Part shown: positions 1 through 64,000 of the stretch, in pieces | Layout of the letters: every line of letters starts with the position of its first letter | Numbering within the stretch: position 1 is the stretch's first letter | Origin: Thuidium tamariscinum | Lineage: Eukaryota; Streptophyta; Bryopsida; Hypnales; Thuidiaceae | DNA: 64,000 nt | Assembly (NCBI GenBank): GCA_947034885.2 | Contig: OX344752.2 | Location: 23,583,386-23,647,385, forward strand | Reading direction: 5' to 3' | Notes under the pieces: generated by a model | Told to the model about the DNA's origin: nothing | The model's database searches: none | The model's input: only the letters and a program-made list of their open reading frames with translations | Program-made: the position numbers and the translations under genes

Positions 1-282
1 TTTTTAATGTGATTTTTTCTCTAGGAACTAATGTATTTGAGGCTCATTTCCAATAGTCCTTAACACTACGGAATGTCAAAATTACAAGGGGTACCCGTGC
101 ACTAAATCTTGCGTAGAAAAATTACTATCATTCATTTTCCAGATCAGATTATTGATGCTAAAACTAGACTTCAAAAAGAATCTTCCAAAAATATAAACTA
201 CTAAAAATAGAAATCTAATAAGGTTTTATTTAACTTCAAAGTTTCTTCAATACCACTTTTGGGTGCCTTGGGCATTTAGGGG
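1..282 (+). mobile_element. TTAA-flanked element, subfamily A, copy 3 (3' part)
   Basis: This is the right-hand part of an element cut by the window edge. It aligns along its length with 1872-2152 and 18980-19264: the same 'gaggctcattt' and 'actagacttc' blocks occur in order. It ends in the shared terminus ...catttagggg followed by TTAA (283-286). There is no coding potential. Confidence 0.8.
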
Positions 283-332
283 TTAAGGTATAGGTAGCAG
301 TGCAAGTGTGTAACTTGAGAAGTTAGTAGTAG

Positions 333-632
333 TAAGGTAGGGGGCTGTAATTGTGACCTTGTCTCTAAAAGCGATCTCGTAGATTTTGCCTCTAACATGT
401 ACTAGAAGTGTACATCTCACGAGGGGGTCGCTTTTAGAAACCATTGTGTTTTCAACTTCAAAAATTCATAACTAATTCCATGAAGGTCCAAAAAATATGA
501 AATGACTTGGGTTAGATGCCAATTCCATTTTTCTTACCACAAAAATTTACTAAAAATTGTTTTAAGGAGTTTAGCTTCCCCAAAATGCAAATCAGCTGGT
601 AAAGAGTCGCTTTTACAGCTCCCTATCTTAGA
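333..632 (+). mobile_element. Family L inverted-repeat element, copy 1
   Basis: Ends are taaggtaggggg on the left and ccctatctta on the right, an imperfect terminal inverted repeat. The interior shares with copies at 39.5, 50.0 and 58.7 kb a block reading gaaatgacttgggttagatg and a 'cataactaattcca' block. Short 'gtacat' palindromic motifs lie near the left end. Non-coding; class unknown. Confidence 0.65.
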
Positions 633-692
633 GTGGAAAAATTTCCCGCTGTGATTCTTGTGAGTAGAGTTTGCTCAGTGCCCAGGTTGGCC

Positions 693-811
693 ATTTCTAA
701 TTGACTCTTTTTTTTCTTTTTTTCTTTTTGGAAACAAATGGACAATTTCCATTGATAGAGGAAACAGTACATCGAACCAAGGGAGAAGCAAGTTTTTATT
801 TCTAATTGACT
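693..811 (-). mobile_element. Short A-tailed retroposon fragment with 14-bp target duplication
   Basis: The 14-bp sequence atttctaattgact occurs at 693-706 and again at 798-811. The 91 bp between them begins with a T/C-rich run, which is an A-rich tail when read on the minus strand. It contains the core ggacaatttccattgat, also found in the insert at 50409-50496 and, in the other orientation, near 59152. A direct repeat of variable length plus an A-rich 3' end is the hallmark of LINE-machinery retroposition. The body is too short to tell a SINE from a 5'-truncated LINE. Confidence 0.7.
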
Positions 812-1082
812 TTGAGCACCCTGCGCCAGCATACTGATTGGAGAGGGCTTTAGAACAGATCATCGGCGCCCGGAGCCTCACTGGCGAGATCCAGGGGGAA
901 GGAATCTTCGTAGAGCTTCATCCAGCACTCACTTCTGGGGAAGAAGAGTAAGTTAAGCTTATTGAGGATCCTGAACTTGTGTAACAAGCCCAAATCTGGA
1001 GTCGCTGCAATTAGTACACCGACCTTATTTCCTACTCCGGAGTAATATTTTGAAATGGAATAAAATATTTTGTAGTTCATAC

Positions 1083-1500
1083 AGTGGAAACACCCAAAAC
1101 CGTGCAAATAAGGAATTCAGCATAGTTGGAGGCAGTGTTTTCTAAAAATGATATTTTTCTAGTATTAGCAAGTGAAAATCATGAATATTCAAAAAAAAAA
1201 AAAATTCCGATATAGTACGTAATTTCTACAAATTTTCAAAGTGTTGGCTCCCTAGACCTGTGAAACCGTCCAGTAGGTGCCCCAAAAACTGACCCCTGTG
1301 AAAATCAGCACTCAGCCAACCAGATTCTCCTATGTGTCCTTCAACTGTGTCAGCTAATTATAATTACACATGTGGCGAACACATTAAAGAAAGTCTATTG
1401 ACACAATAGGGTGAATCTATGGTCCATTCCAAGGAATAGGTGTGGGAATGGGTGTTTTGCCCTTATGATATTAGTTTACAAAGGCACACTATTTTGAAGT
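1083..1500 (+). mobile_element. Family N element, copy 1
   Basis: Begins gtggaaacacccaaaacc and continues with an 'agcatagttggaggca' block and a 'gtattagcaagtgaaaatcatga' type block, both shared in order with 50769-51155 and, inverted, with 57727-58110 and 58215-58592. The right end (gggtgttttgccc) is an imperfect inverse of the left. Non-coding; transposon class unknown. Confidence 0.6.
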
Positions 1501-1512
1501 AGTACATGTTAA

Positions 1513-2152
1513 CCCGTAAATGCCCAAGGCCTGTCTTGAGCTATTTGGAATTTGTTCTAAGTTGAACAAAATGCCAACATTTTGATAAGTTGTATCAATT
1601 TTTCTTGAACTGTAACCGTACAAATTCAAACTAGACATGTTAGAGCTTGTGTAGGAAAAGAAAACACAACAATATACTTATGGAATGAAAGATTATAATG
1701 TTTGACCATGAAGGTGTTAAAATTGCAAAAGTGATGTGAAGTCTTTCTATCCTCTTTTCCCAAGTCAAATCTAAAAAGTTGGTGAAAAAAAAAAAGTTAA
1801 CAGGGCCTAACATACATAACTCCAATCAATTTATGGCTTCTCAAAATCTACTCCACAATTTTTGTAAATGAATTTTGAATGTGTTTTTTCTCCAAAATCA
1901 AGTGTGTTTGAGGCTCATTTTCAAGAGCTCTCAACACTACGGAAAGTCAAGATTGCAATGGGTACCCTTGCACAAAATCTTGAATAGAAAATCACTATCA
2001 TTCACTTTCTAGATTGGATTTTTGACACCAAAACTAGACTTCTAAAAGGATTTTCCTAAAAAATAAACTACTAAAAAAAGCAACTTGATTACATTTCATT
2101 TAACTTCAAAGTTTTGCAAACACTTGATTGTAGTGCCGTAGGCAATTAGGGG
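1513..2152 (+). mobile_element. TTAA-flanked element, subfamily A, copy 1 (640 bp)
   Basis: Flanked by TTAA at 1509-1512 and 2153-2156. The left terminus is cccgtaaatgcccaaggcc; the right terminus is taggcaattagggg, an imperfect inverse. It aligns end to end with 18387-19264 except for the CACTA foldback inserted there; the matching uninterrupted site here is near 1617-1630. No open frame. Confidence 0.85.
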
Positions 2153-2242
2153 TTAATATATTACTCTGTACTACATTGTGTCAATTTTTTTAGAAATAAA
2201 GTTTTGTGTTGATAGTAATTCAATTTCTAGGTGTTATTAATT

Positions 2243-2555
2243 TATGGCAAATTTCATTATAATGGCAGTATTCCATTAGTTTGACACTTTTGATTGTTCA
2301 AACCGCACAGTCTAAAATCTAAAATTGTCATAGATTTTTGAAATCTATATGAGTTGTAGATGTCTGGAATCTACACCTGTCCAAGGTGTTTCAGACTATG
2401 TAGTTTTGAAATCTAAACATGTCATAGATTTTGAAAATCTACATGTGTCTTAGATGTTTGAAATCTATACCCTTCCTAGATATTAGTTTTTAGTTCAAAC
2501 CGTGCAGTCTGAAAAATGGCATAAGGAATACCGCCATTTTAACAAAGTTTACTAT
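2243..2555. mobile_element. Family O foldback element, copy 1
   Basis: Left end atggcaaatttcattataat and right end taccgccattttaacaaagtt are inverse copies. Between them, short blocks such as 'aaatctacatg' and 'tagatttgaaatctat' repeat in alternating orientation. The same architecture is seen at 6725-7045 and 52433-52755. Probably a foldback miniature element; class unknown. Confidence 0.65.
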
Positions 2556-2559
2556 ATTT

Positions 2560-4920
2560 TCTACCCTTACTAAACACTATTTGGATATTAAATAGTTTAC
2601 TTTGGGATGTTTTATCTTTGACACTCTAAATATCAAAAGATTTTAGACGAATTTTAGTTTTAGTTTCCTATCTACACAAAATACATCCTAAATAGTAATT
2701 CCAAAGTTTAATATGCTTTGTTTATATTTTTCAACAAATTTGTTTTGAGAAGTTACACTTAAAGGCCATACTTGGTGGTATGAGGTGGCCAACTAATCTA
2801 ACCAACTAATCCTAAGAAATAAATTCCCATGTACAAAAATTGATCAAACTTTGCAAAAAAGATACAAGATTTTAAATGATTCTACATGGAAGTGTGCAAT
2901 ATTCACAAGAAGAGAATTAAAATTATAAGCCAACAAAATTATAAATAAAATTCTATAAAAAGTAGAAGATGCAACATTGTAACAAGTAGAAAAGTAATAT
3001 TTAACAGTAGACAAAAACTTTTTGATGAATTTTAGTTTTATAGAAACACAAAACTAATCTTAAAATATAGTTTTTTCCTAATCACATAGAAGCATAAATA
3101 GCATAGAAGTTAGCCAAAATAATTCCCATTCTAAAGAACTTGGAAGTTGTTTTCCAACTCCAACTTTGTATACAAGTCTACTATTCTAAGCTTACCGTAA
3201 GCCTTTGACCTTAATAGTAGTTATTAATTCCATGGGTACCTGTTGACATACCTATACTATAACAAAAATATGGTAAGAAAAACACACATTTTAAATTAAG
3301 TGCAATTCTTTATGCCATGGTTCTATGCAAACCAACTACAGATGCAATCGCCTTTTTTAGCAAATTTCCACTGCAATTTTGGAATTTTTAAGCGTATAAT
3401 GTACTATAGTAAAGATATTGAAAATATATGTCCAACTAGTATATTACACATCCAAAATTCAAAAAAATTGCAATGAAAAATTGCAAAAGAAATTGATTGT
3501 CCACTACACATGCAAGCCATGCACAAAACCATGGCAAAAAGAATTATAGGGTGATAGAAAGAAACACTTGTCCTTTTTTTTGTCCCCTCGACCTTTACTA
3601 GGTAGTTTTTTGCTCATAAATTTTTCATCTTTCATTTTTTTGGCTTGAAATTTGGAATGAAGGTGCACACAAAAGTTTTACATGTTGTGTAATTTTTTCA
3701 ATTTAAAAAAATCATTTTATTATTTTTAAATTGCCCCTGATTGCGGTCTACCTTAGCCATTTGGGGGGGGGGTGTTTAGTCCTATTTTTGACCCCAAAAA
3801 ACAAATTTTGAGTTGAAAATTGGCATGAATGGACCTCCAATATGGTTACACAATCCCTATAAATATTTTTTGAAAATATTAAACTGCCCAACTTCCACAT
3901 GTGCTCAAAGAGTACTACCAAGGTACACTTGTACAAAATGAATTTATTTTATTTTTTTACTATTTTTAAAAAATCAAAGAAAAAAATGTCTATTTTCGTT
4001 GTATTTTCCATTGTCCTTTTTTTGTGCATAACTTTTAGAGGTAAATTTTTGTTGGTCTGAATTTTAAGAGACATAATATTCTCATTGCTCTCCAAATTAT
4101 CCATATTTTATTTTATTTAAAAAAAATAATTCCAAAAGTCATAGGACTCAGGTGATTGCAAGAAATGCCGGTCCTATTTCCCGTCACAATTGGAGTTTCG
4201 TTGTTCTTTTCTGCTATAACTTCTGAATAAAAATATTCGAGAATATGAAATAATTATTGGACCTCTCTAACTTGATGGTTTTTACATCCCTTATTTTTCA
4301 GAAATTAAAAAAAATCATTTTATATTTAAAATTAATTTTTGTTAATGTGTCACAAACTGAGGTTTAGGGGTTTTTACTACATTAGGAGTACCCAAATTTA
4401 ATGATCTAAAGTTGAAATTGTCATGGTTCACTTGCATAGTAGGAAAGTATATTCCTACCAAAGAAAATCTAAAAATATATTATTTTATGTCCTCCACATG
4501 CATGCAAATAACACTCCAATTGCACGCAATTCCTGACCATTGACAATAGTGCTAAGATTATTTTTTTGGTGAAATCTCATCACCATCAATTCTTCTCAAA
4601 TGGCCAATTTTTAGATTTGAGACAAAGAGATTTTCCTATTTTTTACAAATTAAAATGTAATTATGCCCATTTTCATGAGATTTCCCACATTTCTAGTTCT
4701 CCTACTTAGAGAATTTTCCTAAGCTTTTACTCCATAAGGTACCTTCTTCTTTAAGGTGTGCACATTGTACATATTTTTTATATTTTTAAAAAATTGTTTT
4801 TCTAATTAAATAGTACTCCTAAAGAAAAAGGGGGTGTATTGTGAAACGCTATGGAAAATGGACAGCGTTTCTTGCAATGACCCACTCACGTAAATAGGCC
4901 ATTTTGAAACAAAACCAGCA
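2560..4920. other. AT-rich non-coding stretch, no gene seen
   Basis: Very AT-rich with many homopolymer runs of A or T and no long open frame. Within it, 4153-4885 is weakly bounded by 'attgcaagaaatgc' and an inverse 'gcgtttcttgcaatg', possibly an old inverted-repeat element, but no second copy was found here to support that. Confidence 0.5.
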
Positions 4921-5203
4921 TTAAGAGAAATTTGACTCTAGGAGCCTGCGAGTTCCCACAGCCTGAAATCGCGTAATCTGCCGCAAGAACATAGTTTTGT
5001 AGGAATTCTACGTGGTCGAGACCATGCCAAGTCATTAATTTTATTTTTTTTGAAAAAAAATGGACTTTTATTCATATTTCAGGACCCGAAAAAAAACAAA
5101 TTTTTTTTTGAGAAATGCTGGCCTGACAGCGGCCAGCCGTTTCCAGACCAATTTCGGGAACAGTTCCCAAATGGCCCTTTAGAGCCCTCAAATCCTTCCT
5201 AAT
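4920..5203 (+). mobile_element. Family K inverted-repeat element, copy 1
   Basis: Shares with copies at 38.5, 53.2 and 59.5 kb an ordered set of blocks: 'gcgagttcccac', 'tctacgtggtcgag', 'atgccaagtcatt', 'atttcaggac', 'agcggccagcc', 'tttcgggaaca' and the right end ccctcaaatccttcctaatg. The left end (aatttgactct) is degraded. Non-coding. Confidence 0.7.
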
Positions 5204-5380
5204 GTAAGTGTTTCTTGCAACAACCCTATATCTAATTTTGAGTGCAATTTTTTTAAACATATTTTGTTATAGTGCTAGTAGACAATTTCTAATACCAATA
5301 ATTGCTCAGATATTCTTTGTACCCCTTGTCAAAATATCCACCCTTCATTTAATAGTTTAAAAAAAAATTGGCCTTCTTAA

Positions 5381-5741
5381 CCCTTAAACAACGTGCACGC
5401 CAGTTTCTGGTTGATGAATGATTTCCAAACAGTTTGCCGCATGAGGAAAACAAAGTTTTTCATCAAATTTTTTTCGGTAGCAAAGTTACGATTGTGTGCC
5501 ATCATGCAGTGCATTGAAAATCCTCAATCAATGAATTCATATATTTACAGGAGTCCAAATTCTCAGAAGAGGGTGTTGGATTTACAATGCCCCTCTTGTA
5601 AATTGCCTGCTGGACTACATCCTTTGTTGACTTGTGTTCCATTTCACATCTGCGATTGGTCTAGCTTTAGCGGTCAACGCAGAAATCGATACTGTTCAGC
5701 GGGCTGTTGCCCCCCATGGTGACTTGCCCGTCGTTTAGGGG
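5381..5741 (+). mobile_element. TTAA-flanked element, subfamily F (361 bp)
   Basis: Flanked by TTAA at 5377-5380 and 5742-5745. Termini are cccttaaacaacgtgcacg and the inverse cttgcccgtcgtttagggg. The open frame across it (109 codons from 5393) spans the element and resembles no known protein, so I do not call it a gene. The interior is unlike the other subfamilies; only the ends and target agree. Confidence 0.75.
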
Positions 5742-5974
5742 TTAATAAAAGATTGAAATTCTCTTTGCCTTTATGGTCAATTTTGTTAAAATGGTGGTAT
5801 TCCATGTGCCATTTTGAGTTTTTGACATATTCCATGTGCCATTTTTGACATGGGGTCCTAGGAATGGAGGAAGAAGCCGTGCTTTGTAGTCATCTATTGT
5901 GTATTAGGCTGAATTCCAATTATGTAATAACTACATTCTACACCTTTCGCTCACAAACATACATGCTAGAATTG

Positions 5975-6338
5975 CCATCATAAGAGGATTTTCAACTGCT
6001 GTACAAGACTGCGAGTTCCCAAACGCTGGGAATGCATTGGGAACACTGGGAATGCAATGCTGATGTGGTCGAGCGACTGCCACGTCAGAAAATACTAATT
6101 AATTAATTATTTTAATTATTTTTAAAATATTTTTAAAAAAAATTCTTGAAATTTTTTTTAAAAATCATTTTCTTTTTTCTTAAAACATTCTGAAATTTTT
6201 TGAAATTTCTTTTTGAAACTTTTTTTTTTCAAAATTCGAAAATTCAGACCAGCAAGGGGCTGGACTGCAGCAGTGGGAACAATTTCTGGGAACACCCCTG
6301 AAACAGTCTTGTTGGGGGCCAGAAATCCTCTTATGCTT
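5975..6338 (+). mobile_element. Family K element, copy 2 (diverged)
   Basis: Contains 'gactgcgagttccc', 'gatgtggtcgag', 'gccacgtcag' and 'aacagtcttgt' in the order of other K copies. The ends are cataagaggattttcaa and ccagaaatcctcttatg, inverse to each other. The middle (6090-6240) is replaced by a long A/T-rich run. Confidence 0.55.
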
Positions 6339-6388
6339 CCATGGATCTCCTTCAAGTAGACTACGTTTGTCCCATTTTAATGAAATGA

Positions 6389-6514
6389 CACTACAAGAAA
6401 ATAAAAGTATAAATGACGTGTCCACAATGATTGCAAAATGACTATTTTGCAATCGTTGTTGTTAGTGAAGTCATTGTAGACAAATCATTTATACCCCCAT
6501 TTTCTTGTAATGTG
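6389..6514. mobile_element. CACTA-type foldback miniature element (126 bp)
   Basis: Starts cactacaagaaaataaaag and ends with the inverse ttttcttgtaatgtg. The arms form one hairpin around 6450. Flanking triplets (tga / ata) do not match exactly, so the target duplication is eroded or absent. It interrupts family O-like sequence (6365-6585). Confidence 0.75.
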
Positions 6515-6724
6515 ATATGCTAGTTTAATGGAATGTTTGTGCCATTCTATTGGAATACCGTCATATTAACAAAATTGACCATCTTTATTTTGCTTAGGCC
6601 TTCAAATTTTTCTTCCTTAATTTATACAAGAGTGCCTTGTGTTGTTGCCATTGCCATTTGCCAAAATCAAAGTAAAAGTCATTTTCTAAATTTTTTATTC
6701 ATAATTTTTTTAAAATTCAATTAC

Positions 6725-7045
6725 TTTCATGGCCAATTTCGTTAAAATGGCGGTATTCCTTATGCCATTTTTCAGACAACACGGTTTGAACTAAAAAGTG
6801 ACATCTAGGAATGGTATAGATTTCAAACATCTAGAACGCATGTAGATTTTCAAAATCTATAGCACATTTAGATTTCAGACCGCGTAGTCTGAAATATCTT
6901 AGATAGATGTAGATTTCAGACATCTACAACACATGTAGATTTAAAAAATCTATGATAATTTTAGATTTCAAATCGCATGGTTTGAACTATCAGAAGTGTC
7001 AAACTAATGGAATACCACCATTTTAATGAAATTTGCCATTTTCTC
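6725..7045. mobile_element. Family O foldback element, copy 2
   Basis: Ends ttcgttaaaatggcggtatt and the inverse aataccaccattttaatgaa. The interior carries the 'aaatctacatg' and 'tagatttcagac' repeats of alternating orientation seen in copies 1 and 3. Non-coding. Confidence 0.65.
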
Positions 7046-7060
7046 ATTGTGTGTCAAAAT

Positions 7061-7480
7061 GCCATGAAACAAAGCCTATGCACTCCTCCTCACAAAGAAC
7101 TTTCCGATGGTACTAATAATGTTTATGATCAAGGGACAGATAGTGCAAGAGATCTCAACATAACAAACAAAGATAACAAAACAAAACAAATATGCTATTT
7201 CAAGGTATAACTAATGTGCCCTATTCCATTGCCACAATCAAAAGTACCTTGTGCCTTTTCCACTACCAAAATATAAGTAAAACTGTAAAATTAATTTTTT
7301 AATTTTCTAATTCAATGACTACTTTGAAATTTGGTATTTCTTTTACTATGGGTTCAAATGTTACAAAACAAAGCCGATGCACCTTTCTTCACCAAGGGCT
7401 TTTTAATGATACCAAGAACGTGACAAAGGATGTATGGTCCGAGGGATCTCAGCGTAACAAACAAACAACCTCTCTTAAAG
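7061..7480 (+). repeat. Family R repeat, two units in tandem
   Basis: Two diverged units (about 7061-7200 and 7340-7480) share 'aaacaaagcctatgcac', 'cacaaagaactttcc', 'atggtac' and 'gatctcaacataacaaaca'. A third, inverted unit lies at 19279-19460. Unit 1 ends in an A/C-rich (aaaac)n-like tract, which in the third copy has expanded to a pure pentamer array. Short open frames here are not convincing genes. Confidence 0.5.
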
Positions 7481-7599
7481 CTATGGAGGATGGATATAAG
7501 GTAGAAGCACCCAAATTGAACACTAGTTGTTCACGGACATCTAAAAAAGAACCTAAATTCAAGTGCAAGTGGATTCAAAGAAGACATGTGGGGTCCTAA

Positions 7600-8440
7600 A
7601 GTGGACAAGTGTGGTTCCAAGAAGTTGTCATTCTTCTAAGAAATGGCCAACCACCTGCATGGGATTCAAAATTAGAGTATGTCACCTTTGGGTATTTCTG
7701 TGCCCTTTCTAATGTTAGTCTAGTTCTCACAGTAAGTGCATCTACACAATTATTTTCAAAAATTCATATTATATTCATACAAGCTCAGAAAAATATGAAA
7801 CTAATTTTTTTTGGTTTCATAAACCATTTCTTGATAAATGCACACAGTCTTTCTACCTATTGGATCTCTTGATCCAGGGTAAGTGTCCATTTTAGGTGCT
7901 TCTACCTTGGACAAAGCCATTTGGGGAGGGAAAGGGTTGCAACCTTCAAAACCAGGGATCGGTGACATTCATAGCCAGAAATAGAAGGTTAAGCAGTTAT
8001 TGCCGGGCAGGGAGAATTGACCCCCTCGCCTCGGGGGCAGAGAGAACTAACCCCCTTACTGCCCTAGTCAATAGTAGGTTGACTAAATTGCTCCCTATTT
8101 TGTGTCATATATTTTGGATTTTTTTCATCCCTCCTCTCTAATTGAAAGCCTCTGATTCCATATATAAATTCAGAATTTGCAAAAAATAAAAAATTCCAGG
8201 GTTTGCCCCGGCGGGGCAATAAGGGGGTCATTTCACCTTGGCCCTTGCTCGGCCACTTGGATAAAACACTGTAATTTTTTATTTTTCACATTAATTTTTT
8301 TTGTGAAATTTTGAATTCATATTTGCGATCAAAGACCGCAAATTAGCTAGGGGTGAAGAAAGTCGGGGTGATCACGGCCCAAACTAGGGGGCTTTTTGTT
8401 TTGATTGCACCTCTCGTAAAACATGGTAAGGCCGAGCGAG
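7600..8440. other. Intergenic, mixed composition; no gene supported
   Basis: Holds short open frames without recognisable products. Segment 8285-8400 ('gaattcatatttgcgatc', 'agaccgcaaatta', 'aactaggggg') resembles the interior of the Mutator-like family J elements at 38.9 and 45.9 kb and may be an old relative; its ends are not clear. Confidence 0.4.
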
Positions 8441-9656
8441 GGGGCCAATCCACCCAGATCTTACTGCCTCACAAGCATGCAGCGTTCGGTTCCCGCAGAA
8501 ATGTGCGTGAAACGTGAAAGGAAATCGCCGGGAATGCTGCATCAGGACGATGAACAGCCCCGCCAGTGAGCGGGAATCTGGAGAATACTACGGAGTACTA
8601 ATGGGGATTACCTCTTTCCGCTGCTTTCACGTCTTGCCGGCAGCTCACTAATTATCTCTCCGCAAAAACTTTCCTTGTGATAGTCACAGTTGTGAAACGA
8701 TCCGTCCGTGGGTGGCCTCCCCCTCGCGGTGGGGATTCGTCTACTATTCGCAGGGATGGTGAGAGTACTGCTTGTGATTGCACGGTGCAAGGAAAATGTC
8801 ACAGAACTTGCCCAGTCGTAACTCGTTAGAGTTTCACTACTACTACTGGTTTGATCGTCTTCTAGACTTTGGGGGATGGAGTTCGTGGAGTCGAGATTCA
8901 AGCGAGATGGAGGTCTCGAAGGTTGACATTGTGGTTGATGTTACTGGTAGTGCGTGACACTAAGTTCCCTTGTACAATCGAGCGAAAGATTGAGAAAGAT
9001 GAGATAGTGTTCTTTGCGCGCCGCGATTTTGTAAGGGTCGAGCTCGGTTTTCAGCTTCGTGCACTTCTCTGGCTCTTCTTCATTTACGCGTGGATGATTT
9101 TGATGTGCAACTCCGAATCTGGTGCTCCTTGAGCTCTTCTGCCCTTGCACACAGAGCAAGTCTACGAAGGAGCAGTTCTCCGCGTCCTCCACTTAGAATT
9201 TTTCAATCAGTTCCAGCCCGACGCGACGCTCGCAGTGCCCATCTGCTCCTGTTGTGACCATTTTACTCAAAGGCTTTTGGCAGCTCAGGTATTTGAAGTA
9301 GATAACAAGCCTCAAGGATCTCTGAGTAGTTTCGACGACAGTCACTGAGCTTGTGTACAATCATGTTGGTCGTGCGCCAAAGTTATAACAAGTTTGAAGA
9401 GAATGAGATCTTATAACTAGAATCGATGCAGATCTGAGGTTCCAAACGAGCGTCTGGAGTGGGCCAATTCCTTGATGTTTTGCGATTTTTAACTAGTTGG
9501 TCGATTTGTCGACCTGTCTGTCTGCAGAGACGAGTGAACCTCAAACGCGGTCATGACCGTGAAGCTTATTAGAGATTGGAGCTATGGATGCATGCGCAGT
9601 TGCCTGCTAGGTACGCGGTGCGCGTCCTCATCTTCACATCGTTGGATTGATCGACA
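8440..9656 (+). promoter_or_regulatory. GC-richer leader and promoter region of the fucosyltransferase-like gene
   Basis: Base composition rises abruptly near 8440 and stays higher up to the start codon at 9657. No repeat family recognised in this window occurs here. Open frames on both strands are short, overlapping and without motifs. I infer promoter plus 5' untranslated sequence, possibly with a leader intron, but no specific transcription start can be assigned. A small unrecognised gene cannot be excluded. Confidence 0.4.
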
Positions 9657-12600
9657 ATGGGCAATTCCAAGTTATGGCGATTCTCCGGCCAAATGCCGAC
9701 CTCCATTCAAGTTGCCGTGTTGATCGTCAGCTTGATCCTCGTCCTTTGCTCCGTCAGCTACCAGATGCTGCCGACCAACTCTTTGGGTGACAACTTCAAC
9801 AATTTACTTCTCGGCGTCTCTTGGGGCGCCACCGGCATCAAAAACAACACCCAGTTCGACAATGCCGGAAATACCAACATTATTGCGGTCGCCCCTGTTG
9901 TAGACAGTCTGTACTATCCCCCTAAACAGCAAGCTTCCGAAAATTTCTCGTTCCTCGTCCCTATGATAGCGCCTTCGGTAGATCTCTCCGCTTCGGAAGC
10001 TCCTGGTGATGCGCCACTCCCTCACATCGAGACTACTTTGCCTGGAACTGGTTCAAGCGCCGCCGGGCCGGAGGTATCAAACACGACGAGCATTGTAGCG
10101 CCAACGCCCTCTGTCACCGTATGCCTCCCCTAAACCCTGAATTTAGGCCCCAAATCTTCTGTGGTGGGCGATTCAAATTTCTCTGAGTTCGATTCAGTTG
10201 TGTTCCAAGGGCTCATGAGATTGTGATTTTCAGGAGGAGGACGCTCGGGAGAAATTCATGGTGCCGGTCTTGACTTGGCGAGTCGGAGCAGGGAATCAGT
10301 TCATGGAATACATTAATGCGGCCGTCATAGCCCGGTCGCTAAACCGCACGTTGTGTCTTACGCCTTTCTTTCCAGGGCCATCAAGACACGTCGGGGCTAA
10401 TCGATCGCGAGGCTTTAGAGCATTTTCACGAGAAGGTTAGTCAGACGGTTTTCAATCACGTGATGGGCCTCCTCTTTCCCAGAATTTCTTTAGTTTCTGT
10501 TATTTGTCGTTCTCCCGGACGCACTGTCTCTGAGGTGACATTGGGAATCAATGGTTCAAGATCAGCAAGTTTCATGGGTTTGTGTCAAATTTTCGACCTG
10601 GATAGTTCTTGAGGATTTTTGTATTCCAGCTGCAAATGTCGACCAAATTAGTGGATGGCAGATTAGGTTACCCCCATGACTGATTTTATCGTGACCGCCA
10701 TCGTGGTGGCAGGGACTGTGCACCCTGGATTGGCATGGGAGGACCGATTCGAAGTGTCATCTCTCTCGAGATTCACCCGCGTTGCATCTCTGAAGCGGTG
10801 CTTTCAAGAGTGCGCCTACACCCTCGACGACATTTGGATGCTGAAGTCATCGCAGGAACCGATCATTGAACAGTGGAAGCAGTATCCTTCCCCGAAAGTA
10901 CGTCTCTTTACTACCCTATGTCTGTGAATATGCCGTAGATCGAAATTGCGAGTAGGGATGTGACGAATCGGGAACTTCTGATTGCAGGATTCCATGAACT
11001 TAAACTGGGACTACGTGAAGTGGACGACGACGGAGGATATCACGGCCACCCTCGGCAAACGCAACGACCGCTGTGTCGGAATGTATGGCATGTTTCCGGG
11101 ACTGCGATGGAGAGGCGCATTTTTAGCGGTCTCCGCTTTTCTACAACCCGCTCCTCGCATCGTGGAACTCGCGGACGCGCTTCAGAAGTCTGCTCTCGGG
11201 ACGAGCACTCCCTACTTGGCAGGTACGAGAATATTTCGTGGAGCGGGTACCTCCTAATTTCAATTTCTCACTGACTTTACAGTCGGAATCGCGCCGATTC
11301 AAGTCACTCATATCGATTCTGGCTTTGAAATCGTACATGACATCACAAGTACAATCATAAATTTGATTAAATAGTGGTTTTGACTCATTGATCGTGTATG
11401 CCCTCATGCATAGATCATGAACGAATCTTACACATATATTTTACATATCTTACATATATGTCTTATATTGATTCGACTCTGTATTCTTCCAGTTCATTGG
11501 CGATTTGAGGAGTCGGAATGTGGGGCACACAACATCGGACTCTGCTTCGTGCGATGTGAAGACGGCTCCGTGATTGACACCGGCTTGCCCTCACAAGCCA
11601 AAGAGTGGCATGATGCGGCTAAGATTCAATGCAACAGAGACGGCCATTTCCGAGGAGTGACTTTGGACAAGACGGACATCTTAGATGCCATTCAGGAACG
11701 CGCTGGCAAGCACAACGTCGGCACGATCTACTTTGCAACAGATGGTTGGATGCGAGGACCGCAAGGCGTTCGCCTCGTGCGGGAGACCGTTGAGGGCTTG
11801 CGGCAACGAGGACTCACGGTCGTCGGATTATGGAAGGTTCCAGGATTGTCCAACTTCAACGACAGCAAATTCTTTGACCCTGTGGAAACCTTTGGACCCA
11901 ACAACCAGGTACGCAATCAGATTAGTATTCGGGTTTCGGCGCTTGCATTTACACATCTTATCCGATCATACGGAGCAAGGTTTAATGCCCGTGAACAGGC
12001 CCCGTTTTTCAATCCGCCTCACAAAAATAGGTTAAGCAGTCACGCTGGGTTCTTTGCAAAGTCCTTTCTCCAAAAGGTTAAAAGAAGCACGATTGTATGA
12101 TTTTTAGGGTGGTGATTAAGGGGATTGTAGAGACTTGTAATTCGCCGCCCATCAGCAAACCAGAACGACGAGAATGAGGAAAGACGCTTCCCACTCCAAT
12201 ATTTCACAATTCCACAAATCTCTGAAAAACATGATTCAAATTGCTTTCTTCATCATAGCATTTTATTTTTTCAAGAGATTTTGCTTCATACATTTTTGGC
12301 CAGAAGAAAGTGGTCTTAGCTCTGATTCACCCCGCTGCTGCAGGACCTCAGCGGTGCACAGATAGCGCTTGTGGAGCAGGAGCTGTGCTCGCGAGCGGAC
12401 TCTTTCTTAGGCAGCGGGCAATCCACCTGGAGCCTGGCCGTGTTCCGGGTGCGATTGGCACGGCGACGCGTCAAGCAGATTGTGGAGGCAGCGGAGCTTG
12501 ATAGAAGCGTGGATCTGAAGGACCGCAAGGCTGTGGACCGTCTCATCGCCGACACGCTGCTCAAGGACCTGCACCCTGCAGGTCTGCATTGCCGGTACTT

Positions 12601-12739
12601 ACGGTTCATGAAACGCTACCGCGTGAACGAGACCGTGGAGACCAACGCCGACGAGTACCCCGATGGCTGGTTGGATCTGGAGGCCTGTGAGGGACGCATT
12701 GGCCGCGGCGGTCGTTGCGTAGTGGCTCAGTGTTTTTGA
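9657..12739 (+). CDS. Membrane-anchored GDP-fucose protein O-fucosyltransferase-like protein (6 exons, 631 aa)
   Basis: Exons: 9657-10118, 10234-10435, 10713-10897, 10988-11222, 11493-11908 and 12344-12739. All introns are GT-AG and the reading phase is kept across every junction. Residues about 16-40 form one hydrophobic segment after a short N-terminus with few charges, as in type II Golgi/ER glycosyltransferases. A Ser/Thr/Pro/Asn-rich stem follows to about residue 154. The catalytic-type region opens with WRVGAGNQFMEYINAAVIAR then SLNRTLCL, the N-terminal signature of PF10250. Exons 4 and 5 join to give YLAVHWRFEESEC, the family's H-x-R-x-E motif, followed by the GTIYFATDGW strand. The last exon holds ALVEQELCSRADSFLGSG then STWS, the usual C-terminal nucleotide-sugar motif. 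Expected role: transfer of fucose from GDP-fucose to Ser/Thr of secreted proteins. The acceptor is unknown, and the first exon start is simply the first ATG before the anchor. Confidence 0.85.
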
Positions 12740-14050
12740 AGAGTGTCCTGTACATTATCATTTCTATTGTTGGTGCCAGGAATATCACTGCATTGGTACC
12801 TAGGTTGCCGCTTCCTTTTCATTGAGATTCAGGGAATGAGATAGAATAGCCTGATAAAATTTGGAAATTGCTTCCTCGACTAGCTTCGAGCAGATAATAC
12901 TGATTTCAGTTTGAGGGCTGATAAGGAATTTAAACGCCTCTGATATGGTCATAAACACAAACAAAATCAGAAAATTACGCTAGTGCATAGTCACAAAACG
13001 ATTTTTTAGGGGACCCGACACTTGAATGTGTGTCCCCGCCAGTCAGTATGGTGAAGTTAGTGAAAGTTCGCACGGAAATGTAATTTTGACACTTGGACGA
13101 AAAGGGTTTAAGGCATCTGAGATATTCATTCAAAGTATCGTGATCAGTTCAGGAGCCATCTGTATGAAAATGACGGGGATAAAATGCCATGCGAACCAGT
13201 TTTCTACCTGTAGAATTGTGTTTGCCAGATGATGCAGATGATTCTCAGGGAGAGCTGCACAACTCAAAGCGGAAGGCACAGCTCGCAACCGTCCACAGTA
13301 GGCGAAAAAGATTAGGGCAAAATTCGACCAGATCTGGCTTCTTTCCCCAGTCTTAGTAGGAAAGAGGGAGTCATCTGCTGGAACAAAGTGAGGCCTAACA
13401 GGTGCTCCTTGATTTAGGTTTTTGTAGTTCATTCATGATGGCTTGATATTAGGCTGGTTTCTCTCTTGTCCGGCCCCCATGGCCTGGCTGTTGTTTTTCT
13501 CCGGTGCTCGATGCAGCGGGTTCTCCCATTTGTTCGAAAAAACGACACAGATGATTTACTGAGTATTTGCTGCTCAGTCTGTTCAAGTGAAGATTGTGAC
13601 AAGCCACAACCGATTGCTACGATGTAGTTCTTGACGTTTGTTTAGAATGACAGCCTACACATTCCAACGGACTTTCTTGTTTGTACAGCTTTCACCTTCT
13701 TCTGAAATCGTCTCGAGGCTCCTCTCTCTGTTGTATATGGTGGGAGATATTGGCTTCATTCGTAGTCATGTAAAAGTTGTTCTGCAACAGGTAAAGAAAT
13801 ATGATGGCGAGCAAATCGTTGATATACCGGTATTGAATTATGCTGTGGTATTTACATTATTGATCGATGAACCTAATGGCAGAACTGCAGAAGTTCATGG
13901 GCCAAGAGCTTTGACCTTTGACTAGTTCTTCAGATAACCATCTATTTGACAAATTTCAACACTAAAGACATCGATCAGTCAACTTTGAAAACTCCTGAAG
14001 CATGGTAATGAAACATTCTGAACTAGAGGTGTTAAACACCCGTCCAGACA
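12740..14050. other. Space between converging genes; 3' untranslated sequence of both
   Basis: About 1.3 kb between two stop codons that face each other. Composition is intermediate and no recognised repeat family occurs. The open frames (e.g. 13130-13432 and 13638-13925) are short and lack motifs. The region most likely holds the 3' untranslated ends of both flanking genes. Confidence 0.45.
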
Positions 14051-15596
14051 CTAAAATTCCTCAGTGAACTTGTACGCTACCATGGCTTCGACTTGATGTA
14101 CCTGCACAAAGTCACATGTCGAAAAGCTTAGAAGAGACCTTTCACAATATGCAGCGGGAAGATCTGCATTTCTCTATCAAACTTATGGAGTTTCAGTGTT
14201 CTTTAAAGTCGAGCACTCTGAATCTAGAGAAAATTTAGAATTGAATTTGAACTCATTTCAGTAATGACAATTGCAAGCAAAATTAAAAAATATAATGAGA
14301 GGGAGAGAAAGAGATGAACATTGAGTAGTACCATGGTATCAACCGTCCTCAACTTCACAACTTGAGGGTTGTGAATCAGTTGAGCATCACTCTCCGTCCA
14401 CTCTGCAGGCACCTGAAGTAACATGCACGATATTAGAAAACCTGGAATATAATTAAACAGTGATAACGAAGTAATGCCGAGAAGAGCAGTAGTGCTCCGC
14501 CGACCTGGAACTCAGAAAGCTACAGCATGACGAACATGGAGATTCAAAGGGATCTGAAAATTCCCGGGGAAACAAATGAATAGTGTAAGATCTACAAAAC
14601 AGAAAAAACAAGATACTGGAAATTTTTCCGGTGAACTCTTTGTACCTCAGAATCAATGGACGTGTACGCAAGCAAATCAAACGTGCAAGCTTCCTCGATA
14701 TTAGGAAGAAATGTCACACTGGATGTGATCTGCCGCATGATGGCCTGAATCTCTTTCATAATGTCCTTGTCGTTCTTCTCTCTGGAGACCCTGCATCACA
14801 ATTCCATCGCCAATAAATGCAAGGATTCCGAGACTCAGAGGGAATTCAAAGATGCATAGAAATTAGGGTGAAATCCATCGTACCCTTTCTCAAGAACCTC
14901 CCGATCATTCTCAATGTTGAAGTTCCAGCGCTCAAGGACCTCCTTGGAGGAGATACTCGCAATGACCAACACCACACGCTGAAGATTCCCAGTTTCCAGC
15001 CAAGTTGCAATCTGTGTCGTAATTTTATCTATGAATGCTTTCACGCTCTCTTGCTGGCACATCAGCAGTGTCATCCCGTACTTCTTCACGCGGCCGAATT
15101 CGTCGGCCGGGTAAATCCCTCGCTGGAACAAAATGCTGTTCACTGCAACACTCAAAATTGCCGAGCTTAAGTGAGAACATGCAAGTCTGTACAATTAGAT
15201 TAACAAGCCCTGCAATTGGAACCCAAACAGTGAATCATACTTCTGGATCCAACTACAAAACGAATCACACTCTCGGACACAAAGCTTGCGCTTGTGGATT
15301 CCTGCTGTGAGCTCTTCAAATCACATTTCTTCTCGAAGGGAAGAAAATGTCGCTCGACTAGGACCCATTGCGTACAATGGCCATGGCTTAATGGACACAA
15401 GCATGAAAACCCTAAAAACTACGTGACTCACCTTCCATCAGCCTTGAGGGCTACAATCGGCAAGAAGAGGATTTATAATGCATCTCATATGATCCACAAG
15501 CAAGCGGCACACACCTGAATACAGCAAAAACTCGCTGACAATGGCAGCAGAGCCCTTGAGTGTGATCACATCCCTCGTGAGCTGCTCAGAGGCCAT
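14051..15596 (-). CDS. MAD2: Mitotic spindle assembly checkpoint protein MAD2 (5 exons, 205 aa)
   Basis: Exons in transcription order: 15596-15515, 15142-14884, 14790-14646, 14412-14332 and 14101-14051. All introns are GT-AG, phases 1, 2, 0 and 0 join without a break, and the length equals that of typical MAD2. The start is chosen because MASEQLTRDVITLKGSAAIV matches the family's N-terminus; an in-frame upstream ATG at 15671 would add 25 atypical residues. The HORMA fold is readable throughout: SILFQRGIYP, VKKYGMTLL, WLETGNLQRVVLVI, EVLERWNF, then SREKNDKDIMKEIQAIMRQI and the C-terminal safety-belt part with TESDAQLI and VEAMVAYKF. MAD2 binds MAD1 at unattached kinetochores and, in its closed form, inhibits CDC20 of the anaphase-promoting complex. 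No truncation or frameshift is visible. Confidence 0.95.
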
Positions 15597-16020
15597 AGCT
15601 ACACCGTCAAATGCCTTTCTCCCCGGTTTCAGAAACAAGCTCCAAGCGACGAAGCGGAGAGCTCCAACCACCGTGTTCGGAAACCCGAAATCAGGCGAAT
15701 GGGATCTTCAACGCGAGAAAAAGCTCCAGGACAAGACAATTTGTGAAAATTAGAGGATTGTAGGAAACTGCAAAGGCTGAAGGCGATCGACAGAGGGGCT
15801 AGCGCGACGCGGTATTGAAGCACATTTGAATGTGGAAGAAGAAGCCGTTAAGGGGAACGAGGAGCAGATATCGTCCCACGGAGAATTTGTCGTCAGAGCT
15901 ACGTCGAACCTCGTCGTGCTATGGATGAACAGTAATGCGATTCGTTGATGAACGTGGCACTGCGAACTTTATCCATCCAACGTCCTGCAGCAAACGTAGT
16001 GTAGTTTACAATTCTTTTCT
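15597..16020 (-). promoter_or_regulatory. Upstream region of MAD2
   Basis: The higher-GC composition of the gene continues to about 16010 and then drops sharply to AT-rich DNA. This span probably contains the 5' untranslated region and promoter of the minus-strand MAD2 gene. No clear TATA box or start site could be fixed. Confidence 0.4.
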
Positions 16021-17064
16021 AGGGACACTAAAATTAATACATTTGATGATGTTTGATATTAGATTTGTAACAATTCACATGATTTTCTTATCAAATAAAT
16101 TGAGAAAATGAAAGAGGATTCAAATCTACTGAATAATACATTATTTGCATACTATATGTAAAAGTTAAAAAGGTACAAAGTACTTGGGCTTTGCTATTCT
16201 CTGTTCTTTTCTATTCTTTCGTTCTATATGATTATATACATATAATATTAACAAATGTAGTATACATTATATTACAACAAAAGATTTAGGGATATGCTAT
16301 TTTGGATTTGCTACAATTGTGATTGCCTATGAATACAATCCTCTTTTATTATTGCACTTAATTCCCAAGGTAAAAAGCATTCCTATTTTTTTCTAAAAGA
16401 TTAAACAAGAATATTATATTAAAGGAAGCATCTATATAAAGGTTGGAACCACAAATGCTTGACCGACATTAGGTGATGTAGTTATAAAGCCTAAAGAACC
16501 AAGATACACTTGGTAGATTTATGACTGTCAAAAAAATGACAATCACAAAAATATTATTCATTCCTATCTTTGATGTCTTCTATTAAAATTGTGATAAAAA
16601 TGAGAAAGACTTGTTTGTTGTAAAAATTATATTTTAATAATATTTGTACTTTATAGTACTAATCCTAAAGTATATGAAATGGTAACATACATCAAAAATA
16701 GACAAAGTATGAAGAGGACATGCCATTTGAAGTTTCAAACATTCTTTGTATTAGAATCAATATTTCAAAATTCTTCTTTGGACTACATAAACTAGATTTT
16801 TCCATGTTAAATTTTTCCAAGTTTGATATTCCACCACATTCTTCATCATGCCATGTTGTTTCTAAAAATATAAAATCACTTCCATTTCAATACTCCATTA
16901 AAGGTTTAGGACAAATTAATAAAATTTATTTTTGTGGATTGAATCCTAAACTCTTTGTATGAAGCAACATTAAATTACCTTTTCATTGAACTCCTTCTTT
17001 TGGTCCCTCTGATGTTGATCTTGAGCTTGTTGCAAGAGAAGGAAGTAGAGTACTAAGGTTTAGC
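16020..17064. other. AT-rich intergenic stretch, nothing recognised
   Basis: Strongly AT-rich, no long open frame and no match seen to other repeats in this window. Confidence 0.45.
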
Positions 17065-17068
17065 CTTA

Positions 17069-17670
17069 ATCCCTAAACATCTAGAGTCTTTTCCAAAATT
17101 GACAATTTGGGAAAAATCATCATAAAGTACTATTTGGAAGAATATTTTGGAATTAAGTAAGATATAAAAGTTGTAGACTTTGAGTTTTAGATTTCATTTG
17201 TATAGCTAGATTCACCAATTCTATCACCAATATTTTTCTATAAATTTTGAAAGGAAGATTTCAAAATCCCTTCAAAATTCAATTACAAGCTGATTAAATA
17301 TTGTCATTTTTCTACTAAATCTTGTTGGAATAGATTTGAAATGAGGTTCTCTTAATATGGTGATTTTTTGAAGTCTTTATATTCTTTATATCTATAACCT
17401 TATTTTTACAAATTCCATTTTGAAATAGAATCAATTCAATTTTGGCTTGGTCAACTATCTGAAATACTTTGACATTTGTAATTTTAGAAGGAAAAAAAAT
17501 TTACTTTATTAACACCAAATCCAACCATTCAGTAGGGCTACAACTTGACAAACTATTTCCACAAATTAAGATGACTTTCATCCAAATAGTAATAAGAATG
17601 ATGACTAATTTTCAATTTGTAGATTGTTCAAAAATTGGACATCACAACACTTCAAAGTTAAGGCCCTCAA
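17069..17670 (+). mobile_element. TTAA-flanked element, subfamily H, copy 1 (right end unclear)
   Basis: Left end is TTAA (17065-17068) followed by tccctaaacatctag. It aligns for about 550 bp with 41150-41650: 'aaaatcatcataaagtacta', 'ctatcaccaatatttttcta', 'gaaatgaggttctctt', 'caattttggcttggtcaac'. The right terminus is not the expected inverse repeat, so this copy is probably truncated. Confidence 0.65.
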
Positions 17671-18382
17671 TTTTCTCAAATCTCAAAATAAGAGGATCCA
17701 CCTCAATGACCACATTTTTTTAATTTACAAAGTAAAGACTCTCCATAAGGCTACTAAGAAGTGTGAAGAGGGACCTATGTATTATATTTATTTTGTCTTA
17801 GGAAGAACTTTTGTCCTATTTCTGCACTTCTTCATATTCCCAAATGTCTAAACATTCATTCTCAAATATTAATAGTTAAATGGAGGAGGTTATAATAAGT
17901 GTTGTTCTACATTTGAAAGCACCTCCAAAGCACCTTTTTTTAAAGATTGTAGAATAGAAAATTGAAATTTATTTTTTGGAACTGTAGATATTCACACAAG
18001 GTGAATCTTTGTATTATTAGAGATCCCTAATTTTGAATAGCTCAATAGGCTTTAGAAATAGACTAACTTATCAAATGTTGGCAACCTTCAACAGAGCCCA
18101 AAATTTCTCTAATGTCTTAAGTTCTTTTGAAACTATACACATTCATGTTGAAAATATAAAACTAAAACATGGTCTTACATGAGAATTTATTATAAACCTT
18201 TAGTAATGCATTTCTAATAATCAATCCTAATATCAAGGAATCATCTATATACTCATCATTGATGTTAAAAAAACAAACCATTCCTTTATAGAAAATAATA
18301 CGTTCTACAAAGAGTTCAATGTGGCTTGTTCAATTAAGTTGCAATATGACCTAACTTTGTAAAATAGATCAATATTTATACC
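17670..18382. other. AT-rich intergenic stretch, nothing recognised
   Basis: No gene and no second copy of this sequence detected in the window. The short open frames here have no recognisable product. Confidence 0.4.
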
Positions 18383-18386
18383 TTAA

Positions 18387-19264
18387 CCCCTAAATTTCCA
18401 AGGCCTATTTTAAGCTTCTTGGAATTTATTCTAAATTGAGCAAAATGCCATCATTTTGATAAGTTATATCAATTTTTTTTAAATTGTAACCATATAAAAT
18501 CACTACAAGAGGATTGGGGGTGTTTTAAGTATAGTCCTAGAGATAACATTTTAAGTAATGACCTTTTTAGGAGGTTTTAAGTAAGAAATAAGTGTCTTTC
18601 TAGTAAAATTTTACTAGAAAGACACTTATTTCTTACTTAAAACCTCCTAAAAAGGTCATTACTTAAAATGTTATCTCTAGGACTATACTTAAAACACCCC
18701 TTTCTCTTGTAGTGAATCAAACTTGACATGTTAGAGTTTGCTTAGGAAAAAGAAAGCACAATAGTATTACTTACGGAGTGGAAGATTATAATGTTTGACC
18801 TTGAGGGTGTTAAAACTCCAAAAGTGATGTAAAGTCTTTCTATCGTCTTTTCACAAGTCAAATTTGAAAAGTTGGTGACCAAAAAAATATGAGGTTAAAG
18901 GGCCTAACAAGCATAACTCTAATCAATTTATAGCTTCTCCAGGAGCTTCTCAAAACCTACTCTACAATTTTTGTAAATGAATTTTGAATGTGATTTTTTT
19001 CTCTAAGATCCAATGTATTTGAGGCTCATTTTCAAGAGCTCTCAACATAGCAGAAAGTCAAGATTGCAATGGGTACCCTTGTAGAGAATCTTAAATAGTA
19101 AAATCACCATCATTCATTTTCCAAATCGGACTTTTGACACTAAAACTAGACTTCTAAAGGAACTTTCCAAAAATATAAACAACTAAAAATAGCAACTTGG
19201 TTAGGTTTTTTTAAACTTCAAAATTTTGCAAACACCATATTTTCGTGCCTTGGGCATTTAGGGG
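18387..19264 (+). mobile_element. TTAA-flanked element, subfamily A, copy 2, interrupted by a foldback
   Basis: Flanked by TTAA at 18383-18386 and 19265-19268. Termini are cccctaaatttccaaggcc and the inverse gccttgggcatttagggg, the best-preserved ends of subfamily A. Total length is 878 bp, of which 217 bp (the foldback plus one 3-bp duplication) are a later insertion; without it the copy is close in length to copy 1. Confidence 0.9.
18501..18714. mobile_element. CACTA-type near-perfect foldback (214 bp) with 3-bp target duplication
   Basis: Starts cactacaagagga and ends with the inverse tctcttgtagtg. The two arms of roughly 105 bp are almost perfectly complementary and meet without a loop in tctagtaaaattttactaga. 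It is flanked by aat on both sides (18498-18500 and 18715-18717). The empty site survives in subfamily A copy 1 near 1617-1630. Terminal CACTAC and a 3-bp duplication are the rule for En/Spm (CACTA) transposons; this copy is non-autonomous. A half-copy remnant with the same inner sequence lies at about 35010-35086. Confidence 0.9.
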
Positions 19265-19278
19265 TTAAGACAAGCTAT

Positions 19279-19350
19279 TTGTTTTGTTTTGTTTTGTTTT
19301 GTTTTGTTTTGTTTTGTTTTGTTTTGTTTTGTTTATTTTGTTTTGTTTGT
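19279..19350. repeat. (GTTTT)n microsatellite
   Basis: About fourteen pentamers, nearly pure until 19335, where GTTTATTTTG interrupts. It sits at the place of the short A/C-rich tail of family R units at 7.1-7.5 kb, so it probably grew from that tail (inverted orientation). Confidence 0.9.
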
Positions 19351-19460
19351 CATGTTGAGATCTTCTAGACTATGTGTCTCCCGGTTGCATTCTTGGTACC
19401 ATTGGAAAGCCCTTAGTGAAAAAGGGTAAATAGGCTTGGTTTCATGGCATTTGGACTCAT
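19351..19460 (-). repeat. Family R repeat, copy 3 (inverted)
   Basis: Read on the minus strand, it repeats 'gccatgaaaccaagcctat', 'cactaagggctttccaatgg', 'taccaagaatg' and 'gatctcaacatgacaaacaa' of the units at 7061-7480. Confidence 0.55.
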
Positions 19461-19754
19461 AGTGAGAAAAATTATTGAATTTGAAGTTTCAATGGATTAA
19501 AAAATTAGGAAATTACTTTTACCTTGATTTTGACTGTGGCAACAGCTCAGGGCACACTAGTCTTTATTGCAATTGCTTTTCAAATGATTGCCTTGTGCAC
19601 CTCAGCTGCCTAACACAGTTCCAAAAACCCCATTGTGGGCTACTTAAAAACGGTTAATATGACTTGCCCTACTTAGAAAAACAACAGTGCTAAAATCTCC
19701 AGTCGCTGGCTCAATCATCCTCTTTGGAAAACCTGGGAATGCGAGCTCGCTTCT
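19461..19754. other. Downstream flank of the minus-strand gene at 19755
   Basis: Composition is intermediate. It likely includes the 3' untranslated sequence of the neighbouring gene. No other feature seen. Confidence 0.35.
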
Positions 19755-20947
19755 TCACTGAAGTCGGTTCTTCAAATACCCTTTCTTCTTCTTCTTCACT
19801 GGAGTTTTTCCTCGACCTCCAATTTGGGGAGGCAGAGGACGAGTAGTTCGCAGGCCTTGAAATTTCGAAGGACCCACAATTGCAGCAGTCTTTTTAGCTG
19901 CAACACGATGTCTCCTGGCCGCACTCTCGAGCCTCTGCTGCTGCAATTGCTCTCCATTGATTATATTGGAGTCGTCATCCTGGTTTCCTCCCCGAGAAAG
20001 CATTTGCATATCGCCCATGCTCTGCCGGTGCATCTCTTCAAACTCCATCTCCGGTTCGGCCAGAGCTCCAACAGGCTTCTCTAATGCTTTCCTCCAAGTA
20101 TGGATTCGGCTTCTGAAAAGCTCTCGCACTGTCGTGCCGTCAAAGCCAGCATTCAAAAGCTGGAAGTACACTGCGTGCAGCAACGAGCCTTCTGGTGATG
20201 AAGAAGGGTGGTTCATCCAGGTCGGTTCTTCGTAGTCGGAGTCGGTCTCTTCTAGCACCAGAGGATGGTGGTAGCTTTCACCAGCTGCTGTTGCAATTGC
20301 AGATGGACGCGTCCCTTCCTCCGATTCTTCACCCTGTTTTTCAATTTCCTTGCTTCCGGTAAGTTCCAGCATGAAAGAATCCCGTTTCAATCTCAAATTA
20401 AATCAATTAATTCGCTAATTGAATGATCCACCAAGAGCTAGCGTGTCCGGCAAATGTAATTTGGGGGACGGACGCACTGACCGAGCAATCATGGAGTACA
20501 TAATTTGAGAACATATAACGTCTGTAGATTGACAAAGGAGTTGCGACTCACTTCTTGGTCTGACAGATTCATCCCCATAAACAATTTTACAGAGCAAAAC
20601 AAAATTGTGAAAGAACCGCAGACGTACGTACAAACGAATCAAGACAGCATCCTAGAAACAAACAAACATGGTTTAGACAGTGTTACCTGAACAGACAAAC
20701 ATTGTCCTAACATTGGTGCAAGCCTGGAATCAATTCCCCATGCCAGGAGCTAGAATTCATTGGGTTTCCGTCATGACTTCCAACATTTCTTCGATCAATT
20801 GGAAAAAAGAGAATGAAGGAAACTAATAAACGAAAACGGTACACGAGGACTTACTGAAATTGCCATGGAATTGAAGTCCACATGCTCCTCGCCATCGTGA
20901 ACGTAGACCTCCTTACCAGCGTCCATCTCCCGGAACTCCTTCGGCAT
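19755..20947 (-). CDS. Unrecognised protein, acidic N-terminal half and basic C-terminus (provisional 3 exons, 249 aa)
   Basis: Provisional exons in transcription order: 20947-20855, 20651-20632 and 20391-19755. Exon 1 starts MPKEFREMDAGKEVYVHDGE and ends at a strong donor (tca|gtaagt). The second exon is only 20 nt (encoding DAVLIR plus two bases); its donor is gtacgt, and the phase fits a tttgag acceptor at 20391. The middle exon boundaries are uncertain. Exon 3 is clearly coding, with an even composition above that of the flanks. It has an acidic stretch (EETDSDYEE), a predicted helical block SLLHAVYFQLLNAGFDGTTV then RELFRSRIHTWRKALEKPVG, a Gln/Arg-rich segment, and a lysine-rich tail (VKKKKKGYLKNRL). 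The basic tail suggests a nuclear or RNA-associated protein, which is only an inference. I do not recognise the family. Confidence 0.6.
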
Positions 20948-21230
20948 CGATCGTCGTCGACGGTGCGGTCGAATTTGGCTGAGTTTTGCACTGGGAAAGG
21001 ATTAACAAGGAAGTCTGGTTGCAAGCTGAATGCGAGCTAGAGAATTGGATGCAGATTGCAAGATTGGCGAGAAGGCTGCGATCAACAAACTTATGAAGAC
21101 CGTGGTGGAAATCAACGTATAGTAGGCGACCGGCTTTCTTCGGGTGACTCATTCATCTGGCCGAGCTCTTCTAGATGATGCATGTCTCGCGGGGAGAATG
21201 CAAGTTGAGAGCGATGGGTTGGACACTTCT
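20948..21230 (-). promoter_or_regulatory. Upstream region of the minus-strand gene starting at 20947
   Basis: The higher-GC island continues past the start codon to about 21200 and then drops to AT-rich DNA. Probably promoter and 5' untranslated sequence; no individual site can be assigned. Confidence 0.35.
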
Positions 21231-22264
21231 CTTATTAACTTACTTATGAGATGTTCATCATTTTCTATGATTACGGTGTAAATACTTTGAAGTTTAATTG
21301 AAAGATTTTCAACAAACTTTCTAATCTTAGTATTGTCCCATGATTGATTTTTCTTATTGGATATTCTAAGTCAAGACAAATACATGTAAATGATGGAGGA
21401 TGTCTTAGAAATCTTTCCAATGTTGTCAATCATATCCATTAGGGTTACTTATTGATTTTGGTTCTATTGATAGGCATGAGCAAGAAACATGTGCTTAGTG
21501 ATTGTATTGCATTTGGAGATAGTACTATGAGTACTATGTGAGCTTTGGAGAATTTGAAAAAAAATTAATACATAAAATATGTAGTAGATCACTACAAATA
21601 ACATATTTCCAAAAATGAAATCTAAATTGAATTGACTTCAAAAATTATATAAAGGAATGAAGACTAAAATTTTAAGCTTTATTTGGTAAAATTTCTAGAA
21701 AACAATTAAAATTTTCAAAAATATAAATAATAAAAATAATCTTTTTTTAACAGCTTTATGGTGATGAGATTCTATCCAAAAATATATAGAAGGATAATTT
21801 TGAATGTTTAAAAATGTATGCACAACATAGCTTTATTGCATCTATGTAGAAAATAAGGAATTTTATTTAAAAAAATTTAGAATCCTTCCTACAAATTCTT
21901 GCAACTTCAGTATAGAAAAGATGATGTCTAAATTTTGAAGTGAAAATCATTAATTTGGACTCAATACAATACTACGAACATATCAAATCTAAAGTGTTAT
22001 AAATTAGAGATTTGAGTAGAAGATTATATGCTTTTTTTAGAAATTATACAAAAATATGTATTGACTTACACAATGTATCATTCACCTCAACTGCAAAATC
22101 CAAATATAATGAAAGAAATTCATAGACTTTATACCAAATTTTGTATTGTATGGACAACGTATGTTGCGAAATAATACAAGTGTTTTATGCTTTCTCTATG
22201 CATTTTGTACAAAATGAATCGATCTATGTCAATTTTAGTTGCTTAGTGTTGTTGAATGTACAGT
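21230..22264. other. AT-rich intergenic stretch, nothing recognised
   Basis: No open frame of note, and no similarity to the repeat families seen elsewhere in the window. Confidence 0.4.
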
Positions 22265-22266
22265 GA

Positions 22267-23646
22267 TGTACCAATCAAAATGTCGTTTTTGAATTTGCAG
22301 TGAGAAAAATTTCTATACTGCCAACTTTGAAAGCCTCCCGAGAGCTCAAAAATTGGTATTTTACTACAAAACTTTTACTACAGCATCAACTTTAAGCTAA
22401 TTATATGTACAACAAATTTCAAGGCCAAAAGATTCACCAAAAAAAAGTTATTCAAAATCTACCAACATGGGTAGTGGTGAGAAACATTTCACTACTTTCA
22501 ACTTTGACACCTTCCTAAGGATTGAGTTTTTTTTCTTTTTCCATAAAATTTTTGTCACAAAACAATCTCTATGTTTTTAATGTATATAAAAAATTTCCAG
22601 GTAAAATTTTCTTTTTAAGAAGATATTTGAAATCTCCCAACAGGTGTAGTTTTGAGAAATTTTTCACAATTGCCAACTTTGACACCCTCCCAAGGGCTGA
22701 AAAATTGGTTTTTTATCATAAATTTTTTTGTGTGAAGTCATCTCTATGTTGATAATATGTGCTCCAAATTTCAAATTCAAATGAATTACCAAAAAAAAGA
22801 TATACAAAATCTCCCAACATGTGTAGTTGTGAGGAGGAGTTTTTAAGCCCTTAGTATAGTGTTATTTTGTGGAGCAAAGTTTGACACGAATGTAAAAACT
22901 CAACCTCACAACTACACATGTTGAGAGATTTTGAATATCATTTTTTGAGTAAGTGTTTTGAACTTGAAATTTGGAACATATATTATCAACATAAAGTTGA
23001 TTTTATTCAAAAAAATTCATGTTAAATAGACAAATTTTCAACCCTTGGGAGGGTGTCAAAGTCGGCAATAGTGAAAATTTTCTCACAACTACACATGTTG
23101 GGAGATTTTGTATATCTTCTTTTTAGTAATTCATTTGAATTTGAAATTTGGAGCACATATTATCAACATAGAGATGACTTTACAAAAAAAATTCATGATA
23201 AGAAACCAATTTTTTAGCCCTTGGGAGGGTGTCAAAGTTGGCAATTGTGAAAATTTTCTCAAAACTACACCTGTTGGGAGATTTCAAATATCTTCTTAAA
23301 AAGAAAATTTTACCTGGAAATTCTTTATACATATTAATAACATAGATATTGTTTTGTGACAAAATTTCATGGAAAAAGAAAAAAAACTCAATCCTTAAGA
23401 AGGTGTCAAAGTTGAAAGTAGTGAAATGTTTCTCACCATTACCCATGTTGGTAGATTTTGAATAACTTTTTTTTGGTGAATCACTTGGACTTGAAATTTG
23501 TTGTACATATAATTAACTTAAAGGTGGTGTTGTGGTAAAAGTTTTGTGGCAAAATACCAATTTTTGAGCTCTCGGGAAGCTTTCAAAGTTGGCAGTATTG
23601 AAATTTTTCTCATTGCGAATTCGAAAACAACATTTTGATTGGTACC
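22267..23646. repeat. Large palindrome (about 1.38 kb) made of ~175-185 bp monomers
   Basis: Outer ends ccaatcaaaa (22271-22280) and ttttgattgg (23633-23642) are inverse; the symmetry centre is near 22956. The right side holds four head-to-tail monomers starting near 22906, 23088, 23261 and 23431. Each carries an 'actacacatgttgggagatttt' type block, a 'gaatttgaaatttgg' block and a 'gggtgtcaaagttggcaat' block. The left side holds about three monomers in the reverse orientation. Monomer copies differ by many substitutions, but the arms match monomer by monomer, so inversion-duplication came after monomer divergence. Confidence 0.85.
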
Positions 23647-23662
23647 CCACTATACATATTAA

Positions 23663-24580
23663 CCCCTAAAGGACCAAGGCCTTTTTTCTGTCAAAAACCT
23701 CTCAGAACTGCTATTTTTGTTGCATTCATCCATGAAAACAATTTTTTTTAAAGAATCTAATTGTAGGATCTTCTACTTAACTTGATTGAAATCATGTGGT
23801 AAAAGTTTCATGAAGTTTGATAGTATAGATTGGAAGATATAAGTATTCAAAGTTGGAAATACAAGTTTTTTTGAACGGTGGTCTGCAATTTCAGATGACT
23901 TTGACTGGCATTTGTAAAAAAATTTACAATACAAACCTTGAATTTATAATTTTTTTGTGCTAAAAAATTGACTTGAGAGTCTAGGAAAAAAATTTCATAC
24001 AAAAAACACTTGATTTTCATTCTTTAAAACATTGTTACATAGATGTAGGTCCAAGATTGAAAAAAAAACTAAATGGTTGATAACTCTAAGATGGGATTGA
24101 AATACAATAATCCCAATAGTGAGATTGTTTTAGAAAGTAAACATAACCTTGTCCAACATTATTTTTTTGAAAAATTGTGAAAATTGCATTTAGAAATGAA
24201 TCCTATAAGTTATTTTTTCAAGAAATTGTTTAGATTGCCCCCAAAACAAGATTGTCCATTACTTTCTCATTATAGGTCCAAATAGAATGAATCAAAGCTT
24301 CACATGTAGGCAAAAATATATTATTTTAGGAAAAAAATATTTTAAAACTAAATTTTGACTTTTTGCAAAAAAGAATTCTACCCACTGAGTGAAAATTTGG
24401 GTTTTGGGTGGTATAACCTTTGCTTCCACCCACCAACTGAAATAAAAATTATGTTCCTACAAAGCTAATCAATTTTTCTATCTTATGAAAAAGTTTCAAA
24501 AGGTTTCACCAAAAATTGAAGTCATAGGAACCTGCCTGAAATCCATTTTGTGCCCCAAGGGGACAATGGTCCTTTAGGGG
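23663..24580 (+). mobile_element. TTAA-flanked element, subfamily B, copy 1 (918 bp)
   Basis: Flanked by TTAA at 23659-23662 and 24581-24584. Termini cccctaaaggaccaaggcc and the inverse gacaatggtcctttagggg share the first ten bases as a perfect inverted repeat. It aligns throughout with 31947-32870 (inverted) and 62219-63139. No coding frame of significance. Confidence 0.9.
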
Positions 24581-24584
24581 TTAA

Positions 24585-27500
24585 ATGGATATAGGTTGGT
24601 TGTTCTAGTTGTGGCAATAGGACATGTATGGCAATGGAAATCATTATGGGATAATTATTTAGTTCATGATTGATTGAATCGAGTATATGTACTATTGTAC
24701 TATTAAGTTTGGAAACTGTCAAAGATAAAAATAGAACCACCTATTTCCAATCAAGGACCTATACCCAACTTATAGAATGTGGCTATTTCCAACCAAGGCT
24801 AGAAGAGATTTACAATCAAAGCTTGGAATGTACTTTTCCCCCATTTTCAAGGTTGGGACTAATAAGGTCATGACACATGTTCCAAAGTGTCATAAAGTGT
24901 GTAGGAAGTACCAATTGGGAAAATAGTCTTGGCTATGATCCAAATTAGAAGACTCTAGACAGTGGCTATGGGTTCAAAGCACTTTTTCGGCTTCTGAAAA
25001 TCATAGAAATTTCAATTTTGGGAATAAAATTGTGAAAAATTTGCAATCCCAATCTTTCTTATCTTGCTACATGGCAAAATTTGCTTAGCCTCATATTCCT
25101 CATAATCTATTCCAGAATTGCTTAAGTAATTGGATATAGGTGGTTCTACCTTAGAATTTTTTGTAAACACTTGTATTCACATCTAAATAATGAAAAATAA
25201 GAAAAAATTAAAATAGTTTATCATAAATGAGTCATTGTAAGGAACACTTGTACTATTTTGCATCACACTTTGCATACTAATGTGTTTTTCAACCATAAAT
25301 TTTGCATTTTGGCTCCAAATGACTTGAAATTTACAAAGAAGGTATTTATAACCATTACACACCATATATCATTTTTTGAAATTCCTCCAAAAAAATTATT
25401 AAAAAATGGCCCCTACTTTTATGTCACATTTGCCAATTTGGGGCGGTTAGTACTATTGTGTATCCAAATAAATAATTTAAAGGTGAAATTTAGGAGGAAT
25501 GGTCTTTTAGTAGATTTGTAGATATTCTATGAAGTATTTTTAAAAACATTTATTTTACATGCTATAGAAGTCTACAAAGTGAGCCTCTTTCTACTTGCAT
25601 TTCAAAACATGTAAAAATTTGTTTTGGTGAAAATTCATCTCTATAAAGTTTCTACAAATTTCTTTTTCTAATTTTTATTTTTTACTATTATTTATTAAAT
25701 AAAACATCAAAATATCTATTTTCTTTTTATTTTAGTACTTTCTAGTTCTCCTACTTAGAATTTTTTTAAATGAATTTCCTTTAGTGTTTACCTTCACCAT
25801 AAAGGTATATACATTGGACTCTTTCTTAAATTTAAAAAAAAAATCATTTTTAAAATTTCAAAGTACTCCAAAAAAATTCATGAATACTAGTATCAAAACA
25901 AAACACAACAAATAGTACAAATGTTTTGTGCATTCACCCAAATAAATTTGAAAATTATTTGAAAATTATTACATGAGCCTTATATTAGTTAGATTGTTGT
26001 AGACTTGTAATAGTACATCTACAAATAATTACCTTCAATTTCAAACATCAGATTGAAATATCCTCTCGGCTATTTTTTATTACATACAAGTTAGATGAAA
26101 TGTCCTATACCATTGATAATAAGCCTTTGGGGCATTTTTACAATAATTGCTTTGAACTACATTTTTAATGCATATTGTGTATATAGAGAATGATTATTAG
26201 AATGGTTATTTTTAAATAAGTTTTATAATAGTCCATAAGTCATATCATCTCGTAGAAGACAAATAAAAGTATAGATTTTATTGCAATTGATTGTTTCTTT
26301 GGAGGAATAGTTATACCAATAAATTCCAATAAATTCTTTTTCTAGATTGTTCCATAGCAAAATAGATTTGTGATAACTTGAACAAAAATGAAATAAAATC
26401 TCGTATATTATATTTTTGTCCTTATAGAAAGCTTTGAATCATTGCACTTGGACTCATAATTTTGAAAATTATGAAGAATCTTGTTCTACAAAAATTTATA
26501 TTAGGCCATCTCTATTCGTCTATAAAGAACAATATTTTGTAAATAAATACAAATACTGTAGATTTAATTTTTTAACATCTATATAACCCCAAATTGACCA
26601 AGCATTCAACTTTGGAACAACAAATGAATCAAAATATGTCCCAAGTACACATAATCTTCAATTTTTCATCCATTTAAATATTCCTAAATTATTTGATAGT
26701 TCTCTTACATTTGTATACAATTACAGACTTTTACAAATTCTTATTGCAAATCTTCAAGAGTTCAAGGGGTATAAGTATGTTTGGCCTCAAAAACTAACTT
26801 CTTCAATTCAAGAAATGAACCTTCAAAAATGACTTCATTAAATAAATTTAATAAAATCTTCAAAAATCCCATTATTTAAAACTTCACATTATGAATTAAA
26901 AAAATCTTGTAAAAATTACAAACATTCACTTTGTAGTCAATTTTGAATTCTGATTTTATATTTTATTGAAAAATATTTTCCTAAGGTGTAGCAAATGATC
27001 TACCTATAATGGAATATGATCTATTGATCATATTTTATATTTTTCAAATAAAATTAATCATTGAATTATTCTACTAAGTTGGATTTTAAGATACATCCTT
27101 ATATATTATAGAAATTTGGAATACCACTTGATCCCTAAAGATTAATTTTATTTTGATGCACAATTCCAAGAGATCAATTATTTAGAGTTGCAAACATCTT
27201 GATCATATTTGGTAGAACATTGTAAAATATTAACCTCAAGAAGTAAGAAAAAAAAAGTTTAGGTGAAAGTTTTTTAGTTCAAATTTCCATATTTCTTGAT
27301 ATTGAAATCAAATATATAAAGGTAATTGGATAATATCTCATATTAAAGTACGTTCTAAAGTCAAAATGGTTGAAACCCCAAAATAATATTGGTTGTTGGA
27401 TGTTGTTCAATTGTTTTGATAAATGATGTCGAAAAGTATAAGATAAGTATTAGTCATATAGAATATATTTGGAGAGCTTAATTTTTATTTTCACCACTTA

Positions 27501-27622
27501 ATTTTTATTTTCAATATACAATTCATTTTCCAAATAAATTACCTTCAAATTAAGTAGAATTTTTTTTAAAAAGCTTGATCCTAGTTCTTTATATTTAGTT
27601 GAAATTTCAAATTTCAAATTAT
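24585..27622. other. Long AT-rich stretch, no gene or repeat family recognised
   Basis: Three kilobases of AT-rich DNA without long open frames, inverted ends or copies elsewhere in the window. Segment 24740-24900 is slightly less AT-rich but codes for nothing I recognise. Confidence 0.45.
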
Positions 27623-27625
27623 TTT

Positions 27626-27830
27626 CACTAGAAGAAAATTGGCCAAAACTATATTTTTTTCAATATAATCGTGTCAAGTGGGTTATATTGAAAACTGCGT
27701 TGTAAATGCAAAAAATTCAAATTCCGTGTTTTTCTGCATTTTCACTGCATTTACAACACAGTTTTCAACATAACCCACTTGACACAATTATGTTGAAAAA
27801 AATGCAGTTTTGGCCAATTTTCTTCTAGTG
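27626..27830. mobile_element. CACTA-type foldback (205 bp) with 3-bp duplication
   Basis: Starts cactagaagaaaattggcc and ends with the inverse ggccaattttcttctagtg. Flanked by ttt on both sides. The arms pair over most of their length (for example tcaagtgggttatattgaaa with its inverse), giving one long hairpin centred near 27727. Confidence 0.85.
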
Positions 27831-27834
27831 TTTA

Positions 27835-28521
27835 TTTTGATATTCCATTTGTTTTCAAGGCATCAATTTTAGTGTTTTTTTCAATATTTGAATATAAACC
27901 TCTACATTTCTTCTATGGATAAGTAATAAAACAAACTAAGGTTCTTTGCAAATTGTTTGAATTAAATATAGTGCAAATATATGCTAGCCCTTAGAAGATT
28001 AAAATTTAGCCATTTTGGTTTGTTTTTTTATTTTTGGATGTACGTCATCCCAAAGTTAAAAAAAAATTATTTTCAATTTTTTATTTAATAAATGTTGCGA
28101 TACTAGTATCTTTCTATGAGCTACTAAATTCACTCAATTTGAAAAAGTTGCTCTACAACTATGAAATGAATTTTCAATCTAAATGTAAAAAATTTACAAT
28201 GAATAACTTGGATTCAATTTTAAATACAAATGTTGCATCCTATAGTTAAATCTTTAAATCTTATTGTTTCAAAACTTAGATATGAAAATACTCATTGATT
28301 GTAAGACATATAAATTATATTATGTTAAAAGAAATTAGAAAACTTTGCAAATGCATAGTTCATCTTTCAAATTTTAGTTTCTAGTAAAATTTATGTGAGC
28401 ATAACTTGTATTGTACAAGTAAATTTCACTTTGAATCCATAGAAAATCTTTAAAAATATATAAGACTTTAATATACAAGGTTTTATAGTTGTCTAATTTG
28501 TTCACATGAAGAGTAAAAAGA
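27835..28521. other. AT-rich intergenic stretch, nothing recognised
   Basis: No gene and no known repeat. The open frames present (e.g. 28034-28249) are low-complexity and AT-driven. Confidence 0.4.
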
Positions 28522-28525
28522 TTAA

Positions 28526-29011
28526 CCCCTAAAGTCCTAAGCTGTGCTTTTGGGCAATATAAATTTTCTGGGCAACTTACTACGAATGGAGTTTTTATTT
28601 TTTTTCTTTGAAATTTTAGTTTGTGGATAGGTATGGTTTTCAAAAATTCCATACCTACCCGCAAACTAAAATTCCTCATAACGTTTGACTCCTTACTCCA
28701 AATAAAATGAAACAAAGCTTCCCATTTTTGTAAAAACCTAAAGAATCAATTTGAAATTTCACTTTTGAAAAAAAAGTTTTTTTAAAGAAATTTTTTTAGC
28801 TGCCTGGGTTGCCATCCGAGTAAAGAAAACAACATATCATACCATAATTTTTTAACCAGAAAGTCAAAAGTTATGAAAATTGTTGGGCCTTAAAACTACC
28901 CCTTGGCTACATCTTGTGTAAGAATTTCAAAGAAAAACAAACAAACTCCATTTGTAGTGAGCTATCCAAAAAATTTATGTTGTCAAAAAACGCAGCTCAT
29001 GGCTTTAGGGG
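28526..29011 (+). mobile_element. TTAA-flanked element, subfamily C (486 bp foldback derivative of D)
   Basis: Flanked by TTAA at 28522-28525 and 29012-29015. The right two-thirds align with the right half of D copies ('cctaaagaatcaatttgaaa', 'ctgcctgggttgcc', 'tagtgagctatcc'). The left end (about 100 bp) is an inverse copy of its own right end, so this element arose by loss of the D left half and duplication of the right end in inverted orientation. Confidence 0.85.
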
Positions 29012-29015
29012 TTAA

Positions 29016-29605
29016 ACTGGACATAAGTTTACATTTACTAAATCAAGTTTTATGAAATGTGACTTACACTTAATGCAATCCTCATGTGCATCTATTTGGA
29101 AACTCTAGGCACAGAATTAGAAAAATTAACATTAATTGTTTAGGATCTAAAATACAACCCTCAATCCTTAAGTGTCTAGATTTCATTTCATTTAGAACTC
29201 ATTAATAGCATAGACTAGAGCTCCAAAAAATTTCATAACTTTGTCCAATCACATGTGTACATTTCAAAACATATTGTCAGATTACACCAACGTGTGATAT
29301 TAGAGTGTGATAATAAAGAGTTCAACAACAGAACAATACTTCAACGGTCGTAAGTCCTAGAGCCGTGAAGTCTCGGTCGTAGGTGAAACTCCGTCTTTTT
29401 CAATTACCAAGGCTGCCTCGCTGCCCTCACACCTTCGGTTTTGTTGCTTCATTTCGCGTTGTTTCCATCCTCATGTCGACGTGATCAATCACTCATCTCT
29501 TTTCCTGCACTCAGGTGATGCATTGGACGCCGATTTTCCGTTGAGGGCAATCGCATTTTGGGTCCAAAGGGGAAACCCGAACGGTAGGGTTCGACCAGAG
29601 CTAAA
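29016..29605 (+). promoter_or_regulatory. Upstream region of the small membrane-protein gene
   Basis: AT-rich to about 29340; then a higher-GC segment (29345-29605) leads into the start codon at 29606 and probably contains the promoter and 5' untranslated sequence. No specific element can be named. Confidence 0.35.
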
Positions 29606-31153
29606 ATGTTTCGAGTGCGTGCCACTTCGTTCTTCACGGGATTCGCAGTGGCTTCGGGCATCGCCATGTTTCAGCTGCAGAGGGATGTGTGGGGCAGCCA
29701 CCACACTCTCGCCGATGAGGTGCGTGTTTGTGGAATGGACTTGAGTAGGGTTTACGAGTGTGACTGGAGATGTTTTGTGGAGCTGTTTTGAGGATTTGGG
29801 ATTAATGAGGATTAGAATGTTAAGCTCCAGGCCTAATTGTGATCCAGTTCTGAAGTGTTTGTTACAGGTGAGTCATTCTTAATTTAGGGTTTTACTGCTA
29901 GTTTTCAAGTATTGGAGGCCTTGTTGGTTGCTTTCATGACGATTAGTATTCGACAGTGGGTTAGGATTATCTGTGAGGGGACACATGTAGAATCGAAAAC
30001 CTCCGTTGCAAGATGTCGCTGGTAGAGAAATCTTGAACAGAAGACATCTAGGGTTGTTCCTGACTTTTGGGGATTGTTCTGCCAATTTGAACATAGATTG
30101 GTATTGGCTATTGTTTGTAGCATTGTATGCATTTTATCCAATATGTAGTTGTGTGATTTTTGTTGAAGATGTATGAGAGCGGACCTTGAGATCAAGCTTT
30201 TATCACTATGTAGGAATTTCTTTGGCAATTTCAAAGTAGGAGGTTGGTAATCACTATCAGTGACAGTATGCAACCCTATTTCCATTCAAAGATTTGTGGT
30301 CAAAGATATTTAGCCAAATTATGCCTACAACGAGCTTGCTAATTGAAAAATCAATCTTAAAAAAGTGCAAATGATGAGTTGCTAGAAGACGTGATCAGGT
30401 ACCTAGCGGTTTTGTATCCTCTATGTCTATCTTATCACCGGCCGGCACTCTCGGTCCTTCTTTAAATGGGTCGATGTGTGCAAAGCAACATAGTTTTGGG
30501 GTCAAGGTCAAAACCCTACACCTCTTCAAGCGCTAAACATAGTTTCTATTAGCATAGTGGGCAACATTTTGTATTCTCGGCACTAAGTCTAAGAGGATTC
30601 CAATCCAGCATTGAATTCGCTCTTTAAATGCAATATGATAAATTAAGAGGTTAAAAAAAACCAATTGATAACTTAAATCCAGCACGAGTTCTGTTGTTAA
30701 GGGTGTCTACATTCTCAAAGTCAGAATCAATGTGTACTCATCGTGCAAGGGGTCGCCTTTAGGTACCTGCCTCAACGAAGTACCTTATCATATTTCTGAA
30801 ACAAGTGTCCATGTTGGGGCTTAGCGAGCGCTTATTCGAAAGGCTTATTCGAAAGCATTTTTGAAGCGGTGATGACGAGCTGATTTGCATAGTTTATCAA
30901 GCATTACAGTACTGGAATTGCCATTCCTGGCAACTGGACGACATTGTTGTGGCTCACAAATGAGCCAAGTTCTGAACTTGTAGCCCGTATTCTCAAAATT
31001 CTGTATCCTTGATGTTTTGGTGTGCAGGTAGAAGGGTATTACTCGCGATTGGAGAAACGGGTACAGCAGCTTGAGCGTGCAAGTGGTGGTGTTGCTCCTT
31101 CTCAACCTCGTCCGGTTGGTCCCCCTGTACGAGTACCTCTTATGAAAATGTGA
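29606..31153 (+). CDS. Small single-pass membrane protein with coiled coil (2 exons, 79 aa)
   Basis: Exon 1, 29606-29719, encodes MFRVRATSFFTGFAVASGIA, MFQLQRDVWGSHHTLADE; exon 2, 31028-31153, begins VEGYYSRLEKRVQQLER and ends in a Pro-rich tail. Donor gag|gtgcgt and acceptor gtgcag|gta are canonical, and the junction is in phase 0. Residues about 7-24 are a hydrophobic segment after two arginines, followed by a heptad-like helix. An Arg-containing N-terminus plus one hydrophobic segment is common in small mitochondrial inner-membrane or plastid proteins, and plants have comparable uncharacterised proteins of this size; location and role are inferred only. The intron of 1308 bp is much longer than those of the other genes here and shows no recognised repeat. 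Confidence 0.75.
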
Positions 31154-31942
31154 TGGTCTGATTTCAAATTTGCGTGTTTTGAGAATGTCAACCGTTGCTT
31201 ATTACATAACTCTCTCCTGTTGCTTTCATCACCCCATGGCACATTGCGGTTAGAAACGAGGAGTGTCCAGAGTCATAAACCCATCCTCCACCTGAGCCCT
31301 TGAAGAGATTAATTTAGTCGAGAGGAGAGGATTGTGTCCAATAACCGACTCAAGCTTTTCAATATGCAACTCAGTCATGCACTAAAATGGTGTCTGGATG
31401 ATTGCAGGTGGGTACTGAAGAATGCGACTGATGCATTGAAAAAAAACTTTAATTGCGTGGCATTTTCTTGGGTTGTCCAAATCTGAGGTTTGAAGGTGCT
31501 AAGTTCCTCCTCATTTCAGTCCACATTGCGCATCCTCGTGTAGAGCCAAGTGTTTGATTGTGTCTCTTTTAGCTTCTTGTATTTGGAGATTACAGGGGAC
31601 GGAGACCTAAATCTTATTGATGCCGATGGGATAGTGCTGCATATTTGAAGTTGTGCGGACAATCTTTAGGGTGCCCTCTATTCTCTCGATGAGTTCGAAA
31701 CCATGTTCTGCTTGAGGAGATCTTGTTGAAGAAAATGTGCTGAGGGGAATTCTCTATATTGTTATTTTACTTTGCTGAGTGTAGATATATTTAAAGCTGG
31801 TCCGAAGGTATGCAGAGGAATCCAGGTCAGACGAGCATGATCACTCGCTTTCAGCTTTGACGTGAGAGGAGGGGAAAATATGGTGGGATATCAAATTCTA
31901 ACGATGCTTAGATTTCTCAAGTGCACAAAAATTTCTTGACCC
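31154..31942. other. Downstream flank of the small membrane-protein gene
   Basis: Intermediate composition, higher in GC than the repeats that follow. It probably includes the 3' untranslated region. No open frame with a recognisable product was found. Confidence 0.35.
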
Positions 31943-31946
31943 TTAA

Positions 31947-32870
31947 CCCCTAAAGGACCATTGTCCCCTCGGGGGACAATTTGGAGTTCGGGCAGGTACC
32001 GTAGGCTTCAATTTTTGGTGAAACCTTTTGAAACTTTCTCACAAGATAGAAAAACTGATTAGTTTGGTGGGAATGTAATTTTTATTTCAATTGGTGACCG
32101 GGAGCAAAAGTTATACCACAAAAAGCCCAAATTTTAGTTCGGCGGGCAGAATTTTTTTTTTCAAAAATTCAATTTTAAATTTTTAAATTTTTTTTTTCTG
32201 AAACAATATATTTTTGCCTACATGTGAAGCTTTGATTCATTCTATTTGGACTTATAATGAGAAAGTTATGGACAATCTTATTTCTCGGGCAATCTAAACA
32301 ATTTCTCAAAAAAATAACCTATAAGATTCATTTCTGAATGCAATTTTCACATTTTTTCAAAAAAAATTGTTGGACAAGGTTATGTTCACTTGCTAGAACA
32401 ATCTCACCATTGGGATTATTGTATTTTAATCCCACCTTAGAGTTATTAACCATTTAGTTTTTCTTTAAATCTTGGACCTACATCTACTTAACAATTTTTT
32501 AAAGAATGAAAATCAAGTGTTTTTTGTATAATTTTTTTTTCTTAGACTGTCAACTCAATTCTTAAACACAAAATTTTTTTAATTCAAAGTCTATAGTGCA
32601 AAAAAGTTCAACAAATGGCAATCAAAGTCATCTGAAATTGCAGTTCACAGTTCAAAAAAAAATTGTATTTTCAACTTTGAATGCTCATATCTTCTAATCT
32701 GTACGGTCAAACTTCATGAAATTTTTATCACATGATCTTAGTCAAGTTAAGTACGAGATCCTACGGTTAGATTCTTAAAAAATTATTTTTTTTGTTTTCT
32801 TGGGTGAATGCAGCAGAAATGGCAGTTTTGAGAGGTTTTTGGCAGAAAAAAGGCCTTGGTCCTTTAGGGG
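31947..32870 (-). mobile_element. TTAA-flanked element, subfamily B, copy 2 (924 bp, inverted)
   Basis: Flanked by TTAA at 31943-31946 and 32871-32874. Read on the plus strand, it begins cccctaaaggaccattgtcc and ends ccttggtcctttagggg. It is an inverted, closely similar copy of 23663-24580. Its interior 'gagttattaaccatt' (about 32441-32455) is the uninterrupted version of the site into which element E inserted in copy 4. Confidence 0.9.
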
Positions 32871-32874
32871 TTAA

Positions 32875-33676
32875 ACGACAGACCCAACCTGAGGGGGTGG
32901 GCGTTCAGAGAATCTTTACAGAAACTCCTCCAATACTCAACTACTTTGGATCTTCCTTGGTATCATTCTCTTTGTTTTCACAAGATGCATCTATGAGTCT
33001 AAGTCTTGGGTAGTTGGATTGTGAATCACAATTTGAAACATGGGTATTTTATAGCAAGTGATTTAGACATTCCTTACACATTTTGCACTCTAACAATGCA
33101 ATGGTATGTATAGAATTGCACAATAAAGTTCAAAAGAATTATGAATTTTTATACAATGTTTCCATGGGTGCTCTAAGAGTTCATGTTAATATTCAAGTCA
33201 TTTGGATTTTTTCACATCTTCAAATACATCTTCATATTCTAAAATGTACATTATGTATGATACATTTTAGAATGTTTACTACACCATTCGGTGCAAGTCA
33301 TAGGCAACAACTACTTTTTTAAATTTGTAATTTTCTTTACATGTCAAATTTTTAGATACAATTTGTTGACTACAACAATAATGTCATTTTCTATAAGATA
33401 GTATTAAACACATTTTAGAAGCTATAATATACAAATTTCAAATTCTACTTTTTTAATGTCCTTACATCACATAAATAAATAAGATATGAATAATAAGCTA
33501 AATAAAATGTCCTCAATAGAAATAGCATATTTTCATTTTTCAGGGGACCAATATGCATTTCTATTTTTATATAATGAATATGACCTATTAAGTACTAATT
33601 CAAAGTTTAGTATGCATTCAAAATTGATTATGAAACTTAGGTATGTTTCCTATGTTGCAAACTTCATATTGAAATC
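32875..33676. other. AT-rich intergenic stretch, nothing recognised
   Basis: No gene or repeat family seen. A short perfect inverted repeat ('attctaaaatgtacatt' with its inverse, 33236-33272) may be a chance hairpin. Confidence 0.4.
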
Positions 33677-33680
33677 TTAA

Positions 33681-34626
33681 CCCCTGAAGGTTTTTGATTA
33701 TGTTTTCACCAAAAATGCTCCAAAACTGCCATTTCTAATACAAGTGCAATGTTGTTTTTTTAAAACACATTTTTGACTCATGTAATTGTATGATCTTGTA
33801 GTAAGGTGGTTTGTAAACATGTGGAAAAAATTTCAGAAATTTCCACCGTGTAGATTGCAAGATATAAGCATTTGAAATTGACAAAAATTGTTTTTTTATC
33901 CCTGCGAAAATCCAGGTAGCTGCACTTCACATGGTCACATTTGTGTGAAAAAAAATTCAAAATGGTGGTTACTCTTTGAATTCATACTTCAATGCAATTT
34001 GGCTACATCTTCAAAAAATTTCAAACCATTTGGAATTGTACAACATATAGGAAAAAATAAGTAAGTAGAAAGAAGTAAAAAATGAGCCAAAATACTAAAT
34101 TGTGAACATTTTATTCATGGAATTGAAAATTTTCAATCCCAATGGTTAAAATGTTGTAATAAACAATCTACACCTTCTGTTTTTATTTTTTTTCAAAAAT
34201 ATGAAAAATTGAATTAAATGAAGAATTTCAAACTTTTTTTGTACTGTAGAGATTCTGTAAGTGGCTGTAAACTACCCTGAACTCAAAATCTTCATAACTT
34301 TTGACTCATTGATTGGAATGGATTGATTCAAAGCTCCCCATGTTTGTATAAACCTAAAGAATTAATTTGAAATTTCACTTTTTTTTTAAGTTTTTTTTAT
34401 AAAGTTTTTTCAGCTGCCCGGGCTGCCCGCTGAGTAAAAAAAAAACCATATCCTACCATAACTTTTTAACTATGAAGTCAAAAGATATGAAAATTTTTAG
34501 GCCTTGAAGCTACTCCTTGGGCACACATTGTATCAAAATTTCAAAGAAAAAAAATAAAAACTCTATCTGTAGTGAGCTGCCCAAAAACTTTAGAATTTCA
34601 AAAAACGATGTTTAGGGCTTTAGGGG
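33681..34626 (+). mobile_element. TTAA-flanked element, subfamily D, copy 1 (946 bp)
   Basis: Flanked by TTAA at 33677-33680 and 34627-34630. Left terminus cccctgaaggtttttgatta, right terminus tgtttagggctttagggg. Aligns end to end with 48841-49758 ('ccaaaactgccatttct', 'attgtacaacatatagg', 'tagtgagctgccc'). Confidence 0.9.
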
Positions 34627-34630
34627 TTAA

Positions 34631-35840
34631 CTAAAACTAAAACTTATTGTTTCCTACTATTTGTAGTCAACGTCATGAGATTCATTACATCTTCAAATAT
34701 ATAAATTCCTCCTATATATAAAAGATGAGAATGTAAACTTCTTCACTATTATAAGTGGACACTTTTTTTCACCTAAGTGACATGAATGCAATCCCCATTG
34801 ATGACAATGATCCATATCTCTAAAATGTAAATGTATATTAGTATATTATAGGACTTTTTTCCTAGGCAATTAAATGTCGACTCTCCTAAAAAAAACCAGA
34901 CAGCTTTAAAGTTAAAGAAAAAAAAAGGTAAATGTGTTAAAAAATTGCCAAACTATAATCATAGCCCTCTATACTATGTATTTTTAGTAAATTTTGTTGA
35001 AAATTGCCTTCAAAGGTCATTACTTATAATTTGATGTACAGGACTATATTTAAAAATTTACTTAAAACAACCTTTTTTTTTATAGTAAACCCCCTAAATT
35101 AAGGAACCATACAACTTAAGACCTTCTAGAAGGAAGGTTACATAACCATTTATCCGAAAACTAAAAAAACAAACCCCTAGTATATTAGGTGTATGTATTT
35201 TCCTATGAATTGGCATCCACATTAAATAGTGAAATTTGAGTGTCCTACACTAATTTTTCAACATTCAACACTATAAATATATTTACCAAACTTGTACAAG
35301 AATGCACTACTTTTGAATTAGGTATTGATGTAATTGGAACTCATGAACCTCCTTGTGTACAAACATTAGTATTTATACAAAAATATCTGTTGACTTTGAT
35401 CGCTCATAAAGTAACTTTTTTAGAATAAGACAACCTAGTTGTTATAGCAACCTAATTTCACTGTATACTATATAGTGTAATGAGTACATGTCAATATCTT
35501 GGGTTTAGAGATTCCCTATGAATATTTGACATCTAGTGAGTACACATGCAGTCATGCACCCATGCATATACTCCAACCAAGAGTCACTTTTGTACTATTT
35601 TGTACTCTCTAGTAACTCACGAAAAGGTCAAAATTCATAGAAGTTTCTCTTTTATAAATAATTCAAACATGTGATAAACTTGACCAAGTTCATGACTTCT
35701 TTTTTTAAATTGTCAATCCATTTTCTTCCATGTGCTCATTTCGATAGTCTACCCAAACCACACTCATAGCTTGTCGTCTTGTAGTTAGTAGTGTTTTCTT
35801 TGTAATATAAAGCACAAATGGCCGACAATTATGCCCATTT
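34631..35840. other. AT-rich intergenic stretch with a remnant of a CACTA-type foldback
   Basis: Segment 35010-35086 repeats one arm of the foldback at 18501-18714 ('aaaggtcattactta', 'aggactata', 'ttaaaacaacc') and is probably the degraded half of a related copy. The rest holds nothing recognised. Confidence 0.45.
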
Positions 35841-36260
35841 GCATTTGCGATTTTGGGGTGGCCCATATTATGGACTAACATTTTGGCGGATCCTATTCAT
35901 TGGCAAGAATCTTATTTCCACATGACTGAGTGCATGCCAGGATGGAGGGAGAGTACAACAACAGCATCTATTCCTCCGTCTTCTTAAGAATATCTCGGGG
36001 CACACGAAAAGGAGGGCATCCTTCCATGCTTGCATGCAGCTCTCGTAGCGTGGGGCTCTCGTACTCATGTGCTGCAACAAGTCTGATTCTTCTTTCAAAT
36101 TTTTAGGTTAATTTTTAGGTTAATTTCTAGAGCTAGGTCGCACTTGAGTCCGGGTGGTTTGCATAGCCCGATGTTGATTGCATGGTCATGGTCGCAAAGT
36201 TGAGGAGAAGCAGAACTTCAGAGCCTTGCATCAAGATTGGTGCCTTGGTGCATTGGTGCT
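35840..36260. other. Isolated higher-GC island, gene not established
   Basis: Composition here resembles that of the gene islands, and there is a minus-strand open frame at 36098-35868 (76 codons) whose translation contains RAPRYESCMQAWKDALLFVC. It lacks any domain I recognise and no flanking exons could be joined. It may be an exon, an untranslated RNA or a gene remnant. Confidence 0.3.
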
Positions 36261-37758
36261 GTTCTTGCTTTCATATATTATCTTAACTCTGTAAAGATGG
36301 GCTGAAAGATGGGTTGGTCTATGTGGAAACCATCCTTTTTGAAAAAGTGTGAATCACCTACTTTAAAAAATTCAAAAAGTATTCATTGGAGACCAAACTG
36401 TTGTTTATGACCTCCGCTTTTAACACAAAATTCCAAGGATGAACAATTGCACTTTTGTCTTACATGCAAGAATTCCATATCACCTATTGGATCATTTCTG
36501 ATCCACACCATCGTTACAGGGTTAAACACCCCAGAGGACCAAAAGTGTCCTTCACAATATAGAAGTCCAATTCAAAGTGTTGTAACTTTTGTGTTTGATG
36601 TCCAAATTCAATAAAACTTGATGGGAAATTTGAGCTCTCTTTTCTAGTTTGTATAGTTAAATTTTCAAATTGATCCAAGGTGAAATGAATTTTTGGAAGC
36701 CAATTGAAGTTCACAAGTTCAATTTGAATTCGCCAAAATACATTTGATGGTTGGGTTTTGTATCTCTTTCATCCATGTTTTCCCTTCAATAAGATGTGTT
36801 GCTTTATAGCCCCTAGAAGTCTATTTATTGCATTCTAATTTTTTTATCAACTCAAGTTGTTTTGAATGTTTAAGAGCAATTTGAAGTTTGAAAATTAGAC
36901 ATTTATGGATTACAATTAACTTCAACAACTTGTTTTTCCTTCATACAACGTTCATTTTGAATTAATTTTTTTGAAAAGTTGTACAAATTAGTCTAGTTTG
37001 TGTAGCTAAAATTTCACATCAATATAAGGAATTATAAGTGATTGTGAAGCATGAGAGTTGTTGGAGGTGTAGCCTTGGAAGTGAATTTTTGCAACTATTT
37101 TTGACATTTTGAAGCCATTTTGTAGACACAATGAATCAATGGAATGATCATTTTTTCACTAATATTTTTTAAGTAGTTTTGAAGCACTACATAATTCAAA
37201 TTTTTTTCACTTGAGTAGGTTTGGAAATCAAATTCCACCTCCAAATGTGTCTCTAGGAAAACTTCAATATCCTTTCTCAACACTAAAACATCATAATCTC
37301 CCAATCTATATAGCCAAATGACTCCCACTCTTTGATTCACATCTTCTACAACACTTACACTACAAAATTGTATGGTTGTGATTTCCATACCTCGATGACA
37401 TTTAGACCTCTAATACTTCAAAAGCAATAATGTTTTTAATCCTTCAATAAAACCCTCCGCTTCTAAAGGCAAATTTCTCCCTGTCTTTAAATAAGCTTAT
37501 TGTTTTCTTTGTAAAACAAAATACCAAGAAAATACCTGTCTTATTTTGAGACAAAGGGAGTGTATGCTATACACTTCAATCTACCATAGGACCTCATTTT
37601 GCCCTCCCAATCAATAACTAAAGTTATGCTACAAACTTGTGAGTCTTCAGTTTTGTCCAGTGGCGGTTCATGCCTTTTGCTTTGAAAATCCAAAATCATA
37701 ACCTATTTGTTCTGCCTTTGTTATTTTTTTGTTTTTCTTTCTGTCCTCTTGGCTCTAA
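36261..37758. other. AT-rich intergenic stretch; possible old TTAA-type left end at 36521
   Basis: At 36521 the sequence agggttaaacaccccagagg resembles the TTAA plus CCCC terminus of the TTAA-flanked elements, but no convincing right end was found. The open frames are short and AT-driven. Confidence 0.35.
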
Positions 37759-37922
37759 AACTACATAACATTCAGTAGCATGCCATGCCTCTCCAGTGAT
37801 GGTGTGGCATATTCCACTCTCAACCAATTAGTTACTTACAAATACTGCTGGGTGTGACATATTCCACACCATCACTGTAGAGCCAAGGCAATGCTAGCCT
37901 TGCTACTGAATGTTATGTAGTT
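37759..37922. mobile_element. Foldback element (164 bp)
   Basis: Ends aactacataacattcagtag and the inverse ctactgaatgttatgtagtt. Inner arms also pair ('gatggtgtggcatattcca' with its inverse). A single hairpin, otherwise unclassified. Confidence 0.75.
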
Positions 37923-37958
37923 TACAAGCCTTCATTTGCAAGTCTGAAAAAAAGTACA

Positions 37959-38110
37959 GTAAATTATCCCATTATGGACAAAATGGGAGCAAGTCCATTG
38001 GAGGCAAAATTGTAATAGAGGTATACCTTCAAGTTCAGAATTGTACACCGTCATTATAATTTTGTCCACAATGGGTATGCCCTCATTTTGTCCATAATGG
38101 GGTAATTTAC
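37959..38110. mobile_element. Foldback element (about 150 bp)
   Basis: Left arm gtaaattatcccattatgga continuing caaaatggg; right arm is the inverse, ending ccataatggggtaatttac. It lies 36 bp from the previous foldback but is unrelated in sequence. Confidence 0.65.
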
Positions 38111-38275
38111 CTTACATCCTTCACTTACTGCCCTGCACCTATCATTCCGAATAGAATTTTTCTACACTCCATAAGATGAAATCACACTTTTAATAGAATC
38201 TAAATAAGCATATGACCTTGTGTCAATAAATTACCCTTACGAGGTAGGTTTTATTTTGAAAGCCATATCTAGCAA

Positions 38276-38908
38276 GTAAGGTGGGTACACCCAAAATTTT
38301 GCACCCTCTCTAAAACCATCATCATCAATTCATGTACATCTCCAAAATCCACATATAAGTATGTTGAAGAAACAATTTTCAAACATCTAGCTACCAGAAA
38401 AACTTCTATTCCTTAAAACTTCTACATTTAAACATCTAGCTACCAAAAAAACTTCAATCCTTTAAAACTTCAACATACAATATCCAAATTTTGTGTTCTT
38501 TGGTGCATTGGATGAGAGCCTCTATGTTTTGCCAACAAGAAGGATGCATTAGGGGAGATTGAGGCCAAAACAAGACTACAAGTTCTTGGACTACGGAAAT
38601 GAGGGAACTGCGCAGTGGCATGAATTTAATGTGGTCGAGACCATGCCACATCATTGATTCTTTTTTAATTTAAAAAAAATCACATTTCAAGATCCAAATT
38701 TTTAAATTTTTTAAATTTTTGTTGTTGTTTGGTAATTATTGCCTGATAGCAGCCCGACCATTTTTATCTGTTTCGGGAACACGAGGAGAACAGGCTTGAA
38801 ACGGCCCTCCCTTGCCTCAAATCCCCCCTAATGAAAATTTCACTGGTTTAAAAGTAGTATCTAGGCACCGTAAGAAACCAAGGTGCAATTTCGGGGATAC
38901 CCTGCCTC
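38276..38908 (+). mobile_element. Family M element, copy 2, split by a K insertion
   Basis: Left part (38276-38546) starts gtaaggtgggtacacccaaa and ends in 'ttctttggtgcattgg', as in the copy at 43811-44095. Right part (38834-38908) matches the last 70 bp of that copy only loosely ('tctaggcaccgtaagaaac'). The split position holds a family K element. Confidence 0.5.
38547..38833 (+). mobile_element. Family K inverted-repeat element, copy 3
   Basis: Ends cattaggggagattgagg and the inverse cctcaaatcccccctaatg. The interior shares 'aatgtggtcgagaccatgcc', 'atttcaagatcc' and 'tttcgggaaca' with other copies. Inserted in a family M element. Confidence 0.7.
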
Positions 38909-38917
38909 AAGATAATG

Positions 38918-39168
38918 TGCATCGTTAAATCATACCATCAAAGGTGGGCCCCGCATGCTGGAATTTACCCCAAAAAAACGCTGAATTTTTTTATTTTTTT
39001 CAAATTCAGAATTCAGATTCAGAATCAGAGACCCCAAATTAGCTTGGGAGAACCTAGACATACCCCAGAACCCAACACAAATATAAACCCCAAACCCTTG
39101 ACAACCCCTAGTAAAATGAGATTTACCCTGGTGGGCCCACCTTCGATGGTATGATTTAACGTTCTGCT
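38918..39168. mobile_element. Mutator-like miniature element (family J, copy 1) with 9-bp duplication
   Basis: Flanked by the direct repeat aagataatg at 38909-38917 and 39169-39177. The inverted ends contain cgttaaatcataccatc then aaaggtgggcc and the near-perfect inverse ggcccaccttcgatggtatg then atttaacg. A 9-bp duplication is the norm for Mutator-type elements. Confidence 0.8.
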
Positions 39169-39177
39169 AAGATAATG

Positions 39178-39450
39178 CCGTGCCCCCAAGACTGGACTGC
39201 CCAGAGTCCTTCATACAAATCTCGTGCTCTCCTGACTTCATCAACTGCCGGTTGTAAGTTGAGGTACCACTCGGCCACTCAATGCGAAAAACACATCAAC
39301 TCTCCCGGTCCGGTCTCATAAGTTCCCAGCAGAGTGACATGACCTGGAATCGGTAATCACATGGAAGCCTGGTAATCTGCCAGCGGCAGGCTTGGCAGCT
39401 TTGGCTCGAGAAAATGACTCGGAGGGGGACGCATACCTTAACTTACCATA
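39178..39450. other. Higher-GC segment before the 173-bp array
   Basis: No gene recognised. Segment 39390-39446 ('ggcagctttggctcgagaaa', 'tgactcggagg', 'gacgcatacc') is a diverged partial unit of the 173-bp tandem repeat that continues after 39785. Confidence 0.45.
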
Positions 39451-39784
39451 TATAGGAGGAGGCTCTTGAATGGAGCAGGTTCTAAAATGGTGCCCTATCT
39501 TGAAATGTACAGTACTTGTACATGTTGCATTTTCATAGCCTTCAGCAGTGTACTGACAGTGTACATTTTAGCTAGGGCATCATTTTAGAGCCCTATGCCC
39601 TTTCAACTTCAGAATTTGATATCTAATTCTAGAGAGCTCCAAAAAATATGAAACGACTTGGGTTAGATGCCTATTCAAGCTGTCTTTCAAGGAAAATTCT
39701 CTGAAAAATATTTCAAGATGTTTGACCTGCCCAAAATTCTGTTCCAGCCCTTAGATGGTCGGTTTCTGGACCTCCTCCCATATG
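39451..39784 (+). mobile_element. Family L inverted-repeat element, copy 2
   Basis: Ends ggaggaggctc and the inverse gacctcctcc. The interior has the shared 'gaaacgacttgggttagatg', 'atatttcaagatgtttg' and 'cccaaaattctg' blocks. It sits inside the 173-bp tandem array, separating a partial unit from the rest. Confidence 0.7.
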
Positions 39785-40218
39785 CTTGCACAGAAAATTT
39801 CAGCTCAAATCTGAATGGGCAATTAAATTCTTTTGATCGTTTTGAAATTTCTTTTTGGGCAGCTTTTGCTCGAGAAAATGATTTGGAGGATGCATAACTT
39901 AGGTAATTTTATCAGGAAGTTGTGAACCCGGCCTAACTGCCTGGGCAACCATATATGGTCGCACAGAAAATTTCAGCTCAAATCTAAATGGGCAATTGAA
40001 TTCTTTTGACTGTTTTGAAATTTCTTTTTGGGCAGCTTTTGCTCGAGAAAATGATTTGGAGGACGCATAACTTAGGTAATTTTATCAGGAAGTTGTGAAC
40101 CCAGCCTAACAGCCTGGGCGACCGTATATGATCACACAGAAAATTTCAGCTCAAATCTGAATGGGCAATTAAATTCTTTTGACCGTTTTGAAATTTCTTT
40201 TCGGGCAGTTTTTAGTGT
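39785..40218 (+). repeat. Tandem repeat, period 173 bp
   Basis: The motif cagaaaatttcagctcaaat occurs at 39791, 39964 and 40137, exactly 173 bp apart each time. Units differ by only a few substitutions. About 2.5 units are present, plus a partial, more diverged unit at 39390-39446. The interior contains 'gcagcttttgctcgagaaaa'. Non-coding. Confidence 0.9.
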
Positions 40219-40915
40219 TAACTATTGAAAATTTTCATTTTTCTCAAAAAAAGAAGTAAAAATTTGATTATTTAGGGGTCTTCAAAGGCATATATGAAAC
40301 ATTAGTGGAGAGTAAAGCTTGCCAATTTTACTTCATTTTCTGCTTTAGTGCACAACTTGCCAATTTCACTTGATTTGAGATCTAAGAAATTGTACTTATC
40401 CAAATGCTTTGAAAATGGTCCTAGTAGAAAGAGTAAAGTGTTTTCATCATTTTCACCATTGAAAACTTCAACATGCAAGTGTTGATTTGAAGACTTTTGT
40501 GATTTTAGTTATAGAAAAAAATTGTATTACCACAATTGCAAGGTGGATTGTGTAATGAATTTGATAGCTTTTCAAGTGAAATTAAGTTTTTTGAAAGTAC
40601 ATTTTAGTATGCTATCACTATTTGTATTTGTTTATGTCACCATTAATCCCAAAAACTTTTATATACAAATTTCTAAAACATTGTGGGGAGAGGCAACATA
40701 CTAAAAATAGAAAATACACATTTTCCTTGTTATAATCTCACAACTTCTTTGCAATTTTGCACTCAAAATTGGATTGTAGACTAATATGCAAGCTCTTAAA
40801 ACATCTATGCGGTTGGATTTTGAAAAAAAAAGATTTGCTTCAGTGGAGATTATTAGAAGACAATGCTCTTTTTTCATAAGAAAAATACACTTGCCAAGGC
40901 TTAGGCACTTAGGGG
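40219..40915. other. AT-rich stretch ending in a TTAA-type right terminus
   Basis: The end gccaaggcttaggcacttag then ggg before TTAA (40916-40919) resembles the right end of subfamily A. No matching left end was identified, so this may be a truncated element. Confidence 0.4.
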
Positions 40916-40919
40916 TTAA

Positions 40920-41830
40920 GGTTGAGCCACCAGTAACCGATCATTTAACCAATTTTGGAGTAGATTGTGCATAGTCTCAGGTAGTGGAAATTTTTCCCAT
41001 GTAGGAAGATAGGGAATATGGAGATAGAAAAAATTTCAAAATTTGAGTCTTAAAATTGAAATTACTATGAATTTTGAGAGTCAAAAAGTGAATTTAATAC
41101 AAAGCCAATGTCTAGCCCTCATCTCATTTAAGTGTCCAAACTCATCTCCAAAGTGACAGTTTCAAGAAAATCATCATAAAGTACTATTTTGAAGAATATT
41201 TTGATATTGAGATGCAAACAAAATTTGTAGGGTTTGAATTCTAGATTCTATCCATACAATTTGATTCACCGATGCTATCACCAATATTTTTCTATAAATA
41301 TTGAAAGAAAAATTTCAAAATTCATTCAAAATTCAATTACAAGAAAAATATTTTCATTTTTTGAGTGAACTTTGTTGGAATGGTTTTGAAATGAGGTTCT
41401 CTTGATATGGTGATTTTTTAGAATTTTTGTGTTATTGATTCTATGTCCTCATTTTTGTAAAATCAAGTTTGAACTAAAGTCAATGCAATTTTGGCTTGGT
41501 CAACCACTTGACATACTTCCACATTTGTAATTCTTTTTTTAAAATGTACTTTAGTAACAACAAATCTAACCCTTGGATAGGACAACAACTTCATAATGTA
41601 ACCCTAAAAATTAGGATGACCTTCATCCAAGCTATAATGAGAAAGAAATTTGACATTTCAATATGTACATCATCCAGAAAATGGAGCGCTTAGGGGCTAG
41701 GGTCTTCGAATTCTAATCATTCAAGAATTACTTTGCTATCCACTATTTTATACTTCCTACACCTACTAATTTGAAACATATGTCATAACTTTATTAGTCT
41801 CAACTTTATAAAAGAACCCAAGTTCTGGTT
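40920..41830 (+). repeat. Family T repeat, copy 1, interrupted by element H
   Basis: Segments 40920-41111 and 41701-41830 together match 42215-42560 ('gagccacc', 'aatttttcc', 'gaaattactatgaattttga', 'aagccaatgtct', 'attcaagaattactttg'). The interrupting DNA is the TTAA-type element at 41116-41696. Confidence 0.55.
41116..41696 (+). mobile_element. TTAA-type element, subfamily H, copy 2 (581 bp), with CTAG at both flanks
   Basis: Flanked by CTAG at 41112-41115 and 41697-41700. Termini are ccctcatctc and the inverse gcgcttagggg. The interior aligns with 17069-17670. The uninterrupted host sequence is at about 42400-42430 (aatgtctaaactcctct), where the target reads CTAA. Confidence 0.75.
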
Positions 41831-42138
41831 GGAAATTTGTTTTGGCCTTGATTGGAAATATTGCACTTCTACATGTTGGGTGTTTGGCATAGCTGGTAAT
41901 TGGTGCCTCAATCTAAATCATGCTTGTCTATTGAATAAGCCTACTTTAAGTGAAAACTTAGTTTGGCTCTCAAAGACAATTAACTTAATCCTAAAAAGGT
42001 GCAAAAGTCTATCTTTGCAGTTGTATAGTATATTATGAATATGGTGGTATTTGATAGGAAAAACATTGACCAAATACTTTTTGATACAAAATAAATAAAT
42101 TATTATCATATTATGTAAATAAAAATGTATGACAATTC

Positions 42139-42160
42139 ATATATATATATATATATATAT
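42139..42160. repeat. (AT)n microsatellite
   Basis: Eleven AT dinucleotides in a row. Confidence 0.95.
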
Positions 42161-42214
42161 GCCATTTTAGTATTAAGGTAACTCAAACTATAACAAGTAC
42201 AACTTTGGACATTC

Positions 42215-42560
42215 CTAGGGTGAAGCCACCCATAACTCATCAAATAAGCAATTCTAGACATAATCCGTTATAGTGCAAGGCAAAGCAAATTTTTCCAAAG
42301 GTGCAATGTTAGAAATGACTAGAATTGCAAAAACTTGGTCATTTTATTGCTTGAATTGAAATTACTATGAATTTTAAGAGGCATAAGTGCTCTAGGCCCA
42401 TAGCCAATGTCTAAACTCCTCTAATTCTATTCATTCAAGAATTACTTTCCTAAACATTGCTTTCTACTTTCTTGCTCATTACTTTGGAACATGTGCTATA
42501 AACTTATTAGTCTTAACCTTAAAAAGGAGGAAAAAAAACATTCCAACCTTAGTTGGCAAT
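42215..42560 (+). repeat. Family T repeat, copy 2 (uninterrupted)
   Basis: Matches the host sequence around element H copy 2. Non-coding, class unknown. Confidence 0.5.
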
Positions 42561-43810
42561 GAATTAGTCTACATGTTGGCTATGCAGCTAGCACCGGTTA
42601 GGAATGGATAACTTTACCTTATTATAGTCCCAAAAATTCTTGTAGTATACATGCGTCTTATAAAATGTACTACACAAGAGGAAGTGGGATTCCATTAAGC
42701 TTGTCCAAAGTTGTGATCATTATAGACTAAGTTACCCTAAGAGTGTAACCATCAGGCATATATGGTAGGAGAAGCTTGACAATCGGATGAAGACTAAGGA
42801 ATTGAAACATTAGCTAAAGAATTAACGAAGCAATCAATCAAGTGTTCTTGTTTTTAGGCCAAGTCACGACCTGAAAATGAGCTCTATCTTTAAGCCTCAT
42901 TTTTTTCCTTTTCAAGACTAGACTATCAATAGGCCATCCACTTTTTAAGTAGGATAGGGAGAATTTCTTAGGCTGGATGCAATAGGTCATTTGTTTTTCA
43001 AGACAATAGGACATGCTCTTAATATATGTGAACTCCTAATGGGGGATTTCAAAATGGGCCAAAAGTGCCAAGAACTTGATCAAAATTTTTTGCTCAATTT
43101 TTCCTGAGACTAGAGAATCTTGAAGTTTATATAGAAAGTGACCACATTCAAAAAATCATATTATTTGACCACATGGTTTAGGAAATTTAAGTTTGAAGTT
43201 TCATGTTGATCAAATAAAATATTGAGCACCCCACTTTGAAGGAACATATCTTTTTGAAATGATGCCCTTTTGTACTTAGTTAAAGATAAGGGAGTTGAAA
43301 ATGTACATGTAAAATTTTCACAATATTCTAAACATTTTCAATTTATGGTGGACACTTAAAAATGAGAGTAGTAAGCTTTTTTGTACCAAAAAAAAGAATG
43401 GGGCACTTATCATTTCTTTGAACACCTTCGATGTGGCCTTTTCAAAGTAGATTTGACCTTTTCAAGTTGGCAAAAATCACATTCAAATTGGTTGGCTAAC
43501 TTTTTTGTCCATACTCAAAACTCAAATATTGTGAGAAAAAACATCATTTATATGTTTGTTAAAATTTTAATATTTAAAATTCTATAATAAATGTGAATTT
43601 CTTTCAATTTTTGTATACAAAAACCTAAAATGATATATACCAACAAGATAAGGCACAAAAAACTTTTTTAGAGTTTCAAGAAAAAGTTGATAAAAGATAA
43701 AGTAAAGTCAAATCATATTGAACAAAACCAAATTTTAGACATGGAAAATTTTGAAATTAATTTTCTATCAAATCACAACTAATTTTTTCTTCAAACCTCT
43801 ATGGTAATGT
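42561..43810. other. AT-rich intergenic stretch, nothing recognised
   Basis: No convincing gene; the open frame at 43381-43587 is short and without motifs. Confidence 0.4.
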
Positions 43811-44095
43811 GTGGTAAGGTAGGTACACCCAAAAGCACCCTGTTTCTTAAACCGCCATCTACAGTGCACATACATTTTCAAAATCAGTCATGTTCGCAGG
43901 CTGTAGATGGCGGTTTCAGAAACAGACTTTGACTGTGAATAACTTTTGCATACGGTGTCCAAATCCTGCGTTCTTTGGTGCGTTGGAACATGCTTTCACT
44001 TGGCCACAAGACCGTATAAAAATCTGAACTAGCTAATAACAGGAACTAGGCACAGTATGAAAAACTGGCGCTTTTGGGTGTACCTACCTTATGTC
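43811..44095. mobile_element. Family M inverted-repeat element, copy 1 (about 285 bp)
   Basis: Ends gtaaggtaggtacacccaaa and the inverse tttgggtgtacctaccttat, about 22 bp nearly perfect. An inner inverted pair (ccgccatctacag / ctgtagatggcgg) follows the left end. A flanking duplication is not evident. Confidence 0.8.
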
Positions 44096-45907
44096 GCACT
44101 CCACAACTTTCATGTATACACCTTTGGATTTTATCCATTGATGCTTATAACATGGTTGTTTGAATAAAAACATTTCACATTTGTACTCAATTTCATTTGT
44201 AATTGTACATATGAATGTCAAATGATTTGCTATGACAATCAACTTGAATGCATCATGGATTACTATTGATTGAATTCTTGTCACAACCAGTTCAATGTTT
44301 GGAGAGAATTGCCAATTAGCTTAGTTTTAGGCAGTGGAATTGGGAAAAAAAATTGTTTGAAATTTGAAATTATCGGACAGTCTCTAACAAAAAATTCTAA
44401 AAAAATTCTACCTAAAGTATAAAATAGAGAAAAAGAAGCTAGATTTAGAACTTGAAACAATGGTTTCATATGAATTTAAAAAAAACTAACTTGTGAAGCT
44501 CAAAACATGCCAAACACTTAACCACTCTATTCATTTTTATTGCTATTCTGGCTCAAATTTTCAAGCATACTTTCAATGTGGTGCCTCTAAGAGGAAATTA
44601 ACTCCTAAAAGGATTACAAATGTTTGAGCATAGCTTTTGTTTTTTACTAGCGCTTGTAACAAGTATAATCCTTCAATCATGTTAATACTTTAGATGATTA
44701 CTACCGTTGAAATGAAAGACGACTTATTTAGCTTTTTTATTAACAAAAAATCAACAAAACTACATATTTTCTAAGAAAATACCACCATTGATAAGATTAT
44801 GGAAAGATGTTTGGTAAGGTAGTACTTCTTACATATGTGAAATCAAAATGCTCAAAAGTGCTCCAAAAATTTTAATTTTTTTCCACGAGTACATATCATC
44901 ATAGTATTGATGTATAGTTTTTTTTCAAATCATTTGGAGGTAGAAAGAAAGATATGAGAATGTGAAGGGATGGCTTGAAGTACCTTTTCCATCCTCAAGA
45001 AATTCACCAAAAGTCACACACTTATCATTTCTTAATCAGATTGCATTAATGGATTCAATAAAAAAAATCATTTAGTTGTTTACAAATAATTAGTGAGGTT
45101 TATATGTTGAATTTTTCTACATATTTATTTACAAAAGCCACTTGGTGACCTTATGACCTTTAGATGTTAAAGAGTCACTTCTCATATACAACAATTGTCA
45201 AGAATGTTGAATTATAAGACCAAGCATACCACCTTGGGCAAGCTCATAGTTACTCACTATTTTAGGTGCCACCTTATGACCATGTGTGGTGAGAAGCAAC
45301 ACCATTCTTTCAAACTTTGCAAAACCTCTATTTGAATGTACATAGTACAATGTGATGGAACTTTTCCATAAATTCACAGAGAACAAGCTTACACTGAAAC
45401 ATAAACCACTCCCACAAAACCACCCATTCAATTTGCAGACAAATTTTGGTTGACAATTAGGTCACAATGCTCAATTATACGATTTTGCCCACATAATCAG
45501 GTACTACAACTTTTTCATCCAACATCCAATTTCAATCCAATTCTATGAATTTCCTGACAATAGTTTATGTTGGGCAATGTCCTCATCATCAGGGATTTCA
45601 AACTTGGTTTGAAAAGTTCACAACTTCATGCCTGATACAAACCCAATTGACTACGTGATCACAACTTCATCCTTTTTAGGAGTCCTCAGAGCTCAACAAA
45701 ACTCTAGAGTTGTTCATTTGTGTCCAAAAAACATTAAAAAAAAAACAAAAAACTCTAGAGTTGCAGTACATCATGAAAGTTCTCCCTGTCTACATTGAAT
45801 AATGATTCATTATGCATGGATCATGGGCAAATGTTTAGTACAAAATTCCATATTGAAGCACAGATACTAAGAAAATATAACATAGAGGTTGGGGACCATT
45901 TGGGGTA
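44096..45907. other. AT-rich intergenic stretch, nothing recognised
   Basis: No gene, inverted-end element or shared repeat seen. The open frames are short. Confidence 0.4.
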
Positions 45908-45917
45908 AATGATTGAA

Positions 45918-46202
45918 GGAGGACGTTAAATCCTACCATGGAAGGTGGGCCCAGCAGGCTGGATTTACCCCAGGGGTAAAGGCTGAATTTTTTTATTTTT
46001 TGCACAAATTTTTTTTGCAAATTCTGAATTCATATTTGCAATTAGAGACCCCAAATATTTTTTTTTTGTGTGTGTGTGTGTTAGGTGGGTTAATATACCC
46101 AAAAACATAGCACAAAATAGGGGAATTTTTTAGTTTTACCCCCGGATAACTCGAGTTTTACCCTATTGGGCCCACCTTCGGTGGTAAGATTTAACATCCT
46201 GC
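45918..46202. mobile_element. Mutator-like miniature element (family J, copy 2) with 10-bp duplication
   Basis: Flanked by aatgattgaa at 45908-45917 and 46203-46212. Inverted ends include ggacgttaaatcctacca then aaggtgggccc and the inverse gggcccaccttcggtggta then agatttaac. The interior shares the 'attcatatttgcaattagag' block with family J relatives at 53.6-53.86 kb. Confidence 0.8.
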
Positions 46203-46577
46203 AATGATTGAATGGGTTCCTTTATAGTACTAACTTACTGCAATGGTGGCTTTGTAAGGGGACAATTTTGGTCAAGCTTCTTTCAATTTGAACATCTTGT
46301 TGGGCATTGTTTTGATGCTACGGATATCTTTCTTTGCCTATCCATGAAATGGATTTTTGATTCACTTCCATTGGCTAAACTTATGGTCTTCTACAACCTT
46401 TACCTATGAAATTTTGACAACAAAATCATTGAGCCACAAATAGTGCAACAACCACTTTCTACTTTGCTTTAGACATGCACAAAAATTTCTTAATCTTTGT
46501 TTCTTGCATGTCATGGCACTACAAAACTTATGAGGAAAATTTTAGAAAGAATAAATTTTCTAAGTGCAAAAGATGAA

Positions 46578-48333
46578 ATCCTAAAGTCCCAGTGTCCATA
46601 CATACAAGAGTAAGAGAAAATTGATTTTGGATAGGTCCTTGTGAGCAAAATGTTTGGCAAAAATTTTGAAACATTTTTCTAAGATAGAAAAAATTACTAG
46701 CTTTTTGCATATATCATTTTAATTTCATTTGGTACCTAGAACCTAAAGTTATACCACTATAAGCCCAAATTTCAACTTGACATGCAACAAAAGAAATCCG
46801 TAAAAACTTATAATAAAGAATTTATATTTTTTCATAGATTATATTTTTTGTATTCATGGAAAGCTTAGTTTTGTTTTATTTGGATTTGTGATGTGAAAGT
46901 CATCAAGCATCTTGTTTTGTAGGCAACTAGAGTATCTTTTTGGAAAAAATGACATATATGATTTATTTTTTAGCTCGATTTTACATTTTTTCAAAACCAA
47001 AAGTTCCAGGAGATTAGCTTTGATTATTAAAAATATTTAACCATTGGAATATATTTGTTCAATTACATCTTAAAACTATGAACCCCTCAAGGACACAATA
47101 TATCTTCTTCAATGGAAAATTCTTGCTAGAATGAAATAAATTTCATATTTCATAGACTAGGATTTTGTAGAATAGCAAATTGAAGGACTTGTTGCATTTT
47201 TTATTTTCAAAATTTCAATGGCAGAAGAATTTATAACTTTATTTAGAGAACTTTATCTTATTTTAGAAAGGGGGGCAAACAAATACATTTTTTGCAATTA
47301 GAGGAATATTGGGGATGGAAAAAACACTTTCATGGTCAATTCTACTCTTTGGTCTGCACAAAAAAATTGGGTTTGGAGGAGATAATTTCAAAATTGTATT
47401 TTTAGCAATTTAAGAAAAAATGAGGTTCAGTCTAGTGTGATCAAGAATACAAACTAATTAGAATGAATCCAAATTCTTTGAAGATGATTCCATGATATTC
47501 TAACAAAATTAATTGTTAAATTTCAAAAATTGAGGCATAAATTACTTTCTATTTGTTTTATAGGATCCAATTTGGTCAATTTTGATTTTCTACTCCTTCT
47601 ATTGAAAATGAATATGAAGTTGAGAGAGTTTTTTTTTCTAAATCTACCTTGGATTCCAATCTAATTATGTTAGAAGGGTAGAAATTTTTTATTATTATTA
47701 TAATTTTTCTTCCCTTCAAGTCACACCTTTTTTTGCCTATAAGTTCATCACCCAAATTTGTTATAATCTAAAAGTCCAATGTTCAATATTTTCCACAATT
47801 AATTTCAAGCATACTAAGCAAAGTAGTTTATATTTTTGGACAATTAAAATTAAAATTTTCAAGCACATTCAAGTGCAATAAAATATCAAAGTGGGACAAC
47901 TCATTGAAATGTCCATTGTCAAAAAGTTGTTAGGCCTTGAGGTGTTAATGGTTTCATTTTTCCCTTTATCTCATATCTACTTCTATCTATTTGATAGGTT
48001 TCAAGGAATGAAAATCAATTTTTTTCTCCCCTAAGACTCTCAATTCAATTCTTTGTGTCAAATTTCTTATAATTCAAAATATGTAGTCCAAAAATTTCAA
48101 ATTAAGAGGATTCATAGTGCCAAAAAACCATGTTTAATTTCAATGCATTTATCTTGTAATTTATGTAGTCAAGGTCTCTTAAATTTCTTCCACGCATTCT
48201 TATACTAGTTTATTGCAAGATCCTATAGTTAGATATGTAAAAAAATTGTCATTTTCATTTTTTTAGGTCTTTGCACTACAAAAGGCAATTCTGACTCAAT
48301 TTTGCTAATAAATAAGCCTTAGGACTATTGGGG
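46578..48333 (-). mobile_element. TTAA-type element, subfamily B, copy 4 (diverged, interrupted)
   Basis: The two parts, 46578-47078 and 47949-48333, together align with inverted B copies ('tttctaagatagaaaaa', 'atgaaaatcaat', 'gacaaaattgtc' type blocks). The flanking target has decayed (TGAA / TTCA). The central 870 bp is element E. Confidence 0.7.
47083..47944 (+). mobile_element. TTAA-type element, subfamily E (862 bp), nested in subfamily B copy 4
   Basis: Ends cccctcaaggacacaa and the inverse ttgttaggccttgaggtg. Right flank TTAA (47945-47948), left flank TGAA (47079-47082). Other B copies read ttaa without interruption at this place (32451 region; 62640 region). The interior shares nothing obvious with the other subfamilies. 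Confidence 0.8.
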
Positions 48334-48689
48334 TTCAAATGAAGGGTTTGAAGACTATAGCATATTTTGCCTTGCACCTAATAGGGAATGTTTTTGACTT
48401 GGCTAATAATGTTATGATGAATGCCATAAGGCATATTTTATATACAAGAATTGGTAATTGTCTTGGTCTTAGACAAAATGTAGGGTATGAAAATTTTCAA
48501 TTTAGCAAATTTTTGGTGAAAAAAATTCTATATTTTGTGTTAGAGAATATTTGGCAAGATTTTTCTTAATGGATGAAATCAATAAGCTATTACCAAATCT
48601 TTCAACAATATTGCTCTATTTTGGATGAATGTATTTTCTTGGACAAACACATGGATTTTCATCCATGTAATCTAGGTTTCATCCATTCT

Positions 48690-49810
48690 ATGGATATAAA
48701 TAGTTGTCTTTGGTATGGAATTTTTTTATAATTATAGTATAGCTATACTATAAATACCTTAATTATAGGTGTTCATATTATAATCACCATCAATGGTTGT
48801 TGTATATCTACTTAATATATACATGCTTAACTTCTAAAGGTCAGAGACTATGTCTTCACCAAAAACACACCAAAACTGCCATTTCTGGTACAAGCATCAA
48901 ATTTTTGAAAAAATACATTTTTGGACACATGTAACTATAGGATCTTTTAGTACATAGGTGTGAAAATATGTGGAAATTTTTTTAGAAATTTTCACCATGT
49001 GGATTGCAAAGTATTAGCATTTGAATTGACAAAAACTCTTTTTTTTGTCCTTGCAAAAAAGTAGGCAACCATATTTCACTAGGTCACATTTCTATGAAAA
49101 AATGTCCAAAATGGTAGTGCTTCTTTGGATTCATTCTTCAAGGCAAGTTCACTACATGCTCCAAAAAAATTCGCACCATTTGGAATTGTACAACATATAG
49201 GAAAAAATTGGTAAGTAGAAGAAATAGAGAATGATTCAAAATACTAAATTGTTAAAATTTTATTTATGGAATCAAAAAATGCCAATCCCAATGGTTGTAA
49301 TGTTGTAACAAACAATCAACATTCATATTTTTTATTTCTTTTTCAAAAATATCAAAATAGAGTAAAGTAAAGGACTTCAAAGTTTATTTTAGAGTAGAGA
49401 ATCCATAACTCTCTGCAAACTAAATCTCCTCATAACTTTGATCTCATAAATCAAAATGGAATGATTCAAAGCTTTGTACATGTATATGAATCTAAAAAAA
49501 CAATTTCAATTATTATTCCTCAAAAAAGTGTTTTCTTAAGAAATTTTTGGGTTGCGTGCTAACCAATGAAAACTACATATCATGCAATAATTTTTTAACC
49601 ATGTACTCAAAATTTATGAAAATTGTTGGGCATTAAAGATACTCCTTGGACACATATTGTGTGAAATTTTTTACTTAAAAAACAAAAGAAAACTCCATCT
49701 ACAGTGAGTTGTCTAAAATTACTATATTGCCAAAAAACAGTGTTTGGACCTTTAGGGGTTAAGGCTCACATGCTCACACCTTCATGCTCACATACTAGCC
49801 TCATTGGGTT
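48690..49810 (+). repeat. Family S repeat, copy 1, interrupted by element D copy 2
   Basis: 48690-48836 plus 49763-49810 match 56895-57120 and, inverted, 54538-54760 ('ccatcaatggttgttg', 'tatatctactta', 'ggctcacatgctcac', 'ttcatgctcacatactagc'). The interruption is exactly one TTAA-flanked element. Confidence 0.7.
48841..49758 (+). mobile_element. TTAA-flanked element, subfamily D, copy 2 (918 bp)
   Basis: Flanked by TTAA at 48837-48840 and 49759-49762. Termini cttctaaaggtcagagac and the inverse gtttggacctttagggg. Empty versions of the site are at 57076-57086 (gctcaaggctc) and, inverted, near 54575. Confidence 0.9.
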
Positions 49811-50037
49811 TATATTACCGTAGTTGTAGAATAGGATTGGTAAGAAAAAAATACTAAAAATGGGTGCCAAAATTTTAGGAAAATTATTTTTTCAAAAAGT
49901 AAAAAGAATATATGGTGAAAAAAAATATTGATAATTTTTTATATTTTTAGCATCTACTAAACCTTATTTTTGGAAGGAAAAAAAAATTCAACAAAGAAGT
50001 GCCAACCCTAACTATAGTCTGGACTCTACACAACATT

Positions 50038-50355
50038 TAAGGTAGGAGGCTCGAACTCCAACAGGGCATTTAGAACCAAACATGGCTCAAAGGTACATTT
50101 CACTTTCTACAATATTCCAAAATGTACAAACTGTGTACATTCTAGGTGGTGGTCGCTTTTAGAGCCCTATGGCTTTAAACTTCAAAATTTCATAACTAAT
50201 TCCACAAAGATCCAAAAAATATGAAACAACTTGGGTTGGATGTCATTTCCTCTTGTCTTTAAAAAGAAATTTATTGAAAATATTTCAAGATGTTTTCCCT
50301 CCCCAAAATTCAGCTTCAGCACTTAGACTGTCGCTTTATGGACCTCCTACCTTAT
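50038..50355 (+). mobile_element. Family L inverted-repeat element, copy 3
   Basis: Ends taaggtaggaggctc and the inverse gacctcctacctta, the clearest termini of this family. The interior has 'gaaacaacttgggttggatg', 'atatttcaagatgtttt' and 'gtacat' motifs near the left end. Confidence 0.75.
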
Positions 50356-50391
50356 TATGACAAGATCATGTGCTCATGGGCATAGTGGTTC

Positions 50392-50513
50392 TTGAAGCCC
50401 AATTTTAATTTAATTTAATTTAATTTTTTTAACCACATGGACAAATTCCATTGATTTTTTTTAAAATTTTAAAATTTTTTACACAAATGAAATGAATTGA
50501 AGCCCAATTTTAA
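50392..50513 (-). mobile_element. Short A-tailed retroposon fragment with 17-bp target duplication
   Basis: ttgaagcccaattttaa occurs at 50392-50408 and 50497-50513. The 88-bp insert begins with a (taatt)n/T-rich run, an A-rich tail on the minus strand, and includes ggacaaattccattgat, related to the insert at 707-797. Same class as that copy. Confidence 0.75.
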
Positions 50514-50768
50514 CATAGCCCAGTATGATAGCCTAGGCAGGATGGTCTTCCACTCTTCCAGATGAACGGTTGCTGTGTTTTTGTGCAGTACAGTGAAAAC
50601 ACAATGGAATACTGAATTTGTCCACATCTTTAAAAATAAATAAAAATGGAATAATTACTGCCTAGTGAGCCTACACTAAATCCCAAAGCATCAACAATAA
50701 CACTGTTCACAATTCATGTGGAGATTATAATACTCAAAGTCATCACACAATGGACCTTTTGATTTTTT

Positions 50769-51155
50769 TGTGTATGGTGGAAACACCCAAAACTGTCAAT
50801 GTAGCATAGTTGGAGGCACCTTTTCTTAGAAACAATATTTTTGTAGTATTAGCAAGAAAAAATGATGTCTGCTTAAAAGAAATAGAGTTTTTAGATGTGG
50901 TGTATAATTTCTATGACTTTTCAAAGTGTCGGATCCCTACACCATTGAAATTGTCACAAAGGTGGACTGTAAACTTGAAATTTGTAAAAGTCAATAGTTA
51001 TCAAATCAAAGTTACATATGTGTCTTTCAAATGTCTTAGCAAATGAGAGTTAAGCATTTGGAGAAGACATTAACAAAAGTCTAAAGACATATTTAGTAGT
51101 AGTCTAGAATTCAAGAATGGAAACAGGGGTGCTTTTGGGTGTTTCTACCTTAGGA
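50769..51155 (+). mobile_element. Family N element, copy 2
   Basis: Begins tggaaacacccaaaactg and ends gcttttgggtgtttctacc (inverse). Interior blocks 'agcatagttggaggca' and 'gtattagcaag' are shared with copy 1 and, inverted, with copies 3 and 4. Confidence 0.7.
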
Positions 51156-51333
51156 CACACAAATTGAAAGGCTTCAATAGTGCCTCTCTATCACCAATAT
51201 AGTACTATGAGTGGTTTTCTTTTCCAACTATAGTTTGTTGTATTATGTATGAGGTTGTAAATTTTACAATTGACAAATTCAAGGGAATACTTATTACAAA
51301 ATGTAATTTTTATGAATTCTATGGTATGTTTTA

Positions 51334-51505
51334 CACTACAAGGGCTGCGTAGTCAATTCGAACATTTTCTGTCAATTCGGAGTACTTAATTCGGACATTT
51401 TCTGTCAAAAATGTCTGAATTGATAGAAAATAGATAGAAAATATCCGAATCAAGTACTCCAAATTGATAGAAAATGTTTGAATTGACTACACAGCCCTTG
51501 TAGTG
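51334..51505. mobile_element. CACTA-type foldback (172 bp)
   Basis: Starts cactacaagggctgcgtag and ends with the inverse ctacacagcccttgtagtg. The arms pair along their length, with an internal shorter repeat of 'tcaattcggaca'. Flanking triplets tta / aat do not match. Confidence 0.8.
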
Positions 51506-51509
51506 AATT

Positions 51510-52430
51510 TTTAGATGGGTTATTCAAAGGTGTGCTTCCATCTAGTAGAGTTCATACATTGATCCTACATACAATGAATCCTAAGGTATATTGCGTATTT
51601 CTTTTGTGAAGATTGCAATCTTCATTATCTCTATTCCATGAGTGGAGAAAATTACCCCCCTACCATCCTTCAATCAAACATATGCTACAACACATAACAT
51701 TGTTGAAAATAGGTGATATGCATTAGGGGTAATCACACCTTTACTATGTTCCCATTCTTAATGTAAAACAAACATGGCAGTTTAGAGTTAACTTCCCATT
51801 AACTCTTGGGGTGGAATATACTTCTAATATAAAGGTTTCTCTAAGTCCATATTCTCTTCTAGGGTAAAAGAATGGGCATGTCAAAGATTAGATGAGTGAA
51901 GTGTATTCTATTGAACTCCATACACTTTATAATTTTTCCACATTACTTGCCCCTTGACTTCAAGCGACGGCTAATGCTTGCAATTTTACATAATGGTTTG
52001 CATATTTTTGGTTGCAAGTGAATTTGTTTTTAGTAGAATTCCTTGACACAAAACAAAATGGAGGTCACACCTTCTTCTCTTGAAACTTCTACCCATAGGT
52101 TCCTATTTTCTCTCATGAATTATTTATTTTCTAGAGAAGTTTGCCTTAGTGAAGGTGTGACTACTCCTATTATGTATATTGGCAACGGTACAACATAAAC
52201 AACCTTCACAATCATAAGGGTGAACTGAATTGAGCAAATCCAAAGCTAAATGTAGGAGAGGGCTCAAAAATAATGCGGGCATTTAGAACTATCTAGTAGG
52301 AGGCTATGAAATGAATACGTGATTGTGGAAAACTGGACTCTTGATTACATCAGAGCATGATAAGATTTGGTTTACACTTCTTTAATAGATGGTTTAAGAG
52401 CCACAATAGGTTCTTTCCTAACTAAGTGGA
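51510..52430. other. AT-rich intergenic stretch, nothing recognised
   Basis: No gene or repeat family detected. Confidence 0.4.
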
Positions 52431-52432
52431 TA

Positions 52433-52755
52433 GATGGCAAATTTCATTAAAATGGTGGTATTCCTTATGCCATTTTTCAGACCACATAGTCTAAACTGAA
52501 AATTGACATCTAAGAATGGTATAGATTTCAAACATCTAGGATACATGTAGACACTGGAGGAAAAGCCTCAAAATTTGTGTTTGTTTCAACATAATGTGTG
52601 AAGTGAGTTATGTTGAAACAAACGTAGATTTTGAGGCTTTTCTTCTAGTGAGATTTTCAAAATCTATGACTTCTTTAGATTTCAGACCACACGGTCTGAA
52701 CTGTCAAAAGTGTCAAAGTAATGGAATAGTGCCATTTTAATGAAATTCGCCATGT
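52433..52755. mobile_element. Family O foldback element, copy 3, interrupted by a CACTA-type foldback
   Basis: Ends ggcaaatttcattaaaatgg and the inverse ccattttaatgaaattcgcc. The interior matches copies 1 and 2 except for 99 bp inserted at 52552-52650. Confidence 0.75.
52552..52650. mobile_element. CACTA-type foldback (99 bp) with 3-bp duplication, nested in family O
   Basis: Starts cactggaggaaaagcctc and ends with the inverse gaggcttttcttctagtg. Flanked by aga on both sides (52549-52551 and 52651-52653). The arms pair through 'tttgtttcaacataa' and its inverse. Confidence 0.85.
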
Positions 52756-52861
52756 AGGTGTCTACTAAGATTATTCAAAATAAGAATTGGTACAAACTAC
52801 CTTCTTATAAATGTTAGAAAAATTGAAATAATGATTGATTCAAGCATTCATTTTAGTTTTA

Positions 52862-53182
52862 GAAAGGGTCGCATTTAGAAACCATCTCTATTACTTTTTA
52901 CATGTTGCAATGCTAGTTTTTGAACAAAATGGTTTTTCTTAAAAACTAAGCATGTGTGGATTTCCAAGGCCTATGAATCACAAATAGGGACTCATGCCAG
53001 ATTTCGTTTGAAAATTCATAAGTAATTCATAAATGCTCCAAAAATTATGAAACAACTTGTGTTAGATTCTTTATTTATTTTTCTTTGATTGAACAATGAG
53101 AAACAAACATTCATCTAAGAAAATACATGATAAAGGTGGACCAACCTTGAAATGAGCAGTTTCTGAGCTTCTTACCTAATGT
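52862..53182 (+). mobile_element. Family L element, copy 5 (diverged)
   Basis: Shares 'gaaagggtcgcatttagaaa', 'attcataagtaattcat' and 'gaaacaacttgtgttagat' with other L copies. The right end cttcttacctaatg is a decayed terminus. Confidence 0.5.
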
Positions 53183-53239
53183 AGGGTGTATGGAAGTGCT
53201 CTCACCCTATTCCAACCAATTCAAAGAAATACTGAGTTA

Positions 53240-53534
53240 CATTGGGAGAGATTTGAGGGCTCTAAGAGCTTGTGAGCTCCCACAATCTAAAAACGTGAAA
53301 ATTGTCATGGGAACGCAATTTTGCAGGAATCCTACGTGGTTAAGAGAGTGCCATGTCATTAAAAAAAATTGAAAAATAAATAAAAGAATTGGGCTTTTTT
53401 CATATTTCAGGACACCCCACCCCAATTTTAATTTTTTTATAGAAATGATGGCTTGATAGCAGCCAGCAGTTCCTAAACTAGTTTCGGGAACAATCCTGAA
53501 ATGGCCCTTTGGAGCCCTCAAATCTCCTCTAATG
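53240..53534 (+). mobile_element. Family K inverted-repeat element, copy 4
   Basis: Ends cattgggagagatttgaggg and the inverse ccctcaaatctcctctaatg. Interior blocks 'gtgagctcccac', 'cctacgtggttaag' and 'atgccaagtcatt'-like are conserved. Confidence 0.75.
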
Positions 53535-53597
53535 ATTACTAATGCAATTGAAGCAAGTTTTCATTGAAAGCAACTTCCACTGGTAAATCCACCTTCT

Positions 53598-53870
53598 TAG
53601 GCCCACTTTAAATGGAGGATTTAGTGTCTTCCATCACATTCATTATACATTCATTACCTTGAGGGAAAACGCAAGAAGGCCACATTTTTATTTTTTGTAT
53701 ATAAATCTTGACTTCACATTTGCAATTAGAGACCCCAAAATAGATAAGGGAAGTCTGGAACATACCCTAAACATGGCACAAAATAGGGGGCTTTTACTTA
53801 CTTTTACATTGGAGAACCTAGAATTTATCTTACTAGGCCCACTTTGAATGAAGGATTTAGTGACCTGCAA
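53598..53870 (+). mobile_element. Family J relative (rearranged)
   Basis: Contains 'caattagagaccccaaaa' and 'ggcacaaaatagggggc', as in J copies 1 and 2. The terminus 'aggcccactttgaatgaagg' recurs in the same orientation at both sides, so the copy is rearranged and no duplication can be assigned. Confidence 0.45.
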
Positions 53871-53920
53871 ATGTGACTACCATGGAGTGCATGCTCCCCA
53901 TCAATAAGCTGGGCCATCAG

Positions 53921-54181
53921 AGCATCCCCACCAGGTTGTTCCCTTTCCCTATCTAAGCTTGGGACGTCATATGGGGATGAGACCTCACCGCTCCTCGCGA
54001 GTTCCCTAAATGAGCCTCTGGATAGGGAATTGGAGCAAAGTTTTACAGAAATCCTGTATAATTTAGAGACACAGGTTGTGTGTAAAGGTTGGTGCGGTGA
54101 GATTCCTGTATCTCTATCTGCATGTGAGGTCCTCTCCCTAAACTTTTAGGGATAGGGAACTCACTGGTGGGGATGCTCTCA
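53921..54181. mobile_element. 'GAGCATCCCC' miniature inverted-repeat element (261 bp)
   Basis: Ends agagcatccccaccaggttg and the inverse actggtggggatgctct; an inner pair (ttccctatctaa / aggga..gggaa) also folds. GC content is higher than in its flanks. Elements with such ends are widespread in plants. Confidence 0.75.
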
Positions 54182-54537
54182 TTCTAAGTACTTGGAATCT
54201 ACTGGCAAGAAGGCCACAAATCTGCCCATGCACTTGCCATTGTATCTTCTCTTATGCCATATTGCACAAGTTGCTAGAGTGAACAAGCAACTAAGAAAAG
54301 AGGGCTCTTTATTTGATACAAATAAAGGAGACCCTTTATTGCAAGAAGAATGAAGAACAAATCCAAGTTGCAAGCAACTTGGGACAAATTGGACAATGTA
54401 ACAAAAGGAAAGCTAAAATACAAAGGCCAACCAACCGTGAAATGAATAGGGGCCGGGAATGCTAAGTGACGCTTTGTCCATGTAGCTAGTGTTTGGTCGC
54501 ATTTTGGATACAACCACATTCAAATTGCGGGCGGGAC
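54182..54537. other. Intergenic, nothing recognised
   Basis: Two overlapping minus-strand open frames (54179-54519) have no recognisable product and span what looks like repeat-derived DNA. Confidence 0.35.
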
Positions 54538-54760
54538 AACAATACTAGTATGTGAGCATGAAAGTATGAGTATGTGACCCTTGAGCATATATATAAGTAG
54601 ATATTGTACATCTATTGAAAGTATTTATAATATAAACACCTATAATATAGGTATTTATAGCATATATGCATTATTATCATGCATAGAAGGTTATTATAAT
54701 ATAGATACTTATATCATAGGTGTGTAGTCTTCTAGGTTCATAGGCTCACATATCTAAGCT
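54538..54760 (-). repeat. Family S repeat, copy 2 (inverted, empty site)
   Basis: Inverse of the sequence that surrounds element D copy 2: 'ctagtatgtgagcatgaaag', 'cttgagcatatatataagta'. The site corresponding to the insertion reads ccttgag here (inverse ctcaagg). Confidence 0.6.
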
Positions 54761-54924
54761 CACATAATAGCAACCCTTGTGTTATGAAGGTATGTGACAA
54801 CTTACTATACAAAACAACACTTTGGTCCCACTCAAACTTCCTTATTTATAGCTTCCTTCTCTTTATTTGAGTACCAAGAAAATTTGACTCTTCTTTGGTT
54901 GGTAGTGATATGGTCCGTCCAATG

Positions 54925-55078
54925 CATTACAAAAAAACAAGGATATAAATGACTTGTTTACAATCAATGCAAAGGCAACAATGACTGCAAAATGACTACA
55001 AAATGATTGTTTTGTAGTCATTATTGTTTTAACAATCATTGTGGACAAGTCATTTATACCCTTGTTTTTTTTGTAGTG
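54925..55078. mobile_element. CACTA-type foldback (154 bp) with 3-bp duplication
   Basis: Starts cattacaaaaaaacaagg (C-to-T change in CACTAC) and ends cttgttttttttgtagtg. Flanked by atg on both sides (54922-54924 and 55079-55081). Arm sequence 'tataaatgact' is shared with the foldback at 6389-6514, so the two are close relatives. Confidence 0.85.
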
Positions 55079-55084
55079 ATGGCA

Positions 55085-56890
55085 TTTATTTGTATTTTGA
55101 ATAAAAATCCACTTCAGTGGTGTTTTTTTGGCACATATTCTTGTCACTATCACAAATTTGAGCATACCAACCTCCTTTTGTCTATAATTATACTAGTGCT
55201 ACATATAAAGACTTATGGCGGTTTACTATACAAACAAAGCATTGGTTCCATTCAAACTTCTTAATGTAAAGCTTTCTTCTTTTTATTTTGGAACCAACAA
55301 AATTTGATCTACTTTTTTTTAAGGAATACAACCTCTTTGAAGGTCACTCATATTTTTTGATATTACGAGTACTATTGAGTAATTTTCACATACAATGTAT
55401 TGCCCATGAGAGAAAATAAATCCCGGGGAGATTACTCGGGATTTTTAGAAAACTACGTGAGTTAAAAGATAGGGTCTATTTAATTCAAAGGGGATAAATT
55501 TTATATATATGTAGAACTACTATAGGGTTCTTGAAATGTCACATATCCTATTATATATAAATTAGGCTATGTATAAACATCATTTAGTAGGAATTTTTAT
55601 TAATAAATTAGCCTTTACAAATAGGGTTCATATAAAAAGTTTGTAGTACAATGAGTCTAGATGTAAACAAAATTTTTTAATTGAATGATAAAACTTACAC
55701 AATTTAGTAAATCTAAGGATGTTTTTCAAGAGATTTGTTGTTATCATCAAATAATTCTAGCCTGTACATACAAATCTTTCCTTGAGTATACCAATTATGT
55801 AACAGCATGTAAGAATCTATTGTTCCAAGACAAAAGAATTGAGCTATAAATTTACAATGAGGTTGTACTATGGAGATTTGTGTTCATACAAAGTATCCAT
55901 TAAGAAATTGGTGTAGAGTGTGCAACATTTGTATGGAATCTTTTCTATACTTTGATACTACAAACTCTAGATTTGCCTCAACTACTTGAACATATACTTG
56001 TAAATGTGTAGAATCATCTTCTTTTTACTAGTATTTAATAAACACTCTTTTATTTTTTGATTCTAAATTCAAAACCATTGTAAATGCATATGTAAAAATA
56101 AAATATATAGTGTCTATATTGAAATAGAGGTCATATTCTTGGGTTAATCTACAATGTTTTTAGAGTGTCAATTTCTCATGTTGTTCATGTTATATTACTA
56201 GTATTGGTGTTTTTCTTAGTTTTAGTATCATAACTATATTTAATGTTTTTATGATGTTTATTATTCACTATATTAGGTTGTTTAGAATACATGGCATAGA
56301 ATTTAGAATATTTAAAACTATTGTTGCAATTTACATTTTTATTTATCATTTGAAATTGTACTAAAATAGTGTATATGTAAGACACTACTTATATAGTGTG
56401 TTGTAAATGGATATGAAAAAATTAGACATATAAATTTTGTATATAAGATAGCCTAACTATAAAAAACAAATGATTGAATTTATATGTAAAAATACGGTCA
56501 TTTTAATTACTAAAATGAAGGTAAATAGCCCTATGTTAAATACCCTCTTAACTCAGGTGTATGCTTAAAATTACAAGGAGTGATCTCCCTGGGAAATAAA
56601 TGTGTGGTCTCTATTATCCCATACTTATTTTACACAAACAAAGCTATGTACTTGCACTAGTTGGCTAGATTTCACCCTTCAAAAACTAAGCATTTTGATC
56701 TCAATGTACATGAAGAAGACTTCATAAGGAAAGATTATAGTAAAGAATTGAAAATAATAAGGTTTGCATGGTTGGATTTTCAATGTTTTTTTTAAACCTT
56801 TATAATACATTTATCAAAGAAAATCTATCCATATACATTTTTATATACTTTGATTCTATTTTTCATATGAATGGTGAAAAGTAGAGGATT
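55085..56890. other. AT-rich intergenic stretch, nothing recognised
   Basis: No gene, inverted-end element or shared repeat seen. Confidence 0.4.
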
Positions 56891-56894
56891 GCTA

Positions 56895-57120
56895 TTATAA
56901 GAGCCTAAGAGTGTGAGCCCATGAGTCTAAAAGACTACATACTTATGGTATAGATGTCTATACTATAAACACTTCCTCTAATTGTAGTTTAACTATGCTA
57001 TACATACCTATATTATAGGTGTTTATGTTATTTATAATTACCATTAATGGTTGTTGTGTATCTACTTATATATATGCTCAAGGCTCATATGCTTGCATCT
57101 TCATGTTCACATACTAGCAT
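56895..57120 (+). repeat. Family S repeat, copy 3 (empty site)
   Basis: Continuous version of the sequence split by element D copy 2: 'aatggttgttgtgtatctac' runs through gctcaaggctc (57076-57086) into 'ttcatgttcacatactagc'. Confidence 0.65.
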
Positions 57121-57726
57121 TATTAGTGCAAAGTATATACTCAAATTGTACATACATGTATCAAGTTATCAATGAATTTTGAGACTAAAAAAATATATAG
57201 ATATTATTTGTAGGTCAAATACTAAAACTAAAACTTTGTGAGATCATAATACATCAAACAACATCCAAAAACCTAGGTTTATAAAAAAAATTCTTGACTT
57301 TATATATAGAGAAAGAGACAAAAAGACATTCATTTATTTACATTTGTACCTATTGTTGAAGACAAAATTTTCTCAATTTATAAGCCTTGTTAATCTTGGA
57401 ATGAATTGTTATATACCTTGAAAAATACATCTTTTAATTTTATAGCATTCAAATCATGGTTTTATAGTTGTTTACTACATTAATATGTAGCTTCTTAAAC
57501 TTTCTATTGACCAAGTTATAGACTTAACTACTCACTTATTGAAGGGAAATTTGAAGGTACTAATTAAAGTTTACATAGTGTCTATGATAAATTTATTACC
57601 ATTATTTTTTATATAAAAATTAGTATTCTAAAATGTACTACTATAATAATCAGCATGATTACCAAAGTCATAATTTTTTAATTACTACAATATTTAATTA
57701 TTTTCTTACATTTCTAAATTCTACGT
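57121..57726. other. AT-rich intergenic stretch, nothing recognised
   Basis: No feature seen. Confidence 0.4.
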
Positions 57727-58110
57727 TCTAAGGAAGAAACAGCCAATACTGCACTTGTACTTTGCGTTGGACCCTAGACTCATCCCAATGCATTGATAAA
57801 CTTTAGTGAATGTGTTCGCCACATACTTGAATCTAATTTGCTCATGCGTATTAACGGTACATACCAAAATTTGATTGGCTCATTGCTTATTTTAGTACTG
57901 TTCATATTTGGGTGTACCTACATGATAGTTTTAGTGGTCTAGGAATCCAAAACTTTGGAAAATCATAGAAATTACATATGACATTTGAAAAATCTATTTT
58001 TTTAACATCCATGATTTCACTTGCTAATACTAGAAAATAATTTTTTAGAAAAAGATGCCTCCAACTATGTTGAATTTTTTATTTGGATGGTTTTGGGTGT
58101 TTCCACCGTA
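57727..58110 (-). mobile_element. Family N element, copy 3 (inverted)
   Basis: Right side reads tgcctccaactatgttgaat then ggttttgggtgtttccaccg, the inverse of the left end of N copies 1 and 2. It shares with copy 4 a further block ('cataccaaaatttgattggc', 'aatgtgttcgcca'). Confidence 0.7.
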
Positions 58111-58214
58111 TCCCATTATTCATTGCAAGTGAAAATCCAACTTCAAAGTTGTGAAGTTGGAAAAAAAATTGAACTTATTTAGTACAATCAAAAAATGTAA
58201 TTAGACTAATAAGG

Positions 58215-58592
58215 GAGAAACATCCATTACCGCACCTATCCCTTGCATTGAACCCTAAACTCATTCAAAACCATCCCAAGATTGCACTCAATGTGTTCGC
58301 CAAATGCTTGATTCTAATTTGTTGATGCATATCAATGACACATACCAAAATTTGATTGGCTCACTACTGATTTTATTAGCGTTCAGATTTTAGGGCATCT
58401 ATAGAACATTTTCAAAGGTTTAGGGAGTGAATACTTTGAAAAATGTTAGAAATTACATACAACATCCGAAAATTTGAATTTTTTTCATGATTTTCATTGG
58501 ATAGTTTTAGAAAAATATAATTTCTAGCAAAAATCACCTCCAATTATGCTAAATTCCTTATTTAGATGGTTTTGGATGCTTCCACCGTAAAT
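58215..58592 (-). mobile_element. Family N element, copy 4 (inverted)
   Basis: Same order of blocks as copy 3, about 100 bp downstream of it in the same orientation. Right end atggttttggatgcttccac is decayed. Confidence 0.65.
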
Positions 58593-58712
58593 CCGAAATA
58601 GTTGTGGAGGCCCCTATATACAAAATTGAAATAATTAATAAATTTTTTAATTTAATCTATAAGATGAAACTCACTTGAAGTGCAATGTGCATTCATTCTC
58701 AAGTGCTAGCTA

Positions 58713-59046
58713 CTAGGGTAAGGGGTCCATAAAGCGCCCATCTAATAGCTAAAACTGAATTTTGGGGAGCTGAAACTTCTTGCAATATTTTCAATAAATA
58801 TTCCTTAAAAGTCGATTGGAATTGGCATCTAACCCAAGTTGTTTCATATTTTTTGGAGTTTTATGTAATTAGATATGAATTTTTGAAGTCAAAATGGCAT
58901 TGGCTCTAAAACCGCCCACCTCCTCAAATGTACAGTGCTAGTACATTCCTGTAAAGATGGAAAAACATCATGTACAAACATTGTACATTTGAAGAGGTGG
59001 GCGATTTCAATGCCCAAACTGTTCTCGAGCCTTCTACCTTAGGGTA
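58713..59046 (-). mobile_element. Family L element, copy 4 (inverted)
   Basis: The inverse of the family core is present ('ggcatctaacccaagttgtt', 'caatattttcaataaata'). Ends gggtaaggggtcc and gagccttctaccttag are imperfect inverses. Contains two 'gtacat..atgtac' pairs. Confidence 0.65.
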
Positions 59047-59547
59047 GATGAGAGTATTGTTTGGACTAGGCGTGGGCCATATCCCTTCTTTGCGTCTTTG
59101 TCCAACCTGGTGGGCTTGGCTGCTTTGCATGTGGTGGTGTTTTGCCATGGATTTCCATTTGTTTAAAATAAATTTAAGAAAATAAGAAAATAAGAAAAAA
59201 AACTGACTGAAAGTCGGCAAACTTGGCACCATCCTTGCAATTAATGTTTGTGTGGGGGACATAGACCTGGGAGGCTGGGACTTCCATCCCTGCCCTATTT
59301 CGGAACATACTAGCTCTCTATTTTTGACAAGGTCGTTAATTGGGGGGGGGGGAGGTTTGAAATTTGGACGTGGTATCAAGGAGCAAGTTCAGCAACATAT
59401 CAGGGAGCCATGTCGGTCTTGGAAGAAGCACCACACTAGACTAGGGCACTAGGCATGGGACTAGGTTTCCATGATTTATTGATAAACGGTCGAAGCAGTC
59501 AGAAAGCTTAGAGCATCCCCATCACATGGCTTAGAATTTGACTCAAA
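59047..59547. other. Intergenic with possible retroposon fragment
   Basis: At 59152 'atggatttccatttgttta' followed by an A-rich run (to 59201) resembles the retroposon fragments at 0.7 and 50.4 kb in the opposite orientation. No target duplication could be identified. The open frames across this area are not convincing. Confidence 0.35.
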
Positions 59548-59702
59548 CATTTGAGGGGATTTGAGGCCTCCACAGGACCCCGAAACTGTTCCCGTCACAT
59601 CTGGCCGCTGTCAGGCCAAAATTTACCCAAATTTAAAATTAAAAAAAAATTGGATCCTGAAATATGACACCCCCCCCAAAAAAAAAATTCAAAAAATAAA
59701 TA

Positions 59703-59737
<35 letters not shown>

Positions 59738-59836
59738 TGTGGCACTCTCTCGACCACGTAGGATTTTTGTTCATGCGACAGAAACTGCATTTCCAGGAAC
59801 CTACAGTCTTCCAATGGCCTCAAAAATCCTCTAATG
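59548..59836 (-). mobile_element. Family K inverted-repeat element, copy 5 (inverted)
   Basis: Ends catttgaggggatttgagg and the inverse cctcaaaaatcctctaatg. Interior inverse blocks: 'tggccgctgtcaggcc', 'cctgaaatatgac', 'cgaccacgtaggattt'. A (taa)n run lies inside. Confidence 0.7.
59698..59736. repeat. (AAT)n microsatellite inside family K copy 5
   Basis: Roughly a dozen AAT trinucleotides. It lies where other K copies have an A/T-rich spacer. Confidence 0.9.
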
Positions 59837-60072
59837 ATGAGGCCCTTTGTAGGCTCTCCAACTCGGGCTAGGTGATAACTTAGTTGTCTTTCCCACTACT
59901 AAACTATGTAAGCAACTCTTTAGAAGAGATTTTTATTTATATAATCAAGTTATCCAGTTTATTTTGCCTTAAATTTGAACCCAAAAAACATTGTTTGTTT
60001 TTGTTTGTTTTTATATCTTTGAAGTCTCACTCTCTTTGCTTGACGAGATCTCAAAATAATTTGAGTTTGCAA

Positions 60073-60308
60073 TGGAACAAGGTTCCTTAAATGTCCTTGG
60101 GGTAGAGGGAGGTGTCCCAATCTATATGGGATATATGACTTCCGACTAGTTGGAACTAGGAATTCAAATTTTGAATTTTGAAGATTCAAATTTTTTGTAA
60201 AATTCAAAATTTGAATTCCTAGTTTCAAGTAGTTTGAAATCATATATCCCACATGGGTTGGGGCACCTCCCTCCACCCTATGAGAATATAAAGAGCCTTG
60301 TTCCACTG
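60073..60308. mobile_element. Foldback element (about 236 bp)
   Basis: Ends ggaacaaggttcctt... and the inverse ...agccttgttcca; inner arms pair strongly: gagggaggtgtcccaatc with its inverse at 60258-60276, and ggaattcaaattttgaattt with its inverse. Shares the 'gaggtgtcccaatc' element with the next foldback. Confidence 0.7.
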
Positions 60309-60365
60309 CAAATTCACTTTTCCTTAAATCTACTTTATGGGGGATGTAAAAAAGTATGAGTTTTC

Positions 60366-60540
60366 ATGACAAGTAGAGCTCACTACATCCTCTTAAGATG
60401 AAGAGAGGTGTCCCAATCCATGTGAGAGAAAGGAGTTTATGAATTTGAAGGGATTCCTTCAAGTTCATACTTTGCTATGTCCCTTAAGGATTGGGACACC
60501 TCCCTCTACCTCAAGAGGATATAGTGAGTTCTACTTCTTG
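60366..60540. mobile_element. Foldback element (about 175 bp)
   Basis: Ends aagtagagctcactacatcc and the inverse ggatatagtgagttctactt; inner arms 'gaggtgtcccaatccatg' pair with 'attgggacacctccctc'. Related to the preceding foldback by the shared inner arm. Confidence 0.7.
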
Positions 60541-60943
60541 TAGAAAATTCAAAGCAAGATGGATTTCATTGTTAATCTTTTGGGGGACAAGAAATGTCTA
60601 ATTTTTATACAAGAAATTATTTGTAAGCATTTCATTTTTTTTTAAAATTGAAATTCGATGGTCAACTATGGTTTGTACTTCAATGTTGGGATCAAAAGTA
60701 CAGTCCACCTTTCTTCCAAATTCTAGCTAAAATTTAGTATTTTCCTATCTTTTCAATAAATTTGGCCACGCCTGGCCTTTTTTTGAGTCCTATCTTGCGT
60801 GCACTGGGGTACTGATTGTTGGTTGATCCGGCCAAATACCCAATTTGAGTCATATATCCAACTTGAGCTGTGATGGAAATGCTCTTAGTAGTATGGCTAG
60901 GGGAGAGGTAGTATTCCAGAGACTTTTTAAGTTTTACCAGCTA
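60541..60943. other. Intergenic, nothing recognised
   Basis: No gene. Part of 60790-60880 ('ggccaaatacccaattt', 'tgagtcatat') recurs inverted or direct inside the next element, so an older, related repeat may be present. Confidence 0.4.
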
Positions 60944-61341
60944 AGAGCATCTCCATGGGTTGCATATAAGAGATGCGCAAGCAACGATTGCTTGCCGAGC
61001 CATCAAAGAAGCCTAGGCCTAGCCAAATAAATTTGCTCCACCCCAACACGGCGATTGAGAATGGGGAGTCAAACAATTTTAGATGTCAAGGTGCCACGTT
61101 GTGGATTAGAACAAGACAAACCCTTCTTCAATTTTAAAGTGCCTTGAAAGTAAGAATTAAATACAAAAAGCACATCAAGTCCAACCAAATACTCTCCATT
61201 TGGCCAAGCCATCATCAAATTTGATTGGACTTGGCCTTTCTTTTTGCTTCATTGTGTGTACTGTGGAGAAATTTATTTTGGCCAAACCCGACCAAATACC
61301 CATTTTGTGCCATATCTTGCGCTACATGGAGATGCTCTAAT
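60944..61341. mobile_element. 'GAGCATCTCC' miniature inverted-repeat element (about 398 bp)
   Basis: Ends agagcatctccatgggttgc and the inverse gctacatggagatgctct. The interior includes 'gaccaaatacccattttg'. Same terminal type as 53921-54181 but a different interior. Confidence 0.7.
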
Positions 61342-62214
61342 TCCCTTCAATTCCCAAATTGAACCAATATTTCAAGCACACTCAGTCTCTACTGATTCCC
61401 TCTATTTTTTACTCAAAACATAAATTCTATAGATTTATTCATTGAATTTTGTCAATGTTTTCAAATTCCAATTTCTTTTTTTACCAAATCCTTCTACTAA
61501 CTTTGAACTAGCTGCCAAGTTTTTTAAGATCATTAGAGAGAGCTATTGCAACATTCTTCTAAAAAAAGTAACTTTTAAGAATGAAGTACATTTTATTTTC
61601 TTCAATGAACCAATTGTGTACATTTTAAGAGGTGGTTGCTTTCAGAGATCAATGTGTTGTAAGTCCCAAAATTTATAAGTAATGGATACTTCACACAATG
61701 GTGAAAGGTTGAGAGGCCATGGATTTCTACTAATCAAATTTTAAGAAACCAAGACTTTGGTCTCTTGACCCTTGACCCTTAAAAATACAAGTCTAAAAGC
61801 CATCACCTTCTCACTACCTACATGGCAACAAATTGCTTATATGGTGACAAAGCCTCAAAGGAAGTTAAGGTCGGCTTAAAATGGAAATTCAAACTATGGT
61901 CAATAGGCTATAGAAGTTTTTCATTAAAAATCAAAATTTAAAAAGATCTCAATTAATAGATTGGTATGGTTTCACACTTGGAGCTTGGCCATAGGATGCT
62001 TCACACTAAAGCCACCTCCATTGAAAGGCCACAAAAGTTCATTGCCAAGGCTTAAGGCCGTTTAGATTTGGTTTGGGGAGACTTCTCACTATGGCCATCC
62101 AAATTGAGAGGTCATAGAAGTTCACTGCTAAGGATTTGGACTTTGAGTTTGGCCTTTGGAAGCTTTACATTATAGTCTTCCAAAATCTCTAAATCCTATT
62201 TTTTTTATTGCCTT
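61342..62214. other. AT-rich intergenic with a fragment of family L
   Basis: Segment about 61590-61690 ('gtacattttaagaggtggtt', 'aaatttataagtaatgg') resembles the left half of family L. The rest shows nothing. Confidence 0.4.
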
Positions 62215-62218
62215 TTAA

Positions 62219-63139
62219 CTCCTAAAGGCTCAAGGCCATTTTGGGGGGTCAAAAACCACTCAAAACTGCCATTTTTGTTGCATTTATCCAAAAGAACAAA
62301 AAAAGTGTTTTTATAGAATCTAACCTTAGGATCTTCTACTTTGTTTGTCTAAGATTATGTGGTAAAAATTTCATGAAGTTTGACCTTATAGATTGGAAGA
62401 TATGAGCATTCAAAGTTGGAAAACATAGTTTTGTTAAACTCTATCCTGCAATTTCAGATGACTTTCATTGCCATTTGTTGAATTTTTTTATACTATGGAC
62501 TTTGAATTAAAAAAAAATTGTATTTGAAAATCGAGTTGAAAGTCTAGAAAAAAAAATTCAAAAAAAAAAATGCTTGATTTTCATTCTTTAAAAAATTATT
62601 AAGTAGAGGTAGGTCCAAGATTGAAAGAAAAATTAAATCGTTAATAACTCTAAGATGGAGTTGAAACACAATATTCCTGACAGTGAGATTGTTCTATAAA
62701 GGAAATTTAACCTTCGAAAGCAATTTTTTTTAAATCTGAAAATTGCATTTAGAAATGAATCCTTTAAGTTATTTTTTCTAGAAGATGTTCAAACTACCCC
62801 AAAAACAAGATTGTTAATAACTTTCACATAACCAATCCAAATGGAATGAATCAAAGCTTCAAACGTAGACAAAAATATGATCTTTGAGACAAAAAAAAAT
62901 TTAAATTTAATTTCAAGTTTTTGTGGATTTATTTTTCTACCCACCGACTTGAAATTTGGGCTTTTTGTGGTATAACTCTTGCTCCTAGGCGCCAATTTAA
63001 ATAAAAATTATATTCCCATCAAGCTAATCTATTTTCCTATATTCTGAGAAAGTTTCAAAAAAATTCACTAAAAATTGAGGTCATTGGAACCTATCCAAAC
63101 TCCAAATTGATTCTCAAGGGGACAATGGACTTTAAGGGA
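62219..63139 (+). mobile_element. TTAA-flanked element, subfamily B, copy 3 (921 bp)
   Basis: Flanked by TTAA at 62215-62218 and 63140-63143. Termini ctcctaaaggctcaaggcc and the decayed inverse gacaatggactttaaggga. Aligns end to end with copy 1 at similar length. No coding frame. Confidence 0.85.
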
Positions 63140-63143
63140 TTAA

Positions 63144-64000
63144 TAGTCTATTTCTTTGGATTCTCAATAAAATTTTGGTCATTCAATCCCAGGGCCTCTT
63201 GACTTGGACAACCACAATATGAAGTGGACTTAATTCTTTAAAGGTTCACAAAATAAAAAACAATTTGTATTGGATTCCAATTCCATTTTCATTCCTACCA
63301 AATTTTACCAATTTTTTTTAGGAATATAGCTTCTTCCAGTTGCAATGATTCTTTAAAAGGTCGTTCTAAGAACTTGGCCATTTTCTTTTAGAATCAAAAG
63401 GACAAAAAACCAAATATGTTGAACACTTTGATATAATGACACTTCTAGATTCTAATTGGTATAATGACGGTTACTTCATACCTAGAAGATGGGCCAATTT
63501 TCCTTGAAGTCAATTGTACAATATTTTAGCCCTTTTGGGACTATAGATTTTCAACTAATCATTAGAATAAGATGTCTCCCACATATGAGGCTTTGAGGTG
63601 AAGAAGCTTGAACTAATTCAACAAAAACTAAAAAAATTTAGTGCCTTTCTTTTTTTTACACCCCTCTACATCTAGAAGCCAAGACAATCCTCCTTAAGGC
63701 CAATTGCACAAAATCCAATGAATCTAATTTGTGAAAAAAAAAAAATTATGTGAAAAGTTTTATTAATTTGAAATTTGACATTGGCCTTGGGGCTAGGAAT
63801 TTTCCTCTCATTTTTAGTGCATTCATTTCTACAAGCTCAAGCCATATCAAATCATATTTTTTGAATAAAAATTTCATTCCACCAAATTTGCTTGGCCTCT
63901 AGGCAGTAGGCACATTACAAAAAATTAGAACTTTGTAGAAGGTTGCTAATTGTAGTTTGATTTTATGCCAAAGTGCAATTGAAAAAAATCAAAAAATTAT
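63144..64000. other. AT-rich intergenic stretch to the window end, nothing recognised
   Basis: No gene, inverted-end element or shared repeat seen. Confidence 0.4.

Follow-up and report, generated by a model that had tools for sequence, protein, structure and literature searches.

Short sequences with CCCC-type termini and TTAA on both sides recur along the DNA analysed here (hereafter the window: 64,000 nucleotides of the moss Thuidium tamariscinum, G000:C4:23583386-23647385, in an assembly of 363 Mb and 19 contigs), and they raise the question of the superfamily to which they belong and of the transposase that moves them. In piggyBac, the transposase recognises the element tips and the DNA just inside them, uses three Asp residues to cut at the CCC ends, and places the element in a TTAA site that is thereby duplicated. 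We consider it very probable that the window elements are non-autonomous members of the piggyBac superfamily residing in a moss, and that full-length piggyBac transposons elsewhere in this genome move them in trans.

Short TTAA-bordered elements

The window contains ten bounded elements (A1, A2, B1, B2, B3, C, D1, D2, E and F), together with a fragment that retains a right end and a copy that has decayed (Table 1). The earlier note had described TTAA-bordered elements with common ends, and this description is confirmed: where bounded elements carry CCCCTAAA-type ends, 19 of the 20 flanks are TTAA, the left flank of E being the sole exception. With up to two mismatches, TTAACCCCTAAAGG was matched 22 times in the 64-kb window against 0.82 expected, a count reached by none of 100 shuffles. 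The element tips start with CCC; the fourth base is C in CCCCTAAA, and one end of PB-1, a long element of the same genome, reads CCCT.

Table 1. Coordinates of the window elements, of the host gene and of the long elements found elsewhere in the assembly
Feature	Position (strand)	Length	Borders, ends and remarks
A0	1..282 (+)		right-end fragment of A element, cut by window start; right end CCCCTAAATGCCC, TTAA at 283-286
A1	1513..2152 (+)	640 bp	TTAA both sides
F	5381..5741 (+)	361 bp	TTAA both sides; ends CCCTTAAACAACG / CCCCTAAACGACG; GC 0.435
MAD2 spindle-checkpoint gene	13900-15720 (-)	206 aa (exons joined by eye)	at least 5 exons; bryophyte-like
A2	18387..19264 (+)	878 bp	TTAA both sides; length includes 214-bp CACTA-ended insert 18501-18714
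B1	23663..24580 (+)	918 bp	TTAA both sides
C	28526..29011 (+)	486 bp	TTAA both sides; internally deleted D-family element
B2	31947..32870 (-)	924 bp	TTAA both sides; orientation opposite to B1
D1	33681..34626 (+)	946 bp	TTAA both sides
B4, one half	46580..47085 (-)		decayed B element, split by E; 63.6-65.6% identical to B1-B3
E	47083..47944 (+)	862 bp	nested in B4; left flank TGAA, right flank TTAA
B4, other half	47937..48333 (-)		decayed B element
D2	48831..49758 (+)	928 bp	TTAA both sides
B3	62219..63139 (+)	921 bp	TTAA both sides
e49	G000:C1:42570962-42578074	7,113 bp	TTAA both sides; D-type ends CCCCTAAAGGTCGGAGGTGT / CCCCTAAAGGACCAAACAGT
e34	C7:1354931-1360065	5,135 bp	TTAA both sides; B-type ends CCCCTAAATGCCCAAAGTCCCCTCGGGGGACA / CCCCTAAGTTCCCAAGGCATTTTCTGG; 774-aa open frame
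e47		5,938 bp	ends CCCCTAAACGCC / CCCCTAAGCGCT
e50		4,888 bp	ends CCCCTTAGCGACG / CCCCTAAGCGTCG
PB-1		5,088 bp	ends CCCTGAAACGCCGGGC / CCCCTAAACGCCGGC; both ends read in 2 copies

As TA lies within T-TA-A, TTAA followed by CCCC is indistinguishable by sequence alone from TA followed by ACCCC, which would also suit elements of the Tc1/mariner kind that duplicate TA and end in ACCCC; however, the outer T and A are nearly always kept, full TTAA being present at the 19 window flanks and at all 11 left flanks examined for PB-1 (see below). Moreover, among the 8-mers of the window that match CCCCTAAA at seven or more of eight positions, 20 are preceded by TTAA and six by TTGA, which ranks second, and only three end-like 8-mers follow another NTAN (ATAG, CTAG and GTAT, one each). 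The 3-bp duplication of Harbinger-like elements could not leave TTAA at each border of an element whose ends are symmetrical (CCCC..GGGG), and we regard a Tc1/mariner-like or Harbinger-like origin as very unlikely. TTGA was also considered as a second target and was rejected, the six sites concerned being scattered and looking like chance.

The elements were grouped by blastn and by a profile made from 21 full-length copies. Counted by interior, they form five groups, A (A0, A1 and A2), B (B1, B2, B3 and the decayed B4), C/D, E and F, in place of the six subfamilies proposed earlier; in addition, D2, previously thought to begin at 48841, begins in fact at 48831. A0 shares about 80% identity with A1 and A2 (blastn), and the ends of F are of the style seen in GC-rich autonomous lineages. 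Identity ranges from 65.5 to 99% among 14 B copies and from 73 to 97.5% among seven D copies, and B and D align with each other along their whole length at 50-56% identity (mean 53.6%), in an alignment that leaves out element C and the short D-like copies L007 and L018. Judged from this alignment, B and D are distant relatives; C, formerly taken for a separate family, is an internally deleted D relative, as its matches to D1 and D2 by blastn and profile show. The proposal of the earlier note that families with unrelated interiors have only their ends in common is wrong for B, C and D, which are homologous along their length, and may or may not apply to A, E and F; the interiors are therefore not all unrelated. 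The B and D elements stay at about 920 bp despite a divergence of up to 34%, with few indels; selection on their length was considered and dropped because other repeats of the window are similarly poor in indels, a weak control in that those repeats came from an ungapped finder. The own ends of B4 and its TTAA are no longer recognisable. Positions 26276-26487 match the profile (E 1.5e-14), likely as a B/D fragment, but show no recognised ends, and lone CCCCTAAA-like ends stand at 40915 and 44602/45166.

Two insertions can be read against unoccupied sequence within the window itself. When the flanks of D2 are joined through one TTAA, the resulting sequence matches paralogues at 56979-57124 and at 54545-54664, both of which carry a single TCAA at the insertion point and correspond to the unoccupied site; likewise, the joined flanks of E match B copies across the insertion site in B4. 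Both cases fit insertion with a short duplication, as expected of elements of this kind. A repeat in the flank of B1 was discarded as an unoccupied site, as it ends 5 bp before the insertion point without continuation beyond. Separately, clustered repeats, both direct and inverted and spaced about 175 bp apart, occupy 22256-23657 and stops a few bases short of B1. The insert of A2 is a 214-bp near-perfect palindrome with CACTACAAGAG ends and AAT on both sides, missing from A1; it is a CACTA-type MITE, and probably a young one because its 92-bp arms are 100% complementary.

An assembly-wide search with the ends plus TTAA, as the earlier note had suggested, returned 8,526 exact copies of TTAACCCCTAAAGG (4,286 + 4,240), against two (0 + 2) for the reversed-pattern control. 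Since the window has five exact copies of TTAACCCCTAAAGG for ten bounded elements, the total for the genome may lie near 10,000 in order of magnitude, a figure extrapolated from this one window. Twenty stretches of contig C1 were fetched around such ends; they were selected by TTAA and are thus uninformative on the TTAA fraction. An exact end pair is present in 19 of them (none in L024), spanning 696-931 bp in 18 cases and 7,547 bp in one mixed pair (L011, at 1.31 Mb of C1), and the closest copies are 96-98.7% identical. The mixed pair was rejected as one long element; it is probably two elements because its ends are of different type, D and B.

Transposases and long elements of the same genome

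A profile search of the moss genome with PF13843 gave 658 first-look candidates; 116 of them were scored, all above the cut-off (E 6e-80 to 1.4e-70), and by a hand tally 74 of these 116 places contain no stop within the match. Scored matches are present on each of the long contigs C1 to C10 (C1 measuring 54 Mb), and none of the 14 named control genomes was positive for PF13843. A single-protein search with e47 yielded 843 candidates, of which 82 were scored. All six proteins submitted to Pfam match PF13843. The open transposase frame of e49 measures 629 aa from stop to stop, and in e47 the transposase is split over two frames (312 and 527 aa).

Compared with known structures, the e49 protein matches piggyBat (E 1e-26) and piggyBac (E 1.8e-22) with three Asp aligned. 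These residues fall, by positions counted by hand, on 268, 346 and 447 of 6x67, the catalytic Asp of piggyBac. Across 42 relatives the first two Asp are invariant and the third is conserved in at least 90%. A C-terminal Cys/His pattern is visible, in a Cys-rich stretch whose alignment to piggyBat scores only 0.6 bits.

Among the long elements, e49 and e34 are the kind of longer relative that had been looked for, having the same kind of ends as the short elements and a PF13843 transposase in the same genome, and the piggyBac-type reading of the earlier note is thereby supported. Kolobok elements likewise duplicate TTAA, as described in PMC9587614; however, the termini given there are 5'-RR and YY-3', against 5'-CCCC and GGGG-3' in the window, and the transposase domain of the long elements bearing these ends is PF13843, which leaves a Kolobok affiliation highly improbable. 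The same domain inside matching ends speaks against Sola3, which duplicates TTAA, and against any other superfamily with a 4-bp TTAA-like duplication. Although Sola labels do occur in a fern repeat table (PMC6890710), we hold this origin to be the most improbable of those considered. All the long elements examined carry PF13843, and no other class of transposase was met within these ends. In several further lineages, single ends are alike. By themselves, CCCCTAAAGG-like ends were set aside as evidence at PF13843 loci, their occurrence at five of the first 30 loci being no higher than the background density of such ends.

The PB-1 lineage is represented by 11 copies (L036-L046) with at most two differences over 3,984 bp. 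The transposase, rather than the ends, served to pick these copies, and 11 of 11 have TTAA at the left flank, with DNA beyond it that differs between copies; the different duplication that would have told against the earlier note was thus not encountered. Near-identical copies standing at different TTAA sites strongly indicate that this lineage moved very recently. Near position 217 of one of them (L038), TTAGTCCTTTAGGG directly precedes the TTAA of the PB-1 copy. This sequence resembles the right terminus of short elements such as those in the window and, given this resemblance, the copy may sit at a short-element border.

The short and the long elements were compared in two ways. Firstly, the B/D profile matches both ends of e34 (374 bp, E 1.8e-50, and 205 bp, E 4e-24) and both ends of e49 (216 bp, E 1.5e-25, and 363 bp, E 4e-12), reaching the element tips in each case, and it matches the left end of e47 up to the tip (174 bp, E 4.1e-11). 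The profile has no match in e50 and PB-1, and the recently active PB-1 is therefore no demonstrated partner of B/D elements. Secondly, short-element ends were compared with long-element ends and judged against versions in which the first ten bases were fixed and the rest shuffled 200 times (mononucleotide), with ten long-element ends for each short-element end and values uncorrected for multiple tests. All six B ends beat 200 of 200 shuffles against the matching e34 end (the CCAAGG side with the 3' end, the TCCCC side with the 5' end), as do the 3' ends of C, D1 and D2 and the 5' end of C against the 3' end of e49. The 5' ends of D1 and D2 fit best with the 3' end of e34, above the 5' end of e49. 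The fit of E to autonomous ends is weak (two of 200 shuffles as good in the best case), that of A is uneven, and that of F is good on one side only; these three are placed in piggyBac mainly by TTAA and their first bases.

From these comparisons we infer that e34-like transposases served B and that e49-like ones served C and D. As identity between B or D and the known autonomous ends reaches only about 65-73% (aligned stretches, several copies), e34 and e49 may be cousins of the true partners, and to the short elements they stand at the distance of cousins, not of direct parents. The middle part of the B/D short elements has no match in e34 or e49; the end comparisons fit an origin of the short elements as internally deleted relatives of e34-like or e49-like transposons. 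In the proposed mechanism, full-length elements of the same genome would supply transposase in trans to the short elements; the protein would bind terminal and subterminal DNA of the element, cleave at the CCC ends by its three Asp residues and insert the element into TTAA, the four bases being duplicated.

Relatives of the transposases and the moss host

A database search with the e49 transposase gave 124 relatives. Within the best 120, the closest (P0001, environmental) is 75% identical over the full length, and all those with a species name are animal proteins of 26-31% identity. These named relatives might suggest that the elements come from an animal, or from an alga, in the sample, a contamination that we judge very improbable: scored transposases lie on each of the long contigs C1 to C10, same-ended elements surround a bryophyte-type MAD2 gene in the window, and the animal relatives are remote compared with the environmental one. 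Among the best 120 of 836 matches of MAD2, the closest named one comes from the moss Ceratodon purpureus (80% over 80% of the query), followed by Riccia and Marchantia (72%), Calypogeia (69%), the fern Adiantum (67%), lycophytes and flowering plants (at most 63%), Klebsormidium (60%) and Chara (56%), and proteins without species name reach 99, 88 and 82%.

A quick maximum-likelihood tree with midpoint root was built from 128 rows, namely the best 120 of the 124 relatives and eight of ten loci of the window genome (L030 and L054, which yielded no frame under the filter applied, were left out). A branch with 100% SH-aLRT separates the eight window-genome proteins and 79 environmental rows from the five named animal rows and 36 environmental rows, in a tree in which 43 of the 125 inner branches are open. 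In IMG/VR viral contigs, 176 stretches matched a pattern and none held a relative of the transposase. Considering both the elements and this grouping, it seems reasonably probable that piggyBac has radiated natively in this moss into a diverse and recently active set, with several co-existing autonomous lineages, some having their own cohorts of short elements, and with transposases that group with environmental ones and apart from the named animal ones.

The moss elements resemble piggyBac of Trichoplusia ni (6x67, 6x68) and bat piggyBat (9c0f) in their TTAA target, in ends that start with CC and in a DDE_Tnp_1_7 domain with three Asp aligned, but differ from them by remote sequence, by the plant host and by the presence of several lineages and thousands of short derivatives in one genome. 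By sequence, they are closest to the environmental piggyBac transposases (P0001 and others). With the animal piggyBac elements described in PMC10813416 and PMC12732532 they share the TTAA duplication and C-rich tips, mostly CCC; the commonest animal tips given there are of CCCT type (CCCTT for example), whereas CCCCTAAA dominates here and PB-1 has CCCT at one end only. In PMC10813416, piggyBac ends are given as CCC with TTAA, and the fourth base C of CCCCTAAA departs from the narrower rule, CCYT with TTAA, of PMC10175614. The short elements are also like the plant MITEs of the usual five superfamilies, as surveyed in 207 plant genomes (PMC12550479), being short, non-autonomous and of high copy number, with inverted terminal repeats.

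Native piggyBac elements are described as occasional in plants, for example in red algae (PMC12732532), and the C-fern repeat table has 1,230 'PiggyBac' fragments (PMC6890710). No report of piggyBac in mosses was found in titles and abstracts among the matches listed, a search outside which Repbase lies, where an entry could make part of this known. A term look-up in the genome papers on Sphagnum and Pohlia (PMC9946827, PMC9247546) gave no occurrence of 'piggyBac' in the main text, and in the text of the Niphotrichum paper the word occurs only inside 'piggybacking' (PMC10619864). With intact-looking, near-identical copies in a moss, land plants would join the hosts of an active piggyBac superfamily; should the radiation prove common to other mosses, piggyBac would count as an old component of bryophyte genomes and not as an animal speciality. 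Endogenous ends and transposases could be of use for plant genome engineering, a mainly haploid plant offers a setting to study the control of such elements, and with ends shared across many families, which transposase moves which short family becomes directly testable.

Other features of the window

Rfam gave no match in the 64-kb window. A GC-rich region (about 0.49) at 8600-12740 contains several frames of 160-228 aa, three of which were tested and are without Pfam match. A 215-aa open frame on the minus strand (19758-20402) has two relatives only in the protein database, at 65% and 38% identity, both from JGI metagenomes. Finally, tandem repeats with a 173-bp unit, about 93% alike, occupy 39780-40213.
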